Part shown: piece after piece, positions 1 to 64,000 of the stretch | Layout of the letters: each line of letters starts with the position of its first letter | How positions within the stretch are numbered: position 1 is the stretch's first letter | NCBI RefSeq assembly: GCF_012163145.1 | Contig: NZ_JAAVTX010000008.1 | Coordinates: 62,001-126,000 of the forward strand | DNA: 64,000 bases | Origin: Falsiroseomonas frigidaquae | GTDB taxonomy: Bacteria; Pseudomonadota; Alphaproteobacteria; Acetobacterales; Acetobacteraceae | Direction of reading: 5' to 3' | Translations under genes and position numbers: made by a program | Notes under the pieces: generated by a model | What the model was told of the DNA's origin: nothing | What the model saw: the letters and a program-made list of their open reading frames with translations, nothing else | Database searches by the model: none

Positions 1-62
1 GCCGATCGCGGGAGCGGCAGGCAGTCCCCCCCGACGTTTTCGAATATGCCCGAAAAAACCTC

Positions 63-91
63 TTGCACTTCCCCGGGGTCGCCGCTATTTA
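63..91 (+). promoter_or_regulatory. Candidate sigma-70 promoter of the polyamine genes
   Basis: TTGCAC at 63-68 and TATTTA at 86-91 are separated by 17 bases, a good match to the -35/-10 consensus in a locally AT-richer stretch. Transcription would begin near 98. No other comparably good promoter is seen before the ornithine decarboxylase start at 600, so the message would carry about 500 nt of untranslated leader. Bases 1-62 show nothing I can name. Confidence 0.5.
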
Positions 92-97
92 TCCGGC

Positions 98-599
98 CGT
101 GGCGACGCCCTGTTGCTTCGCCACGCAGACCCTGACGCCATCGCACGTGCCGCGAGCCCTGCTCTAGCGGGGCACAGCAACGACGGGACGCGTCCTTTGT
201 TCACGCCAGCTCGCAAGGGCTGGAAGGTTCGAGGGAACCGCCTGTGTCGCCTGATCGCCGCCGCGCGAAGCCGGGACTCCTCCCGTACTGACCGCGTGAC
301 CGCGCCCGAAGCGCCGCATTCCGCCCGTCCAGGCCCGAGGGTCTGAGACGCCGGAATGGCGACGCTTCCGCCGCCCGCGTCCCGTTCCCCACCGCAAGGT
401 GGCGGGCGTGCCGTGCGCGGCGAACCAAGGACGCGCGCCGATCCGGCCCCGGTTCCCTCCTTCCCGCCGCCGCGCCCGCCCTCTCCCCAGGGCCCGTGGC
501 GCGGCGGCGGGCCAAATTCAGGGGCGACCGATTCAGACCTACGGGCCCTACGGCCTTCGGTCATCGGACGCCAAAACCCCGGCCCTCAGGGAGTCCGCC
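98..599 (+). promoter_or_regulatory. Long structured 5' leader, candidate speF-type cis-regulatory RNA
   Basis: No convincing gene lies here. The first part folds locally. There is a perfect 8-bp stem 98-105/118-125. A 7-bp stem with one G-U pair, 156-162/167-173, closes a TCTA loop. Stems 206-210/219-223 and 226-230/235-239 (GGTTC-GAGG-GAACC) follow, and GACCGA 526-531 can pair with 557-562. The distal part (about 300-520) is featureless GC-rich sequence. Alphaproteobacterial ornithine decarboxylase genes are known to carry the Rfam speF leader motif. Position and structure fit, but I could not match the covariance model. It is more likely polyamine-responsive regulation than coding sequence. 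Confidence 0.45.
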
Positions 600-1820
600 A
601 TGACCGAGTTCCGCTTCCGCGGCGCCGTCGCGCCGCTCCGCCGTCCCGCCGCCCCCGCCCTGCCGAGCAATGTTGCCGGCGTGGTCGCGGCGCTGCGGCC
701 GGAGGATCCGCTGCACTGCCTGCGGCCGGCCACCATCAGCGCGGCCGGCGCGACCTTCCAGGCCGCCTTCCCGGGCACCACCATGTACGCCGTGAAGTGC
801 AACCCGGACCCGACCGTGCTGCGCGCCCTCTGGGCCGGCGGCCTCCGCCATTTCGACTGCGCCTCGGCTGGCGAAGTGCGCCTGGTCCGCAGCATGTTCC
901 CGGAAGCCGTGATCCACTTCATGCACCCGGTGAAGGCGCGCGGCGCGATCCGCGAGGCCTATGCGACCCATGGCGTGCGCGACTTCGTGCTGGATTCCAC
1001 GGCGGAGCTCGCGAAGATCCTGGAGGAGACGGGCGGGCAGGGTCTGAACCTGATCGTCCGCCTCGGCCTGCCGAAGGGCAGCGCCGTGTATGACCTTTCC
1101 GGGAAATTCGGCGCGGAGCCGGCGGAAGCGGTGGCGCTGCTGCGCGCGGCGCGTTCCCATGCCGGCAAGCTCGGAGTGTCCTTCCATGTCGGCTCGCAGT
1201 GCCTGGACCCATCCGCCTATGCCCGCGCCATCGCGCTGGCCGCTTCCGTGATCCGGGAGTCCGGCGTGGCGGTGGAGGTGCTCGATGTCGGCGGCGGCTT
1301 CCCGGTGGCCTATCCGGATGTCGTCCCGCCGCCGCTGTCGGCCTTCATGGACAGCATCGCCACGGCCATGGCCGAGGCGGCGCTGCCGGGGGTGGAGCTG
1401 TGGGCGGAGCCCGGCCGCGCACTGGTGGCGGGCGGTGCCTCCATCGTCGTGCAGGTGCAGGCGCGGCGCGACGGCATGCTGTTCATCAATGACGGCGTCT
1501 ATGGCGCGCTGTCCGATGCCGGCGTGCCCGGCTTCCGCTTCCCGGTGAAGCTGATCCGGCCCGGTTCCGCCAGCACGGCGGAGACGGTGCCCTTCAGCTT
1601 CTTCGGCCCCACCTGCGACACGGCGGACCGCATGGAAGGCCCCTTCCTGCTGCCCGCGGATGTGGCGGAGGGCGACTGGATCGAGGTCGGCCAGCTCGGT
1701 GCCTATGGCGCCTGCCTGCGCACCGCCTTCAACGGCATGGACCGCGCCGGCGTGGTGGAGGTGGCGGACCTGCCTCTGCTGGAGACCCCGGGCTATGTGC
1801 AGGCCGTGCAAGCGGCCTGA
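600..1820 (+). CDS. odc: Ornithine (lysine/ornithine) decarboxylase, PLP fold type III
   Basis: A 406-residue enzyme of the eukaryotic-like Orn/DAP/Arg decarboxylase group 2, expected to convert ornithine to putrescine with release of CO2 in the cytoplasm. The PLP lysine sits in YAVKCN (K66). The HVGSQ strand, the phosphate-binding GGGFP glycines, EPGR and the catalytic cysteine motif FGPTCD follow in the usual order, and length is normal. ATG 600 is preceded by AGGGAG. The frame stays open upstream to 399, but that sequence lacks family similarity and lies in the leader. The homospermidine synthase gene downstream supports ornithine as substrate over diaminopimelate. Some relatives also accept lysine. 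Confidence 0.9.
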   Translation: MTEFRFRGAVAPLRRPAAPALPSNVAGVVAALRPEDPLHCLRPATISAAGATFQAAFPGTTMYAVKCNPDPTVLRALWAGGLRHFDCASAGEVRLVRSMFPEAVIHFMHPVKARGAIREAYATHGVRDFVLDSTAELAKILEETGGQGLNLIVRLGLPKGSAVYDLSGKFGAEPAEAVALLRAARSHAGKLGVSFHVGSQCLDPSAYARAIALAASVIRESGVAVEVLDVGGGFPVAYPDVVPPPLSAFMDSIATAMAEAALPGVELWAEPGRALVAGGASIVVQVQARRDGMLFINDGVYGALSDAGVPGFRFPVKLIRPGSASTAETVPFSFFGPTCDTADRMEGPFLLPADVAEGDWIEVGQLGAYGACLRTAFNGMDRAGVVEVADLPLLETPGYVQAVQAA

Positions 1821-1894
1821 CGGCCGGCCATCTGAAGACGGGAAGGCGGCGCGGCCGCCTTCCATCCGAGAAACCTGAACGGAGTGCCTGGACG

Positions 1895-3313
1895 ATGAAG
1901 CACGCAGAATTTTCCGGCCGCCTGGTGATGCTGGGCTTCGGCTCCATCGGCCAGGGCGTGCTGCCCCTGATCCTGCGGCACATCGACATCCCGGCCGACC
2001 GCATCACCATCGTCACCGCGGAAACCCGTGGCGAGGAAGTGGCCGCCGAATACGGCATCCGCTTCATCCTTCAGGCGGCGACGCGCGAGAATTTTGCCGA
2101 CCTGCTCTCGCCGCTGCTGGCGAAGGGCGACTTCCTGCTGAACCTGTCGGTGGACGTGTCCTCGGTGGAGCTGATGAAGCTCTGCCAGAAGCTGGACGTG
2201 CTGTACCTGGACACGGTGGTGGAGCCCTGGGCCGGTGGCTATACCGACACCTCCCTAACCCCTTCCCAGCGCTCCAACTATGCGATGCGGGAGGCGGCGA
2301 TCGCGCTGCGCGAGACGGCGCAGGGCGGCCCCACCTCGGTCACCGCACATGGTGCGAACCCAGGGCTGGTCAGCCACTTCGTCAAGCAGGCGCTGCTGAA
2401 CATCGCCCGCGACACCGGCGCGCCGGTGGCCAACCCGCCGCCGGCCAGCGACCGCGCGGCCTGGGCCGGCATCGCGGCGAAGCTGGGCGTGAAGGTGATC
2501 CACATCGCGGAACGGGACACCCAGGTCGGCGACACGCCGAAGAAGCCGGGCGAATTCGTCAACACCTGGTCGGTCGATGGCTTCGTCGGCGAGGGCTGCC
2601 AGCCGGCGGAACTTGGCTGGGGCAGTCATGAGAAGGCGTTGCCGCCGGATGGCCACCGCCACGGCTTTGGTTGCGATGCGGCGATCTACCTGATGCGCCC
2701 CGGCGCTTCCACCCGCGTGCGTACCTGGACGCCGCTGGAGGGGCCGATGCATGGCTTCCTCATCACCCATAATGAGAGCATCTCGCTGGCCGACTACTAC
2801 ACGCTGCGCGATGCGGACGGCGCCGTGACCTATCGCCCGACCGCGCACTACGCCTACCACCCCTGCGACGATGCGGTGCTGTCGGTGCACGAACTCGCCG
2901 GCAAGAACTGGGAGATGCAGCCGGAGAAGCGGCTGATGACGGATGAGATCACCAAGGGCATGGATGAGCTCGGCGTGCTGCTGATGGGCCATGCCAAGGG
3001 CGCCTATTGGTTCGGCTCCCGCCTGACCATCGAAGAAGCGCGCCGCGCCGCCCCGCACAACAACGCCACCTCGCTGCAGGTGACGGCGGCGGTGCTGGCC
3101 GGGGTGATCTGGGCCATGGAGAACCCGCGCCAGGGCGTGGTCGAATCCGATGAGATCGACCACGCCCGCGTGCTGGAGATCTGCGCGCCCTATCTGGGCG
3201 ACGTCGTCGGCGAATATTCCGAATGGACTCCGCTGGAGGGCCGCGGCGTGCTGTTCCCGGAGGAGGTCGATGCGGCCGATCCCTGGCAGTTCCGCAACTT
3301 CCGGGTGACCTGA
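1895..3313 (+). CDS. hss: Homospermidine synthase
   Basis: A 472-residue protein with an N-terminal Rossmann motif (GFGSIGQG, about residues 11-18) of the saccharopine-dehydrogenase-like homospermidine synthase family. It makes sym-homospermidine from putrescine with NAD as cofactor (EC 2.5.1.44). Length and the sequence throughout (for example DTVVEPWAGGY and AHGANPGLVSHFVKQ) fit the bacterial enzyme well. It lies 74 bp after the decarboxylase that supplies putrescine and probably shares its promoter, since no terminator is seen between them. The ribosome site is CGGAGTG ahead of ATG. Homospermidine is a characteristic polyamine of many Alphaproteobacteria. Confidence 0.93.
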   Translation: MKHAEFSGRLVMLGFGSIGQGVLPLILRHIDIPADRITIVTAETRGEEVAAEYGIRFILQAATRENFADLLSPLLAKGDFLLNLSVDVSSVELMKLCQKLDVLYLDTVVEPWAGGYTDTSLTPSQRSNYAMREAAIALRETAQGGPTSVTAHGANPGLVSHFVKQALLNIARDTGAPVANPPPASDRAAWAGIAAKLGVKVIHIAERDTQVGDTPKKPGEFVNTWSVDGFVGEGCQPAELGWGSHEKALPPDGHRHGFGCDAAIYLMRPGASTRVRTWTPLEGPMHGFLITHNESISLADYYTLRDADGAVTYRPTAHYAYHPCDDAVLSVHELAGKNWEMQPEKRLMTDEITKGMDELGVLLMGHAKGAYWFGSRLTIEEARRAAPHNNATSLQVTAAVLAGVIWAMENPRQGVVESDEIDHARVLEICAPYLGDVVGEYSEWTPLEGRGVLFPEEVDAADPWQFRNFRVT

Positions 3314-3433
3314 CGCGGTGCCCGCCGCCGCAGCGCCGACGGTTCCAATCCCAACAGCGCGACGGCGGCGGCCAGCGGGTTTGCCGCCACGTGCATCGGC
3401 GGCATGATTGCCGCCGGCTGAGGGATGCACGGC

Positions 3434-5038
3434 ATGAAGCGGATTCTCCTGGCAGGCGCCGCCTGTCTGGCACTGGGTGTGGGCGAGGTACGGGCGCAGA
3501 CGCTGCGCATCGGCATGGCGGCGGAGCCGACCTCGGCCGATCCGCAGCAATATGCGGCGGCGCCCAACTCCACCCTGCACAACCATGTCTTCGAATCCCT
3601 GGTGGCGCTGGATGCGCGGCTGAAGGCGGAACCCTCGCTCGCCACCGCCTGGTCGCGCCGCGACGACACCACCTGGGTGTTCGACCTGCGGCAGGGGGTG
3701 AAGTTCCATAACGGGCAGGATTTCACCGCCGCCGATGTGGTGTTCTCCTTCTGCCGCATGCTCAACAATCCGGGCGAGCTTGCCGTCTCCTACTCCTCCA
3801 TGGTGCGGCGGCTGAACCGGGTGGAGGCGGAGGGGCCGCATCGGGTCGTCATCGGCACAAGGCAGCCGGAACCGCTGCTGCCGGCGGATCTGTCGAGCCT
3901 GCGGATCATCCCGGCCGGGCTGGTGCCGGCGCGGCCCATCGCCTTCAGCCTCGATGATAATTGCGCCGGCAACGGCCAGCACTGGCCGAGCCTCGCGCAG
4001 TTCAATGACGGCTCCGCCGCGATCGGCACCGGCCCCTTCCGGATGCGCCAGTTCGGCCGCAGCGGCGTGACGGAACTGGTGCGCCACGACGCCTATTGGG
4101 GCCCGAAGCCGCATTGGGCGGAGGTCCGACTGCAGCCCGTGACGGCGGCGGGGCCGCGGCTGGCCGGGCTGCTGGCCGGCGACCATGACATCGTCGAGGC
4201 GCCAGCGACCGGCGACATCCCGCGCCTGCGCAACAACGCCGCCATCGGACTGGCCATCGCGCCGACCACGCGGCTGATCTTCCTGCAGCTCGACCAGCGC
4301 AACCCGGCGCCCTTCGTCAATGGCGGCGCCGCGCCGAACCCGCTGCAGGATGTGCGGGTGCGCCAGGCGCTGTCGCTCGCCATCGACCGCAACGCCATCG
4401 CCAGCCGGATCATGGACGGCCTGGCCCTGCCCGCCGGGCAGTTCCTGCCGGAGGGCATGTTCGGCACCATCCCCGGCCTGCCCGTGCTGCCCTACGACCC
4501 GGCCCGCGCCCGCGCCCTGCTGGCCGAGGCTGGCTATGCCGAGGGCTTCAGCCTGACCCTGCACGCCACCAACAACCGCTACGTCAATGATGCCCGCGTG
4601 ATCCAGGCCATCGGCCAGTATCTCAGCCGCATCGGCGTGCGGGCGGAGGTGGATGCGATGCCCTCCAACGTCTTCTTCGGCCGCCGCGCCCGGCGCGAAT
4701 TCTCCGCGCCGATGGGCGGCTGGGCGGCAAGCGCGGAGGAGACGCTGCTGTTCTTCCGCACCTGGATGGCCAGCACGGACCGGGAGCGTGGCATCGGCGG
4801 CAGCAATTACGGCAACTGGTCCCACGCCGCCTTCGACGCCGCCGCGGTCGCCGCGCTGACCACCATGGAGGATGCGGAACGCGGCCGCCTGCTGCGCGAG
4901 GCCAGCCGCATCGGCCTGGCCGAAATGCCGATCCTGCCCATTCATTTCGAGAGCGCCGTCTGGGCCTTCCGCCGCGGCCTGGCCTATGCCGGGCGGATGG
5001 ACCAGCAGACCCTGGCGCAGGAGATCCGCCCGCAATGA
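3434..5038 (+). CDS. ABC transporter substrate-binding protein, family 5 (dipeptide/opine type)
   Basis: A 534-residue periplasmic receptor of the DppA/OppA class. It has a signal peptide (MKRILLAGAACLALG...RAQ), then the family pattern QTLRIGMAAEPTSADP, ...NHVFESLVALD and GTGPFRM. I prefer ATG 3434 to ATG 3425 because GAGGG then lies 9 bases upstream. No permease or ATPase gene is adjacent, so it must work with a transporter elsewhere, possibly the Dpp-type system at 14870-17654. Its stop overlaps the next start (ATGA), coupling it to the esterase gene. The ligand cannot be read from sequence. Confidence 0.85.
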   Translation: MKRILLAGAACLALGVGEVRAQTLRIGMAAEPTSADPQQYAAAPNSTLHNHVFESLVALDARLKAEPSLATAWSRRDDTTWVFDLRQGVKFHNGQDFTAADVVFSFCRMLNNPGELAVSYSSMVRRLNRVEAEGPHRVVIGTRQPEPLLPADLSSLRIIPAGLVPARPIAFSLDDNCAGNGQHWPSLAQFNDGSAAIGTGPFRMRQFGRSGVTELVRHDAYWGPKPHWAEVRLQPVTAAGPRLAGLLAGDHDIVEAPATGDIPRLRNNAAIGLAIAPTTRLIFLQLDQRNPAPFVNGGAAPNPLQDVRVRQALSLAIDRNAIASRIMDGLALPAGQFLPEGMFGTIPGLPVLPYDPARARALLAEAGYAEGFSLTLHATNNRYVNDARVIQAIGQYLSRIGVRAEVDAMPSNVFFGRRARREFSAPMGGWAASAEETLLFFRTWMASTDRERGIGGSNYGNWSHAAFDAAAVAALTTMEDAERGRLLREASRIGLAEMPILPIHFESAVWAFRRGLAYAGRMDQQTLAQEIRPQ

Positions 5039-5937
5039 GCCCGCCACTCGGCCCCCCCTTGGCCCCCCTGGCCCTCGCCTTCGCCCAGACCGGCCGCAGC
5101 GCCATCCCCTGGGCGGATGCCGCCTGCGACCTGGCGCGGCCGCTGACCCTGCATGGCTATCGCCCAGCCAGCCACCGGCCGGAGAATCCGGTGGTGATCG
5201 TGCAGCACGGCATGCTGCGGAATGGCGACGACTATCGCGACTTCTGGATTCCGGCGGCGGAGAAGCACGGGCTGCTGATCGTCGCCCCCACCTATGGCAA
5301 GCAGGCCTGGCCGGAGGCCGAGCACTACAACAACGGCCTGGTGCTGGATGATCTCGGCCAGCCGCGCCCGGCCGAAAGCTGGGGCTATGCCATCCCGCAG
5401 CGCGTCTTCCAGGCGCTGCGCGAGGCCGGCGTCACCACGCGCGAGAAGGCGCATCTGTTCGGCCATTCCGCCGGCGGGCAGTTCGGCCACCGGCTGCTCT
5501 CGACCCAGCCGCATGGCTGGCTGGAGGCCGCCACCATCGGCAACCCCGGCTGGTACACCCTGCCGACGCTGGACAGGACCTTCCCCGAGGGGCTGGGTGG
5601 CATCGGGCTGGGGGAGGATGCGCTGCTGGCGCTGCTCGCCTTTCCGATGACCATCCTGGCCGGCGACCAGGATATCGAGACGGATGGCCCCTCCCTCCCC
5701 TCCCAGCCCACGGCGCTGGCGCAGGGGCCGCATCGCTTCGCCCGCGCGCACAACTACCTGGCGGCCGGACAGGCGGAGGCGGCGCGGCGTGGCGTGGCCT
5801 GCAACTGGAAGCTGGTGCCGGTGGCCGGCGTCGGCCATGACGGGCGGGCCATGTCCGCCATCTGTGCAGCGCTGTGGTTCGAGGGGCGGCTGATCTCGGC
5901 GGCAGAGGCGGGGGTCTCGGCGGAGAAGGTGGCCTGA
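5035..5937 (+). CDS. Alpha/beta hydrolase (PHB-depolymerase-like esterase)
   Basis: A 300-residue alpha/beta hydrolase. The nucleophile elbow GHSAGG follows the opening VIVQHGMLRNGDDYRDFW, which resembles the LpqC/poly-hydroxybutyrate depolymerase-like esterases, and a late VAGVGHDGRAM supplies the expected catalytic histidine. There may be a short leader (LAPLALAFA), but a proline-rich N terminus makes export uncertain. It is translationally coupled by ATGA overlap to the preceding receptor. It may therefore hydrolyse the imported compound or an ester of it; the substrate is unknown. Confidence 0.75.
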   Translation: MSPPLGPPLAPLALAFAQTGRSAIPWADAACDLARPLTLHGYRPASHRPENPVVIVQHGMLRNGDDYRDFWIPAAEKHGLLIVAPTYGKQAWPEAEHYNNGLVLDDLGQPRPAESWGYAIPQRVFQALREAGVTTREKAHLFGHSAGGQFGHRLLSTQPHGWLEAATIGNPGWYTLPTLDRTFPEGLGGIGLGEDALLALLAFPMTILAGDQDIETDGPSLPSQPTALAQGPHRFARAHNYLAAGQAEAARRGVACNWKLVPVAGVGHDGRAMSAICAALWFEGRLISAAEAGVSAEKVA

Positions 5938-5969
5938 CGGCCTCACGTTGACGTCCGGCGGCCGGGCTT

Positions 5970-5987
5970 GTCATATCATATGATGAC
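5970..5987. promoter_or_regulatory. Palindromic AT-rich site ahead of the GntR gene, likely operator
   Basis: ATCATATGAT at 5975-5984 is a perfect 10-bp palindrome, and GTCAT (5970-5974) is mirrored by ATGAC (5983-5987), giving overlapping dyads. It is the only AT-rich patch in its surroundings and lies 25-40 bp before the start of a GntR/FCD regulator, a family that commonly binds such palindromes and represses itself. Binding by this regulator is inference. Confidence 0.45.
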
Positions 5988-6011
5988 CGAGACCCGCCGG
6001 ACCCTTCTGCC

Positions 6012-6752
6012 ATGATGCGCCGCGACATCGGCATGGCGCCGCTGCGCCCTGCCGCCAACCTCACCGGCGCGCTGGTGCACCGGCTGGCCGAGGAAATCCG
6101 CTCCGGCCGCCTGCCGCCCGGCGCCCGGCTGCCGACCGAGCAGGACCTGATGCGGGAGGCCGGCGTCAGCCGCACCGTGGTGCGGGAGGCGGTGGCGGCG
6201 CTGCGGGCGGAGGGGCTGGTGGTGACCCGCCAGGGCGTCGGCGCCTTCGTCACGGAGCGCCCGGGCGAGGGCATCTTCCGCCTCACACCCAGCGAGGCCG
6301 AAGGCCTGCAGCAGGTGATCCAGGTGCTGGAGCTGCGCCTGGCGCTGGAGGTGGAGGCCGCGGGCCTGGCCGCCGAACGCTGCAGCGCCGAGGCGCTGAC
6401 CCTGATCGGCGAGGCCGAGGCCACTTTCGATGCCGCGGTGGCTGCCGGCGGCGATGCGGCGGAGGCCGATTTCGCCCTGCACCGCGCCATCTTCATGGCC
6501 ACCGGCAACCCGCATTTCCTGCGCTTCCTGGAGGTGCTGGGCCGCCACGCCATCCCCCGCCGCGCCCTCGGCCTGGTCGAGCGCAGCGAGGCGGAGCGGA
6601 GGCAGTACCTAGCGCAGGTCCGCGGCGAGCACCGCCTGGTGGCGGAGGCGATCGCGGCGAGTGACCCGGAGGCCGCCCGCGCGGCGATGCGCCGGCATCT
6701 GGAGGCAGCGCGCGAACGCTATCGCCGCCTCGCCGCGCAAGCGGCGGCCTAA
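6012..6752 (+). CDS. GntR-family transcriptional regulator, FadR/FCD subgroup
   Basis: A 246-residue regulator. It has an N-terminal winged helix (about residues 15-80: LVHRLAEEIRSGRLPPG, LPTEQDLMREAGVSRTVVREA, LVVTRQGVGAFV) and a helical C-terminal FCD effector domain (about 95-230) with the typical ADFALHRAIFMATGNP metal-ligand region. FCD members sense small organic acids. Its neighbours, a Bug-type receptor and an MmgE/PrpD protein, suggest a carboxylate sensor for that unit. The start may be ATG 6012 or 6015. The gene's last codons and stop lie inside the first unit of a 31-bp tandem repeat. Confidence 0.88.
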   Translation: MMRRDIGMAPLRPAANLTGALVHRLAEEIRSGRLPPGARLPTEQDLMREAGVSRTVVREAVAALRAEGLVVTRQGVGAFVTERPGEGIFRLTPSEAEGLQQVIQVLELRLALEVEAAGLAAERCSAEALTLIGEAEATFDAAVAAGGDAAEADFALHRAIFMATGNPHFLRFLEVLGRHAIPRRALGLVERSEAERRQYLAQVRGEHRLVAEAIAASDPEAARAAMRRHLEAARERYRRLAAQAAA

Positions 6753-6864
6753 CGCCGCCAGGGCCGCGCAGGCGGCGGCCTAACGCCGCCAGGGCCGCCC
6801 AGGCCGCCGCCTAACGCCGCCAGGGCCGCCCAGGCCGCCGCCTAACGCCGCCAGGGCCGCTCCC
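6741..6864. repeat. Four tandem copies of a 31-bp repeat between convergent genes
   Basis: Units lie at 6741-6771, 6772-6802, 6803-6833 and 6834-6864. All share the core CCTAACGCCGCCAGGGCCGC. The first copy contains the stop codon of the GntR gene; the last contains the C-terminal codons and stop of the reverse-strand Bug receptor. In copies 1 and 2, GGCGGC-CTAAC-GCCGCC can form a hairpin, but in copies 3 and 4 the left arm reads GCCGCC and the stem is lost. It looks like a duplicated bidirectional terminator or slipped-strand expansion. Confidence 0.9.
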
Positions 6865-7795
6865 GCCACAGCGCGCGGTGCGTCGCATCCACCTGCTGCA
6901 GGAAGGCGACGTAATCCGCGGAGTTCAGGTAGCGCAGCGGCTGGAAGGCGCGCTCGCTGCTGGCGCGGAAGGCGGGGTTGGCCAGCACCTTGTCCAGCGC
7001 CGCCGAAATCCGCGCCACCACCTCCGCCGGCATCCCCTTCGGCCCGCCCAGGCCCCGCAGCGACCCGCCGCGAATGTCGTAGCCGGCTTCCTTGAAGGTC
7101 GGCACATCGGGCGCCAGCGCGTGCCGCGCATCGGACATCACACCCAATGTCCGCCAGGGCTGGCGCTGCGCGAAGGTCAGGCTCTCGCCGAGATTGGCGG
7201 TGGCGGCCTGGATTTCCCGCGTCATCAGCGCCTGCGCGCCGGGCGCGGTGCCGGCATAGGCCACCGGCTCGAACCGCACGCCGGCCGCCTGTTCCAGCAG
7301 CATGACGCTGATGCTGCCGGCCGAGCCCGGCCCCTGGTCCCCCACCGTGATCCGCCCCGGCTCCCGCCGCGCCGCGGCGACCAGGTCGGCGATGCTGCGG
7401 ATCGGGCTGTCCGGATGCACGGCGATGGTCGCCGGGTCGTCCACCACGCCGGCGATGAAGGTGAAGCTGTCCATCGACCAGCGCGGGCTGCGCTCGATCG
7501 GGATGGTGACGATGCCGGGGGTGTTGATGATGCCGAGCGTATAGCCATCCGGCCGCGCATCGGCGATGGCGTTCAGCCCGATCTCGCCGCCCGCCCCGCC
7601 GCGATTCTGCACCACCACGGGCTGGCCCAGTTCCACTTCCAGGAACTGCGCCATGACGCGGGCAGAGATATCCGTGCCGCCGCCGGCGGCGAAGGGCACA
7701 ATGATGGTCAGCAGCCGTTCGGGCCAGGCGGCACGCGCCGGGCGCGCGGCGGCCAGAAGGCTCGCGCCAAGGGCAAGGCGACGGGTGAGGATCAT
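6842..7795 (-). CDS. Bug/TctC-family solute-binding protein
   Basis: A 317-residue periplasmic receptor of the tripartite tricarboxylate transporter family. It has a signal peptide (MILTRRLALGASLLAAARPARA), then the family pattern LLTIIVPFAAGGGTDISARV, GQPVVVQNRGGAGGEIG and DGYTL, and a late APDVPTFKEAGYD. The start ATG 7795 places the signal peptide at the N terminus. No TctA or TctB membrane gene is in the window, so it is an orphan receptor. It is divergent from the MmgE/PrpD gene and convergent with the GntR gene; the three may form one carboxylate-use unit. The ligand is unknown. Confidence 0.88.
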   Translation of the reverse strand: MILTRRLALGASLLAAARPARAAWPERLLTIIVPFAAGGGTDISARVMAQFLEVELGQPVVVQNRGGAGGEIGLNAIADARPDGYTLGIINTPGIVTIPIERSPRWSMDSFTFIAGVVDDPATIAVHPDSPIRSIADLVAAARREPGRITVGDQGPGSAGSISVMLLEQAAGVRFEPVAYAGTAPGAQALMTREIQAATANLGESLTFAQRQPWRTLGVMSDARHALAPDVPTFKEAGYDIRGGSLRGLGGPKGMPAEVVARISAALDKVLANPAFRASSERAFQPLRYLNSADYVAFLQQVDATHRALWRERPWRR

Positions 7796-8007
7796 GCGGC
7801 AAGTCCTGTCTCGGCGGTTCAGCCGCGCCAGCCTTCCTCGCGCCGCCTCCCGCTCTCCGGCGGGTGCGTCTGGCGCCTGGCCTGGATACCACCTGCATGT
7901 CGTTTTGCCCACGGCATCGCCGGCGCGGGCTGGCGCCAGGCGGCACAGGATGCATGCTGGCCGCAAGAGTCGCGGGGTGGGCCGCGCAGGGAAGAGGGAC
8001 CGAAGGC

Positions 8008-9345
8008 ATGGACAATCCACTGATCCGCCTGGCCGCGCATGCGGCGAGCTGGCGCGACCGGCCGCTGCCCGTGGATGTGGCGCATCATGCCCGCCGCGCG
8101 CTGATCGACTGGTTCGCCGCCCTGCTGCCCGGCTGCTCGCAGCCCCCGGCCAGCCTGATGGCGCGGGTGCTGGCGGACCAGCGCGGCAGCGGGCGCGCCA
8201 TCTGCTACGTGGATGGCCAGGCGGGCGGGCTGCGCCATGCGGCGCTGCTGAACGCGACGGCCAGCCACACGGTGGAATTCGACGACATCTACCGCGACGC
8301 CGGCTACCACCCGGGCTGCCCGACCATCCCCGCAGCCCTCGCCGCCGCCCAGGCGCAAGGTGGCGACATGGACCTGCTGCTGCGGGCCATCACCGCGGGG
8401 TATGAGGTGGGCTGCCGCATCGGCGTCGCGGTGCAGCCCAGCCATTACCGCTACTGGCACACCACCGGCACCGTCGGCACCTTCGGCGCGGCGGCGGCCG
8501 TCGGCGTGGTGCTCGGCCTGGACGAGACGCGCATGGCCCATGCCCTGGCCACCGCCGCCACCATGGCCGGCGGGCTGCAACAGGCCTTCCGCGGCGAGGG
8601 CATGAGCAAGCCGCTGCACCCCGGCCATGCGGCGGAGGCCGGTGCGCTGGCTGCGCTCGCGGCCTCGGCCGGGGTGACGGGGGCGCTGGACGTGCTGCAC
8701 GGCCCGGTCGGCTTCGCCGCCGCCACCAGCGAGGACACCGGCAAGTGGGACAAGGCGCTGGCGGGGCTGGAGGAACACGTCGCCATCACCAGCATGACCT
8801 TCAAGAACCATGGCTGCTGCGGCCACATCTTCGCGGGCCTCGACGGGCTGGCCGCGCTGCAGGCGCAGCATGGCTTCGGCGCGGAGGATGTCGCCGCCAT
8901 CCATCTCGGCGGCTATTCCGCCACCAAGGATGTCTGCGACCGGCCGGAGGTGACGACGGAACAACAGGCACGCTTCTCCGCGCAATACTGCCTGGGCGCG
9001 CTGCTGGTCCTCGGCGGCGTGCGGATCGCGGCCTTCACGCCGGAGAGCCTGGCCGATCCGCGCATTCGGGCGGTGATGCCGAAGGTGACCGTCAGCCTGG
9101 ACCCGGCGCTGGCCGCCGACTACCCGGCGCGGCGCGCGGCCAATCTGGAGGTGCGGCTGACGGACGGGACGGTGCTGCGGCACCACCAGCCCACCCGCAA
9201 GGGCGACCCGGATGCGCCGCTGAGCGATGCGGAGCTGGCGGCGAAGTTTCTCGAGTTGACGGAGCCGGTGATCGGCGCCGCCTCGGCCGGGGCGCTGCTG
9301 GCGCGGCTGCGGGAGGGGGCGGAGCTGCCGGGGGCGCTCCCTTAA
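8008..9345 (+). CDS. MmgE/PrpD family protein
   Basis: A 445-residue member of the MmgE/PrpD fold, which includes 2-methylcitrate dehydratase and cis-aconitate decarboxylase. Typical blocks are ATASHTVEFDDIYRDAGYHPGCPTI (given here as family pattern with its HxxEFDD and HPG cores), GYEVGCRIG, WHTTGTVGTFGAAAA, and FKNHGCCGH in the second half. ATG 8008 has GAAGAGGG upstream; the frame is open earlier but lacks family sequence. Partner genes for a methylcitrate cycle (prpB, prpC) are absent, so classical propionate use is not supported. The substrate is probably a hydroxy- or unsaturated dicarboxylate delivered by a Bug receptor. Confidence 0.82.
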   Translation: MDNPLIRLAAHAASWRDRPLPVDVAHHARRALIDWFAALLPGCSQPPASLMARVLADQRGSGRAICYVDGQAGGLRHAALLNATASHTVEFDDIYRDAGYHPGCPTIPAALAAAQAQGGDMDLLLRAITAGYEVGCRIGVAVQPSHYRYWHTTGTVGTFGAAAAVGVVLGLDETRMAHALATAATMAGGLQQAFRGEGMSKPLHPGHAAEAGALAALAASAGVTGALDVLHGPVGFAAATSEDTGKWDKALAGLEEHVAITSMTFKNHGCCGHIFAGLDGLAALQAQHGFGAEDVAAIHLGGYSATKDVCDRPEVTTEQQARFSAQYCLGALLVLGGVRIAAFTPESLADPRIRAVMPKVTVSLDPALAADYPARRAANLEVRLTDGTVLRHHQPTRKGDPDAPLSDAELAAKFLELTEPVIGAASAGALLARLREGAELPGALP

Positions 9346-9370
9346 CCACCAACAACAATCGTGCATTGTT

Positions 9371-9404
9371 CAATATTGCAAAGCGCGATGATGATGCGTA
9401 ATTA
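9371..9404 (+). promoter_or_regulatory. Candidate promoter with overlapping palindrome
   Basis: TTGCAA (9376-9381) and TAATTA (9399-9404) have a 17-bp spacer. The palindrome CAATATTG (9371-9378) overlaps the -35 box. The stretch 9346-9405 is the most AT-rich part of the neighbourhood and lies just before the Bug receptor start at 9443, so a repressed or activated promoter for that gene is likely. Confidence 0.5.
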
Positions 9405-9442
9405 CTCCCGGCCGGCGTGGATTGCCGGCTGGGGAATCCATC

Positions 9443-10408
9443 ATGCCGAAGCTGTCCCGCCGACCCTTCCTCACCCTCGCCGCCGGGCTGCTGGCCGCGC
9501 CCTGCATCGCCCGTGCCGCCACCTGGCCGGACCGGCCGATCCGCCTGATCGTCCCGGTCGCCCCGGGCGGCAGCCAGGACATCGTCGCGCGGCATTCCGC
9601 CCGGGCGCTGACGGAGATCCTCGGCCAGCCGGTGCAGGTGGAGAATCTGGCCGGTGGCGGCTCCAACATCGGCTATGCGGCAGCGGCGCGCGCGGCGGCG
9701 GATGGGCACACGCTGCTGGCCGGCGCCGATACGCTGTCCATCACCGGGTCCCTGACGCCACGCCTGGCCTTCGACCCGCTGGATTTCGCGGCCATCCACC
9801 GTTCCGTGCGCGTGCCGCAGATCCTGGTGGTGCGGGCGGATGACCCGGCGCCGGATTTCGCCGCCTGGTTCGCCGCCAGCCAGCGCCGGCCGCCGGCCAT
9901 CGGCACGCCGGGCCACGGCCAGCTGGCGCATCTGCTGGTCGAGCAGCTCGCGCGCGCCTCCGGCAAGGCCTGGACCCATGTGCCCTATCGCGGCGGCGCG
10001 CTGGCGCTGAACGATCTGATGGCCGGCCTGCTGCAGGGCGTGATGATCAATATCGGCGCGGTGACGGACCATGTCCGCGGCGGCCGCCTGCGCGCCCTGA
10101 TGGTCAGCCCGGAAACCCGCGCCGCCGCCCTGCCCGACGTGCCCACTTTGCGCGAGCTGGGTTTTCCCGAGTTGACCAGCGTGGGCTGGCACGGGCTGCT
10201 GGCCCCGGCCGGCACCGACCCCGCGATCATCGCCCGGCTGAATGCCGCGAGCCGCGAGGCGGTGAAGCGGCCGGAGGTGGCGCCGCGCCTGGCCGCCCTC
10301 GGCGTGGAGGCGACGGATGAGGCGCCGGAGGTGCTGCAGGCCGCGATGCGGGCGGATGCGGCGCGCTATGCCGAGATCATCCGCCGCTTCGGCATCACGG
10401 CGGCCTAA
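9443..10408 (+). CDS. Bug/TctC-family solute-binding protein
   Basis: A 321-residue receptor with a Tat/Sec-like signal (MPKLSRRPFLTLAAGLLAAPCIARA) followed by PIRLIVPVAPGGSQDIVAR, GQPVQVENLAGGGSNIG and a late LPDVPTLRELGF, the standard Bug arrangement. ATG 9443 has GGGGAA upstream and begins the signal peptide, so the upstream TTG in the same frame is rejected. Its own AT-rich promoter region precedes it. It is an orphan: no tricarboxylate-transporter membrane components are nearby. It probably binds a carboxylate, but the binding-pocket sequence does not let me name it. Confidence 0.88.
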   Translation: MPKLSRRPFLTLAAGLLAAPCIARAATWPDRPIRLIVPVAPGGSQDIVARHSARALTEILGQPVQVENLAGGGSNIGYAAAARAAADGHTLLAGADTLSITGSLTPRLAFDPLDFAAIHRSVRVPQILVVRADDPAPDFAAWFAASQRRPPAIGTPGHGQLAHLLVEQLARASGKAWTHVPYRGGALALNDLMAGLLQGVMINIGAVTDHVRGGRLRALMVSPETRAAALPDVPTLRELGFPELTSVGWHGLLAPAGTDPAIIARLNAASREAVKRPEVAPRLAALGVEATDEAPEVLQAAMRADAARYAEIIRRFGITAA

Positions 10409-10429
10409 TCACCACCGCGCGGCGCGGTT

Positions 10430-11245
10430 TCAGGCGGGCACCGCATATCCCGCCGCCACCGCCGCGCGGTCCCAGTCCAGCGTCGTCGCGAAATCCGCCT
10501 GCTCCACCGGGGCGAAGCCCTGGATCAGCAGCGCCGCGGCGTGCTGCGCGAACCAGGGCCGGGCGGCCGCCGCCGCGAAGGCCGCCCGCAGCCGCGCCAC
10601 CGCCGCCGCCGGCAGGCCAGGGGATGCGACGAAGGCGGGGATCGGCGCCAGCGCCGTGCTCTCCAGCACCCGGATCCCGGCCGTCAGATCGGGGCGGTAG
10701 CGGGCGATCAGCGCGTGCCAGTAGCCATCGAGCGGCCCGATCTCGATGCGCCCCTCCAGCACCGCATCCAGCACCGCCCGCGCCGTCACCAGATCGCCGA
10801 CGCTTTCCGCATAGAGATCACCGCCACGCGCCTGGCGATGCGGCAGCAGATGGTGGCGCAGCGCGTTGAAGCCGGAATGCGAATGCGCCACGGTCCAGCC
10901 GATGCGGTGGCCGAAGCTGTCCTCCAGCCGCCGGAACGGGCTGTCCGCCCGCACGATCAGGTCGGAGCGATAGGCGGCGCGCCCCTGCGCCCACTCGGCC
11001 GCCGGAATCGGCGCCGCGATCGGCACCACATCGGCGATGCGCAGCGCGATCGGGTAGCCGCACATCTGCACCAGGCCGAGATCGGGCCGGCGCCACAGCA
11101 CCTCCAGCGGCTGAGGCGCCGGGTAGGGTTCGTAGTCCAGCGCCACCTCGGCCTCCGCCGCCACATGCGCGATCAGCGCCTGCCAGGCGGCCTCCGCCTC
11201 CGGCGCCACGGCATACATGCGGGCATTGGCGATGAAGCGGCTCAT
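10430..11245 (-). CDS. PhnD-like substrate-binding protein without signal peptide
   Basis: A 271-residue protein with the type-2 periplasmic-binding fold of the phosphate/phosphonate (PhnD) group. Motifs include ARMYAVAPEAEAAW, PDLGLVQMCGYPIAL, LIVRADSPF, EDSFGHRIGWT and SHSGFNALRHHL. Unlike transported PhnD proteins it has no signal peptide at ATG 11245, whose position is fixed by an ATGA overlap with the upstream DUF1289 gene. It would stay in the cytoplasm unless a start is missed. It is the last gene of a three-gene overlapping unit behind an FAD dehydrogenase. Role unknown; it could be a sensor or a biosynthetic NMT1-like protein. Confidence 0.7.
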   Translation of the reverse strand: MSRFIANARMYAVAPEAEAAWQALIAHVAAEAEVALDYEPYPAPQPLEVLWRRPDLGLVQMCGYPIALRIADVVPIAAPIPAAEWAQGRAAYRSDLIVRADSPFRRLEDSFGHRIGWTVAHSHSGFNALRHHLLPHRQARGGDLYAESVGDLVTARAVLDAVLEGRIEIGPLDGYWHALIARYRPDLTAGIRVLESTALAPIPAFVASPGLPAAAVARLRAAFAAAAARPWFAQHAAALLIQGFAPVEQADFATTLDWDRAAVAAGYAVPA

Positions 11246-11415
11246 GGCTTCCCCACCAGGGGCAGGCGCGCCGGCAGTTGCAGCATCAGCGCCCGCCGCG
11301 CGGCGGGGGAAAGCTGGGTCCATACCGCGATCTCCACCGTGCTGCGCCCGCAGCCGCGGCAGAGGCCGGTGCGCGGGTCGATCTCGCAGACCTTGTTGCA
11401 GGGGCTTTCGATCAT
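11242..11415 (-). CDS. DUF1289 domain protein
   Basis: A 57-residue protein matching the small DUF1289 family: SPCNKVCEID, TGLCRGCGRS, then EIAVWTQLSPAARRA. The four cysteines (C-x3-C ... C-x2-C) suggest a bound metal or iron-sulfur cluster. The family has no firmly assigned role and often sits next to oxidoreductases. It is linked on both sides by 4-bp ATGA overlaps, to the FAD dehydrogenase upstream and the PhnD-like gene downstream. The three are therefore surely co-translated. It may assist the neighbouring flavoprotein, which is inference. Confidence 0.85.
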   Translation of the reverse strand: MIESPCNKVCEIDPRTGLCRGCGRSTVEIAVWTQLSPAARRALMLQLPARLPLVGKP

Positions 11416-12716
11416 CGCGCCGCCGCCCGCCCGGCGCGCAGGCCGAGCGCGAAGGACTGCGCCAGCCCATTGCCCGGCACATAGCCCGCCGCCCCCCGGC
11501 CGGAGATGCCGCAGGCCACGCCGCCGGCGGCGAACAGATTCGCAATCGCGCTGCCATCGGCGCGCAGCACCCGCGCATCCGCATCCACCCGCACGCCGCC
11601 CTGGGTATGCGCCAGCGCGCCCGTCACCTCGGCTGCGTAGTAGGGCGGCTGCGGCGGCCCGTCCCAGCTGCGGCGGCCGAAGCGATCCGGCGCCGCGAAG
11701 GTCTCGGCCAGCGCCGCCTCCGGCAGGCCGAAACGCGCGGCGAGTTCGGCCAGATCCGCGCAGCGGGCCACGGCGCCAAGCTCCACCGCGCGGCGGAACG
11801 GCCCGCCGGCCAGCGCCGCCTGCTGCGCCGCCTCCGCCCACACCTCCACCGCCACCCCGCCGGGCTGCGCCAGCAGATGCGCGGTGAGTTCGGAGGGGCC
11901 CATATCCTCCGCCACGAAGCGCTGTCCCAGCCGGTTCACCAGCACCGCCCCCAGCGCGGGCAGGGACGCGCCGAAGCGCGGCCGCACACCCTCCACCAGA
12001 TGCGGCGAGACATGCGGCTGGCCCTGGTAGCTGTCCATGCAGAGCAGCTCCGCCCCCAGCGCCGCCGCCCAGCCGATGCCGGCGCCATCCGCATGCGTGC
12101 CGCCGACATGCACCGCCTGCGCGGCCTTCGGGCAATAGCGCGCCACCAGCCCCGGCGCGCCGCCGAAGCCGCCGGTGGCGAGCACCACGGCGCCGGCATC
12201 GATCGCCCCGGCGCTGGTCGCAACCCCCTGCGGCCGCAGCGTCCGCACCACCACGCCGTCGCGGAAGGTGATGCGCGGGTTGCGCGCCACCGCCTGGCGC
12301 AGCAGCGCCTGCAGTTCCGCCCCGCTTTCGGCCGGCGTCGCATGCAGCCGCATGGCGGAATGGCCCGGCCAGCGGGAGGCTGTGTGCAGGTGGATCGGCA
12401 GGCCGGCGACATCGGCCAGGAAATCCACCGCCTCCGCCGCGCCATGCGTCACCGCCTGCAGCAGCACGGCATCCACCGCCGCACCACTTTTCGCCCGCAC
12501 ATCGGCGGCGAAGTTTTCCGGCGAGTCGGTCTCCCCGGCCGCCTGTTGCCAGCGCGTGCCGGCGGCGGAGACCAGGCCGCCGGAGACGGAGAGCGTGCTC
12601 GGCGCCGCCGCATCGCGTTCCAGCAGCACGATTCGCGCGCCCGCTTCCGCCGCCACCAGCGCCGCCATCATCCCCGCCGCGCCGGCCCCGGCCACGACCA
12701 CATCGAAGCTCTGCAT
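11412..12716 (-). CDS. FAD-dependent dehydrogenase, fumarate-reductase/succinate-dehydrogenase flavoprotein fold
   Basis: A 434-residue soluble flavoprotein. The N terminus holds the dinucleotide motif VVVAGAGAAGMMAA and LLERD. GAVVLATGGFGG, SYQGQPHVSP, NRLGQRFV and a C-terminal AGGVACGISGRGAAGYVPGNGLAQS follow, as in flavocytochrome c/fumarate-reductase-like and tricarballylate dehydrogenases. No signal peptide or haem motif is seen. It heads the unit with the DUF1289 and PhnD-like genes. It may oxidise or reduce a carboxylic acid such as those taken up by the nearby Bug receptors; the substrate is not evident. Confidence 0.8.
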   Translation of the reverse strand: MQSFDVVVAGAGAAGMMAALVAAEAGARIVLLERDAAAPSTLSVSGGLVSAAGTRWQQAAGETDSPENFAADVRAKSGAAVDAVLLQAVTHGAAEAVDFLADVAGLPIHLHTASRWPGHSAMRLHATPAESGAELQALLRQAVARNPRITFRDGVVVRTLRPQGVATSAGAIDAGAVVLATGGFGGAPGLVARYCPKAAQAVHVGGTHADGAGIGWAAALGAELLCMDSYQGQPHVSPHLVEGVRPRFGASLPALGAVLVNRLGQRFVAEDMGPSELTAHLLAQPGGVAVEVWAEAAQQAALAGGPFRRAVELGAVARCADLAELAARFGLPEAALAETFAAPDRFGRRSWDGPPQPPYYAAEVTGALAHTQGGVRVDADARVLRADGSAIANLFAAGGVACGISGRGAAGYVPGNGLAQSFALGLRAGRAAAR

Positions 12717-12820
12717 GCATCCGGTATGGCCCGCGCCGCACGGCCTGCCAATCCGGCGCTTGACACGGGCGCAGGCTCGGCATGTCGTTGTATCCCGTTG
12801 GACACATTCGGGGGCTCTCG

Positions 12821-13780
12821 ATGCTCACACGCCGCCACCTGATCGCCGCCGGCCTCGCCCTGCCGGCGCTGCCCGCCTCCGCGCAGGGCTATCCGGATCG
12901 TCCGGTGCGCTGCGTGAATCCCTTCTCCGCCGGCTCCGCCGTGGATGTGGTGATCCGCCTGGTGGCGCAGGATCTGTCGGAGCGGATCGCCACGCAGTTC
13001 ATCGTGGAGAACCGGACCGGCGCCTCCGGCAATATCGGTACGGAATTCGCCGCGAGATCGCGGGCCGATGGCTACACGCTGCTGGTGGGCTCCCCGGGCA
13101 CCATGGGCATCAATCCCTTCCTGTTCCGCAGCCTGCCCTACAAGGTCGAGGATTTCGTGGCGGTCAGCCACCTGGTCTCCTTCCCCCAGGTGATGGTGGT
13201 GAACCCCGCCAGCCCGATCCGCAGCCTGGCCGACCTGGTGCAGGCGGCGAAGGCACGGCCCGGCGGGCTGAACTACGCCACCTCCGGCGCCGGCTCCACC
13301 AGCCATCTGGCCTTCGAGCTGGTGCGCGCCGCCACCGGCATCGAGATGACGCATATCCCCTTCCGCGGCGGCTCGCTCGCCATCCAATCGGTGATGCAGG
13401 GGGAGGTGCAGGTGGCGATCGAGGGCCTGCCCTCCCTGCCCGGCTTCCTCTCCGCCGGGCAGTTGCGCGCCATCGCCGTCACCTCCGGCGACCGGGCGGC
13501 GAAGCTGCCCGAGGTGCCCTCGGTGGCGGAGACGGTGCCGGGCTTCGATGCGGCGGCCTGGATCATCGTCTTCGCCCCCGCCGGCACGCCGGGCGAGATC
13601 GTGCGGAAGCTGTCGGCGGAGATGCAGATCTCCCTCGCCCGATCCCAGGTGCGGGATAGGTTGCAGGAACTCGGCGCCACCGTCATCGGCACGGATGCAG
13701 CGGCCACCGCCGCCTTCCATGCGGCGGAGTTGCAGAAGTGGCAACGCGCCGTGCAGCTTTCCGGCGCGCGGGCAGACTGA
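12821..13780 (+). CDS. Bug/TctC-family solute-binding protein
   Basis: A 319-residue receptor with signal peptide MLTRRHLIAAGLALPALPASA and the pattern PVRCVNPFSAGSAVDVVIRL, FIVENRTGASGNIGTE, DGYTLLVGSPGTMGINP. ATG 12821 is chosen because the signal peptide starts there and GGGGG precedes it; ATG 12782 would add 13 unrelated residues. A TTGACA at 12760-12765 could be a -35 element, but no good -10 is seen. The gene is divergent from the FAD dehydrogenase. It is an orphan Bug protein like five others in the window. Confidence 0.87.
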   Translation: MLTRRHLIAAGLALPALPASAQGYPDRPVRCVNPFSAGSAVDVVIRLVAQDLSERIATQFIVENRTGASGNIGTEFAARSRADGYTLLVGSPGTMGINPFLFRSLPYKVEDFVAVSHLVSFPQVMVVNPASPIRSLADLVQAAKARPGGLNYATSGAGSTSHLAFELVRAATGIEMTHIPFRGGSLAIQSVMQGEVQVAIEGLPSLPGFLSAGQLRAIAVTSGDRAAKLPEVPSVAETVPGFDAAAWIIVFAPAGTPGEIVRKLSAEMQISLARSQVRDRLQELGATVIGTDAAATAAFHAAELQKWQRAVQLSGARAD

Positions 13781-13846
13781 TCGATCGGATCATTTGCAAC
13801 CGCGCGCGCAGGATCCATCTCAGCCGCCTGGAAAGGAGCCTGTGCC

Positions 13847-14869
13847 ATGCGCGCCGTCGCTTATCTCAAGAGCCTGCCCACCAGCGACCCCGATTGCCTG
13901 CAGGATGTGACCCTGCCCGATCCTGCGCCCCCCAGCGGCCGCGACCTGCTGGTGGAGGTTCGCGCCATCTCCGTGAATCCGGTTGATGCCAAGGTGCGGA
14001 TGCGCGCCGATCCGGTCGGCACGCCAACGCTGCTCGGCTACGACGCCGCCGGCGTGGTGCGCGCCGTGGGGCCGCAAGCCACGCTGTTCCGCCCCGGCGA
14101 TGCGGTGTTCTACGCCGGCGACATCACCCGCCCCGGCACCAATGCCGAGTTGCACCTGGTGGATGAACGCATCGTCGGCCCAAAGCCGCGAAAGCTGTCC
14201 TTTGCCGAGGCTGCGGCCGTGCCGCTGACCGCCATCACGGCGTGGGAAGCGCTGTTCGACCGCCTGCGCATCAAGCGCGACACGACGCCGCGCGACGAAG
14301 CGGTGCTGATCATCGGCGGTGCCGGCGGCGTCGGCTCCATCGCCGTGCAGCTGGCCCGCCAGCTGACCGGCCTGCGCGTGGTCGCCACCGCCAGCCGGCC
14401 GGAGACGATGGACTGGGCGCGGGAGATGGGCGCGCATGACGTGCTGGACCATTCCGGCAACCTGGCGGCGCAGGCCAAGGCGCTGGGCGTGCCGGTGGGC
14501 TTCATCTTCGTCACGACGCATACCGAGGCGCATTGGCCGGCGATCTGCGAGATCATCGCGCCACAGGGCGCCATCTGCCTGATCGACGACCCGACGACCT
14601 CGCCCGATTTCCGCATGCTGAAGCTGAAGGCGGCGTCGCTGCATTGGGAACTGATGTTCACCCGGTCCCGCTTCAGGACGCCCGACATGCAGGCGCAGCA
14701 CGACCTGCTGGTGGAGGTCAGCCGGATGCTGGACGAGGGCCGGCTGCGGACCACCCTGGCCGAGCATCTGGGCCCGATCAACGCCGCCAACCTTCGCCGC
14801 GGCCATGCCGCCGTGGAAAGCGGCACGGCGCGCGGCAAGATGGTGCTGGAAGGTTTCCCCGGAGCCTGA
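13847..14869 (+). CDS. Zinc-type alcohol dehydrogenase-like / quinone oxidoreductase family protein
   Basis: A 340-residue medium-chain dehydrogenase. It has an N-terminal GroES-like half (AISVNPVDAKVR, LLGYDAAGVV) and a nucleotide-binding half with IIGGAGGVGSIAVQLARQL. It resembles the zinc-binding-alcohol-dehydrogenase-family (YfmJ/quinone-reductase-like) group. The catalytic and structural zinc cysteines of true alcohol dehydrogenases are missing, so NADPH-dependent reduction of quinones or enones is the likelier chemistry. A GGAAAGGAG ribosome site lies before ATG 13847. Its stop abuts the stop of the convergent ATPase gene to form TGATCA with no spacer. Confidence 0.85.
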   Translation: MRAVAYLKSLPTSDPDCLQDVTLPDPAPPSGRDLLVEVRAISVNPVDAKVRMRADPVGTPTLLGYDAAGVVRAVGPQATLFRPGDAVFYAGDITRPGTNAELHLVDERIVGPKPRKLSFAEAAAVPLTAITAWEALFDRLRIKRDTTPRDEAVLIIGGAGGVGSIAVQLARQLTGLRVVATASRPETMDWAREMGAHDVLDHSGNLAAQAKALGVPVGFIFVTTHTEAHWPAICEIIAPQGAICLIDDPTTSPDFRMLKLKAASLHWELMFTRSRFRTPDMQAQHDLLVEVSRMLDEGRLRTTLAEHLGPINAANLRRGHAAVESGTARGKMVLEGFPGA

Positions 14870-15841
14870 TCAGCCGTGCAGGTAGCAGGCGACGCCGCCC
14901 TGGCCCTCGCCGGCCGAGGTCCAGCGCGGCATCTCCTGGCTGCATTGCGGCATGGCGTGCGGGCAGCGCGGATGGAAGGGGCAGCCCGGCGGCGGGTTGG
15001 CCGCCGACGGGATCTCCCCGATGATGCGCGGCAGCACGCCGCGCCGCGACGGGTCCGGAATCGGCGAGGCGTCGCGCAGCATCTGCGCATAGGGGTGCAG
15101 CGGGTTGGCCAGCACGCGGCCCGCCGGCCCCTCCTCCACGATGCGGCCGAGATACATCACCGCGACCCGGTCGCAGAACCAGCGCACCACGGAAAGGTCG
15201 TGGCTGACGAACAGGAAGGACAGGCCGCGCCGCTTGCGAAGGTCCTGCATCAGCAGCAGCACCTGCGCCTGCACCGAGACATCCAGCGCGGAGACCGGTT
15301 CGTCCGCCACGATCAGCTCCGGCTCAACCGTCAGCGCGCGGGCGATGCCGATGCGCTGGCGCTGGCCGCCGCTGAATTCATGCGGGAAGCGGTCCAGCGC
15401 CGCGGGCGGCAGGCCCACCTCCTCCAGCAGCGCGCCGGCGCGGCGGCGGGCTTCCTGGCCCTCCGCCAGGCCATGCACATGCATCGGCTCCATCAGCGCG
15501 CTGCCGATGGATTGCCGCGGGTCGAGCGAGGAATAGGGGTCCTGGAAAACGATCTGCATGCGCCGGCGCAGCGCCTTCAGCGCGGCCCCCTTGGCGGTCA
15601 GCACGTTCTCACCCTTCCAGGTGACGGTACCGGCATCGGGCTCGATCAGCCGCAGCAGGGCGCGGGCGGCGGTGGATTTGCCGCAGCCGGATTCGCCGAC
15701 CAGGCCGAAGGCCTCGCCGGCATTGATGGTGAAGGAGATGTCCTCGACGGCGCGCACGCGAACGGTGCGCGGCGTCGGGAAACCCTTCTTGGCGACGAAG
15801 TGCTTGCGCAGCCCGTCGACGACGAGGACGGGTGCGGTCAT
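14870..15841 (-). CDS. DppF-like ABC transporter ATP-binding protein
   Basis: A 323-residue ATPase of the dipeptide/oligopeptide/nickel class. Walker A is GESGCGKST, the signature is FSGGQRQR, Walker B is ELIVADEP and the switch is SHDL. The C-terminal oligopeptide-transporter extension has the Cys-rich GCPFHPRCPHAMPQC, a typical Fe-S-like signature of DppF/OppF proteins. It overlaps the permease gene by ATGA, completes a DppB-DppC-DppF run, and pairs with the DppD-like ATPase at 22810-23796 in the same long transcription unit. Confidence 0.93.
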   Translation of the reverse strand: MTAPVLVVDGLRKHFVAKKGFPTPRTVRVRAVEDISFTINAGEAFGLVGESGCGKSTAARALLRLIEPDAGTVTWKGENVLTAKGAALKALRRRMQIVFQDPYSSLDPRQSIGSALMEPMHVHGLAEGQEARRRAGALLEEVGLPPAALDRFPHEFSGGQRQRIGIARALTVEPELIVADEPVSALDVSVQAQVLLLMQDLRKRRGLSFLFVSHDLSVVRWFCDRVAVMYLGRIVEEGPAGRVLANPLHPYAQMLRDASPIPDPSRRGVLPRIIGEIPSAANPPPGCPFHPRCPHAMPQCSQEMPRWTSAGEGQGGVACYLHG

Positions 15842-16716
15842 TCGTTCCTCAGCTTCGGGTCAGTGGCGTCGCGCAGGCCGTCGCCCACCATGTTCAGCCC
15901 CAGCACCAGGAACAGGATCGCCAGGCCCGGAAACACGGCGAGCCATGGTGCATCCAGGATGTTCTCGAAGCCGTCCCGCGTCATGCCGCCCCAGGTCGCG
16001 GTCGGCGGCTTCACGCCGAGGCCGATGAAGGACAGGGACGCCTCCACCCGCACGGCGGTGGCCAGCCACAGCGTGCCCATCACCATCACCTCCGACAGGA
16101 TATTGGGCAGGATGTGGCGGAACAGCACGCGGGTGTGGCTGAAGCCGAGCGCGCGGCCGGCCTCCACGAAGGCGCGTTCCTTCAACGCCAGCGTGGGTGC
16201 GCGGGCAACGCGGGCGAAGGGCGCGATGGCGGTGAGCGCGATGGCCACCACCAAGTTCACCAGCTCCGGCCCCAGCAGCGCCACCACGATCAGGCCGAGG
16301 ATGAGCGAGGGGAAGGACAGCAGCACATCCATCACCTGCATCACGAACAGGTCGAACTTGCCGCCGATATAGCCGGAGACCAAGCCGATGGCGCCGCCGA
16401 TGATGGCGGCGGCGAAGATGGCACCGAGCGAGACCGTCAGCGAGATCTGGCCGCCCCACATCAGGCGCGAGAGGATGTCCCGCCCGAACTGGTCGGTGCC
16501 CAGCCAGAATTCAGCGGAGGGCGCTTGCAGCCGGTTGAAGATGTCCTGTTCCGCCGGATCATAGGGCGCGATCCAGGGGGCGAGGATGGCAGACGCCATG
16601 ATGACAAGGCAGATCACCACCCCCACAGCCGTGGTCGGATTGCTGCGCGCCTTGCCCAGCGCGCGCTTCCAGCCGGCCTGCGCGGGTGGCGCAACCAGTT
16701 CCTGTGTCGCGCTCAT
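15838..16716 (-). CDS. DppC-like ABC transporter permease
   Basis: A 292-residue inner-membrane permease. It has an N-terminal cytoplasmic stretch, a first membrane helix (about residues 25-47: VGVVICLVIMASAILAPWI), the OppC_N pattern LGTDQFGRDILSRL, further helices, and the EAA loop (FVEAGRALGFSHTRVLFRHILPN). ATG 16716 is fixed by the ATGA overlap with the DppB stop; longer upstream frames lack membrane sequence. It forms the transmembrane channel with DppB, driven by DppD and DppF. The family moves short peptides, opines or similar zwitterions. Confidence 0.92.
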   Translation of the reverse strand: MSATQELVAPPAQAGWKRALGKARSNPTTAVGVVICLVIMASAILAPWIAPYDPAEQDIFNRLQAPSAEFWLGTDQFGRDILSRLMWGGQISLTVSLGAIFAAAIIGGAIGLVSGYIGGKFDLFVMQVMDVLLSFPSLILGLIVVALLGPELVNLVVAIALTAIAPFARVARAPTLALKERAFVEAGRALGFSHTRVLFRHILPNILSEVMVMGTLWLATAVRVEASLSFIGLGVKPPTATWGGMTRDGFENILDAPWLAVFPGLAILFLVLGLNMVGDGLRDATDPKLRNE

Positions 16717-17654
16717 TCCGCCTTCACCCGTGGATCGATCACGCCGTACAGCAGATCGGTGATGAGGTTCACCACGACGATCAGGAAGCAGTAGATCACC
16801 ATCAGCCCCTGCAGCATCGTGTAGTCCCGCTGGTTCAGCGCGCCGACGATGATCTTGCCCAGACCCGGCCGGTTGAAGACGATCTCCGTCAGCACCGAGT
16901 TGCCGAGCAGGATCCCGACATAGAGCCCCACCACGGTGACGATGGGGATCGAGGCATTCCGCAGGCCATGCACCCAGACCACGCGCCGCCACGGCACGCC
17001 CTTGGCGCGCGCGGTGCGGATATAGTCCTCACTGAGCGAGGCCAGCATGGCGCTACGCGTCACCCGCGTGATGTAGGCCGCCATGATCAGGCCGAGCGCC
17101 ACGGTGGGCAGCACCAGCTTGTGCAGCCGGTCGCCATAGTCGGCGAGATCCGCGCCGCCGATGACGGGGAACCACCGCCAGTGCAGCGAGAAGGCCAATA
17201 GAAGAAAAATGCCGGAGACGAAGACCGGGAAGGACAGGCCGAGCAGCGACAGCACCCGCGCCGCCACATCCACCACGCCGTTGCGGTTCAGCGCCGCCCA
17301 GATGCCGACCGGCACGCCGATGACGACGCCGAAGATCATCGAGGCGATGGTCAGGTCAAGCGTATGCGGCAACACCGCCGCGACCTCTGCCGTGATCGAA
17401 CGGCCGGTGACCATGGAGACGCCGAAATCGCCGACCAGCGCGCTGGTGATGAAGCTGAAATACTGCGCCCACAGCGAGCGATCCAGGCCGAGCCTGGTGC
17501 GCAGCGCCGCAATCGCCTCCGGCGTCGCCTGGTCGCCCAGGATCACCAGCGCCGGGTCGCCGGGCACGATGCGGACGATGATGAAGACCAGCGTCAGCAC
17601 CGCGATCAGCGTCGGCACGGCGGCCAGCAGGCGGCGGATGACGAAGCCGGTCAT
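16713..17654 (-). CDS. DppB-like ABC transporter permease
   Basis: A 313-residue permease with the classic N terminus (MTGFVIRRLLAAVPTLIAV, then LTLVFIIVRIVPGDPA), about six membrane helices, and the EAA loop YIRTARAKGVPWRRVVWVHGLRN. It ends with LITDLLYGVIDPRVK, typical of DppB. It is the first of three ATGA-linked membrane/ATPase genes. A 133-bp palindrome-rich gap separates it from the receptor gene upstream in the same direction; such a gap commonly lets receptor transcripts outnumber those of the channel. Confidence 0.93.
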   Translation of the reverse strand: MTGFVIRRLLAAVPTLIAVLTLVFIIVRIVPGDPALVILGDQATPEAIAALRTRLGLDRSLWAQYFSFITSALVGDFGVSMVTGRSITAEVAAVLPHTLDLTIASMIFGVVIGVPVGIWAALNRNGVVDVAARVLSLLGLSFPVFVSGIFLLLAFSLHWRWFPVIGGADLADYGDRLHKLVLPTVALGLIMAAYITRVTRSAMLASLSEDYIRTARAKGVPWRRVVWVHGLRNASIPIVTVVGLYVGILLGNSVLTEIVFNRPGLGKIIVGALNQRDYTMLQGLMVIYCFLIVVVNLITDLLYGVIDPRVKAE

Positions 17655-17659
17655 GCCGT

Positions 17660-17780
17660 GGCCCCCAGCCCGACCCTCCCCCGCTCCGCGGGAGAGGGGA
17701 AAGACGGCCGCTCCTCCCTACCCCGCCTGCGGGGGGTTGCGGCGCTGCTGCAACGCCGAAGGCTGGCCAGGGTGGGGGCC
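17660..17780. repeat. Palindromic intercistronic element (REP-like)
   Basis: The 133-bp gap between receptor and DppB genes is almost all inverted repeats. GGCCCCCA (17660-17667) pairs with 17773-17780. Inside are CCCGC-TCC-GCGGG (17680-17692, flanked by CCCTCC and AGAGGGG), CCCCGC-CT-GCGGGG (17721-17734) and GTTGC/GCAAC (17736-17754). A related CCCTCCCC/GGGGAGAGGG palindrome occurs at 24954-24988. It probably stabilises or partly terminates the receptor mRNA. Confidence 0.65.
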
Positions 17781-17787
17781 AGGCTCC

Positions 17788-19347
17788 TCACCGCAGCCGC
17801 GTCGCTTCGGTGATCAGCGGGCCGAGGCTCATCGAGCCCTTCAGCTCATAGCCATAGTCAAGGTTGTCGCGGCGGGCGAAGACCAGCAGGGTCTCGATCA
17901 ACGGCACGCCGCAGACATTCTGCACCAGGATGCGCTGTGCCTCCGCCCAGAGCCGCTTCTGCTCCTCGATGTCCGTGCTGACGCGCGCCGCATCGATCTG
18001 GCTGTCCGCCTGGCTGCAATGCGAGAAATTCGTCACCGCCGTCGGCGTGCGGACACGCGACCGGCCATGGAAGAACTGCGTCATGTAGATATCCGCCACC
18101 GGGAAACGCGCCGCGGAGTAATACACCATCGGCGACAGATCCTGCCGGATCTGCTGGTGGAAGGTGGCGTGCTCCACGACCTGCAGGTCGAGCGTGATGC
18201 CGGACCGGCGCAGCTGCTGCTGCACCACCTGCATCATGTTCAGCATCTCCGGCAGCTGCGTGTGGATCACGCGGATGGTGATGCCGTTCGGATGCCCCGC
18301 CTCCGCCAGCAGCGCCCGCGCCCGCGCCGGGTCCGCCGGCAGCAGGCCATTGTCGTTGGTGAAGCCGAGGTAGCCGCGCGGCACCACGGATTGCGCCTCA
18401 CGCGCCACATCCTGGCCGCGGAAGCGCACCAGCTCCGACCGGTTCACCGCATGCGCCATCGCCTGGCGGATGCGGATGTCGTTGAAGGGCGGCTGGTTGG
18501 TGTTGAGGTGCAGGATCGCCAGTTCACCCGGCTCGAACACATCGACCACCGTGTTCGGCACCTGCCGCGTGCGGTTCACCCAGGTCTGGTCGCCGCGGCC
18601 GTAGTTCAGATCCAGCTCCCGGTTCTGGAAGGCCAGGTCGCGGGAGGCGTCGGAGGGGATGAAGCGGTAGCTGATGCGCCCGATCTGCGGCGCGCCCCGG
18701 TAGTACTGCGCATGCGCCACCAGCTCCGCCGACTGGTTCGGCGTCACGCGGTCCAGCGCGAAGGGGCCGGTGCCAATCGGCGAGCGCACGAAATTGTCGC
18801 CCCGCTCCTCCACCGCCCGCTTCGAGACGATGTAGCCGCCCGAGTAGTTGGTCAGGATGCCCAGCATGCTCGGGATGTTTTCCCGCAGCACGATGCGGAC
18901 GGTGTGGCTGTCCACCGCCTCGATGGTCTCGATCGCGCGGTAGTCGGCGGCGAAGGCGCTGGTCGCGGCGGTGCCGGATTTGCGCAGCGAGAAGACGACA
19001 TCCTCAGCCGTCAGCTCGCCATATCCGCCATGGAACTGCACGCCGCGGCGCAGATGGAAGGTCCAGGTCTTGCCATCCGCGCTGCTCTCCCAACGCTCGG
19101 CGAGATCGGGCTCGATCTCGGCCGGGTTGATGGAACCGGGCTTGAAGCGGACCAGCCCGTTGAACATCCACGCCACCACGACACGATCGATGGTGGAGAC
19201 GGCGAAATGCGGATCGAGCCGACCCACATCCTGCGCCGCCATGCCGACGCGCAGCGTCTGGCCTTGCGCCATGGCGGTCGTGTTGAACCCGATGGCGGAC
19301 GCAATGGCCAGGGCGCTGCCAAGCAGCGCCGCCCGAAATCCCCGCAT
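17788..19347 (-). CDS. ABC transporter substrate-binding protein, family 5 (opine/peptide type)
   Basis: A 519-residue periplasmic receptor with signal peptide (MRGFRAALLGSALAIASAIG...AMA). The family blocks are QTLRVGMAAQDVGRLDP, WMFNGLVRFKPGS, TFHLRRGVQFHGG, GTGPFALDRV and ADPARARALLAEAG. It lies between the flavoenzyme genes and DppBCF, 32 bp after the former, and is the expected receptor of this transporter. It is paralogous to the divergent receptor at 27981-29489, with matching openings and matching GPLITEATRL / GPAITAATRL ends. Two receptors may therefore feed one channel. Confidence 0.9.
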   Translation of the reverse strand: MRGFRAALLGSALAIASAIGFNTTAMAQGQTLRVGMAAQDVGRLDPHFAVSTIDRVVVAWMFNGLVRFKPGSINPAEIEPDLAERWESSADGKTWTFHLRRGVQFHGGYGELTAEDVVFSLRKSGTAATSAFAADYRAIETIEAVDSHTVRIVLRENIPSMLGILTNYSGGYIVSKRAVEERGDNFVRSPIGTGPFALDRVTPNQSAELVAHAQYYRGAPQIGRISYRFIPSDASRDLAFQNRELDLNYGRGDQTWVNRTRQVPNTVVDVFEPGELAILHLNTNQPPFNDIRIRQAMAHAVNRSELVRFRGQDVAREAQSVVPRGYLGFTNDNGLLPADPARARALLAEAGHPNGITIRVIHTQLPEMLNMMQVVQQQLRRSGITLDLQVVEHATFHQQIRQDLSPMVYYSAARFPVADIYMTQFFHGRSRVRTPTAVTNFSHCSQADSQIDAARVSTDIEEQKRLWAEAQRILVQNVCGVPLIETLLVFARRDNLDYGYELKGSMSLGPLITEATRLR

Positions 19348-19379
19348 GAAATTATTCCCCGTTTGCCTTGGGCGGAAGC

Positions 19380-20498
19380 TTAGACCGCTCCGGAGGCCGC
19401 CGTGAAGCGCCCGATATCGAATGCATCGAGCGGCACGTCCGTCGCGCCATCCATCACCAGCTCCGACAGCACCGCGCCGACGCCCGGGCCGGTCTGGAAG
19501 CCCTCGCCGCAGAAGCCGAAGGCATGCAGCAGGCCGGGCGTGGTGTGGGACGGGCCGAGCACCGGGAAATGGTCCGGCATCTCGCCATCCGTGCCGGTCC
19601 AGCTTCGGATCACCATGGCATCCGCCAGGCGCGGGATGACCGCGATGGCGCGCTGCATCGCACCAAAAGCCGCATCGGGGCGCGGCCGCGTCACCCGGAT
19701 TTCCGCATCGCTCTCGCCGCGCCCGCCGCCGAAGATGACGTTGCCGCGCGGGATCTGGCGCAGATACAGGTCGCCGCCGACCACGCCGAGGCTCTCGCGC
19801 AGAAAATAGGGCAGCGGCTCCGTCACCAGCATGTTCGGGTGCAGCTTCTCGATCGGCACCGCCTCCCCGAACCGCGCCGCAATCTCGCCGCCCCAGAAGC
19901 CGGCGCAGTTCAGCAGCCAGGGTGCGGTGAAGCCCTGGCCATTCGCCAGCACCTCGAAGTTGCTGCCGTCATGCGCGAAAGCCGTGACCGCATGGTGTTC
20001 CCGGATATCGGCGCCGGCCGCACGCGCCGCACGTGCCAGCGCCGGGGCCAGCAGGCGCGGATTGGCGGAGCCATCCTCCTCCATCAGGCTGCCGGCGATG
20101 ACGACATCGCTGAAATACGGGTGCTGTTGCCGGATCGCGTTGCGGCCGATCATGCGCGGGCGCAGGCCGTGTTCCGCGGCCAGCGCGTTCCAGCGCAGCA
20201 GTTCCGCCTCATCCGCCGCACTGCGAGCGAGCTTCAGATGCCCGCAGGGATCGAATTCCACATCCGCGCCGGTGAGTTCAGTGATGCGTGACCAGATTTC
20301 CCGCGACTTCCGCGCCAGCGGCAGGCCGGCCGGGTCGCGGCCCTGCTGGCGCACGCCGCCATAATTCACCCCGGTCGCCTGCCCGCCGACCAGCCCGCGT
20401 TCCAGCAGCACCACGCGCACGCCACGCCTTGCCAGGTGCAGCGCCGCGGAACACCCCGCGCCGCCGCCACCGACAACCAGCACATCCGCCTGGACCAT
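19380..20498 (-). CDS. FAD-dependent oxidoreductase, DadA/opine-oxidase beta (HcnC)-like subunit
   Basis: A 372-residue DAO-fold flavoprotein. The ADP-binding motif DVLVVGGGGAGCSAALHLARRG starts at residue 5. The family end IRSWTGTDGEMPDHFPVLG, then HAFGFCGEGFQTGPGVG, completes the FAD site. It belongs with glycine/D-amino-acid oxidases and HcnC/OoxB subunits, which oxidise a C-N bond of an amino acid derivative. ATG 20498 shares one base with the stop of the alpha subunit gene, giving a gamma-alpha-beta order typical of three-subunit opine, hydroxyproline and cyanide-forming dehydrogenases. Confidence 0.85.
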   Translation of the reverse strand: MVQADVLVVGGGGAGCSAALHLARRGVRVVLLERGLVGGQATGVNYGGVRQQGRDPAGLPLARKSREIWSRITELTGADVEFDPCGHLKLARSAADEAELLRWNALAAEHGLRPRMIGRNAIRQQHPYFSDVVIAGSLMEEDGSANPRLLAPALARAARAAGADIREHHAVTAFAHDGSNFEVLANGQGFTAPWLLNCAGFWGGEIAARFGEAVPIEKLHPNMLVTEPLPYFLRESLGVVGGDLYLRQIPRGNVIFGGGRGESDAEIRVTRPRPDAAFGAMQRAIAVIPRLADAMVIRSWTGTDGEMPDHFPVLGPSHTTPGLLHAFGFCGEGFQTGPGVGAVLSELVMDGATDVPLDAFDIGRFTAASGAV

Positions 20499-21856
20499 CA
20501 GCCCACCTGTTGCAGCGGCACCGGCTTCACCGGCGGCTGGCCGCGCAAGCGCCCCACTTCCGGCACCTCCACCTGCAGCGCACGCGCCAGCACGGCCGCC
20601 GCCGGCGTGCCACACAGGCGCCCCTGGCAGCGCCCCATGCCGATGCGGGAGAAGGCCTTGGCCCGGTTGAGCTCCGGCGCATCCGCCGCCGCCGCGGCGC
20701 GCAATTCGCCGGCCGTGATCACCTCGCAGCGGCAGACGGAGGTACTGTCCTCCATCCGCGCGGCCAGCCGCGCCGGATAGGGGAAGGCCTGTTCCAGCGC
20801 CGCGCGGAAGCGGCGCTCGGTGCGCAGCCTGCCATCCAGATGCTTGCTCAAGGCCATGTCGGAGGGCAGCTTCGCATCGGCCAGCAGCGCCAGCGCCGCG
20901 CGCGCGCCGCCGAGTTCCGCCACATCCACCCCGCCGATGCCGGCGCCATCGCCCGCCAGGTACACGCCCGCCATCGGAGACCGCCCGGCGGCATCCTTGC
21001 GCGGCACCCAGTTCTGCTGCGTCGCATCATAATCGAAGGGCACGCCGGCGAGGTCGGCCAACTGCGCCTCCGGCTTCAGCCCCCAGCCCATCGCCACCGC
21101 ATCGCAGGGGGTGACGTGTTCCTTCCACGCCGCGTCGCGCCAATGCACGGCGGTGACGTTGTCGACCCCCTCGATCGCCAGCGGCGTGATGTCCTCATGC
21201 AGCTTCACGCCACGCAGCTTGAGCTGGGCGTACAAACCCATGCCGCGCAGCAGCGTCGGCACGTTCCACAGCATGCCGGCGCCGAAGCGCGCCTTGGTGA
21301 GAAAATCCGTGGTGTCCAGCACCGCCGCCGGCTTGGCGCCGGCCTTGGCGTATTGCAGCGCGGTCAGCCACAGCAGCGGGCCCGTGCCGATCAGCACCGG
21401 GTTGGCACCAACCCCCACCCCCTGCGACTTCAGCGCCACCTGCGCGCCGCCGAGCGTGGTGGCGCCGGGCAGGTTCCAGCCGGGCAGCGGCAGCACGCGG
21501 TCCATCGCGCCGGTGCACAGGATCAGCGCACCATAGGCCACCTCATCCTGCGCCGCGCCATTGGCCAGGATATGCAGGACCTTGGCGTCCGGCCGGATGT
21601 TCCAGACCAGCGTGTCCGGCCGCCAATCGACCCGCGCCTTCAGCGCATCCAGCGTGGCGTGCAGGCGCTTGGCGCGACCGGCATCGGCGCCGTACAGCGC
21701 GGCATGGCTGCGGCTGAAGCCGGCTGGCGGGCGCTGGGTGATGCGGCCGCCGCCATCGGCGCCCTCCTCGATCCAGATCGGCGTGACGCCGGCCCGGACA
21801 AGCTGCTCCACCGCGCGGATACCGGCAGGGCCGGCGCCAACCACCACAACCTTCAT
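20498..21856 (-). CDS. Opine-oxidase alpha (HcnB)-like FAD/NAD(P)-binding subunit with [2Fe-2S] C terminus
   Basis: A 452-residue pyridine-nucleotide-disulfide-type flavoprotein. The first dinucleotide fold is MKVVVVGAGPAGIRAVEQLV; a second sits in the middle (VLIGTGPLLWL); AGDGAGIGG is the late FAD motif. The C-terminal BFD-like domain (about residues 375-425) has C-R-C-E and GRCQGRLC, four cysteines for a [2Fe-2S] cluster. It is coupled to the small ferredoxin-like gene (ATGA) and to the beta subunit. It probably relays electrons from the beta-subunit flavin. Confidence 0.87.
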   Translation of the reverse strand: MKVVVVGAGPAGIRAVEQLVRAGVTPIWIEEGADGGGRITQRPPAGFSRSHAALYGADAGRAKRLHATLDALKARVDWRPDTLVWNIRPDAKVLHILANGAAQDEVAYGALILCTGAMDRVLPLPGWNLPGATTLGGAQVALKSQGVGVGANPVLIGTGPLLWLTALQYAKAGAKPAAVLDTTDFLTKARFGAGMLWNVPTLLRGMGLYAQLKLRGVKLHEDITPLAIEGVDNVTAVHWRDAAWKEHVTPCDAVAMGWGLKPEAQLADLAGVPFDYDATQQNWVPRKDAAGRSPMAGVYLAGDGAGIGGVDVAELGGARAALALLADAKLPSDMALSKHLDGRLRTERRFRAALEQAFPYPARLAARMEDSTSVCRCEVITAGELRAAAAADAPELNRAKAFSRIGMGRCQGRLCGTPAAAVLARALQVEVPEVGRLRGQPPVKPVPLQQVG

Positions 21857-22128
21857 CGCCTGATCACCTCAATCCCGGGTTCGACCAATGTCGTGCAGGC
21901 ACGCCGGACGCCCTTCCCCGCCACCACCACCCAGCAATCCTGGCAGGCCCCCATCCAGCAGAAGCCGGCGCGGCCGCCATCGCCGAATTCGCTGGTGCGG
22001 ACATGGCCGAGCCCGGCCGTCAGCATCGCCGTCAACAACGTGTCGCCCTGCTTCGCCGGCACCGCCACGCCATCGACGCTGAACATCAGGTCGGGTCGGT
22101 TTTGGTCAAGCAGGCGCGTTGCTGTCAC
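21853..22128 (-). CDS. Small [2Fe-2S] protein, opine-oxidase gamma (HcnA)-like subunit
   Basis: A 91-residue ferredoxin-like protein with FCWMGACQDC followed by RRAC: C-x4-C-x2-C-x11-C, the plant-type [2Fe-2S] pattern of HcnA and hydroxyproline dehydrogenase gamma subunits. The start is GTG 22128: it forms a GTGA overlap with the upstream SDR stop, whereas the longer frame would need TTG 22149 inside that gene. It hands over directly to the alpha subunit gene by ATGA. Expected partner in a membrane-linked or soluble dehydrogenase complex. Confidence 0.87.
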   Translation of the reverse strand: MTATRLLDQNRPDLMFSVDGVAVPAKQGDTLLTAMLTAGLGHVRTSEFGDGGRAGFCWMGACQDCWVVVAGKGVRRACTTLVEPGIEVIRR

Positions 22129-22809
22129 AGCAGCGCCTCGAACCGGCAATTCACCTTCAGCTCGCCGACGCTGGCGGTATTGGGCAGGCGCATCACCATC
22201 TCGGCCAGCGCCGCCACATCCTCCGGCCGGCTCATCGCCTCGCGCGGGAATTTCGCCGCCATGGTCATTTCCGTCGCGACGAAGCCGGGGCAGATCGCGG
22301 TGGCGCGGATGCCATGTTCCCAGCCGAGCCGCCGCACTTCCTGCGTCAGCGCCACCACGGCGAATTTGCTCATCGCGTAGCCGAGATTCTCATTCGCCAC
22401 GCGCTTGCCGGACAGCGAGGACAGGTTCACCACCCTGCCCTCCCCGCCCGCGACCAGATGCGGCCAGGCGGCGCGGATGAGGCGCATCGGGGCCTTCACA
22501 TTGACCCGCCACATGGCGTCGTGCTCGGTCTCGTCTTCATCCAGCAGGCGCGCCTTGGGGTTGATGCCGGCGGCGTTCACCACCGCGTCGATCCGCCCGA
22601 AGCGCGCCATGGTCGCGGCCACCCAGGCCTCGGAACTGCCCGGCTGCTCGGCATCCCAGCGATGCAGCATCAGGTCCGGCCCGGCCACAAGCTTGCCGGG
22701 GCTGCGGATGCCGGCGCTGATCAGCCAGCCGGAGCCATGCAGGCGGCGCAGGACTTCGCGCCCGATACCGCGCGAGGCGCCGGTGATGAGGACGACGCGA
22801 CCGACCGGA

Positions 22810-22817
<8 letters not shown>
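22125..22817 (-). CDS. SDR-family oxidoreductase
   Basis: A 230-residue classical short-chain dehydrogenase. The cofactor motif is [11 protein letters not shown], the NNAG equivalent is [11 protein letters not shown], the active site is S (LSSLSG) with YAMSK, and PGFVATEM follows. It overlaps the DppD-like gene by 8 bp upstream and the gamma subunit by GTGA downstream, so it is embedded in the transport/oxidase train. It likely acts on the carbonyl product of the flavoenzyme, or prepares the substrate. NAD versus NADP preference cannot be settled. Confidence 0.87.
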
Positions 22818-23796
<979 letters not shown>

Positions 23797-23826
23797 GGCC
23801 GAGCCTGCGCCAGCCAGCCGCGCGCA

Positions 23827-24942
23827 TCAAGCCGGAACGGTAAAGCGGTCCTGCGTGAAGGGCGCGATCGGCAGGTTCGTGGCGCCACGCGCCATCAGCT
23901 CCGCCACCGCGGCGCCGGCGGCGGGGGAAAGCTGGAAGCCGTGGCCGGAGAAGCCGAAGGAATGGAACAGGCCGGGCAGGCTGCGGCTTTCACCGATCAC
24001 CGGCATGTCGTCCGGCGGCCGCGCCTCGGTGCCGGTCCAGGTGCGGATGATCCGCGCGCCGGCGACGCAGGGGAAGATCTGCGCCGCGATCTGGGCGGCG
24101 AAGGCCAGGCTGCCGAACAGGACGGAGGAGGTCTCCGCCACCTTGTCGTTGCGTCCCTGATGGCCGCCACCGATCACCACCGTGCCGGCCGCCGTCTGCT
24201 TGAAGGACAGCGCCCGGGCCGTCGCGCCCACGGTGGGATCGACGAAATGCGGCAGGCGCTCCGTCACGATCATCATGCTGGCCTTGGTGCCGCAGGGGAT
24301 GGTCTCGCCGGCCAGCGCGGCGAGATCGGGCGCCCAGGCGCCGGCGCAATTGGCCACGCGCTCGGCCTCGAATTCGCCCTGGTCCGTCTGCACCCGGATG
24401 CTGCCATCGGCGGTGCGGTCGAGCCCGGTGACGGCGACGCCTTCGCGGATCACCACGCCCGCCTGCTCCGCCGCGCGCCGGAAGGCCATCACCGTCCGCA
24501 TCGGATCGGCCGAGCCGTCATCACGCGTGACGATGGCGCCGACCACATGGCGGGACACGGCGGGCAGCAGGCGGCGGACCTCCGCCTGGTCCACCACCTC
24601 CTCATGCGTCCAGCCAAGCGCGCGGACCTGCGCGACGCGGGCGTGGTTCTTCGCCATGTCGGCCTCGCTCTCGGCCACCTTCACCTGGCCGGTGGCACGG
24701 AAGCCGCAATCATCGCCGACCAGCGCCTCGATGCCGTGCCACATCTCGGCCGCGATGACGGAGAGCGCAATCTCCGGCAGCGCCCGGCCGAGGCGCCGCA
24801 CGCCGCCCGCATTCACCCCGCTGGAATGCCGCCCGACATGGCGGCGCTCCAGCAGCGTGACCTGCCAGCCGGGGGTGCGTGCCAGATGCAGGGCGGTGGA
24901 CAGCCCATGCAGCCCGCCGCCGATGACGAGCGCCTTCTTCAT
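23827..24942 (-). CDS. FAD-dependent oxidoreductase, DadA/opine-oxidase beta-like
   Basis: A 371-residue DAO-fold flavoprotein: MKKALVIGGGLHGLSTALHLA, SSGVNAGGVRRLGR, a mid-region GSADPMRTV, and the closing IRTWTGTEARPPDDMPVIG and FSGHGFQLSPAAG. It is clearly related to the protein at 19380-20498 and less so to that at 26778-27914, making three beta-type subunits in one gene train. It probably oxidises an N-substituted amino acid together with the alpha/gamma pair encoded just upstream. A strong palindrome lies between it and the alpha gene. Confidence 0.84.
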   Translation of the reverse strand: MKKALVIGGGLHGLSTALHLARTPGWQVTLLERRHVGRHSSGVNAGGVRRLGRALPEIALSVIAAEMWHGIEALVGDDCGFRATGQVKVAESEADMAKNHARVAQVRALGWTHEEVVDQAEVRRLLPAVSRHVVGAIVTRDDGSADPMRTVMAFRRAAEQAGVVIREGVAVTGLDRTADGSIRVQTDQGEFEAERVANCAGAWAPDLAALAGETIPCGTKASMMIVTERLPHFVDPTVGATARALSFKQTAAGTVVIGGGHQGRNDKVAETSSVLFGSLAFAAQIAAQIFPCVAGARIIRTWTGTEARPPDDMPVIGESRSLPGLFHSFGFSGHGFQLSPAAGAAVAELMARGATNLPIAPFTQDRFTVPA

Positions 24943-24953
24943 GGGTGCGCCAT

Positions 24954-24988
24954 GAAGCCCTCCCCCCCCGTGGGGGGGAGAGGGCTTC
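24954..24988. repeat. Long palindrome inside the oxidase gene train
   Basis: GAAGCCCT plus a C-run (24954-24969) mirrors a G-run plus AGGGCTTC (24972-24988), a hairpin of about 16 bp with one interior mismatch and a tiny loop. It sits in the only sizeable gap (71 bp) of the upstream half of the unit. It shares the CCCTCCCC/GGGGAGAGGG core with 17674-17699, so it is probably a genome-wide extragenic repeat acting as an mRNA processing or attenuation point. Confidence 0.65.
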
Positions 24989-25013
24989 TTCGGCCAAGCC
25001 GATACGGGCGTCA

Positions 25014-26501
25014 TCATCCCGCCAGCGCCGCCAACTCGCCCAGCGTCAGCGGCTTGGTCGGGAAGCGGGTGCGGAAGGGCTCCACCTCGCCCCCCTCCAC
25101 GCCGCGCGCCGCCGCGATCACCCCATGCACCGCCGGCCCGCATATCCGCCCCTGGCAGGGTCCCATGCCGGCCCTGGTAAAAGCCTTGGTCTGGTTGGCG
25201 CCGAGGCAGCCCAGCCCCACCGCCTGCCGCACCCGCCCGGCCGTCACTTCCTCACACCGGCAGAGGATGGTCTCGTCCGGGATGGCGGCTTCCGGCAGGG
25301 GCGGGAACATCGCATCCAGGAACGGGCGCGGCGCCAGTTGGCGGTCGCGCAGCAGGCGCAGCGGCCCGGACCTGGCGTCGCGTTCATCCGTGGTGATGCG
25401 GCCCAGCGCGCGCGCCGCTTCCAGCGCCGCGATGCGACCGGATAGCGCCGCGGCGCGGGCGCCGCCGATGCCGCCCGAATCACCCGCCACCATCACCCCG
25501 GCCACCGCCGTATTGCCCCAGACATCCAGCCCCGGCCGCCAGCAGCGCTGCACCGGGTCCCAGCCATGGGTCACGCCGGCGATGGCGCGCGTAACCTGGG
25601 TATTCGGCACCACGCCATCATGCAGCAGCAGCAGATCCGCCGCATGCGCCACGCCATCCACCAGGATGCGTTCCAGCCGCCCCTCGCCTTCGGCCCGCAA
25701 TTCCCGCGCCGGAGTCACCTGCACCGCGCGCTTCACCTGGCGCTGCCAGACAAGGCCGCGCCAGAGATATTCCGGCGCCTTCAGCGCCCGCATCAGATAG
25801 GGCCGCGCCCGCGCAAAGCCGCCGGGCGGCGACAGGTCGATGATGCCGGCGATGCGCCCGCCCTTGGCCAGCGCCTGGACCGCATAGAGCCACAGCAGCG
25901 GCCCCTGCCCGGCCAGCCAGACATTCCCCTCCGGCACCAGCCCGGCCGTCTTCAGCGCGATCTGCGCGGCGCCGACGCTCATCACCCCCGGCAGGGTCCA
26001 GCCCGGGATGGGCAGCGGCCGCTCCGTGGCGCCGGCGGCGAGGATCAGCCGCTCCGCCTGGATGGTCCGGGCCGCGCCACCCTCGGACCAGAAGACCTTG
26101 CCGCCGGGTTCCACGGCCCAGAGCGTGGCGTTGGGCCGGTACTGCGCGCCGGAGGCCCGAAAGGCGGCGGCGAGCTTGGCGCCGTCCTTGTCCTGGTCGT
26201 CCGACACAGCGCCCTTTGCCAGACGCGCCTCGACGGCGCCCTTTGCCAGACGCGCCTCGACGGCGCCCTTTGCCAGACGCGCCTCGACGGCGCCCTTTGC
26301 CAGACGCGCCTCGACGGCGCGATGCACCTGCCCGCCCGGCGCCCCATTCTCATCCAGCACCAGCACCCGCATGCCATGCGCGCGCGCCTCGGTGGCCGCC
26401 GCCATGCCGGCGGGACCGGCGCCGAGCACCAGCAGGTCTACGCTCTCCGCCACCGGCGCCGTGGCCTCCTGTCCGGCGGTCCATTCGTCGGCGACGCTCA
26501 T
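25014..26501 (-). CDS. Opine-oxidase alpha (HcnB)-like subunit with internal 9-residue repeat
   Basis: A 495-residue flavoprotein like that at 20498-21856. VDLLVLGAGPAGMAA starts near residue 21, a second nucleotide fold holds WLAGQGPLLWL, the late FAD motif is AGDSGGIGG, and the C-terminal [2Fe-2S] domain has CRCEE and GPCQGRIC. After GGQVHRA it carries VEARLAKGA four times (about residues 63-98), encoded by perfect 27-bp repeats. The frame is kept, so the protein is probably made with a 27-36 residue insertion in a loop after the first FAD-binding segment. ATGA overlap with the gamma gene. Confidence 0.87.
   Translation of the reverse strand: MSVADEWTAGQEATAPVAESVDLLVLGAGPAGMAAATEARAHGMRVLVLDENGAPGGQVHRAVEARLAKGAVEARLAKGAVEARLAKGAVEARLAKGAVSDDQDKDGAKLAAAFRASGAQYRPNATLWAVEPGGKVFWSEGGAARTIQAERLILAAGATERPLPIPGWTLPGVMSVGAAQIALKTAGLVPEGNVWLAGQGPLLWLYAVQALAKGGRIAGIIDLSPPGGFARARPYLMRALKAPEYLWRGLVWQRQVKRAVQVTPARELRAEGEGRLERILVDGVAHAADLLLLHDGVVPNTQVTRAIAGVTHGWDPVQRCWRPGLDVWGNTAVAGVMVAGDSGGIGGARAAALSGRIAALEAARALGRITTDERDARSGPLRLLRDRQLAPRPFLDAMFPPLPEAAIPDETILCRCEEVTAGRVRQAVGLGCLGANQTKAFTRAGMGPCQGRICGPAVHGVIAAARGVEGGEVEPFRTRFPTKPLTLGELAALAG
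26209..26316. repeat. Four perfect tandem copies of a 27-bp coding repeat
   Basis: Units 26209-26235, 26236-26262, 26263-26289 and 26290-26316 are identical, each beginning GCGCCCTTTGCCAGACGC. On the coding (reverse) strand each gives VEARLAKGA, so copy-number change would keep the reading frame. The lack of any divergence between copies points to recent or ongoing expansion. Confidence 0.95.
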
Positions 26502-26794
26502 GCCGCCTCCTCCTCGAAGCTGCGGGCGCCGTGCTGGATCCCGGCGACCAGGCCAGGCGTCACCGGCACCAGGCAGGCCTGCATGTTCTGCGTGCCCGCC
26601 ACCTGCACCAGGCAGTCGAAGCAGGCGCCCATCAGGCAGAGCGGGCCGCGTGCCGCGCCCGTCACCGGCGTCTCCCGGAAGCTGGTGATGCCGGCGGCCA
26701 GCAGCGCCGCGGCCAGGCTTTCGCCGGCGCGTGCAGGAAGCTCCCGCCCCTCCCAGACAATGGTGCAGTCGGTGGGCTCAGTGCGACGAAACAT
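26498..26794 (-). CDS. Small [2Fe-2S] protein, opine-oxidase gamma-like subunit
   Basis: A 98-residue ferredoxin-like protein with LCLMGACFDC and MQAC: C-x4-C-x2-C-x11-C, the same pattern as its paralogue at 21853-22128. It also has GESLAAALLAAG as in HcnA-type subunits. It overlaps the beta-like gene upstream by 17 bp and the alpha gene downstream by ATGA, so a full beta-gamma-alpha set is made from 27914 to 25014. It probably carries electrons from the flavin sites to a quinone or other acceptor. Confidence 0.88.
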   Translation of the reverse strand: MFRRTEPTDCTIVWEGRELPARAGESLAAALLAAGITSFRETPVTGAARGPLCLMGACFDCLVQVAGTQNMQACLVPVTPGLVAGIQHGARSFEEEAA

Positions 26795-27914
26795 GGGTCA
26801 TCCCAAGGAAGCGGTCCGGGTGCAGGTCGCGCGCGTGGTCCGGCAGCGCGCCGGTCAGGATCGCCTCCGCCAGCGGGCCGGCATGCACCGCGGCGAGCGT
26901 GACGCCGGAATGGCAGGTGGCAACGAAGCAGCCGGGATGCGTCGCGCTTTCGGCATAGGCCGGAAAACCATCCGGCGTCATCGGCCGCAGCGCCGCCCAG
27001 CTGCGCACCATCCGCGCCTGGCCGAGCACCGGCAGCACCCGCAGCGCGCGGGCGGCCATGCGGGCCAGGGCGGCGGTGGTGGTCGCGGCCTCGAAGCTGC
27101 CGTCATCCTCGCTGGTCACGCCGATCTGCACCGTGCCGTCGCCGGTCTGGCGGATGGCGCTGGCCGGCAGCGGCAGGATCGGCGCCAGGCGCTCGGTCAC
27201 GATGTTCTGGCCGCGCACCGGACGCACCGGCACGTCCAGGCCAATCATTTTCCCGAGTGGCGTCGTCTTCACGCCGGCTGCGATCACGATGCGCCGCGCC
27301 GCCACCTCGCTGCCATCCTCGCGCAAAATCCGGTAGCCGCCCGCCACGGGTTCCACCGCCTGCACCGCCGCACCCGGCAGATGCGTGCCGCCGGCCCCGC
27401 GCATGCCGGCCTGCAGGCCGCGCAGCAGGGTCAGCGGATCGACATGGCCATCGGCCGGCTGGAAGCTGGCGCCGCGCACCTCCGGCCCCAGCGGACAGCC
27501 GGGCATCAGTTCGGCCAATTCCCGGCGGTCCAGCATCCGCAGGCCTTCCTGGCCCTGGTTGTGCATGCGCTGCACGAACTGGCTGCGGGCGGCGAATTCC
27601 CCCTCATCCAGGCAGAAGGTCAGCCCGCCCACCGCGCGGTACTGCACGTCCCGCCCCGCCAGCGCCGAGGCGCGTTCCGCCAGCGCCGGCCACAGCGCCA
27701 CGCTGCGGCGGGTCCAGGCAGCATAGGCGGGCATGCCGTCGCCCTTGGATTGCGACCAGACCAGCCCGAAGTTACCGCGCGCCGCGCGCAGCGCCACATC
27801 GCCCTCATCCAGCACGGCCACCCGCGCGCCGCGTTCGGCGCAGCCGAAGCCGATGGCGGAACCGACCATGCCGCCGCCGATGATCGCCACGTCAAACATA
27901 TCAGGGGAAGACAT
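26778..27914 (-). CDS. FAD-dependent oxidoreductase, DadA/opine-oxidase beta-like
   Basis: A 378-residue DAO-fold flavoprotein: FDVAIIGGGMVGSAIGFGCAERG, NFGLVWSQSKGDG, a long central substrate domain, and the closing VRSWAALRPMTPDGFPAYA and CHSGVTLAAVHAG. It is the first gene of the 13-kb reverse unit, 66 bp from the divergent receptor at 27981. The start may be ATG 27914 or ATG 27899; neither has a strong ribosome site. It resembles opine and sarcosine-type oxidases. The compound oxidised is not evident. Confidence 0.83.
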   Translation of the reverse strand: MSSPDMFDVAIIGGGMVGSAIGFGCAERGARVAVLDEGDVALRAARGNFGLVWSQSKGDGMPAYAAWTRRSVALWPALAERASALAGRDVQYRAVGGLTFCLDEGEFAARSQFVQRMHNQGQEGLRMLDRRELAELMPGCPLGPEVRGASFQPADGHVDPLTLLRGLQAGMRGAGGTHLPGAAVQAVEPVAGGYRILREDGSEVAARRIVIAAGVKTTPLGKMIGLDVPVRPVRGQNIVTERLAPILPLPASAIRQTGDGTVQIGVTSEDDGSFEAATTTAALARMAARALRVLPVLGQARMVRSWAALRPMTPDGFPAYAESATHPGCFVATCHSGVTLAAVHAGPLAEAILTGALPDHARDLHPDRFLGMTHVSSH

Positions 27915-27980
27915 GCTTGCGAGGGTGGCGCGGCCGGGACCATCCTGCAAGCCGGGAAGGCTCTCGGAAGGACAGAACAG

Positions 27981-29489
27981 ATGCGAAGCACGCTGCTGGC
28001 GATGGCGCTGGCGCTGACGTTGCCGCTCGGGGCCCAGGCGCAGACGCTGCGGGTCGGGCTGATCGCGCAGGACATGGGCACCACGGACCCGCACCGCGCC
28101 AGCGCAACGCAGGACAAGGCACCACTCGCCTGGGCCTATGACGGGCTGGTGCGCTTCCCGCCCGGCTCCGCCGACCCGGCGAAGCTGGAGCCGGATCTGG
28201 CGGAGCGCTTCACCCGCAGCGCCGACGGCCTGACCTACACCTTCCACCTGCGCCCCGGCGTGCGCTTCCACGATGGCAACCCGCTGGAAGCCGAGGATGT
28301 GGCCTATTCGCTGCGCCGCGCCGCGGACAGCGCCCGCAGCGCCTTCGCCGGCAGCTACGCGCCGATGACGGCGGTGGAGGTGGTGGACCCGATGACGGTG
28401 CGCGTCACGCTGAAGGAAGCGGTGGCCGGCGCGCTCGGGCTCTTCGCCAACTACCATGGCGGCATGATCGTCTCCCGCCGCGCCGATGCCGGCGGGCAGC
28501 CGCCGGGCACCGGGCCGTTCCGGCTGGAGCGCGCCGGCGGCGGCGCGGCACGCATGGTGGCCTTCGACGGGCATTGGCGCGGCCGCCCGGCGATCCGCGC
28601 CATCGACCTGCGCTTCATCACAAGCGATGCGACGCGGGAGCTGGCCTATACCGCCGGCGAGCTGGACCTGATCATCGGAAGGCGGGAACAGCGCTGGGTG
28701 GCGCGGATGCAGGCGCATCCGAACACGGTGGTGGAGGTATTCTCCCCCGGCGAGTTCCGCACCCTGCTGATCAGCAGCCGCAGCGCGCCGCTGAACGATG
28801 TGCGGGTGCGCCATGCGGTGCAGCATGCGATCGACACGCAGGGCATCGCCCGCTTCGTCGGGCTGGATGTCGCCACCCCCTGGGCCAGCCCGGTGCCGCC
28901 CGGCTACCTCGGCGCGACGGAGGATGTGCCGCGCTTCCCGCACGATGTCGCCCGCGCGCGCGCCCTGCTGGCGGAGGCCGGGCACCCGGATGGCGTGACG
29001 ATCCGCGCCGTCGTCTCCTCCAACTCCGCCCAGCTTCCGGTGATGGAAGTGATCCAGGCGCAGCTGCGGCGCGCCAATATCCGGCTCGACATGGATGTGG
29101 TGGAACACGCCACCTACCATGCCCGCATCCGGCAGGACCTGTCGCAGCTCACCTTCTATGGCGCCGCGCGCTACCCGGTGGCGGACAGCTATCTCAGCCA
29201 GTTCTACCATTCCCGCAGCGCGCCCGGGCAGCCGACCATGTCGCTGAACTTCGCCCATTGTAGCGCAGCGGATACCGAGATCGACGCGGCGCGGGCCGAG
29301 CCGGATGAGGCGAGGCAGCTGGCGCTTTGGGCCACGGCGCAGCGCAAGGTGATGGAGGCCGGCTGCAGCCTGCCGCTGTTCGACCTGAAGCAGGTCTGGG
29401 TGCGCCGGGCCGGGCTGAACCTGGGCTACCGGCTGGAGGGCGCGCTGAACCTCGGCCCGGCCATCACGGCCGCCACCCGCCTGGAATGA
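27981..29489 (+). CDS. ABC transporter substrate-binding protein, family 5 (opine/peptide type)
   Basis: A 502-residue periplasmic receptor with a short signal peptide (MRSTLLAMALALTLPLGAQA). QTLRVGLIAQDMGTTDP, YDGLVRFPPGS, TFHLRPGVRFHDG and GTGPFRLERA follow. ATG 27981 has GGAAGGACAG upstream. It is divergent from the long oxidase/transporter unit and paralogous to the receptor at 17788-19347; it probably loads the same DppBCDF channel with a second ligand. The frame is open far upstream, but only because it runs antisense to real genes. Confidence 0.9.
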   Translation: MRSTLLAMALALTLPLGAQAQTLRVGLIAQDMGTTDPHRASATQDKAPLAWAYDGLVRFPPGSADPAKLEPDLAERFTRSADGLTYTFHLRPGVRFHDGNPLEAEDVAYSLRRAADSARSAFAGSYAPMTAVEVVDPMTVRVTLKEAVAGALGLFANYHGGMIVSRRADAGGQPPGTGPFRLERAGGGAARMVAFDGHWRGRPAIRAIDLRFITSDATRELAYTAGELDLIIGRREQRWVARMQAHPNTVVEVFSPGEFRTLLISSRSAPLNDVRVRHAVQHAIDTQGIARFVGLDVATPWASPVPPGYLGATEDVPRFPHDVARARALLAEAGHPDGVTIRAVVSSNSAQLPVMEVIQAQLRRANIRLDMDVVEHATYHARIRQDLSQLTFYGAARYPVADSYLSQFYHSRSAPGQPTMSLNFAHCSAADTEIDAARAEPDEARQLALWATAQRKVMEAGCSLPLFDLKQVWVRRAGLNLGYRLEGALNLGPAITAATRLE

Positions 29490-29490
29490 G

Positions 29491-29514
29491 GGCGGGCCGG
29501 TTGCCCGGCCCGCC
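29491..29514 (+). terminator. Strong stem-loop after the receptor gene
   Basis: GGCGGGCCGG (29491-29500) pairs perfectly with CCGGCCCGCC (29505-29514) around TTGC, a 10-bp GC stem two bases after the receptor stop. There is no T-run behind it, as is usual in GC-rich genomes, so it is either a terminator or an mRNA-stabilising end. Confidence 0.6.
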
Positions 29515-29553
29515 GCCTTCGCTAAGGTCACGCCCGCAAACCGGGGCGACTCC

Positions 29554-30849
29554 ATGACCGATATCGCGACACGTGTGGACCAGGCAGCCGAAGCGGGGGG
29601 TGAGGCGGCCGTGGTCTTCCTGCGCGACCTGATCCGCCTTCAGGCGGGCGGCGAGGAAGCGGTGCAGGCGCGCGTCGCCGCCGCGCTGGAGGATCTCGGC
29701 TGCATCGTCGAGACCCGCCGCTACCAGCCCGCCAGCATCGTGCTGCGGGAGGAATTCGCCAGCGAGACCGCCATGGCGACGGAGGAACGCGCGGCCGTCA
29801 TCGCCCGCTTCCCCGGCAGCGGCGGCGGTCGCAGCGTGATCTTCTTTGCCCATCCGGATGGCGAGGCGTTCCAGCCGCAGCATGGCTGGCTGCATGACCC
29901 GATGGCCGGCGAGATCGACAATGGCCGCATCCATGGCTGGGGCGTGGCCGATGACCTGGCGGGCATCGCCACGATGGTGGAGGCGCTGCGCGCCGTGCGC
30001 GCCGCCGGGCTGATGCCGAAGGGTGATGTCATCCTCACCTCCACCCCCTCCAAGCGCCATGCGCGCGGCGTGCATGCGCTGCTGCATGGCGGCATCACCG
30101 CGGATGCGGCGGTGTATCTGCATCCGGCAGAATCCGGCATCGGGATGCGGGAGGTGAAGGCGCTCGCCTCCGGCCAGCTGGTCTTCCGCATCGTGGTGAA
30201 GGGGCGCCTGCCGGCGACGCAGGAACCCGGCCACGCCGCTTTCGCGCATACCGCCATCAACCCGATCGACAAGGCGATGTCCGTGCTGGCGGCGCTGAAG
30301 GCGCTGGATGCGCGGCGCGGCGCGCGGGTGCATCACCCGGCGCTGGATGCCGCGGTCGGCCGCAGCACCAATCTGCTGGTCGGCGACTTCAAGACGCTCG
30401 GCGATGGCCGTGCCGCGCGCATCGCGCCGGCGGTGCAGCTCTCCTGCGCCCTGTCCTTCCCGCCCGGCGAGAAGTTGGCCGATGTGCAGGCCGAGGTGGA
30501 GGCGGCGCTGGCCGAGGCCGTGGCCGCAGATGCGGATCTGATGCTGGAGACCAGCTTCCTGTCCGGCGTCACCGGCGCCGAGGTGCCGATGGACCACCCG
30601 CTGTGGATCGAGACCTGCGAGGCGGTGCGCCGCGGCACCGGCACGCTGCCGGAAATCAACCCGATGCACACCTCCTCCGACATCCGCAACCCGATGGTGC
30701 AGTCGGGCATTCCCTGCGTCGGCCTCGGCCCGCTCTGCGGCGACCTGACGCAGAATGGCGGGCGGGATGAATGGGTGGATGTGGCGGATTACCGGCGCGG
30801 GGTCGCCGTGGTGGCGGCATTGATCGCCGGCTGGTGCGGCGCGGACTGA
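29554..30849 (+). CDS. M20-family peptidase-like hydrolase with altered active site
   Basis: A 431-residue M20/M28-like metallohydrolase: AHPDGE (H100, D102), GWGVADDLAG (D133/D134), LHPAESG (E193) and HTSSDIRN near the end give candidate metal ligands. Where the family carries the catalytic Glu-Glu (usually DEE after a beta strand) this protein has ILTSTPSKRHARG (about 160-172), with no acid. Either the subfamily uses another base or it is non-catalytic. It may trim a peptide or N-acyl amino acid imported by the receptor upstream. A mobile-element remnant sits exactly behind its stop codon. Confidence 0.78.
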   Translation: MTDIATRVDQAAEAGGEAAVVFLRDLIRLQAGGEEAVQARVAAALEDLGCIVETRRYQPASIVLREEFASETAMATEERAAVIARFPGSGGGRSVIFFAHPDGEAFQPQHGWLHDPMAGEIDNGRIHGWGVADDLAGIATMVEALRAVRAAGLMPKGDVILTSTPSKRHARGVHALLHGGITADAAVYLHPAESGIGMREVKALASGQLVFRIVVKGRLPATQEPGHAAFAHTAINPIDKAMSVLAALKALDARRGARVHHPALDAAVGRSTNLLVGDFKTLGDGRAARIAPAVQLSCALSFPPGEKLADVQAEVEAALAEAVAADADLMLETSFLSGVTGAEVPMDHPLWIETCEAVRRGTGTLPEINPMHTSSDIRNPMVQSGIPCVGLGPLCGDLTQNGGRDEWVDVADYRRGVAVVAALIAGWCGAD

Positions 30850-31010
30850 GAGCCTGACCCAAAAGATCGGCGGGTCGGTCCAGTGCAGCTTTTCCGCCCT
30901 GGCGGCGTCCGACAACTTGCCGATGCAGTCAGCATCGGCGGCGTTGCCGTCCTGGCCAGGACGAAAAATCCGCGACTGGCCCTCAGCCGCCGACCTTATG
31001 GGTCAGGCTC
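30850..31010. mobile_element. MITE-like element with 12-bp perfect ends and 3-bp target duplication
   Basis: The ends are GAGCCTGACCCA (30850-30861) and its exact complement (30999-31010). The similarity continues inward through AAG and TCGGCGG with two mismatches, giving about 24-bp terminal repeats. TGA flanks both sides (30847-30849 and 31011-31013), a TNA duplication typical of the IS1031 group of the IS5 family, which is common in Acetobacteraceae. At 161 bp it has no transposase gene. The left TGA is also the stop codon of the M20 gene, so insertion preserved that stop. Confidence 0.75.
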
Positions 31011-31089
31011 TGAGCGGGCCGCGCGCGGTATTTTGCATGGCGCGGCGCCGCGTGGCGCCGCACCTTGCCGGCCTTTGCAGGAGCGCTAA

Positions 31090-31587
31090 ATGAAATCCCC
31101 GATCACGATCAACGAGCCGGCCTGGCTGAGCGAGTTCAAGGCCTTCATCATGCGCGGCAGCGTGGTGGACCTCGCCGTCGGCATCGTCATCGGCGCCGCC
31201 TTCACCGCCATTGTCGGCAGCCTGGTCGAGGATCTGATCAACCCCGTGATCGGCCTGCTGATCGGCGGGATCGACTTCTCCAACGTCTTCATCGTGCTCA
31301 GCGGCGAACGCCAGGCGACTTTGGAAGCGACGCGGGAGAGTGGCGCGGCCGTGCTCGCGGTGGGGCGCTTCATCAACGCCATCATCAAGTTCCTGATCGT
31401 GGCGATGGCGATCTTCTGGCTGCTGAAGGTGCTGACCCGGCTGCGCGTGCGGCAGGAGGCCGTGAAGGGCCCGAGCTCCACCGACAAGCTGCTCGCGGAG
31501 ATCCTGGCGGAGCTGCGCGCGAAGCCGCTGGCTACGTCGCCCGCTGGGGCGCCCACTCCGCCCCCTGCCACGTCTCCGGCACCCTGA
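31090..31587 (+). CDS. mscL: Large-conductance mechanosensitive channel
   Basis: A 165-residue MscL: a cytoplasmic N-terminal helix, the first membrane helix with FIMRGSVVDLAVGIVIGAAF, a periplasmic loop, a second helix (FINAIIKFLIVAMAIFWLL), and a charged C-terminal helix (TDKLLAEILAEL) followed by a Pro/Ala-rich tail longer than usual. It forms a homopentameric pore that releases solutes on hypo-osmotic shock. The last 56 bp overlap the 3' end of the convergent BMP-like gene, so transcripts would be mutually antisense there. AGGAG lies upstream of ATG. Confidence 0.96.
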   Translation: MKSPITINEPAWLSEFKAFIMRGSVVDLAVGIVIGAAFTAIVGSLVEDLINPVIGLLIGGIDFSNVFIVLSGERQATLEATRESGAAVLAVGRFINAIIKFLIVAMAIFWLLKVLTRLRVRQEAVKGPSSTDKLLAEILAELRAKPLATSPAGAPTPPPATSPAP

Positions 31588-32461
31588 CCGCGCCATCCAG
31601 GACCGCCGCGCGCAGCACAGCCAGGCGCGCGGCGAGTTCCGCCGGCACATCGGCCGCGAGCGCCAGCCGCACCGCCTGCGGCACCTCCAGCCCGATGCGG
31701 CGGTCGGCGAAGGCGCCGGCCAGGAAGGCCTCGATCGCCGCCAGCATCGCCACGCCATTATCGGCGATGGCGGAGGCGAGGAAGACCGGGTCCTCCACCG
31801 TCCAGTCGCGCACATTGCCGATGGCCCGCATGCCCGCCGCCTTGCAGGCCGCGATCGCCCCGGCGCGGCCGCCATCCAGCATGGCGAAGTTCAGCGTGGC
31901 GCCCGCCGCCGCCTGGCCATCGATCCAGCGCGCCGCGAGGTCCGGGTCGTGCTGGTTGCCGCAGAAGCCGCTCAGCAGCCGTGCCGTGGGGTTGGCATGC
32001 GCCAGGCCGGCCGCAAAGCCGGCGCGACCACGCAGGCCGGGCGGCACCGGCTCGCCGGATAGATGCGCCGCGATGCCGCCGGGGGCGATCCACCAGCCGG
32101 CCAGCGCGCCAGCCAGGAAGGCCGATTGTTCCTGCAGCACCTCGAAGCCCGCGATATTGGGGCCGGTGATGCGCCCCTGGGTGACGGCGAAGGCGACATC
32201 CGGGAATGCGGGTGCGACCGCGGCAACGGCCGCCTCCCCCTGCCCGCCATGCGCCACCACCAACTCCGCCCGCGCGGCCGCGGCCTCGATGGTGGCGGTG
32301 CGGCGGGCGGGGTTGGGTTCCCAAACCGTCTCCAGCCGCACCGGCAGATGCGCGGCGCGGGACAGGCCCTGCACGCCGGCGGCATTGAAGGCGCCAATCT
32401 CCAGCGGGTCCGTGCCTGGCCGCCCGAACAGGACGGCGACGACCCGGGGCTTGCTGCTCAT
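31532..32461 (-). CDS. BMP-family (PnrA-like) binding protein without signal peptide
   Basis: A 309-residue protein of the basic-membrane-protein/purine-nucleoside receptor fold: FNAAGVQGL, VWEPNPARR, VVAHGGQGEAAVAAVAPAFPDV, and GPNIAGFEVLQEQSAFLAGALAG. Usual members are secreted lipoproteins, but this one begins MSSKPRVVAVLFG directly with the first beta strand and has no signal peptide or lipobox. ATG 32461 is fixed by ATGA overlap with the Bug gene, so cytoplasmic location is likely. It is divergent from a ureide/purine-breakdown unit, which fits a purine-related ligand. Confidence 0.78.
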   Translation of the reverse strand: MSSKPRVVAVLFGRPGTDPLEIGAFNAAGVQGLSRAAHLPVRLETVWEPNPARRTATIEAAAARAELVVAHGGQGEAAVAAVAPAFPDVAFAVTQGRITGPNIAGFEVLQEQSAFLAGALAGWWIAPGGIAAHLSGEPVPPGLRGRAGFAAGLAHANPTARLLSGFCGNQHDPDLAARWIDGQAAAGATLNFAMLDGGRAGAIAACKAAGMRAIGNVRDWTVEDPVFLASAIADNGVAMLAAIEAFLAGAFADRRIGLEVPQAVRLALAADVPAELAARLAVLRAAVLDGAVRVPETWQGAEWAPQRAT

Positions 32462-33435
32462 TGCGCGGTGAGGCCCAGCGCCTTCACCGCGCCGCCGACC
32501 ACACGCACCTCCTCCGCTACGAAGCGGGTGAAATCCGGCTGTGTCATCGGCCGGACGGCGATGCCGTGTTCCAGGATGCGGCTTTTCATCAGCGGGGAGT
32601 CGAGCGCCGCCGCGACCTCCGCATGCAGCGTCGCCACGATCGGCGCGGGCAGGCCGGGCGGGCCGGCCAGGCCGAGCCAGTTCTCGGCCAGCAAGCCCGG
32701 GAAGCCGGCCTCGGCCGTGGTCGGCACGTCCGGCGCCATCTCCTGCCGCGCAGGGGCGGTGATGGCGATGGCGCGCAGCCGGCCGGCGCGGATGTGCTCG
32801 ACATTCTGCGGCAGCGTGTCGAAGGACAGCGGGATGGCGCCGCCCAGCAGATCCGCCTGCATCGGCGCGCTGCCGCGATAGGGCACATGCGTCAACGCCG
32901 CGCCGGTGCGACTCGAGAAAGCCTCGCCGAAGATGTGGGCGACGGAGCCGGCGCCGGAGCTGCCATAGCCCGGCGGCCCGGACTGCGCCTTGATCCAGGT
33001 GACCAGCCCGGCGAGGTCCGTCGCCGGCACCAGGCGCGGGTTCACCATGATGACGAGCGGCGTGGCGCCGAGATAGGCGATGTGCGTGAAGCCGGTCACC
33101 GGATCATAGGGCACGTTCGCATAGATGGGCGGGGAGGTGACGATCGGCGCGGTGTTGGACAGCAGCAGCGTCAGCCCATCCGCCGGCTGCGTCGCCACAT
33201 AGGCCGCGCCCAGGGTGCCGCCGGCGCCGGGCCGGTTCTCCACCAGCACGCGCTGCGGCAGGCGCTGGGACAGTACCTCCGCCAGCACGCGGGCGACGAT
33301 GTCGGAGGACCCACCGGGCGGGAAGGTGACGATGATGCGGATGGGGCGCGACGGCCAGGCTGGCTGCGCCAAGGTGGCCCTGCTGGCGGAGAAGGCGGCG
33401 AGTGCCGCGATAACGGGCAGGTTGCGTCGGCGCAT
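32458..33435 (-). CDS. Bug/TctC-family solute-binding protein
   Basis: A 325-residue receptor with signal peptide (MRRRNLPVIAALAAFSASRATLA). PIRIIVTFPPGGSSDIVAR, VLVENRPGAGGTLGAAYV and a late APDVPTTAEAGFPG follow. ATG 33435 has GAGG at suitable spacing; ATG 33441 and 33444 are alternatives adding two or three residues. It is ATGA-linked to the BMP-like gene behind it and divergent from the racemase/ureide genes, so it may take up a ureide or related acid. No membrane partner is in the window. Confidence 0.86.
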   Translation of the reverse strand: MRRRNLPVIAALAAFSASRATLAQPAWPSRPIRIIVTFPPGGSSDIVARVLAEVLSQRLPQRVLVENRPGAGGTLGAAYVATQPADGLTLLLSNTAPIVTSPPIYANVPYDPVTGFTHIAYLGATPLVIMVNPRLVPATDLAGLVTWIKAQSGPPGYGSSGAGSVAHIFGEAFSSRTGAALTHVPYRGSAPMQADLLGGAIPLSFDTLPQNVEHIRAGRLRAIAITAPARQEMAPDVPTTAEAGFPGLLAENWLGLAGPPGLPAPIVATLHAEVAAALDSPLMKSRILEHGIAVRPMTQPDFTRFVAEEVRVVGGAVKALGLTAQ

Positions 33436-33506
33436 GGGCATCATCCTCGGTAGGACCTGGGCCGAGGCAATTGCCGTGCCGCGCGAGGCCGGTGCAGGCT
33501 GCGCGG

Positions 33507-34262
33507 ATGGACGCCCAGACCCTGATGCCGGAGGCCCCGCGCCTGCTGGCCACCATCCTGCCCTCCGCCAATACGGTGGTGGAGCGCACCACACAGGCGC
33601 TGCTGCGCGACCTGCCCGGCGTCGTGCCGATCTTCACCCGCGTCGCCAAGCGCGGCGCCGTGGACCCTTTCCCGGACAGCTATGACTGGGAGGCGATGAT
33701 GCAGGCGGCCGAGTTGCTGGCGGATGCGAAGCCGGATGCGCTCATCTGGTCGGCCAGCAAGGGCGCGGTGATCGGGCTGGAGCATGACCGGGCGCTGGTG
33801 CGGCGGGTGCGGCAGGAAACCGGCCTGCCCTGCGCCACCTCCGGCCTCGCCTTGCTGCGGGCGCTGGAGCTGCTGGGCGCCAGCCGGGTGGCGCTGATCG
33901 GGCCACATACGCGGGACTACAACCTGCGCGCGGCTCGCGGCCTGGCGGCGGAGGGGGTGGAGATGGTGGCGGAGGCCAGCATGGGCATCACGGACAACCT
34001 GGCCTATGCCTCGGTCGGCCAGGCGGCGGTGGCCGGGCTGGCGCGGCAGGTCGCGCGACCGGGGGTGCAGGCCATCATCGTCTGGAACACCAACTGCGCC
34101 GGCGCGCCGATCGCCGCGGCGCTGGAGGCCGAGACCGGCATCCCATTGCTGGATGCCACGGCGCTCGGCGTCTGGGGCGGGCTGGGCGCGGCAGGCATCG
34201 CGGAAAGCCCTGGCCGGGAGTGGGGGCGGTTGTTTACGCTGCCTGCAAAGGGGAATGCGTGA
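33507..34262 (+). CDS. Asp/Glu-racemase-fold protein, arylmalonate decarboxylase / maleate isomerase group
   Basis: A 251-residue member of the Asp/Glu racemase superfamily: LATILPSANTVVERT, SYDWEAMMQAAELL, CATSGLALLRALELLGASRVALIGPH, and VWNTNCAGAPI with the second catalytic cysteine (C197). The place of the first cysteine (LIWSASKGA, about 80-88) has none, as in arylmalonate decarboxylase, which works with one Cys. ATG 33507 is preferred to TTG 33471. Its stop shares a base with the next start. In this setting it may act on a ureide- or malonate-type acid; a racemase role is less likely. Confidence 0.78.
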   Translation: MDAQTLMPEAPRLLATILPSANTVVERTTQALLRDLPGVVPIFTRVAKRGAVDPFPDSYDWEAMMQAAELLADAKPDALIWSASKGAVIGLEHDRALVRRVRQETGLPCATSGLALLRALELLGASRVALIGPHTRDYNLRAARGLAAEGVEMVAEASMGITDNLAYASVGQAAVAGLARQVARPGVQAIIVWNTNCAGAPIAAALEAETGIPLLDATALGVWGGLGAAGIAESPGREWGRLFTLPAKGNA

Positions 34263-34615
34263 TGTCGGCTGGGATCTCGGTGCATGCGGTGGATGTGGCC
34301 AGCGGCCGGCCGGGCCTCGGGATGAAGGTGGAGATCCACCGCATCCTGCCCGATGGCAGCCGGCAATCCGTAGCGGAGGGCCGGCTTTCGGCCGATGGCG
34401 CGCTGCACCACCCGGTGACCAAGGGCGAGGGCGTGCAGGAAGGGCTGCATGAGGTGCTGTTCCATATCGGCGACTTCTTCGCCGAATCGGCCAGCCCGCC
34501 GCCCCCCTTCCTCGAACTCGTGCCCTTCCGCTTCCGGGTCTTCGACGCCACGCTGCACTACCATCTGCCGATCAAGTTCACCCCCTGGGGCTTCTCGCTG
34601 TATCGCGGCGCATGA
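34262..34615 (+). CDS. uraH: 5-hydroxyisourate hydrolase
   Basis: A 117-residue transthyretin-related enzyme that opens 5-hydroxyisourate to OHCU in urate breakdown. The active-site blocks are present: SVHAVDVASGRPG (His 7 region), a GRL arginine, HYHLPIKFTPWGFS, and the terminal YRGA, which differs from the usual YRGS in the last residue. ATG 34262 overlaps the preceding stop by one base and its own stop overlaps the allantoinase gene (ATGA). No urate oxidase or OHCU decarboxylase gene is in the window, so these must be supplied elsewhere. Confidence 0.92.
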   Translation: MSAGISVHAVDVASGRPGLGMKVEIHRILPDGSRQSVAEGRLSADGALHHPVTKGEGVQEGLHEVLFHIGDFFAESASPPPPFLELVPFRFRVFDATLHYHLPIKFTPWGFSLYRGA

Positions 34616-35517
34616 GCGACCTTAAGGGCGGCATGCCCCCGGCCAGCCGCGACCTGGCCGGGCGCGCCGGCGCCGCTTCGCCCGCCAGCTGGCCGGGTGC
34701 TGCGAAGCTGGCGCTCTCCTTCGTCGTGAATGTGGAGGAAGGGGCGGAGCTGTCGCTCACCTCCGGCGATGCGCGCAACGAGGCGGTCTATGAGGCGCGG
34801 GAGGAAGTGGCGGGCCACCCCGACCCCTGCATGGAAAGCCACTTCGGCTATGGCAGCCGCGTCGGGCTGTGGCGGATTTTGGATGCCTTCGACGCGCATG
34901 GCGTGAAGGCCACCTTCTCCAGCTGCGGCCGGGCCGTGGCGGCGACGCCGGTGCTGGCCGCCGCGCCGCATGCGCGCGGGCACGAGATCTCGGCGCATGG
35001 CTGGCGCTGGGAAAGCCATGCCGGGATGCCGGAAGCGACGGAGCGCGCGGTGATAGCGGCGACGGTCGCCGCCATCCGCGACGCCACCGGGGAACGCCCG
35101 GTCGGCTGGCACACGCGCAGCGCCTCCTCCGTCAACACGCGGCGCCTGCTGCTGGAGGAAGGCGGCTTCCTCTACGACAGCGACAATTACGACGACGACC
35201 TGCCCCGGCGGCACGGCGCCACCCATGTGCGCCTGCCCTATGCCTTCGACACCAACGACATGCGCTTCGCCCCCGGCGGCGGCTTCGTGCAGCCGGAGGA
35301 TTTCTCGCGCTACTGCATCCACGCCATCGACTGGCTGCTGGCGGAGGGCGCGCCGCGCATGCTCTCCATCGGCCTGCATCTGCGCATCATCGGCCGCCCG
35401 GCGCGCATGCCGGGGCTGGCCGCCGTGCTGCGCCATGTGGCGGGGCGGGAGGATATCTGGGTGGCGCGGCGCTGCGACATCGCGCGGCACTGGCTGACGC
35501 AGGAGACGCGGCGGTGA
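34612..35517 (+). CDS. puuE: PuuE-type allantoinase (polysaccharide-deacetylase fold)
   Basis: A 301-residue NodB-fold protein of the metal-independent allantoinase type. LALSFVVNVEEGAE, ESHFGYGSRVGLWRIL, EISAHGWRWESHAGM, GWHTRSASSVNTRRLL, YDSDNYDDDLP and a late MLSIGLHLRIIGRPAR all match PuuE rather than chitin deacetylases. It should hydrolyse (S)-allantoin to allantoate. It is tied by ATGA to hydroxyisourate hydrolase and by GTGA to a racemase gene, consistent with stereochemical control of allantoin. The fused OHCU decarboxylase domain seen in some relatives is absent. Confidence 0.9.
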   Translation: MSDLKGGMPPASRDLAGRAGAASPASWPGAAKLALSFVVNVEEGAELSLTSGDARNEAVYEAREEVAGHPDPCMESHFGYGSRVGLWRILDAFDAHGVKATFSSCGRAVAATPVLAAAPHARGHEISAHGWRWESHAGMPEATERAVIAATVAAIRDATGERPVGWHTRSASSVNTRRLLLEEGGFLYDSDNYDDDLPRRHGATHVRLPYAFDTNDMRFAPGGGFVQPEDFSRYCIHAIDWLLAEGAPRMLSIGLHLRIIGRPARMPGLAAVLRHVAGREDIWVARRCDIARHWLTQETRR

Positions 35518-36239
35518 GACTGCTGGTGGTCAACAGCAACACGACGGAGAGCGTCACGACGCGCATCGATGCCGCGGCCCGCGCGGCGGCCTCGCCGGGG
35601 ACGGTGGTGGAGACGGTCTCCGCGCCCTTCGGCCTGCCGCTGATCGTCAGCCGCGCGGATTGGCTGGTGGCGGGGCCGGCGACGCTGGCGGCCCTCGCGG
35701 CACGGCGCGGGCAGTATGATGCGGCGGTGATCGCCTGCTTCGGCGATCCGGGCCTCGATGCCGCGAAGGAATTGCTGGATGTGCCGGTGCTCGGCATCAG
35801 CGAGGCCGCCTTCCATGCGGCCTCCATGCTCGGCCGGCGCTTCGGCGTGGTGTCCTTCACCGCGGCGCTGCGGCCGATGTTCGAGGAGTGCCTGGCGCAT
35901 CACGGCCTGGTTGGCCGCTGCGCCGGTTTCCGGATGGGCCCGGCCTTCGCCGGCGACCCCGGGCTTGTCGCGGAACAGCGCGCCGACTTGCTGGTCGATC
36001 TCTGCCGCCAGTCGGTGGAGCAGGATGGGGCGGAGGCGGTGATCCTGGCCGGCGGGCCGCTGGCGGGCCTGGCGCCGGTCATCGCGGATCGCGTGCCGGT
36101 GCCGCTGGTGGATGGCACGGCGGCGGCGGTGCGGATGGCGGAGGCGCTGGTCGGCCTGGCGCCGGCGCCACGGCCGAAGCGCGGCCGTGCGCTCACCGGC
36201 TTCGCGCCGGAGCTCGCCGCGCTCTACGCCGCGGGCTGA
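35514..36239 (+). CDS. Hydantoin/allantoin racemase-like protein
   Basis: A 241-residue Asp/Glu/hydantoin racemase family member: LLVVNSNTTESVT, IACFGDPGLDAAKEL with the first catalytic cysteine (C75), ISEAAFHAASMLGRRFGVVSF. The second site, normally LGCAGM, reads LAGGPLAGL and lacks the cysteine. True racemases use two cysteines, so the activity may be altered. It starts with GTG at 35514 in a GTGA overlap with the allantoinase stop. Placement suggests allantoin racemisation, or hydrolysis/epimerisation of a related hydantoin. Confidence 0.82.
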   Translation: MRLLVVNSNTTESVTTRIDAAARAAASPGTVVETVSAPFGLPLIVSRADWLVAGPATLAALAARRGQYDAAVIACFGDPGLDAAKELLDVPVLGISEAAFHAASMLGRRFGVVSFTAALRPMFEECLAHHGLVGRCAGFRMGPAFAGDPGLVAEQRADLLVDLCRQSVEQDGAEAVILAGGPLAGLAPVIADRVPVPLVDGTAAAVRMAEALVGLAPAPRPKRGRALTGFAPELAALYAAG

Positions 36240-36240
36240 G

Positions 36241-37155
36241 ATGCGGCGCCTTCTGCTGCTGGCGGTGTTGGCCGCGCCGCTCGCCCAGGCCGAGACGCTG
36301 GCCGCCTTCCACATCACGCCGGCCGGCCGCGACGCGCCGCAATCCCTGCTGATCCCGGGCTCGCACCAAGGCGAGGCCGGGCTGCCCTCCCCCGCGCCGT
36401 CCATCCTCGATGGTCGCGACGCGCTGCTGCTGGAATCGGTGCCGGAGACGGAGGATGTCAGCGACCTGCTGCGCGCCCCGCGCGGCTTCGATGTGCTGGC
36501 CCCCTTCCCGCCCGACCAGCGCCGCCTGCTGGAGGCCGCCAGCGCCTGCGCCCGCCTGGGCGTCGAGCCGCTGAGCCCGGTCGGCCTGTTCCTTTCGCTG
36601 CTCGCCGCCACCGCGCCCCGCGACGAGCCCTGCCCCGGCCTGCCCGCGCCATCCGCTGCGACGGGCGAGGCGCCATCCGGCGGCGACCCCTCGCTGCGCG
36701 CCCTGGCCGAGGCGCGCGGCATTCCGGTGCAGGGGCTGGAGACCCGGCGCGAGCAATTGACCGCGCTGCGGCAGATGGGCGGCGATGCGCTGCTGCGGAT
36801 GGTGGCGCTGATGCTGCGGGAGATGCAGCGCGGCGGGCCGCCGGCCGGCCTGTCCGGCCTGGACGCGGCGATGGTCTCGGCACTGCGGGAAGGCGATTTC
36901 GCGGCGCTGCGCGAGCGGACGCTGGCGACGCTGGCCGCCGACCCGCCGCTGCGCGCGGCCTTCGCCCGCTTCATGCTGGATGCGCGCAGCGCGCTGATGG
37001 CGCGGCAGCTGGCGGCCAGGCTGCCACGCGAAAGCCTGGTGATCGGCATCGGCGGCGCCCATGCCAGCGGGCCGGGCGGCGTGGTGGCGCGGCTGCGCCA
37101 GGCGGGCTTCACGGTGGAGCCCATCCGCATCCCCGCCCTGGCGCCGCCGCCGTAG
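36241..37155 (+). CDS. TraB/GumN family protein
   Basis: A 304-residue exported protein with a signal peptide (MRRLLLLAVLAAPLAQA). The TraB/GumN fold pattern includes LIPGSHQGE near residue 40, a mid E/R region (ALREGDFAALRERTLA), a block of DARSALMARQLAARLP, and the closing GIGGAHASGPGGVVARLRQAGF. Members are thought to be metal-dependent hydrolases of the Tiki/EreA group, but function in bacteria is unsettled. It begins two bases after the racemase stop and may simply be co-transcribed. A poorly conserved middle (about 130-160) looks disordered. Confidence 0.8.
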   Translation: MRRLLLLAVLAAPLAQAETLAAFHITPAGRDAPQSLLIPGSHQGEAGLPSPAPSILDGRDALLLESVPETEDVSDLLRAPRGFDVLAPFPPDQRRLLEAASACARLGVEPLSPVGLFLSLLAATAPRDEPCPGLPAPSAATGEAPSGGDPSLRALAEARGIPVQGLETRREQLTALRQMGGDALLRMVALMLREMQRGGPPAGLSGLDAAMVSALREGDFAALRERTLATLAADPPLRAAFARFMLDARSALMARQLAARLPRESLVIGIGGAHASGPGGVVARLRQAGFTVEPIRIPALAPPP

Positions 37156-37206
37156 TCCCAGGCACGGCGTTTGCATCCGGTTTCGATACAGAACCGGAGA
37201 GACGAG

Positions 37207-38181
37207 ATGATCCCCCGCCGCCAGCTCCTCGCCGCCGCCCTCGCCAGCCCCCTCGCCGCCCCCGCCCTGGCGCAGGGCGCATGGCCGAACCGCCCGGTCC
37301 GCATCCTCAACCCCTATGCCCCCGGCGGCACCAGCGACCTGATCATCCGCCCGCTGACGGACCGCCTGGAACGCGCCTTCGGCCGGCCCTTCGTCATCGA
37401 GAACAAGCCCGGCGCCGGCGGCACCGTGGCCACCGCGGAAGCGGCGCGGGCGGCGGCGGATGGGCATACGCTGCTGGTCTCCAACACCGGGCCGCTGGCT
37501 GTCGCGCCGTCCCTGTTCCGCAGCCTGGCCTATGACCCGGGCCGTGCCTTTTCCTGGGTCAGCATGCTCGGCGGCGCGCCGATCGTCTGCGCGGTGAAGG
37601 GCGACAGCCCGCTGGCGACGCTCGCCGACTACAAGGCGATGGCCGCCCGCGCGCCGGAGACCGTCTCCTTCGGCTCATCCGGCGTCGGCTCCGTCGGCCA
37701 CCTGACCGGGGTGATGTGGGGGATGGAGGCCGGGGTGCAGATGCTGCACGTGCCCTTCCGCGGCGCGGCGGAGGCGCAGCAGAACGTGCTCGGCGGCAAC
37801 ACCACCTCGCTGTGGGATACCTCCGGCGCCAATGCGGCGGCGATCCGGGCGGGCACGCTGAAGGCGCTGGCAGTCTCCTCGCCGGAACGTGTCTCCGCGC
37901 TGCCGGAGGTGCCGACGCTGGTGCAGGCGGGCTTCCCCGGCTCCGTCTCCACCAACTGGTTCGTCATGGCGGCGCCGGCCGGGCTGGACCCGGCGATCGC
38001 GGCACGGCTCAACACGGAATTGCAGGCCGGGCTGGCGGATGCCGCCATCAAGGCGCGGCTGGAGAGTGTTGGCGTGGTGTCACTCGGCGATCTCAGCCCG
38101 GCGCGCATCGGCGCCTTCGTCGCCGCCGAGGCCGCGCGCTGGGCACCGGTGGTGCGCGCGGCGGGCGTGCAGCCGAGCTGA
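37207..38181 (+). CDS. Bug/TctC-family solute-binding protein
   Basis: A 324-residue receptor with signal peptide (MIPRRQLLAAALASPLAAPALA). PVRILNPYAPGGTSDLIIRP, FVIENKPGAGGTVAT and LPEVPTLVQAGFPG are the family marks. ATG 37207 has GGAGAGACGAG upstream. It is the first of two tandem Bug genes, separated by a hexamer repeat and a stem-loop; the two are not close copies, so they probably bind different acids. Orphan: no membrane subunits adjacent. Confidence 0.88.
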   Translation: MIPRRQLLAAALASPLAAPALAQGAWPNRPVRILNPYAPGGTSDLIIRPLTDRLERAFGRPFVIENKPGAGGTVATAEAARAAADGHTLLVSNTGPLAVAPSLFRSLAYDPGRAFSWVSMLGGAPIVCAVKGDSPLATLADYKAMAARAPETVSFGSSGVGSVGHLTGVMWGMEAGVQMLHVPFRGAAEAQQNVLGGNTTSLWDTSGANAAAIRAGTLKALAVSSPERVSALPEVPTLVQAGFPGSVSTNWFVMAAPAGLDPAIAARLNTELQAGLADAAIKARLESVGVVSLGDLSPARIGAFVAAEAARWAPVVRAAGVQPS

Positions 38182-38183
38182 CC

Positions 38184-38207
38184 GCATCGGCATCGGCATC
38201 GGCATCA
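38184..38207. repeat. GCATCG hexanucleotide run
   Basis: Three perfect copies and one variant of GCATCG follow directly after the Bug receptor stop. It is a small intergenic microsatellite, likely produced by slippage, with no clear function. Confidence 0.8.
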
Positions 38208-38238
38208 GGGGCGCCGCGCATCGGCATCGCGCGGCCCC
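38208..38238 (+). terminator. Stem-loop between tandem Bug genes
   Basis: GGGG and CCGCGC (38208-38219, with a CG bulge) pair with GCGCGG and CCCC (38229-38238). The stem is GC-rich with a 9-base loop and no T-run. It could end or dampen transcription between the two receptor genes. Confidence 0.4.
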
Positions 38239-38296
38239 CTTCGCGCCGCAGCATCGGGGTGCCAGCATGTCAGGGCATATCGAAGAGGGATAACGG

Positions 38297-39271
38297 ATGC
38301 CCCAGCTTGCTCGACGCAGCCTGCTCAGCCTGGCTGCCTTTGCGGCCCTGCCCGCCCGGGCCCAGACGCCGGCCTGGCCCAGCCGGACCCTGCGGATCAT
38401 CGTGCCCTACCCGCCCGGCGCCGGCACCGACCTGCTGGCCCGCGCCTATGGCCAGAAGCTGACGGAACTGCTCGGCCAGCCGGTGGTGATCGAGAACCGC
38501 GCCGGCGCCAGCGGCATGATCGGCACGGAAGCCGCGGCGCGCGCGCCAGCCGATGGCTACACCATCCTGATGGCCAATTCCTCCGTCCTCGCCATCAACC
38601 CGGCGATCCGCGCCAGCCTGCCCTACGACCCGGTCCGCGGCTTCGATCCGGTGGCGCTGGTCGGCGCCAATGACGCGGCCCTGGTGGTGCGCGCCGACTC
38701 GCCCTTCCGCAGCGTGGCGGATCTGCTGGCGGCGGCGAAGGCGCGGCCTGGGGCGCTGAGCTATTCCTCCGCCGGCACCGGCACCTCCACCCACATGGCC
38801 GCCGAATTCTTCAAGCAGATGGCGGGCGTGGACATCCTGCACGTGCCCTATCGCGGCAGCCCCCAGGCGGTGACGGACATGCTGGGCGGCCAGGTGGACA
38901 TGACCTTCAACACGGTGAATTCGGTGATGACCCCGGTGCGCGACGGCGCGGCACGCGCCCTGGCCACCACCGGCGCCACGCGCGACCCGCTGCTGCCGGA
39001 TGTGCCGACCTTCGCCGAGGTCGGGCTGACCGGCTACCGCGCCAGCGGCTGGCTGGGCTTCGTCGTGCCGGCCGGCACGCCGCCCAACATCATCAGCGAG
39101 CTGGCCTCCGCCATCGCCCAGATCGCGGCCCAGCCGGGCTTCGCCGAACGCATCGCCAGCATCGGCATGAAGCCCATCATCAGCACCCCGGCCGAGTTCC
39201 GCGCCATCATCGCCCCCGAGATCGCCCGCTGGACCGAGGTGGCGCGCCTGGCCGGGGTGCAGGTGGAGTGA
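38297..39271 (+). CDS. Bug/TctC-family solute-binding protein
   Basis: A 324-residue receptor: signal peptide MPQLARRSLLSLAAFAALPARA, TLRIIVPYPPGAGTDLLARA, VVIENRAGASGMIGTEAA, DGYTILMANSSVLAINP, LPDVPTFAEVGLTG. GAAGAGGG lies before ATG. Its stop shares a base with the gamma-glutamyltransferase start, so receptor and transferase are probably one transcript, hinting at an amino-acid or gamma-glutamyl compound as ligand. That link is inference from spacing only. Confidence 0.88.
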   Translation: MPQLARRSLLSLAAFAALPARAQTPAWPSRTLRIIVPYPPGAGTDLLARAYGQKLTELLGQPVVIENRAGASGMIGTEAAARAPADGYTILMANSSVLAINPAIRASLPYDPVRGFDPVALVGANDAALVVRADSPFRSVADLLAAAKARPGALSYSSAGTGTSTHMAAEFFKQMAGVDILHVPYRGSPQAVTDMLGGQVDMTFNTVNSVMTPVRDGAARALATTGATRDPLLPDVPTFAEVGLTGYRASGWLGFVVPAGTPPNIISELASAIAQIAAQPGFAERIASIGMKPIISTPAEFRAIIAPEIARWTEVARLAGVQVE

Positions 39272-40971
39272 TGCTGACGCGGGAGACGGTCAGCGGCACC
39301 CGCCACGCGGTCTCCGCCGGGCATTACCTGGCGAGTGCCGCGGGCTTCGCCGTGCTGCAGGCCGGCGGCAATGCGGTGGATGCGGGCTGCGCGGCGGGCC
39401 TGGCACTCGGCGTGCTGCATCCGGACCTGGTGAGCGTGGCGGGCGTCGCGCCGATCATCCTGCGCACGGCCAGCGGGCAGGTGGAGACGATTGCCGGCGT
39501 CGGTCCCTGGCCGGCGGCGACCGATGCCCGGTACTTCCAGCGCGAGCATGGCGGCAAGATGCCGGCGGGCGTGCTGCGGACGGTGGTGCCGGCCGCGCCC
39601 TGCGCCTGGATCACCGCGCTGCAGCGCCACGGCACGAAGGGATTCGGCGAGATCGCCGAACACGCCATCCGCTTCGCGGCAGAAGGCTTTTCGGTGTACC
39701 CGCTGCTGGCGGAAAACCTTGCGAACCACGCGGCAGAATATCGCCGCTGGTCGCAGAACGCCGCGATCTATCTGCCGAACGACAAGCCGCCGGAGGAAGG
39801 CGCGCTGTTCATCCAGGCGGACCTCGCCGCCACGCTGCGCTTCATGGGGGATGAGGAACGCGCCGCGCGCGCCCGCGGCGCCGACCGCGTGGCGGGGCTG
39901 GAGGCGGCGCGGGATGCCTTCTATCGCGGCGACATCGCCCGGCGGATGGTCGATTTCATGCAGGGCGAAGGCGGCTGGCTGTCCCGCGACGATCTGGCGG
40001 CCTTCCGCTGCCCGGTGCTGCCGCCGGCGGGTGTCACCTGGCGCGGCCAGCAGGTGTTCACGGGCGGCGCCTGGTGCCAGGGGCCGACGCTGTTGCAGGC
40101 GCTGCGCATGGCGGATCGCGCCGGGCTGGCGGACCTGCCGCACAACTCGGCCGACTATCTGCATCTGCTGGCGGAGGTGCTGAAGATCGCTTTCGCCGAT
40201 CGCGAGCACCATCTGGGCGACCCGGATTTCGTCGATGTGCCGTTGGACGCCCTGCTGTCCGACGCACACATCGCCGCGCGCGTCGCGCAGATCGACCTGG
40301 CGCGGGCGCATCCCGGCATGATGGCGCCGCTGATCGGCACCGGGCGCGGCGTGCCCGAAGCCTCGGCGGCTGCGGCGCCGCCGGTGGAGGCGGGCACCTC
40401 CTATGTCGCGGTCGTGGATCGCTGGGGCGGGGCCTTCTCCTCCGCGCCGTCGGACGCCTCCTGGTCCAGCCCGGTGGTGCCGGGGCTGGGCTTCGTTCCC
40501 TCCAACCGCGGCTCCCAGAACCGCACGGACCCGGCGCATCCGGCGGGCCTCGCGCCCGGCAAGCGGCCGCGGCTGACGCCGATGCCGGCGCTGGCGGTGG
40601 GGGCGGATGGCGGGGTGATGCCCTTCGGCTCGCCGGGCAATGACGTGCAGCCGCAGGCGCTGCTGCAGGTGCTGATGAACCTGTTCGTGCATGGCATGTC
40701 CGCGCAGGCGGCGGTGGAGGCGCCGCGGGTGGCCAGCTACGCCTTCCCCGGCACCTCCGCGCCGCATGACCATTTCCCGGCGCGGCTCGCCGTGGAATCG
40801 CGGATTCCGGAGGCGGTGCGGGAGGCGCTGGCGGCGCGCGGGCATGACATACGCCTGTGGCCGGAACGCACCTGGCTGGCCGGCTGCGTCGAGCTGGTGC
40901 GGAAGGCGCCTGGCGGCCTGCTCTCGGCCGCCGCTGATCCCCGCCGGCCCGCCGCGGCCATCGCGATATGA
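39271..40971 (+). CDS. Gamma-glutamyltransferase family protein
   Basis: A 566-residue Ntn-hydrolase precursor. The large-subunit start LASAAGFAVLQAGGNAVDAG matches the family, and GTSYVAVVDRWGG holds the self-cleavage site, with T376 as the new N-terminal nucleophile (TSY replaces the usual TTH). The small subunit has SNRGSQNR and the oxyanion region FGSPGNDVQPQ, where classical enzymes show GSPGG. No signal peptide is evident, so it may act in the cytoplasm, as do related acylases or gamma-glutamyl hydrolases. ATG 39271 overlaps the receptor stop; GTG 39268 is an alternative. Confidence 0.85.
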   Translation: MLTRETVSGTRHAVSAGHYLASAAGFAVLQAGGNAVDAGCAAGLALGVLHPDLVSVAGVAPIILRTASGQVETIAGVGPWPAATDARYFQREHGGKMPAGVLRTVVPAAPCAWITALQRHGTKGFGEIAEHAIRFAAEGFSVYPLLAENLANHAAEYRRWSQNAAIYLPNDKPPEEGALFIQADLAATLRFMGDEERAARARGADRVAGLEAARDAFYRGDIARRMVDFMQGEGGWLSRDDLAAFRCPVLPPAGVTWRGQQVFTGGAWCQGPTLLQALRMADRAGLADLPHNSADYLHLLAEVLKIAFADREHHLGDPDFVDVPLDALLSDAHIAARVAQIDLARAHPGMMAPLIGTGRGVPEASAAAAPPVEAGTSYVAVVDRWGGAFSSAPSDASWSSPVVPGLGFVPSNRGSQNRTDPAHPAGLAPGKRPRLTPMPALAVGADGGVMPFGSPGNDVQPQALLQVLMNLFVHGMSAQAAVEAPRVASYAFPGTSAPHDHFPARLAVESRIPEAVREALAARGHDIRLWPERTWLAGCVELVRKAPGGLLSAAADPRRPAAAIAI

Positions 40972-42278
40972 TCGCCGCGCGGCTGCGCCGGATCGGCGCG
41001 CTGGCCGCGCCCACCGCGCTGGTCGCGCTGCTGCAGGTGTTCGGCCAGCTGTTCGAGACCTGGCTGGCCGCGCGGCAGGGCACGGCGGCGCTGGCCGGCT
41101 GGGCCACGGTGCTGCCCTTCGCGCTGCTGATGCAGATGATGTCCACCGGCGCCATGGGCGGCGGCGTGGTCTCCGCCATCGCCCGCGCGCTGGGCGGCGG
41201 GCGGCGGGAGGAAGCCTCGGCCATGGTGCTGCATGCGGGGCTGATCGCGCTGGCCGCCGGGCTGCTGTTTGCCCTGCCGCTGGCGGTCTTCCCGCGCGGC
41301 ATCTTCGGCGCCATTGGCGGCGCCGCGGTGGCGGAGGCCGCTGCGCCCTATGCGATGTGGCTGTTCGGCGCGGCGGCGGTGCCGGTCTGGATGACCAATA
41401 CGCTGGCCTCCGTCCTGCGCGGCGGCGGGCGGCATGCGCTGGCGGCGCGGGTGCTGGTGCTGGCCTGGCTGGCGCTGCCGCCCACGAGCTGGGCGCTGGC
41501 CGAGCCATTCGGCATGGGGCTGGCCGGGCTCGGCGCGGCCATGGCGCTGGTGTTCTGGGTGGCGACGCTGGCGATGGGGCTGGTGGTGCTGCGCGGTGGC
41601 GCCGGCTTCGTGCCCAGGCTGCGGATGCGGCCCCAGGCGGCGATCTTCGGACGGATCCTGTCGGTCGGGCTGGTGGCGAGCGGGCTGGCGGTGGTGGCGA
41701 ACCTCGCCACCATCCTGGTGACGGCGCAGATGGCGGCGCATGGCGCCGTGGCGGTGGCCGCCTACGGCATCTCCGCGCGCCTCGAATTCCTGATGATCCC
41801 GCTCGCCTTCGGCATCGGCTCCGCGCTGACCGCCCTGGTCGGGCGCGCCGCCGGTGCGGGCGATTGGGCGGAGGCGCGGGCGCTGGCCTGGACCGGGGCG
41901 GCGATGGCGCTGCTGCTGACCGGCGCGGCGGGGCTGGTGGTGGCGCTGTGGCCGGTACAGGTGGCGTCGCTGTTCACGGGCGATGCGGCGGTGGTGGCGA
42001 TCGCGGCGCGGGGGCTGGCCTATGTCGGCCTTGCCTTTGGCGGCTTCGGGCTGGGCATGGCGCTGTACTTTGCGAGTCAGGGCGCAGGCCGCATGGCCTA
42101 CCCGGTGGCCGGCGCGCTGTCCCGGCTGGCGCTCGCCGTGGGCGGCGGGGCGGTGCTGGCGGGGCCGCTGGGCATGGGGATCGAGGGGCATTTCCTCGGC
42201 GTGGCGCTGGGCATCACCGCCTATGGCGCGGTCACCGCGCTCGGTGTGCGCCGGGCGGTCTGGCCGGGCGGCGCCTGA
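40968..42278 (+). CDS. MATE-family efflux transporter
   Basis: A 436-residue membrane protein with about twelve hydrophobic helices arranged as two MATE halves: LRRIGALAAPTALVALLQVFGQLFETW at the start (family pattern, given by its ends), LPFALLMQMMSTGAMGGGVVSAIARALGGG, and in the second half FGRILSVGLVASGLAVVANLATI and AFGIGSALTALVGRAAGAG. It would export cationic drugs or metabolites using a proton or sodium gradient. It overlaps the transferase gene by ATGA, an unusual coupling of an Ntn hydrolase with a MATE pump. Confidence 0.87.
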   Translation: MIAARLRRIGALAAPTALVALLQVFGQLFETWLAARQGTAALAGWATVLPFALLMQMMSTGAMGGGVVSAIARALGGGRREEASAMVLHAGLIALAAGLLFALPLAVFPRGIFGAIGGAAVAEAAAPYAMWLFGAAAVPVWMTNTLASVLRGGGRHALAARVLVLAWLALPPTSWALAEPFGMGLAGLGAAMALVFWVATLAMGLVVLRGGAGFVPRLRMRPQAAIFGRILSVGLVASGLAVVANLATILVTAQMAAHGAVAVAAYGISARLEFLMIPLAFGIGSALTALVGRAAGAGDWAEARALAWTGAAMALLLTGAAGLVVALWPVQVASLFTGDAAVVAIAARGLAYVGLAFGGFGLGMALYFASQGAGRMAYPVAGALSRLALAVGGGAVLAGPLGMGIEGHFLGVALGITAYGAVTALGVRRAVWPGGA

Positions 42279-42291
42279 CGCGGCAGGATGG

Positions 42292-42309
42292 CCCCCAAGA
42301 AGTTGGGGG
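42292..42309 (+). promoter_or_regulatory. Hairpin enclosing the ribosome site of the acyl-CoA dehydrogenase gene
   Basis: CCCCCAA (42292-42298) pairs perfectly with TTGGGGG (42303-42309) around GAAG. The GGGGG arm is the Shine-Dalgarno sequence placed 7 bases before TTG 42317, so folding would hide it. This is the only ribosome site for that gene. Confidence 0.6.
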
Positions 42310-42316
42310 AAACGCA

Positions 42317-43447
42317 TTGGCCGAATCAGGGGAACTCGCCGCCCTGCGGGAGACGGCGCGCCGCTTCGCGGATAGCGAGGTCGCGCCCCGCGCGGCGGAG
42401 CTGGATGAGACGGAAGCCTTCCCGGCGGATATCTACCGGGCGCTGGGCCGCCTCGGCCTGCTTGGCATCACCGTGCCGGAACGCCTCGGCGGGGCGGAGG
42501 CCGGGGTGCAGGCCTATGCCATCGTCATGGAGGAATTGTCGCGCGGCTATGCCAGCGTGGCGGACCAGGTGGGGCTGGTGGAGCTGCTGGGCACGCTTCT
42601 TTCCGAGCACGGCACGCCGGCCCAGCAGGCCCGGTACCTGACGCCGCTGCTGCGCTACGAGACCAGCTGCGCCTATGCGCTGACCGAGGCCGAGGCCGGC
42701 TCGGACCTCGCCAATCTGAAGACCACCGCACGGCGGGACGGCCCGGACTGGGTGCTGAACGGCGAGAAGATGTGGATCCACATGGCGCCGCGCGCGGATT
42801 TCGCCGCGGTGCTGGCGCGCACGGACCCCGCCGCCGGGCATCGCGGCATGTCGATCTTCCTGGCCGATCTGAAGGCGCCGGGCGTGGAGCGGCTGCGGGC
42901 GGAGCACAAGATGGGCCAGCGCGCCTCCCCGGTCGGCGGGCTGCGTTTTTCGGATCTGCGGCTGCCAGGCGAGGCCCTGCTGGGGCCGGAGGGCCGCGGC
43001 TTCCACATGATGATGTCCGTGCTGGACAAGGGCCGCATCGGCATCGCCGCGCTGGCACTCGGCATCCTGCAACGCGCGCTGGAGGAAAGCGTGGGTTATG
43101 CGAAGCAGCGTGTGCAATTCGGAAAACCCATTGCCGAACAGCAGGCGATCCGCTTCCTGATCGCGGACATGGCGAAGGACGCGCATGCGGCGCGCCTGCT
43201 GGTGCGCGACGCCGCGCAGGGCATGGATGAAGGCCGCCGCGTGACGCTGGAGGCCAGCATGGCGAAATGCTTCGCGAGCGACGCCGCCGTGGCCCGCACC
43301 GCGGATGCCGTGCAGATCCATGGCGGGTCCGGCTATATCCGCGGCGTGACAGTGGAGCGGCTGTATCGCGACGCCAAGATCACGCAGATCTACGAAGGCA
43401 CCAACCAGATCCAGAGGGTCATCATGGCACGCGAGATTCTTTCGTGA
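42317..43447 (+). CDS. Acyl-CoA dehydrogenase
   Basis: A 376-residue flavoprotein of the acyl-CoA dehydrogenase family that makes a trans-2-enoyl-CoA and passes electrons to ETF. The marks are CAYALTEAEAGSDLANLKTTA, GEKMWIHMAPRADF, YAKQRVQFGKPIAEQQAIRF and QIHGGSGYI. The catalytic glutamate is in QIYEGTNQIQRV. No in-frame ATG or GTG fits; TTG 42317 with GGGGGAAAC ahead is the start, and that site lies in a hairpin. It is followed by SDR and MaoC genes by GTGA and ATGA overlaps, a beta-oxidation-like trio. Confidence 0.92.
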   Translation: MAESGELAALRETARRFADSEVAPRAAELDETEAFPADIYRALGRLGLLGITVPERLGGAEAGVQAYAIVMEELSRGYASVADQVGLVELLGTLLSEHGTPAQQARYLTPLLRYETSCAYALTEAEAGSDLANLKTTARRDGPDWVLNGEKMWIHMAPRADFAAVLARTDPAAGHRGMSIFLADLKAPGVERLRAEHKMGQRASPVGGLRFSDLRLPGEALLGPEGRGFHMMMSVLDKGRIGIAALALGILQRALEESVGYAKQRVQFGKPIAEQQAIRFLIADMAKDAHAARLLVRDAAQGMDEGRRVTLEASMAKCFASDAAVARTADAVQIHGGSGYIRGVTVERLYRDAKITQIYEGTNQIQRVIMAREILS

Positions 43448-44211
43448 ATCGCCCCGTCGCACTCGTCACCGGCGCGCGCCGTGGCATCGGCCGGGCCAGC
43501 TGCGTGGCGCTCGCCGCCGCGGGCTATGACGTGCTCGGCTGCGACATCGGCGCCGACGGCTTCGACGAAACCGCGCAGGCGGTGGAGGCGGCGGGCGGGC
43601 GCTTCGCCTGGCATCTCTGCGACGTCTCCGACCTCGGCCAGATCGAGCTTCTCGTCGATTGGGCCTGGCAGATCTGGGGCGGGGTGGAGGCGCTGGTGAA
43701 CAATGCCGGCGTCGGCGCCCTGCAGCGCGGCGACCTGCTGGAGGTCTCGGTGGAGTCCTGGGATCGCTGCCTCGACATCAACACCCGCGCGCCCTTCTTC
43801 GTCTCCCAGCATGTGGCGCGGCGGATGGTGGCGGAAGGCGCGCCGCAGCGCGGCAACCGGGCGCTGGTCTTCATCTCGTCGGCCAATGCCGCGCTGGTCA
43901 GCGCCGATCGTACCGAATACAGCGCCAGCAAGATCGCCGTCAGCATGGTGGCGCGCTGCTTCGCCGTGCGCATGGCGGAGGAAGGCGTGCCGGTCTACGA
44001 CATCCGCCCCGGCGTCATCCGCACCGACATGACGGCCGCCGTCACCGCCCGCTACGACAAGCGCATCGCGGAGGGGCTGTCCCCCGTGAAGCGCTGGGGC
44101 GAGCCGGAGGATGTGGGCCGCGCCATCGCCGCGCTGGTCACCGGCGCCATTCCCTTCTCCACCGGCGATGCCTTCCACATCGACGGCGGCCTGCATCTGC
44201 ATCGCCTATGA
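43444..44211 (+). CDS. SDR-family 3-oxoacyl-reductase-like dehydrogenase
   Basis: A 255-residue classical SDR: TGARRGIGRAS, DIGAD after strand 2, VNNAGVGALQRGD, SS with YSASK, and DIRPGVIRTDMTAAV. It belongs to the FabG-like group; with its neighbours it probably oxidises a 3-hydroxyacyl-CoA or reduces the 3-oxo form. GTG 43444 overlaps the dehydrogenase stop and is the only fitting start. The stop overlaps the MaoC start (ATGA). Confidence 0.88.
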   Translation: MNRPVALVTGARRGIGRASCVALAAAGYDVLGCDIGADGFDETAQAVEAAGGRFAWHLCDVSDLGQIELLVDWAWQIWGGVEALVNNAGVGALQRGDLLEVSVESWDRCLDINTRAPFFVSQHVARRMVAEGAPQRGNRALVFISSANAALVSADRTEYSASKIAVSMVARCFAVRMAEEGVPVYDIRPGVIRTDMTAAVTARYDKRIAEGLSPVKRWGEPEDVGRAIAALVTGAIPFSTGDAFHIDGGLHLHRL

Positions 44212-44669
44212 AGATCGATCCCGCGCTGCTGCGCTACGAACAGGTGGAGCCGGGCCTCGTCATCGAGACCGGCGGCATCACGGTGACGGAGGCACATATC
44301 GTCGCCTTCGCCGGGCTGACCGGCGATTTTTACGACATCCACATGGATGACGATTACGCGCGCGACCTCGGCTACCCCGGCCGCGTCGCGCATGGGCTGC
44401 TGGGGCTGGCGCTGTGCGACGGCCTGAAGAACCGCGCGCCGACGCGGTTCGCCGCAATCGTGTCGCTGAACTGGCGCTGGTCCTTCACCGGGCCGATCCT
44501 GGTGGGGGACCGCATCGCGGCGCGTATCACGGTGCTGTCGAAGCGGCTGACGAAGAACCCGGCGCGCGGCATTCTCACCATGGGCTTCGACCTGACCAAT
44601 CAGAAGGGGCAGGTCGTGCAGAAGGGCGAGAACGACATGATGGTGCACACCCTGGCGTCTGATCGCTGA
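44208..44669 (+). CDS. MaoC-family hot-dog dehydratase
   Basis: A 153-residue (R)-specific enoyl-CoA hydratase-like protein: ITVTEAHIVAFAGLTGDFYDIHMDDDYARDLG contains the DxxxxH catalytic pair (family motif A-x-x-T-x-D-x-x-x-x-H), and GRVAHGLLGLALCDGL follows. Expected to hydrate an enoyl-CoA made by the acyl-CoA dehydrogenase upstream. After its stop, GGCCG-GAA-CGGCC (44671-44683) is a short stem that may end transcription between it and the convergent Gfo/Idh/MocA gene. Confidence 0.88.
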   Translation: MKIDPALLRYEQVEPGLVIETGGITVTEAHIVAFAGLTGDFYDIHMDDDYARDLGYPGRVAHGLLGLALCDGLKNRAPTRFAAIVSLNWRWSFTGPILVGDRIAARITVLSKRLTKNPARGILTMGFDLTNQKGQVVQKGENDMMVHTLASDR

Positions 44670-44703
44670 AGGCCGGAACGGCCGGAGGCGTGAATCAGCG
44701 CCC

Positions 44704-45723
44704 CTATAACTCGACGAAGGCGCCTGATTCGGCGCTGCGCAGGATCGCCTCGATGGCGTGCAGCACGGGCAGGCCCGTGGCGCCGTCATTGCTGGGCGTG
44801 CGGCGCTGCGTGATGGCGTCGCAGATCTCGGCGATCATGGCGCGGTGCGGGCCGTGGTCGAAGGCCATCGGGTCGGCGCCACCGCCGCCGGCCATGGCGC
44901 CGTCCACCACCTCCACCGGGCGGCCCTTCACATGCAGTTCGAGGCGTTCCGCCACCAGGGACGCGCTGCCGCCGGTACCGGCGATCTCCACGCGCTCGGG
45001 GTAGCCGGGCTCCGCGACCGTCGTCGCATCCAGCGCACCGATGGCGCCATTGGCGAATTGCAGCGCGGCGGCGGCCATGTCCTCGGTATCGATGGCGCGC
45101 AGCCCGCTTGTCTTCGCCAGCGCGCCGACGCGCGCCAGTGGGCCTGCGATGTGCAGCAAAAGGTCCAGCGTGTGGATCGCCTGGGTCAGCAGCACGCCGC
45201 CGCCGTCGCGCGCCTTCATGCCGCGCCCCGGCTGCGCGAAATACGCCGCATCGCGCCACCAGCGGATGGAGGCGGAGCAGGACAGCAGCGTGCCGAGCTC
45301 GCCGCCCGTGACCGCCTGCTTCAGCCGCAGCGCCGCCGGGCGGAATCGGTGCTGGAAAACCACGCCGAGCGTGACGCCGGCCTCCCGCGCCACCTGCACC
45401 AGCGCCGCGGCTTCCGCCGCATTGCGTTCCAGCGGCTTCTCCACCAGCAGGTGCTTGCCGGCCGCGGCGGCAGCGCGCGCCACCGGCAGGTGCTGGCCCG
45501 GCGGGGTCAGCACCAGCACCAGGTCGAGCCCCGGCGCGGCGAGCAGCGCCTCCAGACTGTCGAAGATAGGCGCCTTCCAGCGCAGCGCGAATCCCGCGCG
45601 CCGTTCCGCGCTCGGCGAGAAGCCGCCGATCAGCCGTGCGCTGCCCGCTGCCTCAAGGTCCCGCAGCGCCAGCATGTGCGGCTGCGTCGCCATGCCCAGC
45701 CCGACGATCCCGATGCCGATCAT
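44704..45723 (-). CDS. Gfo/Idh/MocA family oxidoreductase
   Basis: A 339-residue NAD(P)-dependent dehydrogenase: the N-terminal Rossmann fold has IGIVGLGMATQPHM, LVLVLTPPGQHLPVARAAAAAGKH, and the EKPL motif (VEKPLERNA) with the conserved lysine. The C-terminal half has DGGGVLLTQAIHTLDLLLHIAG. It acts on a sugar-, inositol- or other polyol-like substrate, not predictable here. ATG 45723 overlaps the enoyl-CoA hydratase stop by ATGA, so the two are co-translated although their chemistry differs. Confidence 0.87.
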   Translation of the reverse strand: MIGIGIVGLGMATQPHMLALRDLEAAGSARLIGGFSPSAERRAGFALRWKAPIFDSLEALLAAPGLDLVLVLTPPGQHLPVARAAAAAGKHLLVEKPLERNAAEAAALVQVAREAGVTLGVVFQHRFRPAALRLKQAVTGGELGTLLSCSASIRWWRDAAYFAQPGRGMKARDGGGVLLTQAIHTLDLLLHIAGPLARVGALAKTSGLRAIDTEDMAAAALQFANGAIGALDATTVAEPGYPERVEIAGTGGSASLVAERLELHVKGRPVEVVDGAMAGGGGADPMAFDHGPHRAMIAEICDAITQRRTPSNDGATGLPVLHAIEAILRSAESGAFVEL

Positions 45724-46451
45724 GCCCTGTCCCCTTCCCGCAGCGCCGCCAGGCACAGCACGTTCAGCTCGTTCTCATAGGCCAGGCCCGCCGTCAGCGG
45801 CGCCTCCAGCGATTGCCGCACCGCCGCCTTCACCGCCTGCACCGCGACCGGCGACAGGCTGGCGAGGCGCGTGCAGAGCGCGCGCGCCGTGTCCTCCAGC
45901 GCCGCATCCTCCACAAGCTGTTCCACCAGCCGCAGCCGCAGCGCCTCCGCGCCGTCGATCTGCTCGCCGGTCAGCAGCAGGCGCATCGCCTGGCCGAAGC
46001 CGGCGATGCGCGGCAGCATCTGGGACGCGCCGCCGCCGCCGACCCAGCCGCGTGTCACCTCCGGGAAGCCGATGCGGCTGGAAGTCGCGGCGATGCGGAT
46101 ATCGGCGGCCATCGCGATCTCGAAGCCGCCGCCCAGCGCCCAGCCCTTGATGGCGGCGACCACCGGCTTGCGGATGGCACGGATGGCGCCGGGATAATCC
46201 GGCCGGTGCCGAAAATCCCAGGCGGTGCGGAAGGCCTCGATGGCGCGCAGATCCATCCCGGCGCAGAAGGCGCGCTCGCCGGCACCGCGCAGCAGCACGG
46301 CGCGCACCGCCTCATCGGCATTGATGGCGCGCGCATGGCCGGCAAGTTGTTCGGCCATCGCGTTCGTGATGGCGTTGTGCTTCGCCGGGCGGTCCAGCGT
46401 CAGCACCGCCACGCCCTCCGCCACTTCCAGCGTCACCTGGCCGTCGTCCAT
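45720..46451 (-). CDS. Enoyl-CoA hydratase/isomerase family protein
   Basis: A 243-residue crotonase: VAVLTLDRPAKHNAIT, FCAGMDLRAIEAF with the first oxyanion-hole strand, KPVVAAIKGWALGGGFEIAMAADIRIA, and SRIGFPEVTRGWVGGGGASQMLPR, where the family's catalytic Glu (PEV) is retained while the second acidic residue is replaced by GG. A strong GGAGGAAAC ribosome site precedes ATG 46451. It is divergent from the CoA-transferase gene with 64 bp between, so both probably share a control region and pathway. Confidence 0.88.
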   Translation of the reverse strand: MDDGQVTLEVAEGVAVLTLDRPAKHNAITNAMAEQLAGHARAINADEAVRAVLLRGAGERAFCAGMDLRAIEAFRTAWDFRHRPDYPGAIRAIRKPVVAAIKGWALGGGFEIAMAADIRIAATSSRIGFPEVTRGWVGGGGASQMLPRIAGFGQAMRLLLTGEQIDGAEALRLRLVEQLVEDAALEDTARALCTRLASLSPVAVQAVKAAVRQSLEAPLTAGLAYENELNVLCLAALREGDRA

Positions 46452-46515
46452 CCGGTTTCCTCCCACGCGTCTCGCCGGTACAGTAGCGGCAACAACGGTT
46501 GGGGAAACGGGCGCG

Positions 46516-48054
46516 ATGCGCAAGGTCACGGCGCAACAGGCGGCTTCGCTGGTGCGGGATGGCGATACGCTGCTGATCGGCGGCTCAGGCGGCGGGCATG
46601 CCGTGCCGGATGCGCTGCTGGCGGCATTGGGCGCGCGTTTTTCCGAGTCAGGCGCACCGCGAGGGATAACGGCGCTGCATCCGGTGGGCGTCGGCGATGG
46701 CGGGTCGCGCGGCCTCGGCCATCTGGCGCAGAAGGGTTTGCTGCGCCGCAACATCGCCGGCAGCTATGTGAACAGCCCACCGATCGGGGCCATGGCGCTG
46801 GCCGATGAGATCGAGGCCTGGTCCCTGCCGCAGGGCGCGCTAAGCCAGTTGATGCGCGAAATGGCCGCCGGCCGCATGGGCCTGTTCACCAAGACCGGCC
46901 TGCACAGCTTCGTCGATCCGCGCTTCGGCGGCGGCCGCCAATCCCCCTCCGCGAAGGAGGATCTGGTGGAGTTGGTGACGCTGCGCGGCGAGGAGATGCT
47001 GTTCTTCAAGCCCTACCATGTGGACATCGCCTTCCTGCGCGGCACCACGGCGGATGAGGATGGCAACGTCTCCATGGAGCAGGAGGCGGTGACGCTGGAA
47101 ATGCTGTCGGAGGCACAGGCCACGAAGCGCTGCGGCGGCATCGTCGTGGTGCAGGTCAAGCGCATGGTCCGCCGCGGCAGCCTGCACCCGAAGATGGTGA
47201 AGATCCCCGGCATCCTGGTGGATCTGGTGGTGCTGGCGCCGGACCAGGAACAGACTTTTCTTACTCCCTACTCCCCATCTTATTCCGGCGAATTCCGCGT
47301 GCCGCTGGATGACATTCCGCGGCTGAAGCTGGATGCGCGCAAGATCGTCGCACGGCGCGGCACGCTGGAGTTGTTCCCCGGCGCCATCTGCAACCTCGGC
47401 TCCGGCATCTTCACCGGAATCGCCAATGTGGCGGCGGAGGAAGGCTGCCTGGATGCGATCTGCCTGACCAATGAACAGGGCAATATCGGCGGCGCCCCGG
47501 CCTCGGGCGGGGAAGCGGGGGCGGCGATGAACCCCGACGCGCAGGTGGACCAGCCCTACCAGTTCGACTTCTACGATGGCGGCGGGCTGGACCTAGCCTT
47601 CCTGTCCTTCGCGGAATTCGACGCGGCGGGCAATGTGAATGTCTCCCGCTTCGGCGGCCGCATCATCGGGCCGGGCGGCTTCATCAACATCAGCCAGAAT
47701 GCGCAGCGCGTGATCTTCGGCGGCACGCTGACCGCCGGCGGCAAGCCGAAGGCGGTGGCGCAGGTGGAACAGGTGACATTCTCCGGCGCCTTCGCCCGCG
47801 AACGTGGCCAGCCCGTGCTGTATGTGACGGAAGCGGCGGTGTTCCGCCTGGGCGAGTCCGGCCCCGAGATGACGGAAATCGCGCCCGGCCTGACGGTGGA
47901 GGAGGTGTGCGGCCGCATGGGCTTCCGCCCCGCCATCGCGCCGGATCTGCGGGAGATGGAGGCGCGGCTGTTCGCGGAGGCGCAGATCGGCCTGGCCGCG
48001 CGTATCGCCGGCCGTCCGGCCAAGGCGCAATCGCCGCGCCTGGCCGCGCTGTGA
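46516..48054 (+). CDS. Acyl-CoA:carboxylate CoA-transferase, fused alpha-beta (YdiF/Pct type)
   Basis: A 512-residue CoA-transferase with both halves in one chain. N-terminal: VRDGDTLLIGGSGGGHAVPDALLAAL, GRMGLFTKTGLHSFVDPR and FLRGTTADEDGNVSME. C-terminal: the catalytic glutamate in CLTNEQGNIGGAPASG, and GPGGFINISQNAQRVIFGGT. It would activate an organic acid by taking CoA from acetyl-CoA or a similar donor. GGGGAAACG precedes ATG 46516. The stop overlaps the MaoC start (GTGA) and a TRAP transporter follows: an acid-uptake and activation unit. Confidence 0.92.
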   Translation: MRKVTAQQAASLVRDGDTLLIGGSGGGHAVPDALLAALGARFSESGAPRGITALHPVGVGDGGSRGLGHLAQKGLLRRNIAGSYVNSPPIGAMALADEIEAWSLPQGALSQLMREMAAGRMGLFTKTGLHSFVDPRFGGGRQSPSAKEDLVELVTLRGEEMLFFKPYHVDIAFLRGTTADEDGNVSMEQEAVTLEMLSEAQATKRCGGIVVVQVKRMVRRGSLHPKMVKIPGILVDLVVLAPDQEQTFLTPYSPSYSGEFRVPLDDIPRLKLDARKIVARRGTLELFPGAICNLGSGIFTGIANVAAEEGCLDAICLTNEQGNIGGAPASGGEAGAAMNPDAQVDQPYQFDFYDGGGLDLAFLSFAEFDAAGNVNVSRFGGRIIGPGGFINISQNAQRVIFGGTLTAGGKPKAVAQVEQVTFSGAFARERGQPVLYVTEAAVFRLGESGPEMTEIAPGLTVEEVCGRMGFRPAIAPDLREMEARLFAEAQIGLAARIAGRPAKAQSPRLAAL

Positions 48055-48488
48055 GCCTCGGCCTCGAGATCGGCGCGGAGGCGCGCTTCACCAAGACGGT
48101 AACGGAGCGCGACCTGCTGCTGACGGCGGAGATCACCGGCGACCACGATCCGCTGCATGTCGATGCCGACTACGCCGCCGGCACCGCCTATGGCCAGCGC
48201 ATCGCGCATGGCGCGCTGGTGCTGGGCGTGCTGTCCGCCACCGCATCGGAGATCGCGCACCGCGCCATCGCCGCAGGCTGCACGGGCGTGCCGGTCTCGC
48301 TCGGCTATGACCGGGTACGCTTCCTGGCCCCGGTCTTCATCGGCGATGTGCTGGCGGCGCAGTACCGGGTGGAGGCGCTGGATGCGGCGCGCGGGCGCTC
48401 GGAAGCCGCTTGCGCGGTCGTGAACCAGCGGGGGGAGACATGCCTGGTCGCCCGGCACATCATGAGATGGGTCACCACAACCAGGTAA
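48051..48488 (+). CDS. MaoC-family hot-dog dehydratase
   Basis: A 145-residue hydratase with AEITGDHDPLHVDADYA (catalytic D-x4-H) and GQRIAHGALVLGVLSA. It belongs to the PhaJ/MaoC group and is distinct from the protein at 44208-44669. GTG 48051 overlaps the CoA-transferase stop by four bases and is the only suitable start. It likely hydrates an unsaturated acyl-CoA formed from the transferase product. Confidence 0.87.
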   Translation: MSLGLEIGAEARFTKTVTERDLLLTAEITGDHDPLHVDADYAAGTAYGQRIAHGALVLGVLSATASEIAHRAIAAGCTGVPVSLGYDRVRFLAPVFIGDVLAAQYRVEALDAARGRSEAACAVVNQRGETCLVARHIMRWVTTTR

Positions 48489-48572
48489 CTGGGCGGTTTC
48501 CAGCGCGGCGGGACCGGGTTAAACTGGGCGGGCAACCGGGCAAATGACCCGCAACCAAAGGGGAAGCTATCC

Positions 48573-49571
48573 ATGGAACGTCGCGCACTGCTCGGCGGCA
48601 TTGCCGCAGCAACCGGCCTTCTCGCCACGCCGCATGTGGTGCGGGCGCAGGCGCCGATCACGCTGAACGGCGCGAGCCAGTTCAACGAGGAACACGTCTT
48701 CACCCGCTCCATGAAGCACTTCGCGACCAAGGTGCAGGAATATTACGGGCGCCCGGTGAACTTCGTCTGGCACCTCAACAGCTCGCTCGGGCTTGAGAAG
48801 CAGTATTTCGAGTACATGTCGGCCGGCCGCGCCGTCGATTTCGGCATCGTCAGCCCGGCGCATATGTCCACCTTCAGCCGCGCCGCGCCGTTCATCGACG
48901 CGCCCTTCCTGTTCCGCGACATCGCGCATTGGAACAAGGTGCTGGACGGCGACATGCTGAAGCCCGTCTCGGACGAGGTGGAGCGCCGCGCCCGCGTCGC
49001 GCTGATCGGCTATGCAGGCGGCGGCACGCGCAACATCTTCGCCAACCGCCCGGCCACCAACATGGCGGAACTGCGCGGCCTGCGCGTGCGCGTCCAGGGC
49101 GCTCCGATCTGGTCGCGTACCTTCCAGGCGATCGGCATGGCGCCGCAGGTGATCGCCTACAACGAAGTGTACAACGCGATCCAGAACAACGTCATCGAGG
49201 CGGGCGAGAACGAGGCCGCGGGCGTCGAGCAGATGCGCTTCTACGAGGTCGGGCCGAACCTGATCATGACGCAGCACGCCATCACCGTTCGGCCGCTTTG
49301 CTTCTCCGCCCAGACCCTGTCCCGCCTGCCGCGTGAGCTGCAGGAAGCGGTCCGTCGCGCGGGCCGCGAGGCCGGCGTGTTCGGACGCAACGCCGAAAGC
49401 AGCGAGGACGCGCAGAAGATCACGGCGCTGGAGCAGGCAGGCCGCCTGAAGAAGATCACCTTCACGCAGCGCGCCGAGATGAACGCCGCGGTGAAGCCGG
49501 TGATGGAAGCCTATGCGAAGGAAATCGACGCCGATCGCATCTTCACCGCGATCAACGCGCTGACTTCGTAA
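48573..49571 (+). CDS. dctP: TRAP transporter substrate-binding protein, DctP family
   Basis: A 332-residue periplasmic receptor with a twin-arginine-like or Sec signal (MERRALLGGIAAATGLLATPHVVRA). FNEEHVFTRSMKHFA, DFGIVSPAHMSTF, LRVRVQGAPIWSRTFQAIGMAPQVIAYNEVYNAIQNNVIEAGEN is the DctP core (the R-x-R and N-E-V-Y-N-A-I-Q pattern), and the conserved arginine that binds a carboxylate is in LRVRVQ. AGGGGAAG lies before ATG. It is followed by small and large membrane subunits. A C4-dicarboxylate or other acid is expected. Confidence 0.92.
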   Translation: MERRALLGGIAAATGLLATPHVVRAQAPITLNGASQFNEEHVFTRSMKHFATKVQEYYGRPVNFVWHLNSSLGLEKQYFEYMSAGRAVDFGIVSPAHMSTFSRAAPFIDAPFLFRDIAHWNKVLDGDMLKPVSDEVERRARVALIGYAGGGTRNIFANRPATNMAELRGLRVRVQGAPIWSRTFQAIGMAPQVIAYNEVYNAIQNNVIEAGENEAAGVEQMRFYEVGPNLIMTQHAITVRPLCFSAQTLSRLPRELQEAVRRAGREAGVFGRNAESSEDAQKITALEQAGRLKKITFTQRAEMNAAVKPVMEAYAKEIDADRIFTAINALTS

Positions 49572-49657
49572 TCCGTCGGTTCTGATACCCGGCGGGGCGC
49601 CATGCGCGCCCCGCCACCCCTCACCAAACAGCCCACAGGCGAAGGATACCCACCCGC

Positions 49658-50173
49658 ATGCCGCCCGAAGGCGCGCGCGGATTGTTCCGCCGCATCACCG
49701 CGATCTATGCGCGAATGCTTGACATACTGCTGGTCGCGACCGTGGTTGGCATCATCCTGCCCGTCACCATGCAGATCTTCGCCCGCTTCGTGGAATGGAT
49801 CCCGCGATACATCTGGACCGAGGAACTGGCGCGCTTCCTGTTGGTCTGGATGATCATGATCGGCGCCATGCTCGGCGTGCGGGAAGCCACGCATTTCAAC
49901 GTGGACCTGTTCAACAACCTGCGTGGCCGCACCAAGGCGGCAATGGACATCCTGTCCTCGCTCTTCGTGCTCGGCTTCGCCTATGTCTTCATCGTCTATG
50001 GCTGGGAATTCACCGATACCGCCTGGTTCCGGATCAGTGAGCTTGCCGAACTGCCGCTCTGGACCATCCACATCGCCTGGCCGATCGCCGGCGTCACCTG
50101 GGTGATCTTCGCCGGTGAACGTATCTGGGACGACCTGCAGATCCTGCTGCATGGCGAGAAGGCGGAATCCTGA
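49658..50173 (+). CDS. dctQ: TRAP transporter small permease, DctQ family
   Basis: A 171-residue protein with four membrane helices: LDILLVATVVGIILPVTMQIFARF, WTEELARFLLVWMIMIGAMLGVRE, a third in MDILSSLFVLGFAYVFIVYGW, and a fourth in LPLWTIHIAWPIAGVTWVIFAGER. WTEELARFLLVW is the DctQ hallmark. It sits 86 bp after the receptor and shares the last base of its stop with the start of the large permease gene. It links the receptor to the sodium-driven large subunit. Confidence 0.9.
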   Translation: MPPEGARGLFRRITAIYARMLDILLVATVVGIILPVTMQIFARFVEWIPRYIWTEELARFLLVWMIMIGAMLGVREATHFNVDLFNNLRGRTKAAMDILSSLFVLGFAYVFIVYGWEFTDTAWFRISELAELPLWTIHIAWPIAGVTWVIFAGERIWDDLQILLHGEKAES

Positions 50174-51492
50174 TGGGCGGCAACGTGTTGGCCACCGGCG
50201 ATGCCGCGTGGATCATGTTCGGCATCTTCTTCACCCTGCTGGCGCTGCGCGTGCCGGTGGCGGTGTCGCTCGGCATCGCCTGCCTGCCGGCCTTCATCCT
50301 GGAAGACCGCCTCTGGCCGATGATCCTGGTGCAGGAGACCTTCAACTCCTACAACTCCTTCATCCTGCTGGCGGTGCCCTTCTTCCTGCTGGCGGCCAAT
50401 CTGATGACCGCCGGCGGCATCACCGATAGGCTGGTCACGCTCTCGCGCTCCATGGTCGGGCACCTGCCGGGCGGGCTGGCGCAGATCAACGTGGTGCTGT
50501 CGGTGTTCTTCGCCGGCATCTCCGGCAGTTCCACCGCGGATGCCGCGAGCCAGGGCCGCGTCTTCATCGATGCGCAGATCAAGGAAGGCTACTCGCCGAG
50601 CTTCTCGGTCGCCATCACGGCGGTGTCCTCCGTGCTCGCCGTGGTCATCCCGCCCTCGATCCTGATGATCGTCTGGGGTGGCGTGCTCACCACCTCGATC
50701 GGCGCGCTGTTCCTGGCCGGCATCCTGCCCGGGCTGTTCCTGGCGCTGTCGCAGATGGGCACGGTCCACGTCTATTCGAAGATCCGCAACTACCCGACCT
50801 ACCCCAAGGCGACCTGGGGTGAGCTGGCCTACGCGCTGTTCATCTCGATCCCGGCGCTGATGACGCCCTTCATCATCATCGGCGGCAAGATCTTCGGCTG
50901 GTTCACGCCCACCGAGGCCGCCTGCATCGCGGTGCTCTACGCGCTGGCACTGTCGCTGCTGGTCTATCGCAAGATGGACATGCGCGGGCTGTATGACGCC
51001 TTCAGCCGCACCGGCCGCTTCGCCGCCATCACGCTGTTCGCCGTCGGCACCGCCAGCGTGTTCGGCTGGCTGATGGCCTTCTACCAGATCCCGCAGGCGC
51101 TGCTGGCCAATGTCTCCTCCTGGGAGATGGGGCCGATCGCGGCGGGGTTCTTCATCGCCGCCACCTTCCTGGTGGTGGGCTGCTTCCTGGATGCGATCCC
51201 GGCCATCATCATCGTCGGCACCATCCTGCAGCCGATCGCGGCGGCGGCCGGCATCCACCCGGTCCACTTTGCCATGATCAGCATCGTCTCCCTCGCCTTC
51301 GGGCTGGTGACGCCACCCTATGGGCTGTGCCTGCTGATCTGCTGTTCCATCGCAAATCTGCGGCTGATCGACGTGCTGAAGGACGTGATGATCATGCTGG
51401 TGCCGATGTTCCTGGTGCTGGTGCTGCTCATCCTGTGGCCGGACATGGCGCTGCTTATCCCGCGCTTCCTTGAGCCGGGCTTCATGGAGTAG
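50173..51492 (+). CDS. dctM: TRAP transporter large permease, DctM family
   Basis: A 439-residue, about twelve-helix sodium symporter subunit: FFTLLALRVPVAVSLGIA, NSFILLAVPFFLLAANLM, FFAGISGSSTADAASQG, VVIPPSILMIVWG, FTPTEAACIAVLYAL and SLAFGLVTPPYGLCL, all DctM family marks. With DctP and DctQ it completes a high-affinity acid importer. The stop is followed by 72 bp with a purine-rich GGGGGAGA but no clear terminator before the exporter gene, so read-through is possible. Confidence 0.94.
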   Translation: MGGNVLATGDAAWIMFGIFFTLLALRVPVAVSLGIACLPAFILEDRLWPMILVQETFNSYNSFILLAVPFFLLAANLMTAGGITDRLVTLSRSMVGHLPGGLAQINVVLSVFFAGISGSSTADAASQGRVFIDAQIKEGYSPSFSVAITAVSSVLAVVIPPSILMIVWGGVLTTSIGALFLAGILPGLFLALSQMGTVHVYSKIRNYPTYPKATWGELAYALFISIPALMTPFIIIGGKIFGWFTPTEAACIAVLYALALSLLVYRKMDMRGLYDAFSRTGRFAAITLFAVGTASVFGWLMAFYQIPQALLANVSSWEMGPIAAGFFIAATFLVVGCFLDAIPAIIIVGTILQPIAAAAGIHPVHFAMISIVSLAFGLVTPPYGLCLLICCSIANLRLIDVLKDVMIMLVPMFLVLVLLILWPDMALLIPRFLEPGFME

Positions 51493-51564
51493 CCGCACGG
51501 AGTAACCCGGGGGGAGATTGGCGGGCCGGTTGCGGAACAGCGGGGCGGAGAGCATTTTGAGCGG

Positions 51565-53340
51565 GTGACCACCACCCCCTCCCCCCGCCCACCCGCCGCC
51601 GCACCCGTCGCTTCCCTGGGTCTGCTGCTGCCGCATCTGCGGCCCTACCTGCCCCGCGCGCTCGCCGCCGGCTTTGCGCTGATGGCCGCCGCAGGACTGA
51701 CCCTGGCGCTCGGCCAGGGACTGCGGCAGTTGATCGACCGGGGCTTCACCGGCGGCGTCGCGGCGCTCGACAATGCCGCGATCTTCATGGGCAGCGTGGT
51801 AGCGCTGCTCGCGATCGCGACCTCTGCCCGCTATTACCTGGTGTCGTGGCTCGGCGAGCGGGTGGCGGCGGATCTGCGGCGGCGGGTCTTCGACCACGTG
51901 CTGTCGCTGTCCCCCAGCTTCTTCGAAACGGCGCGCACCGGCGACATCCTGTCCCGCATGACGGCAGATGTGGCGCTGCTGCAGGCGCTGATCGGCTCCG
52001 CGATCTCCATGGGGCTGCGCAACACGCTGACCGGCCTCGGCGCGCTGGCCATGCTGCTGGCGACCAGCGCCAAGCTGGCCGGCATCGTACTGGCGGTGCT
52101 GCCGCTGGTGATCGTGCCGCTGGTGGTCTTCGGAAGGCGGGAACGCCGCCTGTCCAAGGTGGCGCAGGAACGGGTGGCGGACCTGGCCGCGACGGCGGAG
52201 GAAGCGCTGAACGGCCTGCGCATCGTCCAGGCCTTCACCCATGAACCGGAAGACCGCAGGCGCTTCTCGGGCGAGGTCGAGCGTTCCGTCGCCGCCGCGC
52301 TGCGACGCATCGCCTCCCGCACCGCCCTGATCCTGGTGGTGATCCTGTGCGGCTTCGGCGCCATCACCTTCAGCCTGTGGGTCGGCGGGCATGACGTGGT
52401 GGCCGGGCGGATGACGGGCGGGGAGCTGACCGCCTTCGTCTTCTACGCCGTGCTGCTGGCCAGTTCGGGTGCGACGATGAGCGAGCTATGGGGCGAGATC
52501 CAGCGCGCCGGCGCGGCCGCCGACCGGCTGCTGGAACTGCTCTCCGCCCGGTCGGACATTCCCGTCCCGGCCAGCCCGGTGGCGCTGCCGCAACCGCCGC
52601 AGGGCCGCGTCGTCTTCGAGCATATCCACTTCGCCTACCCCACCCGCCCCGGCCAGGCATCGCTGGAGGATTTCTCCCTGGTGGTCGAGCCCGGGGAGAC
52701 GGTGGCCCTGGTCGGCCCCTCCGGTGCCGGCAAGACCACGGTGTTCCAGCTGCTGCTGCGCTTCTACGATCCGCAATCCGGCCGGGTGCTGGTGGATGGG
52801 GTGGATGCGGCGCAGGCGGACCCGGCGGCACTGCGCGCCCGGCTCGGCCTGGTGCCGCAGGACCCGGCGATCTTCTCGACCAGCGTGGCGGAAAACATCC
52901 GCTACGGCCGGCTGGATGCGACGGATGCGGAGGTGGAGGCCGCCGCGGTGGCCGCCGCCGCCGATGACTTCATCCGCCGCCTGCCGCAGGGCTACGCCAC
53001 CCATCTCGGCGCCCGCGGCGTGACGCTTTCGGGCGGCCAGCGCCAGCGCATCGCCATCGCGCGAGCCATCCTGCGCGACCCGCCCATCCTGCTGCTGGAC
53101 GAAGCCACCAGCGCGCTGGACGCGGAATCGGAGCAATCGGTGCAAAGGGCGCTGGAGGCGCTGTCCCAGGGCCGCACCACACTGGTGGTGGCGCATCGCC
53201 TGGCCACGGTGCGAAACGCCGACCGGATCGTGGTGATGGAGGGCGGGCGCATCGTGGCCATGGGCACGCATGACGCGCTGGTGCGGGAGGGCGGCCTCTA
53301 TGCCCGCCTCGCCGCGCTGCAATTCGCCGAGACGGGCTGA
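51565..53340 (+). CDS. ABC exporter half-transporter (MsbA-like, permease fused to ATPase)
   Basis: A 591-residue protein. Residues about 25-310 hold six membrane helices with the exporter coupling region FFETARTGDILSRMTADVALLQ. The ATPase follows: Walker A GPSGAGKTT (about 387-395), VPQDPAIFSTSVAENIRYG, signature LSGGQRQRIAIARA, Walker B ILLLDEATSALD, and AHRLAT. It acts as a dimer exporting lipids or hydrophobic compounds. The start is GTG 51565; no ATG lies near. A proline-rich N terminus (about 20 residues) precedes the membrane domain. Confidence 0.93.
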   Translation: MTTTPSPRPPAAAPVASLGLLLPHLRPYLPRALAAGFALMAAAGLTLALGQGLRQLIDRGFTGGVAALDNAAIFMGSVVALLAIATSARYYLVSWLGERVAADLRRRVFDHVLSLSPSFFETARTGDILSRMTADVALLQALIGSAISMGLRNTLTGLGALAMLLATSAKLAGIVLAVLPLVIVPLVVFGRRERRLSKVAQERVADLAATAEEALNGLRIVQAFTHEPEDRRRFSGEVERSVAAALRRIASRTALILVVILCGFGAITFSLWVGGHDVVAGRMTGGELTAFVFYAVLLASSGATMSELWGEIQRAGAAADRLLELLSARSDIPVPASPVALPQPPQGRVVFEHIHFAYPTRPGQASLEDFSLVVEPGETVALVGPSGAGKTTVFQLLLRFYDPQSGRVLVDGVDAAQADPAALRARLGLVPQDPAIFSTSVAENIRYGRLDATDAEVEAAAVAAAADDFIRRLPQGYATHLGARGVTLSGGQRQRIAIARAILRDPPILLLDEATSALDAESEQSVQRALEALSQGRTTLVVAHRLATVRNADRIVVMEGGRIVAMGTHDALVREGGLYARLAALQFAETG

Positions 53341-53358
53341 GGCATTATTGAAGCCAGA

Positions 53359-53397
53359 GCAATATCCGGCCTGACGAACAGTCAGACCGGATATTGC
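53359..53397. terminator. Bidirectional terminator between ABC exporter and cysK
   Basis: GCAATATCCGG-C-CTGAC (53359-53375) pairs with 53381-53397 around GAACA: 17 positions with one mismatch, which becomes a G-U pair in the reverse transcript. Both convergent genes end within 20 bases or less of it. It is AT-richer than its surroundings, unlike other stems in the window. Confidence 0.75.
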
Positions 53398-53401
53398 CCT
53401 A

Positions 53402-54376
53402 TCAGATCCCCTCGAACAGTCGGGTCGAGAGGTAGCGTTCCGCCGAGGACGCCGCGATGCCCACCACCAGCCGCCCTTCCAGCGCCGGGTCCCGCGCCAC
53501 GCCCAGCGCCGCATGCAGCACGGCGCCCGAGGAAATGCCGATGGCCAGCCCCTCCTCCCGCGCGCAGCGGCGGGCGGCCGCCATGGCTTCCCCCTCCGAG
53601 ACGCGGATGATCTCGTCCAGCGCCTCGAAATCCAGCACGGCGGGGCGGAAGCCGGCGCCGAGGCCCTGGATGTCGTGCGGCCCCGCTTCCTCGCCGGACA
53701 GCACCGCGCTCTCGGCCGGCTCCACGGCGATGATGCGCAGCCCCGGGCGGCGCGGCTTCAGGGCGCGGGCGATGCCGGTCAGCGTGCCTCCGGTGCCGAC
53801 TCCGCCGACCACCACATCGACCTGGCCCGCGGTATCGGCCCAGATCTCCTCCGCCGTCGTGGCGGCATGGATGGCCGGGTTGGCGGGGTTGTCGAATTGC
53901 CGCGGCATCCAGGCGCCTGGTGTCGCCGCCACCACCTGCTCCGCCCGCTTGATGGCGCCGGCCATGCCGCGCTTGGCCGGCGTCAGTTCCAGCTCCGCCC
54001 CCAGCAGCTTCATCATCTTCCGGCGTTCCAGGCTGGCGCCGTCCGGCATCACCACGATCAGCCGGTAGCCGCGGGCGGCGGCGACGAAGGCCAGCGCAAT
54101 GCCGGTATTGCCGCTGGTCGGCTCCACCAGCGTGGAGCGGCCGGGTTCGATCAGCCCTTCCCGCTCCGCCGCATCCACCATCGCCAGGCCGATGCGGTCC
54201 TTCACCGAGCCAAGCGGGTTGAGGAATTCCAGCTTCAGGGCAAGCCGCGCGGCCAGCTTCTCCGCCGCCTCCAGCCGCGGCAGGCGCACCAGCGGCGTAG
54301 CGCCCACCACCTGCAGCACGCTGTCGAAGATGCGGCCATGCGCCCTGGGCGGGATGTTTGGGGTGCCATCATCCAT
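53402..54376 (-). CDS. cysK: Cysteine synthase A (O-acetylserine sulfhydrylase)
   Basis: A 324-residue fold type II PLP enzyme making cysteine from O-acetylserine and sulfide: NPLGSVKDRIG with the Schiff-base lysine K59, EPTSGNTGIALAF, GGVGTGGTLTGIARALK for phosphate binding, IQGLGAGFRP, and a late GISSGA. ATG 54376 follows AGGGG; the upstream frame lacks family sequence. It is divergent from an Rrf2 regulator, which in other bacteria (CymR, IscR) controls cysteine or iron-sulfur supply. Length and motifs indicate CysK rather than cystathionine beta-synthase. Confidence 0.93.
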   Translation of the reverse strand: MDDGTPNIPPRAHGRIFDSVLQVVGATPLVRLPRLEAAEKLAARLALKLEFLNPLGSVKDRIGLAMVDAAEREGLIEPGRSTLVEPTSGNTGIALAFVAAARGYRLIVVMPDGASLERRKMMKLLGAELELTPAKRGMAGAIKRAEQVVAATPGAWMPRQFDNPANPAIHAATTAEEIWADTAGQVDVVVGGVGTGGTLTGIARALKPRRPGLRIIAVEPAESAVLSGEEAGPHDIQGLGAGFRPAVLDFEALDEIIRVSEGEAMAAARRCAREEGLAIGISSGAVLHAALGVARDPALEGRLVVGIAASSAERYLSTRLFEGI

Positions 54377-54457
54377 GGCGGGGAACCCCTTCCGGGTTGA
54401 TTGCCCGCGGTTTTGGCCGAGCCCGCGAGCGCTGGCAACGGGCGGCGAGGCCGCGTC

Positions 54458-54487
54458 TTGGCGAACCACACCGGCGGCGCGTACAAT
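54458..54487 (+). promoter_or_regulatory. Candidate promoter of the Rrf2 gene in the cysK divergent region
   Basis: TTGGCG (54458-54463) and TACAAT (54482-54487) are 18 bases apart, 33 bp before ATG 54520. The 143-bp region between cysK and the regulator gene holds no other gene. Regulator binding here would control both directions. Confidence 0.45.
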
Positions 54488-54519
54488 TGCACCAAACACG
54501 CCAGGGAAAAGCGCTCCGC

Positions 54520-54963
54520 ATGCTGCTGCGCCAGGAACGTGCCATGACCGCCATCGCCGTCATGCTGGATGTCGCCTTCCACGCTGGCCGTGGCGAAGCC
54601 GTGACCGGCGGGGCGGAGGTCGCGGCGCGGCTCGGCGCGGCGCGGCGGGGGATCGAGCCGGTGTTCCAGGCGCTGTCCCGCGCCGGGCTGCTGGACAGTC
54701 TGCGCGGCCCGCATGGCGGCTACCGGCTTGGCCGGCGCCCGCGGGAGATCCGGCTGGCGGAGGTAGTGGCCGCCGTCACCGAGGAATCGGGGGCGGAATT
54801 GCAGGGCAGGCTGCAGGAAGCGGTGGTGGCGCCGCTGTGGCAGGAGATGTCGGCGATGCTGCGGGAGAAGCTGGCCGGGCTGACGCTGGAAGACCTGTTG
54901 CGCCGCGCCCAGGCCGCCGGCCTGAAGCGGCCGGCCAGCGAGCCGCTGAACTTCGCGATCTGA
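54520..54963 (+). CDS. Rrf2-family transcriptional regulator lacking cluster cysteines
   Basis: A 147-residue winged-helix protein. The helix-turn-helix spans about residues 10-60 (AIAVMLDVAFHAGRG, GAEVAARLGAARRGIEPVFQALSRAGLLDS), then the family hallmark RGPHGGYRLGRRPREIRLAEVVAAV. The Fe-S-binding cysteines of IscR/NsrR are absent; the protein has no cysteine at all. It is therefore more like the cluster-free CymR, which in Bacillus works with CysK. ATG 54520 has GGGAAAAG upstream; longer frames do not match the family. Confidence 0.85.
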   Translation: MLLRQERAMTAIAVMLDVAFHAGRGEAVTGGAEVAARLGAARRGIEPVFQALSRAGLLDSLRGPHGGYRLGRRPREIRLAEVVAAVTEESGAELQGRLQEAVVAPLWQEMSAMLREKLAGLTLEDLLRRAQAAGLKRPASEPLNFAI

Positions 54964-54990
54964 CGGGAAAGCCGCCCCGCCGGCTTCCCG
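54964..54990. terminator. Bidirectional stem-loop between Rrf2 and OpgC genes
   Basis: CGGGAA-A-GCCG (54964-54974) pairs with CGGCTTCCCG (54981-54990) with one bulged A and a six-base loop, directly behind the Rrf2 stop and 12 bp from the OpgC stop on the other strand. Confidence 0.6.
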
Positions 54991-55002
54991 CAACCGGGCA
55001 GA

Positions 55003-56121
55003 TCAGGCCCGCGCCACGCGCCGCGCCGGCTGCCGCCGTCGGTCGAGCACCGCGGCGAAGCCGGTCAGCGCCGCGACGCCGGCCGGGATCAGCGCCAGTT
55101 CCAGCCACCAGGCGCCGGCCGGATGCAGCGCCAGCGCGGTGGCCACGCCCCAGGACAGGAACAGGCCGAGGCAGAACACATGCAGGCTGTGCTGCCCGAT
55201 CAGCGCCAGCACACGCGGCACCGCGCCATGCATCCAGGGCGCATCGCGCGGTACCAGCACCGCCACCAGCCAGGCCAGCGCCAGCGCATGCGCCAGCCGC
55301 AGCGGGCCGAGAACCGGCTTTTCCGCCGCATCCGCCAGCAGCGCCGGTGCCGGCTCCGCCCAGCCATAATGGCCGAGCTTCACCCAGAGCCCCGCCGCCA
55401 CCACCGCCGCCGCCACCGCGAACAGCGCCGGATGCCGCGGCAGCGGCGCCACGCCGAGCAGCGCCCGCCGGCCGAACCAGGCGCCGAGCAGGAACAGCAC
55501 CTGCCAGGCGAAGGGATCGAAGCCGATCTCGGTCCCGCCCAGGCCCGGCGGCGTCAGGCCGAAGATCTGCGTCGCCGCATACAGGCCGAAGGGCAGCGCC
55601 AGCGCCCGGTCGCCGATGCGTTCCTGCAGCCACAGGAAAGGCGCCAGCAGCAGCATGCAGAACACGAACAGCGGCAGGATATCCATGAAGGCCGGCTGGT
55701 ACAGCAGCACCAGCGTGCCGGCGATGGCGCGCAGCGGGTGCTCCGCCAGCCAGCCCCAGCCCGCGGCCTCCGGCGGCACCGGGGAGGTCATCCGCGCCCA
55801 GAACACCATGGCGGCGAACAGCACGAAGACCACCAGATGCGTCAGGTACAGCCGGCGGATTCGCCCGCCCAGGTCGCGCAGCGCCGCAGCGAAGCCATCC
55901 CGCGCCCGCTTCAGCGTGAAGACGGAGCCGAGCGCCAGGCCGGACAGCAGCACGAACTGCTCCGAACTGTCGGAGACACCCCAGCTCGCATGGATGCCCC
56001 AGAAATAGATCGCGCCGAAGGCGTGCGCGATGAAGATGGAAACCTGCAACCAGCCGCGCAGGACATCCAGCCGGACATCGCGCGGCGGGCGCTGCAGCGC
56101 GAACCCCTTCGGCGCGGCCAC
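55003..56121 (-). CDS. OpgC-domain integral membrane protein
   Basis: A 372-residue membrane protein with about ten helices and the OpgC start pattern: DVRLDVLRGWLQVSIFIAHAFG, SSEQFVLLSGLALGSVF, LYQPAFMDILPLFVFCMLLLAP, DPFAWQVLFLLGAWFG and GQHSLHVFCLGLFLSWGV. OpgC proteins add succinyl groups to periplasmic glucans; the wider family includes other acyltransferase-3-like enzymes. No OpgG/OpgH gene is nearby. The start is GTG 56121, three bases after the DoxX-like gene's stop, so the two form one unit. Confidence 0.82.
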   Translation of the reverse strand: MAAPKGFALQRPPRDVRLDVLRGWLQVSIFIAHAFGAIYFWGIHASWGVSDSSEQFVLLSGLALGSVFTLKRARDGFAAALRDLGGRIRRLYLTHLVVFVLFAAMVFWARMTSPVPPEAAGWGWLAEHPLRAIAGTLVLLYQPAFMDILPLFVFCMLLLAPFLWLQERIGDRALALPFGLYAATQIFGLTPPGLGGTEIGFDPFAWQVLFLLGAWFGRRALLGVAPLPRHPALFAVAAAVVAAGLWVKLGHYGWAEPAPALLADAAEKPVLGPLRLAHALALAWLVAVLVPRDAPWMHGAVPRVLALIGQHSLHVFCLGLFLSWGVATALALHPAGAWWLELALIPAGVAALTGFAAVLDRRRQPARRVARA

Positions 56122-56124
56122 CGC

Positions 56125-56589
56125 TCAGGCCGCCTGCGGCAGGAAGCGGGCGCGCAGCCAGGACAGCATCGCGAAGGCCTCGTCGCGATGCGCGAACAGC
56201 ACGAACAGCGCCATGAACCAGGTAAACACCGCTTCCTTGAACAGCGTGCCGCCATCGCCGTAGGGATCGATGCCGAGCGGGCTGACCGTGTGGAAGAAGA
56301 TGGCGCCCGACATGGTGCCGAGCGACAGCGCGGCGCCGATCATCCGCGTGCGCGGGATCAGCACGAAGACGGCGCAGAAGATCTCGAGGATGGCGACGAA
56401 CAGCCGGAACGGCTTCTCGCCCCCCGGCGTGCCGAGCCAGTCGGACAGGATGGTGAAGAGGTGGACCGAGCCTTCATTCCCGGTCAGCTTGAACTGCTGG
56501 TACCAGGTCAGCTCATAGGCAATCCAGATCGCGGCCGGCCAGGCCAGCCATTTCAGCACGCGGTCGGTGCCGGGGGAGAGGGTCAGCAT
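56125..56589 (-). CDS. DoxX-like four-helix membrane protein
   Basis: A 154-residue protein with four predicted membrane helices: VLKWLAWPAAIWIAYELTWYQQFKLTG, FRLFVAILEIFCAVFVLI, MIGAALSLGTMSGAIFFHTV and AVFTWFMALFVLFAHR. The pattern resembles the DoxX/DoxD family (KLTG near helix 1, conserved G and F in helix 3). No function is assignable. It precedes and is tightly linked to the OpgC gene. The upstream 68 bp hold no clear terminator for the nuclease gene. Confidence 0.65.
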   Translation of the reverse strand: MLTLSPGTDRVLKWLAWPAAIWIAYELTWYQQFKLTGNEGSVHLFTILSDWLGTPGGEKPFRLFVAILEIFCAVFVLIPRTRMIGAALSLGTMSGAIFFHTVSPLGIDPYGDGGTLFKEAVFTWFMALFVLFAHRDEAFAMLSWLRARFLPQAA

Positions 56590-56657
56590 GGCGGGCGCTC
56601 CGTCGGGTGGATGCCCGCTGCTTCGCCGCTGCCCCCGTCGCCGGTTACGCGATGGTT

Positions 56658-57536
56658 TCAGCCCAGATCAAGATCGAGGAAGATCGGCAGGTGGTCGCTG
56701 CCCGCCGCCTCGGTGCCGATGCGGGCGGCGCGGAAGGCGGGCACCAGGGACGGGTGCAGCAGGGCGTAGTCGATCCGCGCGCCCTCCTGCCCCTTCCACT
56801 GCGCCATGGTGTAGCCGGACTGCTCGGCGTTGCCGGCCAGCACCCAGGAATCGACGAATTGGCCACGCACCGCCACCCGGCCCGGCCGGTGCGTCGCATC
56901 GCCCACGAGCATCGGGTATTCGGGGTCGGCCGGGCGCAGGTTGAAGTCGCCGAACAGGATGCAGGGCTCCGGCGGCACCGGCTCTGCCCAGCCCTCGGTC
57001 CAGTCGTCGTTGCGGCCATTGGCCCAGGCCATGCCGTCGCGCGGCGCGCTCGCCACCATCGCCTTCAGCGCCGCGATCTGCGGCATGCGCGTGCCGGGCG
57101 TCAGGTGCGACAGGTGGATGGAGTAGATGCGGAGCGGCCCGCCGGGCAGGTCGATCACCGCCTCCACCGCGCAGCGCTGCACATCCTGTTCCGCCGCCGG
57201 CGGCAGGAAGGGCAGCGGCAGGGTGCGGGTGGAGCGGATCGGGAAGCGGGAGAACACCGCATTGCCGAAGCGCCGCCGCCGGTTCACCAACCGGCCCGAT
57301 TCGTCACGGAAGCTGGCATCCACATCGTAGGTGGCGCCATAGACCATGTGCCGGTCCAGGCGTTCCGCGAACCAGGCGGGCTGGTCGACGAAATCATTGC
57401 GCGCGAAGCCGGTGGCGACTTCCTGCATCGCGATCACGTCCGCTGACTCGACCTCCCGCGCGATGCGCTCCAGGTCGTAAAGGCCGTCCTGGCCCTTGCC
57501 GTATTGGATGTTGTAGCTGGCGAAACGGATCGTCAC
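56658..57536 (-). CDS. Endonuclease/exonuclease/phosphatase (EEP) family protein
   Basis: A 292-residue EEP-fold hydrolase: FASYNIQYGKGQDG with the first metal site Asn, VIAMQEVATGF with the metal glutamate, IYSIHLSHLTPGTR, ILFGDFNLRPADPEYP (catalytic D-x-N), ARIDYALL, and AGSDHLPIFLDLDL (final S-D-H). All catalytic residues are retained, so it is active on phosphodiesters such as DNA, inositol phosphates or lipids. There is no signal peptide. The start GTG 57536 begins the first strand (VTIRFASYN); GAGGG lies upstream. It follows the transglutaminase gene by 83 bp. Confidence 0.87.
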   Translation of the reverse strand: MTIRFASYNIQYGKGQDGLYDLERIAREVESADVIAMQEVATGFARNDFVDQPAWFAERLDRHMVYGATYDVDASFRDESGRLVNRRRRFGNAVFSRFPIRSTRTLPLPFLPPAAEQDVQRCAVEAVIDLPGGPLRIYSIHLSHLTPGTRMPQIAALKAMVASAPRDGMAWANGRNDDWTEGWAEPVPPEPCILFGDFNLRPADPEYPMLVGDATHRPGRVAVRGQFVDSWVLAGNAEQSGYTMAQWKGQEGARIDYALLHPSLVPAFRAARIGTEAAGSDHLPIFLDLDLG

Positions 57537-57619
57537 GGTTTCTGGCCCTCGGGGTTTGCCGGAAGCTGCCGCCGGAGGGCGCGCCGCGTCCAGAGTCCGA
57601 ACCGTGACACTCGGCGCCG

Positions 57620-58489
57620 TTATTCCGCGATCAATTCCACGCCCACCGTCAGCTTCTGCCGCCCGCCGCCCAGCAGTATGCCGGTGACCGGGCTGACATC
57701 CGAGAAGTCGCGCCCCCATGCCAGCAGCAGATGCTCGTCGGAGACAACCAGGTCGTTGGTCGGGTCCAGATCCACCCAGCCATGCTGCGGGCCGAGCCAG
57801 CAGCCGACCCAGGCATGGCTCTGATCCGCCCCCTGCCTGCGCTTCTGCCCCGGCGGCGGCCGGGTGCGGACATAGCCGGAGCAGTAGCGTGCCGGCAGGC
57901 CGAGCGCGCGCAGCCCGGCGATCATCAGATGCGCGAAATCCTGGCAGACGCCGGCCCGCAGTTCCAACACCTGGGAGACAGGGGTGGAGATGGTGGTGAC
58001 GCCCGCCTTGAAGGCGAAATCACGCCGGATGCGGGCGCAGAGTTCCCGCACCCCTTCCAGCACCGGCCGGCCCGGCGGGAAGGATTCGGCGGCATAGACG
58101 CCGGCGGCGCGCTCGGCCGGGGCGTGGTGGCTGGGCAGGGTGAATTCGGCGGCGTCCCAGCCTTCCGGGCTGCGCGCAGCCTCCCGCACCTGTTCCCAGG
58201 GCAGCGATTCCGCGGCCGGCGGCGGCGGCGGGAAATCCACCTCGACGCTGGCTTTCAGCGTCACCTCGAAGGCGTCATGGGTGGTGCCGATGAACAGCCA
58301 GGTGACGCCATTGCCGAAATGGTCCTGGCCATCCGTGCGATGCCCGCCTTCCGGCAGCACCTCGATCTCCGCCGCCCGCACCACCTGCCCCGGCAGCGGT
58401 CGCGGCGACAGGTGCAGAAGGTGGGAGGCAAGGTCCACCGAACGGCCATAGCGATAGGCGGTGCGGTGCCAAAGGGTGTAGCGCGTCAT
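57620..58489 (-). CDS. Transglutaminase-like protein
   Basis: A 289-residue protein. The N-terminal transglutaminase-associated domain (YTLWHRTAYRYGRSVDLASHLLHLSPR) is followed by the papain-like core with Cys 182 in AGVCQDFAHLMI, His 225 in SHAWV and Asp 242 in DPTND, a complete triad. There is no signal peptide, so it acts in the cytoplasm. Such proteins are encoded with ATP-grasp and alpha-E proteins, as here, and are suspected to cut or form amide bonds on small peptides. Its ATG lies immediately behind the fusion gene's stop. Confidence 0.9.
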   Translation of the reverse strand: MTRYTLWHRTAYRYGRSVDLASHLLHLSPRPLPGQVVRAAEIEVLPEGGHRTDGQDHFGNGVTWLFIGTTHDAFEVTLKASVEVDFPPPPPAAESLPWEQVREAARSPEGWDAAEFTLPSHHAPAERAAGVYAAESFPPGRPVLEGVRELCARIRRDFAFKAGVTTISTPVSQVLELRAGVCQDFAHLMIAGLRALGLPARYCSGYVRTRPPPGQKRRQGADQSHAWVGCWLGPQHGWVDLDPTNDLVVSDEHLLLAWGRDFSDVSPVTGILLGGGRQKLTVGVELIAE

Positions 58490-60952
58490 CTAGTCGGGCG
58501 TCCCCTCTGGCGTCCCCTCTGGCATCCCCTCTGGCATCCCGGCCTCGGCTTCGCCCAGCGAATGCGTGCGGACATGGCTGACATAGCGCCGCGCCACGGC
58601 ATCCGACAGGGCCGCCGTCTCCGCTTCCAGCGCATGCAGCGCGGCCGGCAGGGCGGCGACGGCGGCATCCAGATCCGCGGCCACCAGCAGCGTATCGACC
58701 AGCGCCTGCGGCCGCGCGGCGAGCGAGGCTGCGGTGGCGGCCAGCATATCCTCTGCCCCCGCGATCTCCGCCAGCCGGTCCTTCACCGCGGCCAACTGGA
58801 AGCCCAGCGCGCGCGGGTTGCCCGGGTCCGCAAGCACCAGGTCCAGCACCGGTGCCGGCTGAACCGCCGCCAGGTAGCGGGCACGATAGGTCAGCGCGCT
58901 GTCGCACAGCTCCAGCGCCAGGCGCAGCCCGGCCTCCAGCCGCTGCGGCGGCTGGTCCAGCGCATGCGCCAGGTTGCGCGCGGTGGCCGTCGCGCGCTCG
59001 ATGCGCCGGCCGAGGTCGAGGAACATCCAGGCGCCGCCGCGCACCATGTTCTCCGCCGCGATGCCGGACAGAGCGGTGCAGAAGCGGATGATGGCGGTCG
59101 CCGCCTGTGCCAGGGAATCGACGCCGCCGACGCCTGCCAGCAGCCGCGCCCGTCCCTCATGGATCAGATGCGCGAAGGCCGCCCACATGTCGTGCGTCAG
59201 CCGGTCCCGCACCGCGACCTGCGGTCGCTCCACCGCCTCCAGCAACCCGAGCAGCGCGCCGCCCGGCCCGGCGGCGGCACGCAGCGCGCGCGGCAGGGCG
59301 GTGCCATCCGCCGGGCTGGCCGCGGCCTCCGCGTCGATCAGCCCGGCGGCATGCAGGCAGCGGGCGAGCGCCTTGATCTCGGCGATCTCCCGCGGCATCG
59401 CCGCGCCGCGCAGCAGGCGCGACAGCAGCGCGCGCATCAGCCGCGCCGCGGCATCCAGCCGTTCGACATAGCGGCCGAGCCAATACAGATCATCCGCCAC
59501 CCGGCTCGGCAGGTCGCCGGAGGCGCGCTGGATGGTCAGCGCCCCGACGCGCGGGGCGGAGGGGCCGACGATGTCGTGCGCATCCTCCGCCATCACCCAG
59601 ACATCCTTGGCGGAGCCGCGCCGCGCCGGCGGACCCGCGATGGCGCCGCTGCCCTCCAGCACATGCGCCAGGCCGCCGGGCATGGCGCGCCATTCGCCGG
59701 CGGCGTCGCGCATCAGGAACATCCGCAGCACCACCGGGGCTGGCTCCAGCGCCTCGCCGGCCAGTTGCGGCGCGGCGGAGGGCGCCATCGGGCGGGTCGC
59801 GGCGAACATCCAGGGGGCCGCGCTGCCGCGCTCGGAGAACGCCTCCAGCGCACCCAGCGGCGGCACCTGGCCCTGTTCGAAGGCGGAGCGCAGGCGCCAG
59901 GATTCGGGCGCGGACTGCACCACATCCCGCGCCGCCGGGTCGCCCATCCACAGCGTCTCCAGCCCCTCCAGCGCCAGCGTCTCATCCAGCAGCAGCCGGG
60001 CGCAGGCGGGCAGATAGGGCGCGGCGCCGGGCATCTCGGCAAGCATGGAACCGGGCGCATTCACCAGCCGCACCGCGCCATCGCGCAGGGTCCGCATCAG
60101 GCCGGGTACGCCGGTGCCGGCGTCGAACTCCAGCGGGTCCGACATCTCGCCCTTGATGCGGCGCAGGATGACATCGACGCGCTTCAGGCCGCGCAGGGTC
60201 TTCAGGAAGACCTCGCCGTCGCGTACCGTCAGGTCGCCGGTCTCGACCAGTTCCAGGCCGAGCTCGCGGGACAGGAACAGGTGCTCCAGCCAGGTCTCCT
60301 GCTTGGCACCGGGCGTCAGCAAGGCGAGGCGCGGATTGTCAACGCCTTCCGGCGCCAGGGCCTGCAGCGCATCGCTCCAGCCATCGAAGAACGGCCGCAG
60401 GCTGCGGACCTGCACCGCGCGAAACGCCTCCGGCAGCACCCGGGCCAGCAGGTTGCGGTTCTCGGCGGCGAAGCCCACGCCATTGGCGCCGCCGGTACGG
60501 TCCGCCAGCACCCGCCAGGCGCCATCCGGCCCGCGCAGCAGGTCCGCGCCATAGAAGGTCAGCCGCGGGAACGGCACGCGGGCGGGCGCCCGGCAGGGGC
60601 GCAGGAAATGCGGATTGCCGAAGACCAGCGTCGCCGGCAGCGCGCCTACCGACAGCAGGCGTTGCGGGCCGTACAGGTCCTCCAGCATCGCCGCCATCAG
60701 CCGGGCGCGCTGCGCCAAGCCGGATTCGAGCGTGGCGAATTCCGCGGCGGACAGGATCAGCGGCACCGGGTCGCAGCGCCAGGGGCGGCGGGTGCGGGTG
60801 GCGGAATCCGCCAGCACGGTCGCCACCCCCTCCTCCTCGAAGGCGCGGTCGAGGCGGTGGGCGCGTTCCGATACAGCAGCGTAGCCGAGCGAGGAGAAGG
60901 CGCCGAGCAGCCCGCGCCAATGCGGCCGCACCTGGCCGCGGCCGTCCACCAT
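58490..60952 (-). CDS. Circularly permuted ATP-grasp / alpha-E domain fusion protein
   Basis: An 820-residue fusion. Residues about 1-480 match the circularly permuted ATP-grasp family (RPHWRGLLGAF, VPLILSAAEFATLESGLAQRARLM, DLYGPQRLL, FYGADLLRGPDGAWRVLADRTGGANGVGFAAENRN as motif region, LKTLRGLKRVDVILRRIKG). Residues about 490-800 are an alpha-E helical domain (VADDLYWLGRYVERLDAAARLMR, FLDLGRRIERA). In many genomes these are two genes. A four-residue P-E-G-T/M repeat ends the protein. Upstream codons also look family-like (QLDEMVDG), but no ATG, GTG or TTG precedes 60952 in frame. Confidence 0.88.
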   Translation of the reverse strand: MVDGRGQVRPHWRGLLGAFSSLGYAAVSERAHRLDRAFEEEGVATVLADSATRTRRPWRCDPVPLILSAAEFATLESGLAQRARLMAAMLEDLYGPQRLLSVGALPATLVFGNPHFLRPCRAPARVPFPRLTFYGADLLRGPDGAWRVLADRTGGANGVGFAAENRNLLARVLPEAFRAVQVRSLRPFFDGWSDALQALAPEGVDNPRLALLTPGAKQETWLEHLFLSRELGLELVETGDLTVRDGEVFLKTLRGLKRVDVILRRIKGEMSDPLEFDAGTGVPGLMRTLRDGAVRLVNAPGSMLAEMPGAAPYLPACARLLLDETLALEGLETLWMGDPAARDVVQSAPESWRLRSAFEQGQVPPLGALEAFSERGSAAPWMFAATRPMAPSAAPQLAGEALEPAPVVLRMFLMRDAAGEWRAMPGGLAHVLEGSGAIAGPPARRGSAKDVWVMAEDAHDIVGPSAPRVGALTIQRASGDLPSRVADDLYWLGRYVERLDAAARLMRALLSRLLRGAAMPREIAEIKALARCLHAAGLIDAEAAASPADGTALPRALRAAAGPGGALLGLLEAVERPQVAVRDRLTHDMWAAFAHLIHEGRARLLAGVGGVDSLAQAATAIIRFCTALSGIAAENMVRGGAWMFLDLGRRIERATATARNLAHALDQPPQRLEAGLRLALELCDSALTYRARYLAAVQPAPVLDLVLADPGNPRALGFQLAAVKDRLAEIAGAEDMLAATAASLAARPQALVDTLLVAADLDAAVAALPAALHALEAETAALSDAVARRYVSHVRTHSLGEAEAGMPEGMPEGTPEGTPD
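58497..58540. repeat. 12-bp tandem repeat at the end of the ATP-grasp/alpha-E gene
   Basis: GGCGTCCCCTCT at 58497-58508 and 58509-58520, GGCATCCCCTCT at 58521-58532, and a partial copy from 58533. On the coding strand this gives repeats of P-E-G-M/T at the extreme C terminus. Confidence 0.85.
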
Positions 60953-60999
60953 CTCATCCAGTTGCGGTGGGGCGTGGTCCCCGTGGGCCGGTGCGTCGG

Positions 61000-63900
61000 T
61001 CAGGTGTGGCGCCTCAGGTCCAGGGTCCGCGGGGTGGCGCGGGAAGCTAGCACGCGCGGCGCCGGCATGGCGCCCGGCGTGTGGCCGAAGGCGAAGAACA
61101 GCGCGCGGCGTCGCGCCTCGGCCTCGTTCGCATTGACCGGGAAGCTCTGGTAGTTGCGGCCACCCGGATGCGCGACATGGTGCTGGCAGCCGCCCAGGCT
61201 GCGCCCGCTCCAGCTATCCCAGACATCGAAGGTCAAGGGCGGCTGGGCGCGCACCGTGGGATGCAGGGCGGAGGGCGGGTTCCACGCCTTGAAGCGGATG
61301 CCGGCGACGTATTCACCCTCCGTGCCCGTCGGCGTCAGCGGCACTGCCGCGCCGTTGCAGGCCAGCACGAAGCGCTCCTCCACCCAGCCGGTGACGCGCG
61401 CCTGCAGCCGTTCCACGCTGCTGTCGACGTAGCGCGTGGTGCCACCGGCAGCGGATTCCTCGCCCAGCACATGCCAGGGCTCCAGCGCGTTGCGGAGTTC
61501 CAGTTCCATGCCGCGCACCGCGACGGCGCCGACCTTGGGGAAGCGGAACTCGAAATGCGGCTCGAACCATTCGGCCTGGACCGGGAAGCCGAGTGCCTGC
61601 ACCTCCTCGATGACCTCAGAAAAGTCCTGGCGGGCGTGGTGGTGCAGCATGAAGTCGTCATGCAGCCGCGTGCCCCACTTGATCAGGCGCCGTTCATAGG
61701 GCCGCTGCCAGAAGCCGGCGACCAAAGCGCGCAGCAGCAATTGCTGGGCGAGCGACATGCGCCAATGCGGCTGCATCTCGAAGCCGCGGAATTCCACCAG
61801 GCCGAGCCGTCCGCCGGCGCGGCCCGGGTCGTACATCTTGTCGATGCAGAATTCGGTGCGGTGGGTGTTGCCCGTCATGTCCACCAGCAGGTTGCGGAAG
61901 ATGCGATCGGTCAGCCAGGGCGGAACCTGGGTGCCGCCAAGGGGATCGAATTTGGGAACCTGCGCCAAGGCGGTTTCCAACTCGTGAACCGCATCGCCAC
62001 GCGCCTCATCCACCCGCGGATGCTGGCTGGTCGGGCCGATGAACAGCCCGCTGAACAGGTAGGAGAGCGAGGGGTGGTTGTGCCAGAAGCCGACCAGCGA
62101 CTTCAGCAGGTCCGGCCGCCGCAGGAAGGGGCTGTCCGTCGGCGTTGCCGCGCCCATCACCATGTGGTTGCCGCCGCCGGTGCCGACATGGCGGCCGTCC
62201 AGCATGAATTTCTCGGCTGCCAGCCCGATCTGGCGGGCTTCCTCATACAGCGTCTCGGTCCGCGCGCCGGTCTCGGCCCAGCTTGCGGAGGGGTGGATGT
62301 TGACCTCGATCACGCCCGGGTCGGGGGTGACGGAGAAATTCAGCAGGCGCGGATCGTGCGGCGGCAGGTAGCCTTCCAGGAACACGCGGCGCCCGGTCTC
62401 CCGCGCCGTGGCCTCGATGGCGGCGACCAGGTCGAGCCAGTCCTGCACTACGGCCAGCGGCGGCAGGAAGATGTGCAGCAGGCCGCCGCGCGGTTCGACG
62501 CAGAGCGCGGTGCGGACCACGCCCGGTTCCTCCCTGCCCGGCTCCGGCACCGGCTGCTCCACCACGCGGCCGCGCGCGGGGCCTTCGCGGCGGGGTTGCA
62601 GCGGTTCGCGGCGGGCAAAGGGGTCGGGCTCCGGCTCGGCCTCGATGCTGTCCTCGGAGGCCCAGGGCAGGCTGTCCAGCGGCAGCCGGAAGCCGATCGG
62701 GCTGTCGCCCGGCACCAGCAGCAATTCGCCGTCGCGGAACGACCAGCGGCCGGATTCCCAGGCGCGATCCGCCCCCACCCCGGCGCGGCGCAGCGGCAGC
62801 ACGCTTCCCACCTCTGCCGCCAGCCCCTGGCCGAACAGCCGCGCCAGGCGGGCGCGTTCCAGCGGGTCCTTCAGCTTGGCATCCTCGGCCACGACATTGG
62901 CCGGGAGCATCTTTTCCTTCCACAGATAGTAGTGGACATCCTCCCGCGCCGGCATCCGCAGCGCGGCGTCGATGCCCAGCCGCGCGGCCAGTGCGGCCGC
63001 GAAGGCGGCGGCATCGGCGGGCGTCGCGTCGCCGGTATCGTCATCCGAGGCGAGCAGCGCGGGGTCCGTCCAGACCGGCTCGCCATCCGCGCGCCAGTGG
63101 CAATGCAGGCCCCAGCGCGGCAGCGGCTCGCCCGGGTACCATTTGCCCTGGGCGTAGGTCAGCGCGGCACCCGGCGCCCAGAGCGGCTGCAGGCGGCGCA
63201 ACAACCGGCCGGCCAGCTTGCGCTTGGTCGGGCCGAGCGCGTCGGTGTTCCACTCCGCCGCGTCGCGATCCGCCTCCGCCACGAAGGTCGGCTCGCCGCC
63301 CACGGTCAGCCGCACGTCGCCGGCGGTCAGCGCCTGGTCCACGGTGGACCCCAGCGCCATGATCCGCGCCCAATCCTCCTCGGTGTACGGCTTGGTGACG
63401 CGCGGGGATTGCGCGACGCGGCGGACTTCCATGTGGAAGCCGAATTCCGTCTCCGCCTCATCCACCCCGCCGGTGATCGCCGCGGCGGAAGCCGGTTCCG
63501 GCGTCGCCGCCAGCGGGATGTGCCCCTCGCCCGCCAGCAGGCCGGAGGTGGGGTCGAGGCCGATCCAGCCGGCGCCGGGCACATAGACCTCGCACCAGGC
63601 GTGCAGGTCGGTGAAATCGGACGAGGCGCCGACCGGGCCGGTGACCGACTTCACATCCGGCACCAGCTGGATCAGGTAGCCCGAGACGAAGCGCGCGGCG
63701 AAGCCCAGGTGCCGCAGGATCTGCACCAGCAGCCAGCCCGAGTCGCGGCAGGAGCCCTTGCGGTTCGCCAGCACTTCCTCCGGCGTCCAGACGCCGGGCT
63801 CCATCCGGACGATGTAGCCGATCTCGGTGGAGAGCTTCTGGTTGAGGTCCACCACGTAGTTCACCGTGCTCGGTGCCTCGCGGGGGATATCCTTCAGATA

Positions 63901-64000
63901 GGCCTCGAGCAGCGGGCCGGGCGCCGAGACGCGGCGGAACGGGGCGAGTTCCTGGGCCAGCACCGGGTCGTAGGTGAAGGGGAAGCTCTCCGCCTCCGGC
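61000..64000 (-). CDS. Large transglutaminase-like DUF2126 protein (5' end beyond window)
   Basis: About 1,000 C-terminal residues are present; the reading frame continues past the right edge, so the start is missing. The visible part opens within the transglutaminase core: RKGSCRDSGWLLVQ (catalytic Cys), DLHAWCEVYVPGAGW (His) and LDPTSG (Asp). A long DUF2126 region follows with GGGNHMVMGAATPTDSPFLRRPDLLKS and FWHNHPSLSYLFSGLFIGP-type blocks. It heads a unit with the ATP-grasp/alpha-E fusion (gap 47 bp) and the smaller transglutaminase. A GTG at 63963 is not the true start, since the family has more sequence upstream. Confidence 0.9.
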   Translation of the reverse strand, partial: PEAESFPFTYDPVLAQELAPFRRVSAPGPLLEAYLKDIPREAPSTVNYVVDLNQKLSTEIGYIVRMEPGVWTPEEVLANRKGSCRDSGWLLVQILRHLGFAARFVSGYLIQLVPDVKSVTGPVGASSDFTDLHAWCEVYVPGAGWIGLDPTSGLLAGEGHIPLAATPEPASAAAITGGVDEAETEFGFHMEVRRVAQSPRVTKPYTEEDWARIMALGSTVDQALTAGDVRLTVGGEPTFVAEADRDAAEWNTDALGPTKRKLAGRLLRRLQPLWAPGAALTYAQGKWYPGEPLPRWGLHCHWRADGEPVWTDPALLASDDDTGDATPADAAAFAAALAARLGIDAALRMPAREDVHYYLWKEKMLPANVVAEDAKLKDPLERARLARLFGQGLAAEVGSVLPLRRAGVGADRAWESGRWSFRDGELLLVPGDSPIGFRLPLDSLPWASEDSIEAEPEPDPFARREPLQPRREGPARGRVVEQPVPEPGREEPGVVRTALCVEPRGGLLHIFLPPLAVVQDWLDLVAAIEATARETGRRVFLEGYLPPHDPRLLNFSVTPDPGVIEVNIHPSASWAETGARTETLYEEARQIGLAAEKFMLDGRHVGTGGGNHMVMGAATPTDSPFLRRPDLLKSLVGFWHNHPSLSYLFSGLFIGPTSQHPRVDEARGDAVHELETALAQVPKFDPLGGTQVPPWLTDRIFRNLLVDMTGNTHRTEFCIDKMYDPGRAGGRLGLVEFRGFEMQPHWRMSLAQQLLLRALVAGFWQRPYERRLIKWGTRLHDDFMLHHHARQDFSEVIEEVQALGFPVQAEWFEPHFEFRFPKVGAVAVRGMELELRNALEPWHVLGEESAAGGTTRYVDSSVERLQARVTGWVEERFVLACNGAAVPLTPTGTEGEYVAGIRFKAWNPPSALHPTVRAQPPLTFDVWDSWSGRSLGGCQHHVAHPGGRNYQSFPVNANEAEARRRALFFAFGHTPGAMPAPRVLASRATPRTLDLRRHT

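What the first reader, a model, noticed from the sequence alone, without database searches (positions are those of the whole stretch)
14870..29489. Opine-oxidase-like supercluster: two alpha, two gamma, three beta subunits, one transporter, two receptors
Thirteen genes from 27914 down to 14870, mostly overlapping, mix subunits of heteromeric flavo-iron-sulfur dehydrogenases (HcnABC, opine oxidase and hydroxyproline dehydrogenase type) with an SDR and a complete Dpp-type importer. The DppD and DppF genes are split by oxidase genes. A second, paralogous receptor is divergent. This suggests a pathway for two related N-substituted amino acids, with beta subunits swapping on shared alpha/gamma pairs.
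Basis: partly seen in the sequence, partly recalled or inferred. Interest (0 to 1): 0.7.

Follow-up and report, generated by a model that had tools for sequence, protein, structure and literature searches.

The report
Double opine-dehydrogenase operon sharing one importer
A soil-type bacterium carries, in one long gene cluster, the parts to import and break down opine-like N-linked amino acids with two related three-part enzymes; one of them can probably swap its business end, perhaps so that it can take mirror-image forms of the same food.

Summary
In detail: 13 same-strand genes (27914 to 14870), 8 of 12 junctions overlapping, with 2 alpha, 2 gamma and 3 beta subunits, an SDR, one Dpp-type importer and a second, divergent receptor. 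It is two modules round one importer. Module B, beta1-gamma1-alpha1-beta2 plus the divergent receptor, matches OdhB1-C-A-B2 of Bradyrhizobium, where two betas assemble on common alpha and gamma (PMC4575208), and sacEFGH/lecFGH of Ti plasmids. Module A, dppD-SDR-gamma2-alpha2-beta3-dppABCF, stands without module B in 7 fetched loci and has its own alpha and beta clades. The importer resembles the succinamopine/leucinopine type (51-60% to pTiBo542). So beta swapping is supported for beta1/beta2 and already known; it is not supported for beta3. New here: the fused operon, and a reciprocal switch of likely carboxylate-binding residues: Trp53/Arg310 in type-1 betas (Arg302 of glycine oxidase), Arg49/Glu306 in type-2 betas (sarcosine-oxidase-type Arg). 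With the opine stereochemistry of a few Ti plasmids this suggests that beta1 takes D,L- and beta2 L,L-diastereomers on one core. That is inference: substrates, assembly and expression are untested, and a type-2 enzyme does oxidise octopine, weakly.

The parts
26778..27914 (-). beta1 (type-1, OoxB/NoxB/OdhB1/SacE-like DAO-family catalytic subunit)
   Evidence: PF01266 E=9e-58; in the Oox/Nox clade, UFB/SH-aLRT 100/100; GxGxxG and RxW motifs
26498..26794 (-). gamma1 (2Fe-2S small subunit, OdhC/SacF-like)
   Evidence: PF13510; C-x4-C-x2-C-x12-C
25014..26501 (-). alpha1 (FAD / BFD-type 2Fe-2S subunit, OoxA/NoxA/OdhA-like)
   Evidence: PF07992, PF04324, PF17806; inside the Oox/Nox/Lec alpha clade, SH-aLRT 99, quick tree
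23827..24942 (-). beta2 (type-2, OdhB2/SacH/LecH-like catalytic subunit)
   Evidence: PF01266; with the pTiBo542 and pTiChry5 betas, type-2 clade 100/99
22810..23796 (-). importer ATPase DppD
   Evidence: ABC_tran + oligo_HPY; 54% to the first half of the pTiBo542 and pTiChry5 fused ATPase
22125..22817 (-). short-chain dehydrogenase, overlapping gamma2 by 25 nt
   Evidence: PF00106 E=8e-38; kept next to gamma2 in the fetched module-A loci except L107
21853..22149 (-). gamma2 (2Fe-2S small subunit)
   Evidence: PF13510; C-x4-C-x2-C-x12-C
20498..21856 (-). alpha2 (own clade, apart from OoxA/NoxA)
   Evidence: PF07992, PF17806, PF04324; clade
19380..20498 (-). beta3 ('type-3' catalytic subunit, nearest to type 2)
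   Evidence: PF01266; type-3 clade 100/99
17788..19347 (-). receptor DppA, follows module A
   Evidence: PF00496; own clade 100/100
16713..17654 (-). permease DppB
   Evidence: PF00528; 58-59% to the pTiBo542/pTiChry5 permease
15838..16716 (-). permease DppC
   Evidence: PF00528; 60% to the pTiBo542/pTiChry5 permease
14870..15841 (-). importer ATPase DppF
   Evidence: PF00005 + PF08352; 51% to the second half of the fused ATPase
27981..29489 (+). receptor DppA2, divergent, follows module B
   Evidence: PF00496; groups with LecA/SacA-type receptors (rooted, SH-aLRT 84; unrooted, 100/100)
27922..27950 (-). promoter-like element TTGCAGG-N16-CACCCT ending 7 nt before the beta1 start
   Evidence: conserved in several Falsiroseomonas/Roseomonas/Rhodovarius relatives; 1 match in the window, 0.01 expected; function inferred
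26985..26987 (-). codon of beta1 Arg310 (position of glycine-oxidase Arg302)
   Evidence: Arg in 27 of 27 type-1 rows and 13 of 13 in a second set; alignment with 1ryi
24025..24027 (-). codon of beta2 Glu306 (same alignment column)
   Evidence: Glu in 18 of 18 type-2 rows and 16 of 16 in a second set
24796..24798 (-). codon of beta2 Arg49 (Arg of the sarcosine-oxidase-type IIR motif; mostly Trp in type 1)
   Evidence: alignment with 2gag_B; Arg in 18 of 18 and 15 of 16 type-2 rows

Best explanation
This is a chromosomal-type catabolic operon for opine-like iminodiacids (N-carboxyalkyl amino acids). Receptors DppA and DppA2 deliver two related ligands to one shared permease/ATPase set (DppBCDF). 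In the cytoplasm, heteromeric flavo-iron-sulfur dehydrogenases oxidise the secondary amine to an imine, which hydrolyses to an amino acid and a 2-oxo acid; electrons pass from FAD in beta via FMN and 2Fe-2S to FAD in alpha and on to the respiratory chain. Dehydrogenase 1 is gamma1-alpha1 with either beta1 or beta2 (OdhB1-C-A-B2 architecture). Dehydrogenase 2 is gamma2-alpha2-beta3 with a coupled SDR that probably works on its product or substrate. Shown here: gene content, conservation, modularity, phylogeny, intact cofactor motifs. Known from homologues: subunit sharing, FAD/FMN/FeS content, opine oxidation. Inferred: substrates, shared permease use, SDR role, electron route, single transcript.
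For: Family hits. Beta and alpha trees. Cofactor motifs: gamma Cys motif in 18 of 18 (2 window, 16 plasmid rows); alpha CxC...CxxxxC in 29 of 29 alpha1-type rows and in the 22 of 23 alpha2-type rows that reach that region; beta RxW in 27 of 27, 17 of 18 and 22 of 22 type-1, -2 and -3 rows. Module logic: full order in 10 loci, module A without B in 7, module B without A in L066 and L067 and in 11 of 16 class-level loci; L107 has both modules round one importer in another order. On plasmids, L096 holds receptor-LysR-B1-C-A-B2-permeases-ATPase-octopine/nopaline-DH-family gene, and L086/L087 hold importer plus gamma-alpha-beta2. Bradyrhizobium OdhAB1C and OdhAB2C were purified (PMC4575208). sac/lec regions (PMC6733357, passages). 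Hydantoinase genes, proposed there to open lactam opines, lie in the fetched stretch of six loci with gamma2-alpha2-beta3 (L029, L064, L068, L071, L072, L081; clusters; Pfam run on the L029 pair only; L068 and L071 show only a cut hydantoinase_B-like gene).
Against: No opine-synthase-type gene, arginase, ornithine cyclodeaminase, RidA or LysR gene was found among the window genes scanned (32458-33594 and genes beyond about 34.3 kb were not scanned). The four-gene module also occurs with importers whose permeases do not match dppB/dppC (L088, L089, L097), so importer kinship does not fix the substrate. Identity to named opine-oxidase subunits is moderate (beta1 39-45%, alpha1 39-42%). No transcript, protein or growth data.
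Confidence: 0.75

Rival explanations
1. Division by side chain, not stereochemistry: beta1, beta2 and beta3 take chemically different opines (for example pyruvate- versus 2-oxoglutarate-derived, or different amino-acid halves), all with the same handedness.
For: PMC4575208: the P. putida type-1 enzyme prefers nopaline about 11,000-fold (kcat/Km) over octopine, while Bradyrhizobium OdhAB2C takes octopine and not nopaline. [quoted passage not shown]
Against: The switch Trp/Arg versus Arg/Glu lies at the likely carboxylate anchor, not obviously at a side-chain pocket.
Confidence: 0.4
2. One of the two betas of module B is a relic: only beta2 (or only beta1) forms a working enzyme in vivo, as OdhA and OdhC of B. 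japonicum preferred OdhB2 over OdhB1.
For: PMC4575208: OdhAB1C had about 1/50 of the specific activity of OdhAB2C and assembled poorly. In pTi6.2 a beta2 remnant lies after an intact B1-C-A; L091 carries a broken beta1 and L092 a split alpha.
Against: Beta1 and beta2 are both intact and conserved in L001-L004 (88-95% and 91-94% identity), and the 27 type-1 and 18 type-2 rows keep their type-specific residue at the 310/306 column.
Confidence: 0.25
3. Module A is not for opines proper but for N-alkyl glutamates, lactams or polyamine-type amines, with the SDR or HyuAB handling the other half.
For: Related gamma-alpha-beta sets on plasmids stand with other ABC importers (L032, L033, L034; annotated only as ABC transporter, polyamine-type is my guess). 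Hydantoinase, HutF-, GlcD- and MR_MLE-family genes stand near gamma2-alpha2-beta3 in some relatives (clusters; one member of each tested). PMC10410297 describes a rideopine, N-(4'-aminobutyl)-D-glutamate, region that in three plasmids includes lactamase/hydantoinase and ABC-transporter genes (passage).
Against: In the window and in 20 other fetched loci (L001-L009, L011, L012, L062, L064, L065, L069, L070, L073, L081, L101, L107) module A stands with the same Lec-like importer.
Confidence: 0.45
4. Cross-pairing: beta1 or beta2 also assembles on alpha2-gamma2, so all three betas share both cores.
For: In L065 beta1 lies directly before module A and no gamma1/alpha1 match lies in the 19.9-kb stretch.
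Against: Alpha1 and alpha2 are separate clades, about 37% identical; the L065 genome has a second type-1 beta elsewhere.
Confidence: 0.12
5. Hydroxyproline, proline-betaine or cyanide-type function (D-HypDH, HcnABC).
For: Same superfamily and subunit make-up (PMC4575208); the names HcnC/A/B are used in one record for a type-1 set beside octopine transport genes.
Against: No hydroxyproline-epimerase or deaminase-type gene among the scanned neighbours; the named relatives among type-1 rows are opine oxidases, and the importer is Lec-like.
Confidence: 0.05

Closest known systems
Flavin-containing opine dehydrogenase OdhB1-C-A-B2 of Bradyrhizobium japonicum (PMC4575208)
   Same: Gene order beta1-gamma-alpha-beta2; a type-1 and a type-2 beta with one alpha/gamma pair; cofactor motifs.
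   Different: Here the module is joined to a second, distinct gamma-alpha-beta set, an SDR and a split Lec-like importer with a second receptor. The B. japonicum sequences themselves were not compared.
sac region of pTiEU6 and lec regions of pTiBo542/pTiChry5 (PMC6733357; L086, L087)
   Same: Importer kinship (51-60% identity to pTiBo542/pTiChry5), LecA/SacA-type receptor, type-2 beta and, for sac by the paper, the four-gene B1-C-A-B2 set.
   Different: No LysR gene and no opine-dehydrogenase-family gene in the operon here; ATPases separate (DppD, DppF), not fused; no T-DNA context among the genes scanned.
B1-C-A-B2 cluster of Agrobacterium plasmid pAtCFBP4996a (L096)
   Same: Receptor, B1-C-A-B2, permeases and ATPase in one cluster (43-62% identity).
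   Different: One dehydrogenase only in the cluster; fused ATPase; octopine/nopaline dehydrogenase family gene at the end.
OoxB-gamma-OoxA and NoxB-C-A of Agrobacterium (L035, L036, L094, L099)
   Same: Type-1 beta, gamma and alpha in the same order (beta identity 39-45%).
   Different: No type-2 beta beside it; on L035 and L099 an amino-acid-type Occ/Noc importer; arginase and ornithine cyclodeaminase beside it.
Archaeal L-proline dehydrogenase beta, 1y56_B
   Same: Best PDB sequence match of beta2 and beta3 (E=1e-32 and 2e-32); Arg at the 49/50 position.
   Different: Distant (identity not computed); Tyr at the 306 column; its alpha N-terminus replaces a separate gamma (PMC4575208 legend).

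Membership tests
Flavin-containing opine dehydrogenase (OpnDH), module B | beta with N-terminal ADP/FAD motif and Arg-X-Trp | tested here: met
   GxGxxG and R304-S-W in beta1, R300-T-W in beta2
Flavin-containing opine dehydrogenase (OpnDH), module B | gamma with C-x4-C-x2-C-x11-12-C | tested here: met
   gamma1 residues 53-74
Flavin-containing opine dehydrogenase (OpnDH), module B | alpha with FAD motif and CxC...CxxxxC | tested here: met
   alpha1 residues 414-454; spacing 32, where the paper prints 15-20
Flavin-containing opine dehydrogenase (OpnDH), module B | beta1 and alpha1 within the Oox/Nox clades; beta2 in the type-2 clade | tested here: met
   B. japonicum sequences themselves were not available, so 'type 2' rests on synteny and on the pTiBo542/pTiChry5 betas
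Flavin-containing opine dehydrogenase (OpnDH), module B | alpha4beta4gamma4 assembly and dye-linked opine oxidation | not testable with these tools
   needs purified protein
Flavin-containing opine dehydrogenase (OpnDH), module A | alpha and beta within the Oox/Nox/Lec clades | tested here: not met
   alpha2 and beta3 form separate clades; motifs are intact, so it may still work alike. B. thailandensis OdhC-A-B could not be placed
Lec/Sac-type opine importer | permeases, ATPases and receptors akin to LecA-D | tested here: met
   58-60% permeases, 51-54% ATPases; receptors in one clade (SH-aLRT 99) with LecA/SacA-type receptors
Lec/Sac-type opine importer | fused double ATPase | tested here: not met
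   DppD and DppF are separate genes about 7 kb apart
D-hydroxyproline dehydrogenase | linked hydroxyproline epimerase/deaminase genes (recalled as a feature) | tested here: not met
   none among the genes scanned
D-hydroxyproline dehydrogenase | beta phylogeny | not tested
   no verified reference sequence at hand
Hydrogen cyanide synthase HcnABC | beta phylogeny with true HcnC | not tested
   no verified reference; the gamma-alpha-beta order of module A alone is not diagnostic

The most novel reading that the evidence does not exclude
The swap is stereochemical. On one alpha1-gamma1 core, beta1 (Arg310, glycine-oxidase-type carboxylate anchor) oxidises the D centre of D,L-iminodiacids, while beta2 (Arg49 with Glu306, sarcosine-oxidase/L-proline-dehydrogenase-type anchor) oxidises the L centre, so one core consumes both diastereomers; beta3 is a further L-type enzyme. 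This would explain why the B1-C-A-B2 set recurs, and predicts that B. japonicum OdhAB2C attacks octopine on its L-arginine side.
Probability: 0.4. Interest if true: 0.65.

Novelty: new variant of a known kind. Interest (0 to 1): 0.45.

Why it matters
The 2015 Bradyrhizobium work showed two unrelated catalytic subunits on one core without saying why bacteria would keep both; I found no answer in the papers I saw. The residue switch offers a direct test. The cluster also shows opine-type catabolism as a stable trait of Acetobacteraceae, away from crown gall, and joins it to a second dehydrogenase type whose substrate should resemble the first, since both appear to share one permease.

Tried and rejected
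AlphaFold models of beta1 and beta2 from 8-row alignments were poor (mean pLDDT 59 and 46), so no fold search was run and nothing is drawn from them.

pTiEU6 is not in the plasmid collection, so its gene content is from PMC6733357 only. No verified HcnC or D-HypDH reference was found; the Klebsiella record named HcnC/A/B stands beside octopine transport genes and falls in type 1, so its name was not used as a reference. PMC11767727 was searched for passages and added nothing on the subunits.

The gene finder used for neighbour surveys is my own codon log-odds script trained on 18 window genes; some starts are misplaced. The GxGxxG test gave 4 apparent misses (L096 and L004 type-1 betas, L065 beta3, L004 alpha2), which I put down to cut or miscalled N-termini without checking each; the RxW test gave one miss (L067 beta2). 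My first alpha2 Cys pattern was too narrow (16 of 23); reading the rows showed the four Cys in the 22 that reach that region, L075 being cut by its contig end.

Rows left out before counts: near-duplicate or partial loci L001-L003, L006-L008 and L010 from the trees; several rows by length filters (among them L080 beta1, L074 beta2, L079 and L031 alpha); four long-branch rows (L030_b2_11, L063_b2_1, L063_b2_10, L073_b2_16) from the careful beta tree and the residue counts (they are, outside types 1-3). The alpha tree is a quick tree without bootstrap.

Considered and rejected: that the 13-gene order is a chance neighbourhood; that the M20 peptidase 29554-30849 belongs to the set (beside dppA2 in L001, not in L002-L004, L009, L011 or L012).


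Full report
WHAT IS THERE. The window lies on a contig of an unnamed 6.08-Mb genome; its nearest named relatives are Falsiroseomonas, Acetobacteraceae (beta3 91-94% identical in L001-L003). Thirteen minus-strand genes run from 27914 to 14870, with 8 of 12 junctions overlapping. Pfam gives three DAO proteins (beta1-3), two Fer2_4 proteins (gamma1, gamma2), two Pyr_redox_2/Fer2_BFD/SO_alpha_A3 proteins (alpha1, alpha2), an SDR and a complete SBP_bac_5/BPD_transp_1/ABC_tran importer, with a second SBP_bac_5 receptor divergent at 27981.

TWO MODULES. The full order plus the divergent receptor recurs in L001-L004, L009, L011 and L012 (7 of the 15 loci), in L062 and L064 and in L101, from another family of the class. 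Module A (dppD-SDR-gamma2-alpha2-beta3-dppA-B-C-F) occurs without module B in L005-L007, L069, L070, L073 and L081. The set SDR-gamma2-alpha2-beta3 also occurs with other importer genes (L068, L071, L072) or none seen (L063). Module B (beta1-gamma1-alpha1-beta2) occurs apart from module A in L066 and L067; beta1-gamma1-alpha1 without beta2 in L076-L080. From, which lists 40 rows in other genomes, I fetched the 16 with a near-full-length beta2 match of at least 46% identity: 13 have beta1-gamma-alpha-beta2 (one with beta1 cut by the contig end), one has gamma-alpha-beta2 without beta1 (L113), one is cut by the contig end (L112) and one has beta2 alone (L115). L107 holds both modules round one importer in a different order, without SDR and without DppA2. 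DppA2 is present in the 10 full-order loci and in L074 and L075; it was not found in the fetched stretches of the seven module-A-only loci, of L065 or of L107. So the importer and the DppD/DppF split belong with module A, and the divergent receptor mostly travels with module B.

WHAT THE ENZYMES ARE. In a tree of 70 betas, three groups are each one clade with UFB 100: type 1 (beta1 with OoxB, NoxB and B1 proteins; 27 rows), type 2 (beta2 with the pTiBo542 and pTiChry5 betas and other B2 proteins; 18 rows) and type 3 (beta3 with gamma-alpha-beta sets L032, L033, L034 and L037; 22 rows) (quick tree with four more rows). Alpha1 lies inside the Oox/Nox/Lec alpha clade; alpha2 is separate. Within the alpha1 clade, alphas with type-1 betas only, type-2 betas only or both are mixed, as expected if betas were gained and lost on one kind of core; Watanabe et al. 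likewise report that all OdhA form a single subfamily (PMC4575208). Cofactor motifs are intact in the window proteins and nearly all rows (misses under Tried and rejected).

THE SWAP IS KNOWN. Watanabe et al. 2015 (PMC4575208; parts 1, 3, 4 and 5 of 6 read, plus passages) purified B. japonicum OdhAB1C and OdhAB2C from an OdhB1-C-A-B2 cluster, found no mixed complex, and called it subunit exchange. The pTiEU6 paper (PMC6733357; passages) describes sacE-F-G-H with a sacA receptor and sacBCD importer on pTiEU6, and lecF-G-H on pTiBo542 and pTiChry5. Module B is therefore a new member of that architecture, matched also by L088-L090, L096 and L097. In the window the permeases and ATPases are 51-60% identical to the pTiBo542 and pTiChry5 ones, and DppA2 groups with LecA/SacA-type receptors (rooted, SH-aLRT 84; unrooted, 100/100).

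WHY TWO BETAS: A STEREOCHEMICAL READING. Column comparison of the three types shows a reciprocal switch. Type 1 has Trp53 (93% of 27 rows) and Arg310 (27 of 27); type 2 has Arg49 (18 of 18) and Glu306 (18 of 18); type 3 has Arg50 (22 of 22) and Asp or Glu at 304 (22 of 22). A second set, L101-L116, gave Arg at 310 in 13 of 13 type-1 betas (Trp at 53 in 12 of 12 that reach it), Glu at 306 in 16 of 16 and Arg at 49 in 15 of 16 type-2 betas, and Arg/Glu in 2 of 2 type-3 betas. Beta1 Arg310 aligns with the WAGLRP arginine of a glycine oxidase, 1ryi (chain position 315, which I equate with Arg302 by a recalled offset of 13); Arg302 binds the carboxyl group of active-site ligands (PMC4741190, passage; PMC3818420, passage). 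Beta2 Arg49 aligns with the arginine of the IIR motif of heterotetrameric sarcosine oxidase; that this is Arg52 of monomeric sarcosine oxidase is recalled, and Arg52 with Lys348 holds the carboxyl group there (PMC12582975, passages). So the two betas probably anchor the carboxylate from different sides. That glycine oxidase acts on D-amino acids is recalled; heterotetrameric sarcosine oxidase is said to react only with L-substrates.

TI PLASMIDS. pTiBo542 and pTiChry5, whose leucinopine and succinamopine are L,L, have an intact type-2 beta and no type-1 beta at the thresholds used; pTiBo542 also holds two further beta2-like pieces at 33-40% identity. pTiC58, pAtK84b and pAtAG67 have type 1 only; their opines are taken from annotation (nopaline, nopaline, octopine), and the D,L form of these from PMC4575208. 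pTi6.2, whose leucinopine is most likely D,L and whose strain consumes it while Bo542 and Chry5 left it (PMC10410297, passages), has type 1 intact and only a remnant of type 2 between alpha and the permease. pTiEU6 (D,L) has both (literature only). pTiCFBP4996 and pAtCFBP4996a have both; their opines are unknown to me. That is 5 of 5 D,L plasmids with type 1 against 0 of 2 L,L plasmids, but Bo542 and Chry5 carry near-identical genes, so the effective sample is very small. Against the reading: B. japonicum OdhAB2C oxidises octopine, a D,L opine (Km 19.5 mM; the assays in the parts I read are dye-based and I saw no product identification); pTiEU6 keeps both betas for D,L opines; and monomeric sarcosine oxidase takes D-proline better than L-proline, so an Arg52-type site does not guarantee L-specificity. 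None of the passages that I read links beta type to stereochemistry (searches; 'stereo' does not occur in PMC4575208; sacH and lecH do not occur in PMC10410297); I read none of these papers in full.

MODULE A. Its substrate is open. It shares the importer, so its ligand should resemble that of module B. Hydantoinase A/B genes lie near it or its paralogue in some genomes, including the paralogous gamma-alpha-beta set of the window's own genome (L029), and beside the nox genes on pAtK84b and pTiC58; PMC6733357 proposes that they open lactam opines. Other occasional neighbours, by cluster with one member of each tested, are HutF (L064, L081), GlcD-like (L069, L070, L074, L075) and MR_MLE (L068, L071) genes. 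I rate an N-substituted glutamate or its lactam as the likeliest substrate class, as inference.

EXPRESSION. Upstream of beta1 lies TTGCAGG-N16-CACCCT ending 7 nt before the start; a like element stands 7-11 nt before the beta1 match in L001-L003, L009, L011 and L062, with a changed second half in L004, and is seen in L012 though cut by my fixed window; it was not found in L064, L074, L075 and L101. It occurs once in the window (0.01 expected). The sigma-70 and terminator scans gave nothing above shuffles. A single 13-gene transcript is therefore inferred.

VERDICT. Observation confirmed; interpretation partly supported. A new variant of a known kind: an OdhB1-C-A-B2 opine dehydrogenase operon fused with a second dehydrogenase operon, for which I found no characterised member, round one Lec-like importer. 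The stereochemical explanation is the part worth testing.

Noticed in passing
window 26209-26320 (inside alpha1): Perfect 27-nt tandem repeat, 4.1 copies, in frame (VEARLAKGA); relatives L001 and L002 have about one copy, L003 and L004 less. Likely a recent slippage expansion.
   Followed up: partly
window 26060-26085 and 27920-27945: A 26-nt inverted repeat with one mismatch, one arm inside alpha1 and one in the promoter-like element of beta1; with up to 3 mismatches the genome holds these two and one weaker site. The best alpha1-arm-like match has 4 mismatches in L002 and 7-9 in L001, L003, L004, L011 and L012.
   Followed up: partly
window 24954-24988: A near-perfect palindrome GAAGCCCTC...GAGGGCTTC in the alpha1/beta2 spacer, the only match of that pattern in the genome; L001 has a shorter spacer. 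It could tune beta2 against beta1 expression.
   Followed up: partly
window 17655-17787: GC-rich palindromic spacer between dppA and dppB whose length varies among close relatives (roughly 20 to 130 nt).
   Followed up: no
G000:C9:724-727 kb (L029), G000:C15:309 kb (L030), G000:C14:94 kb (L031): Further gamma/alpha/beta sets in the same genome; the C9 set is 57-60% identical to module A and stands beside hydantoinase A and B genes.
   Followed up: partly
L065 (G038:C15): Beta1 directly before module A with no gamma1/alpha1 match in the fetched stretch: an orphan beta or cross-pairing with alpha2.
   Followed up: no
L098 10600-11300 (pTi6.2): Remnant of a type-2 beta (N-terminal and C-terminal parts only) between alpha and the permease of the leucinopine region.
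   Followed up: yes
window 600-5038: Ornithine/arginine/DAP-decarboxylase-type gene, saccharopine-dehydrogenase-family gene and a further SBP_bac_5 receptor in a row: perhaps polyamine metabolism.
   Followed up: no
L005-L007 versus window 44704-50173: In relatives without module B in the fetched stretch, genes whose clusters lie 15-20 kb away in the window (c11, c14, c18, c19) stand upstream of dppD, so the module-B junction coincides with a rearrangement.
   Followed up: no
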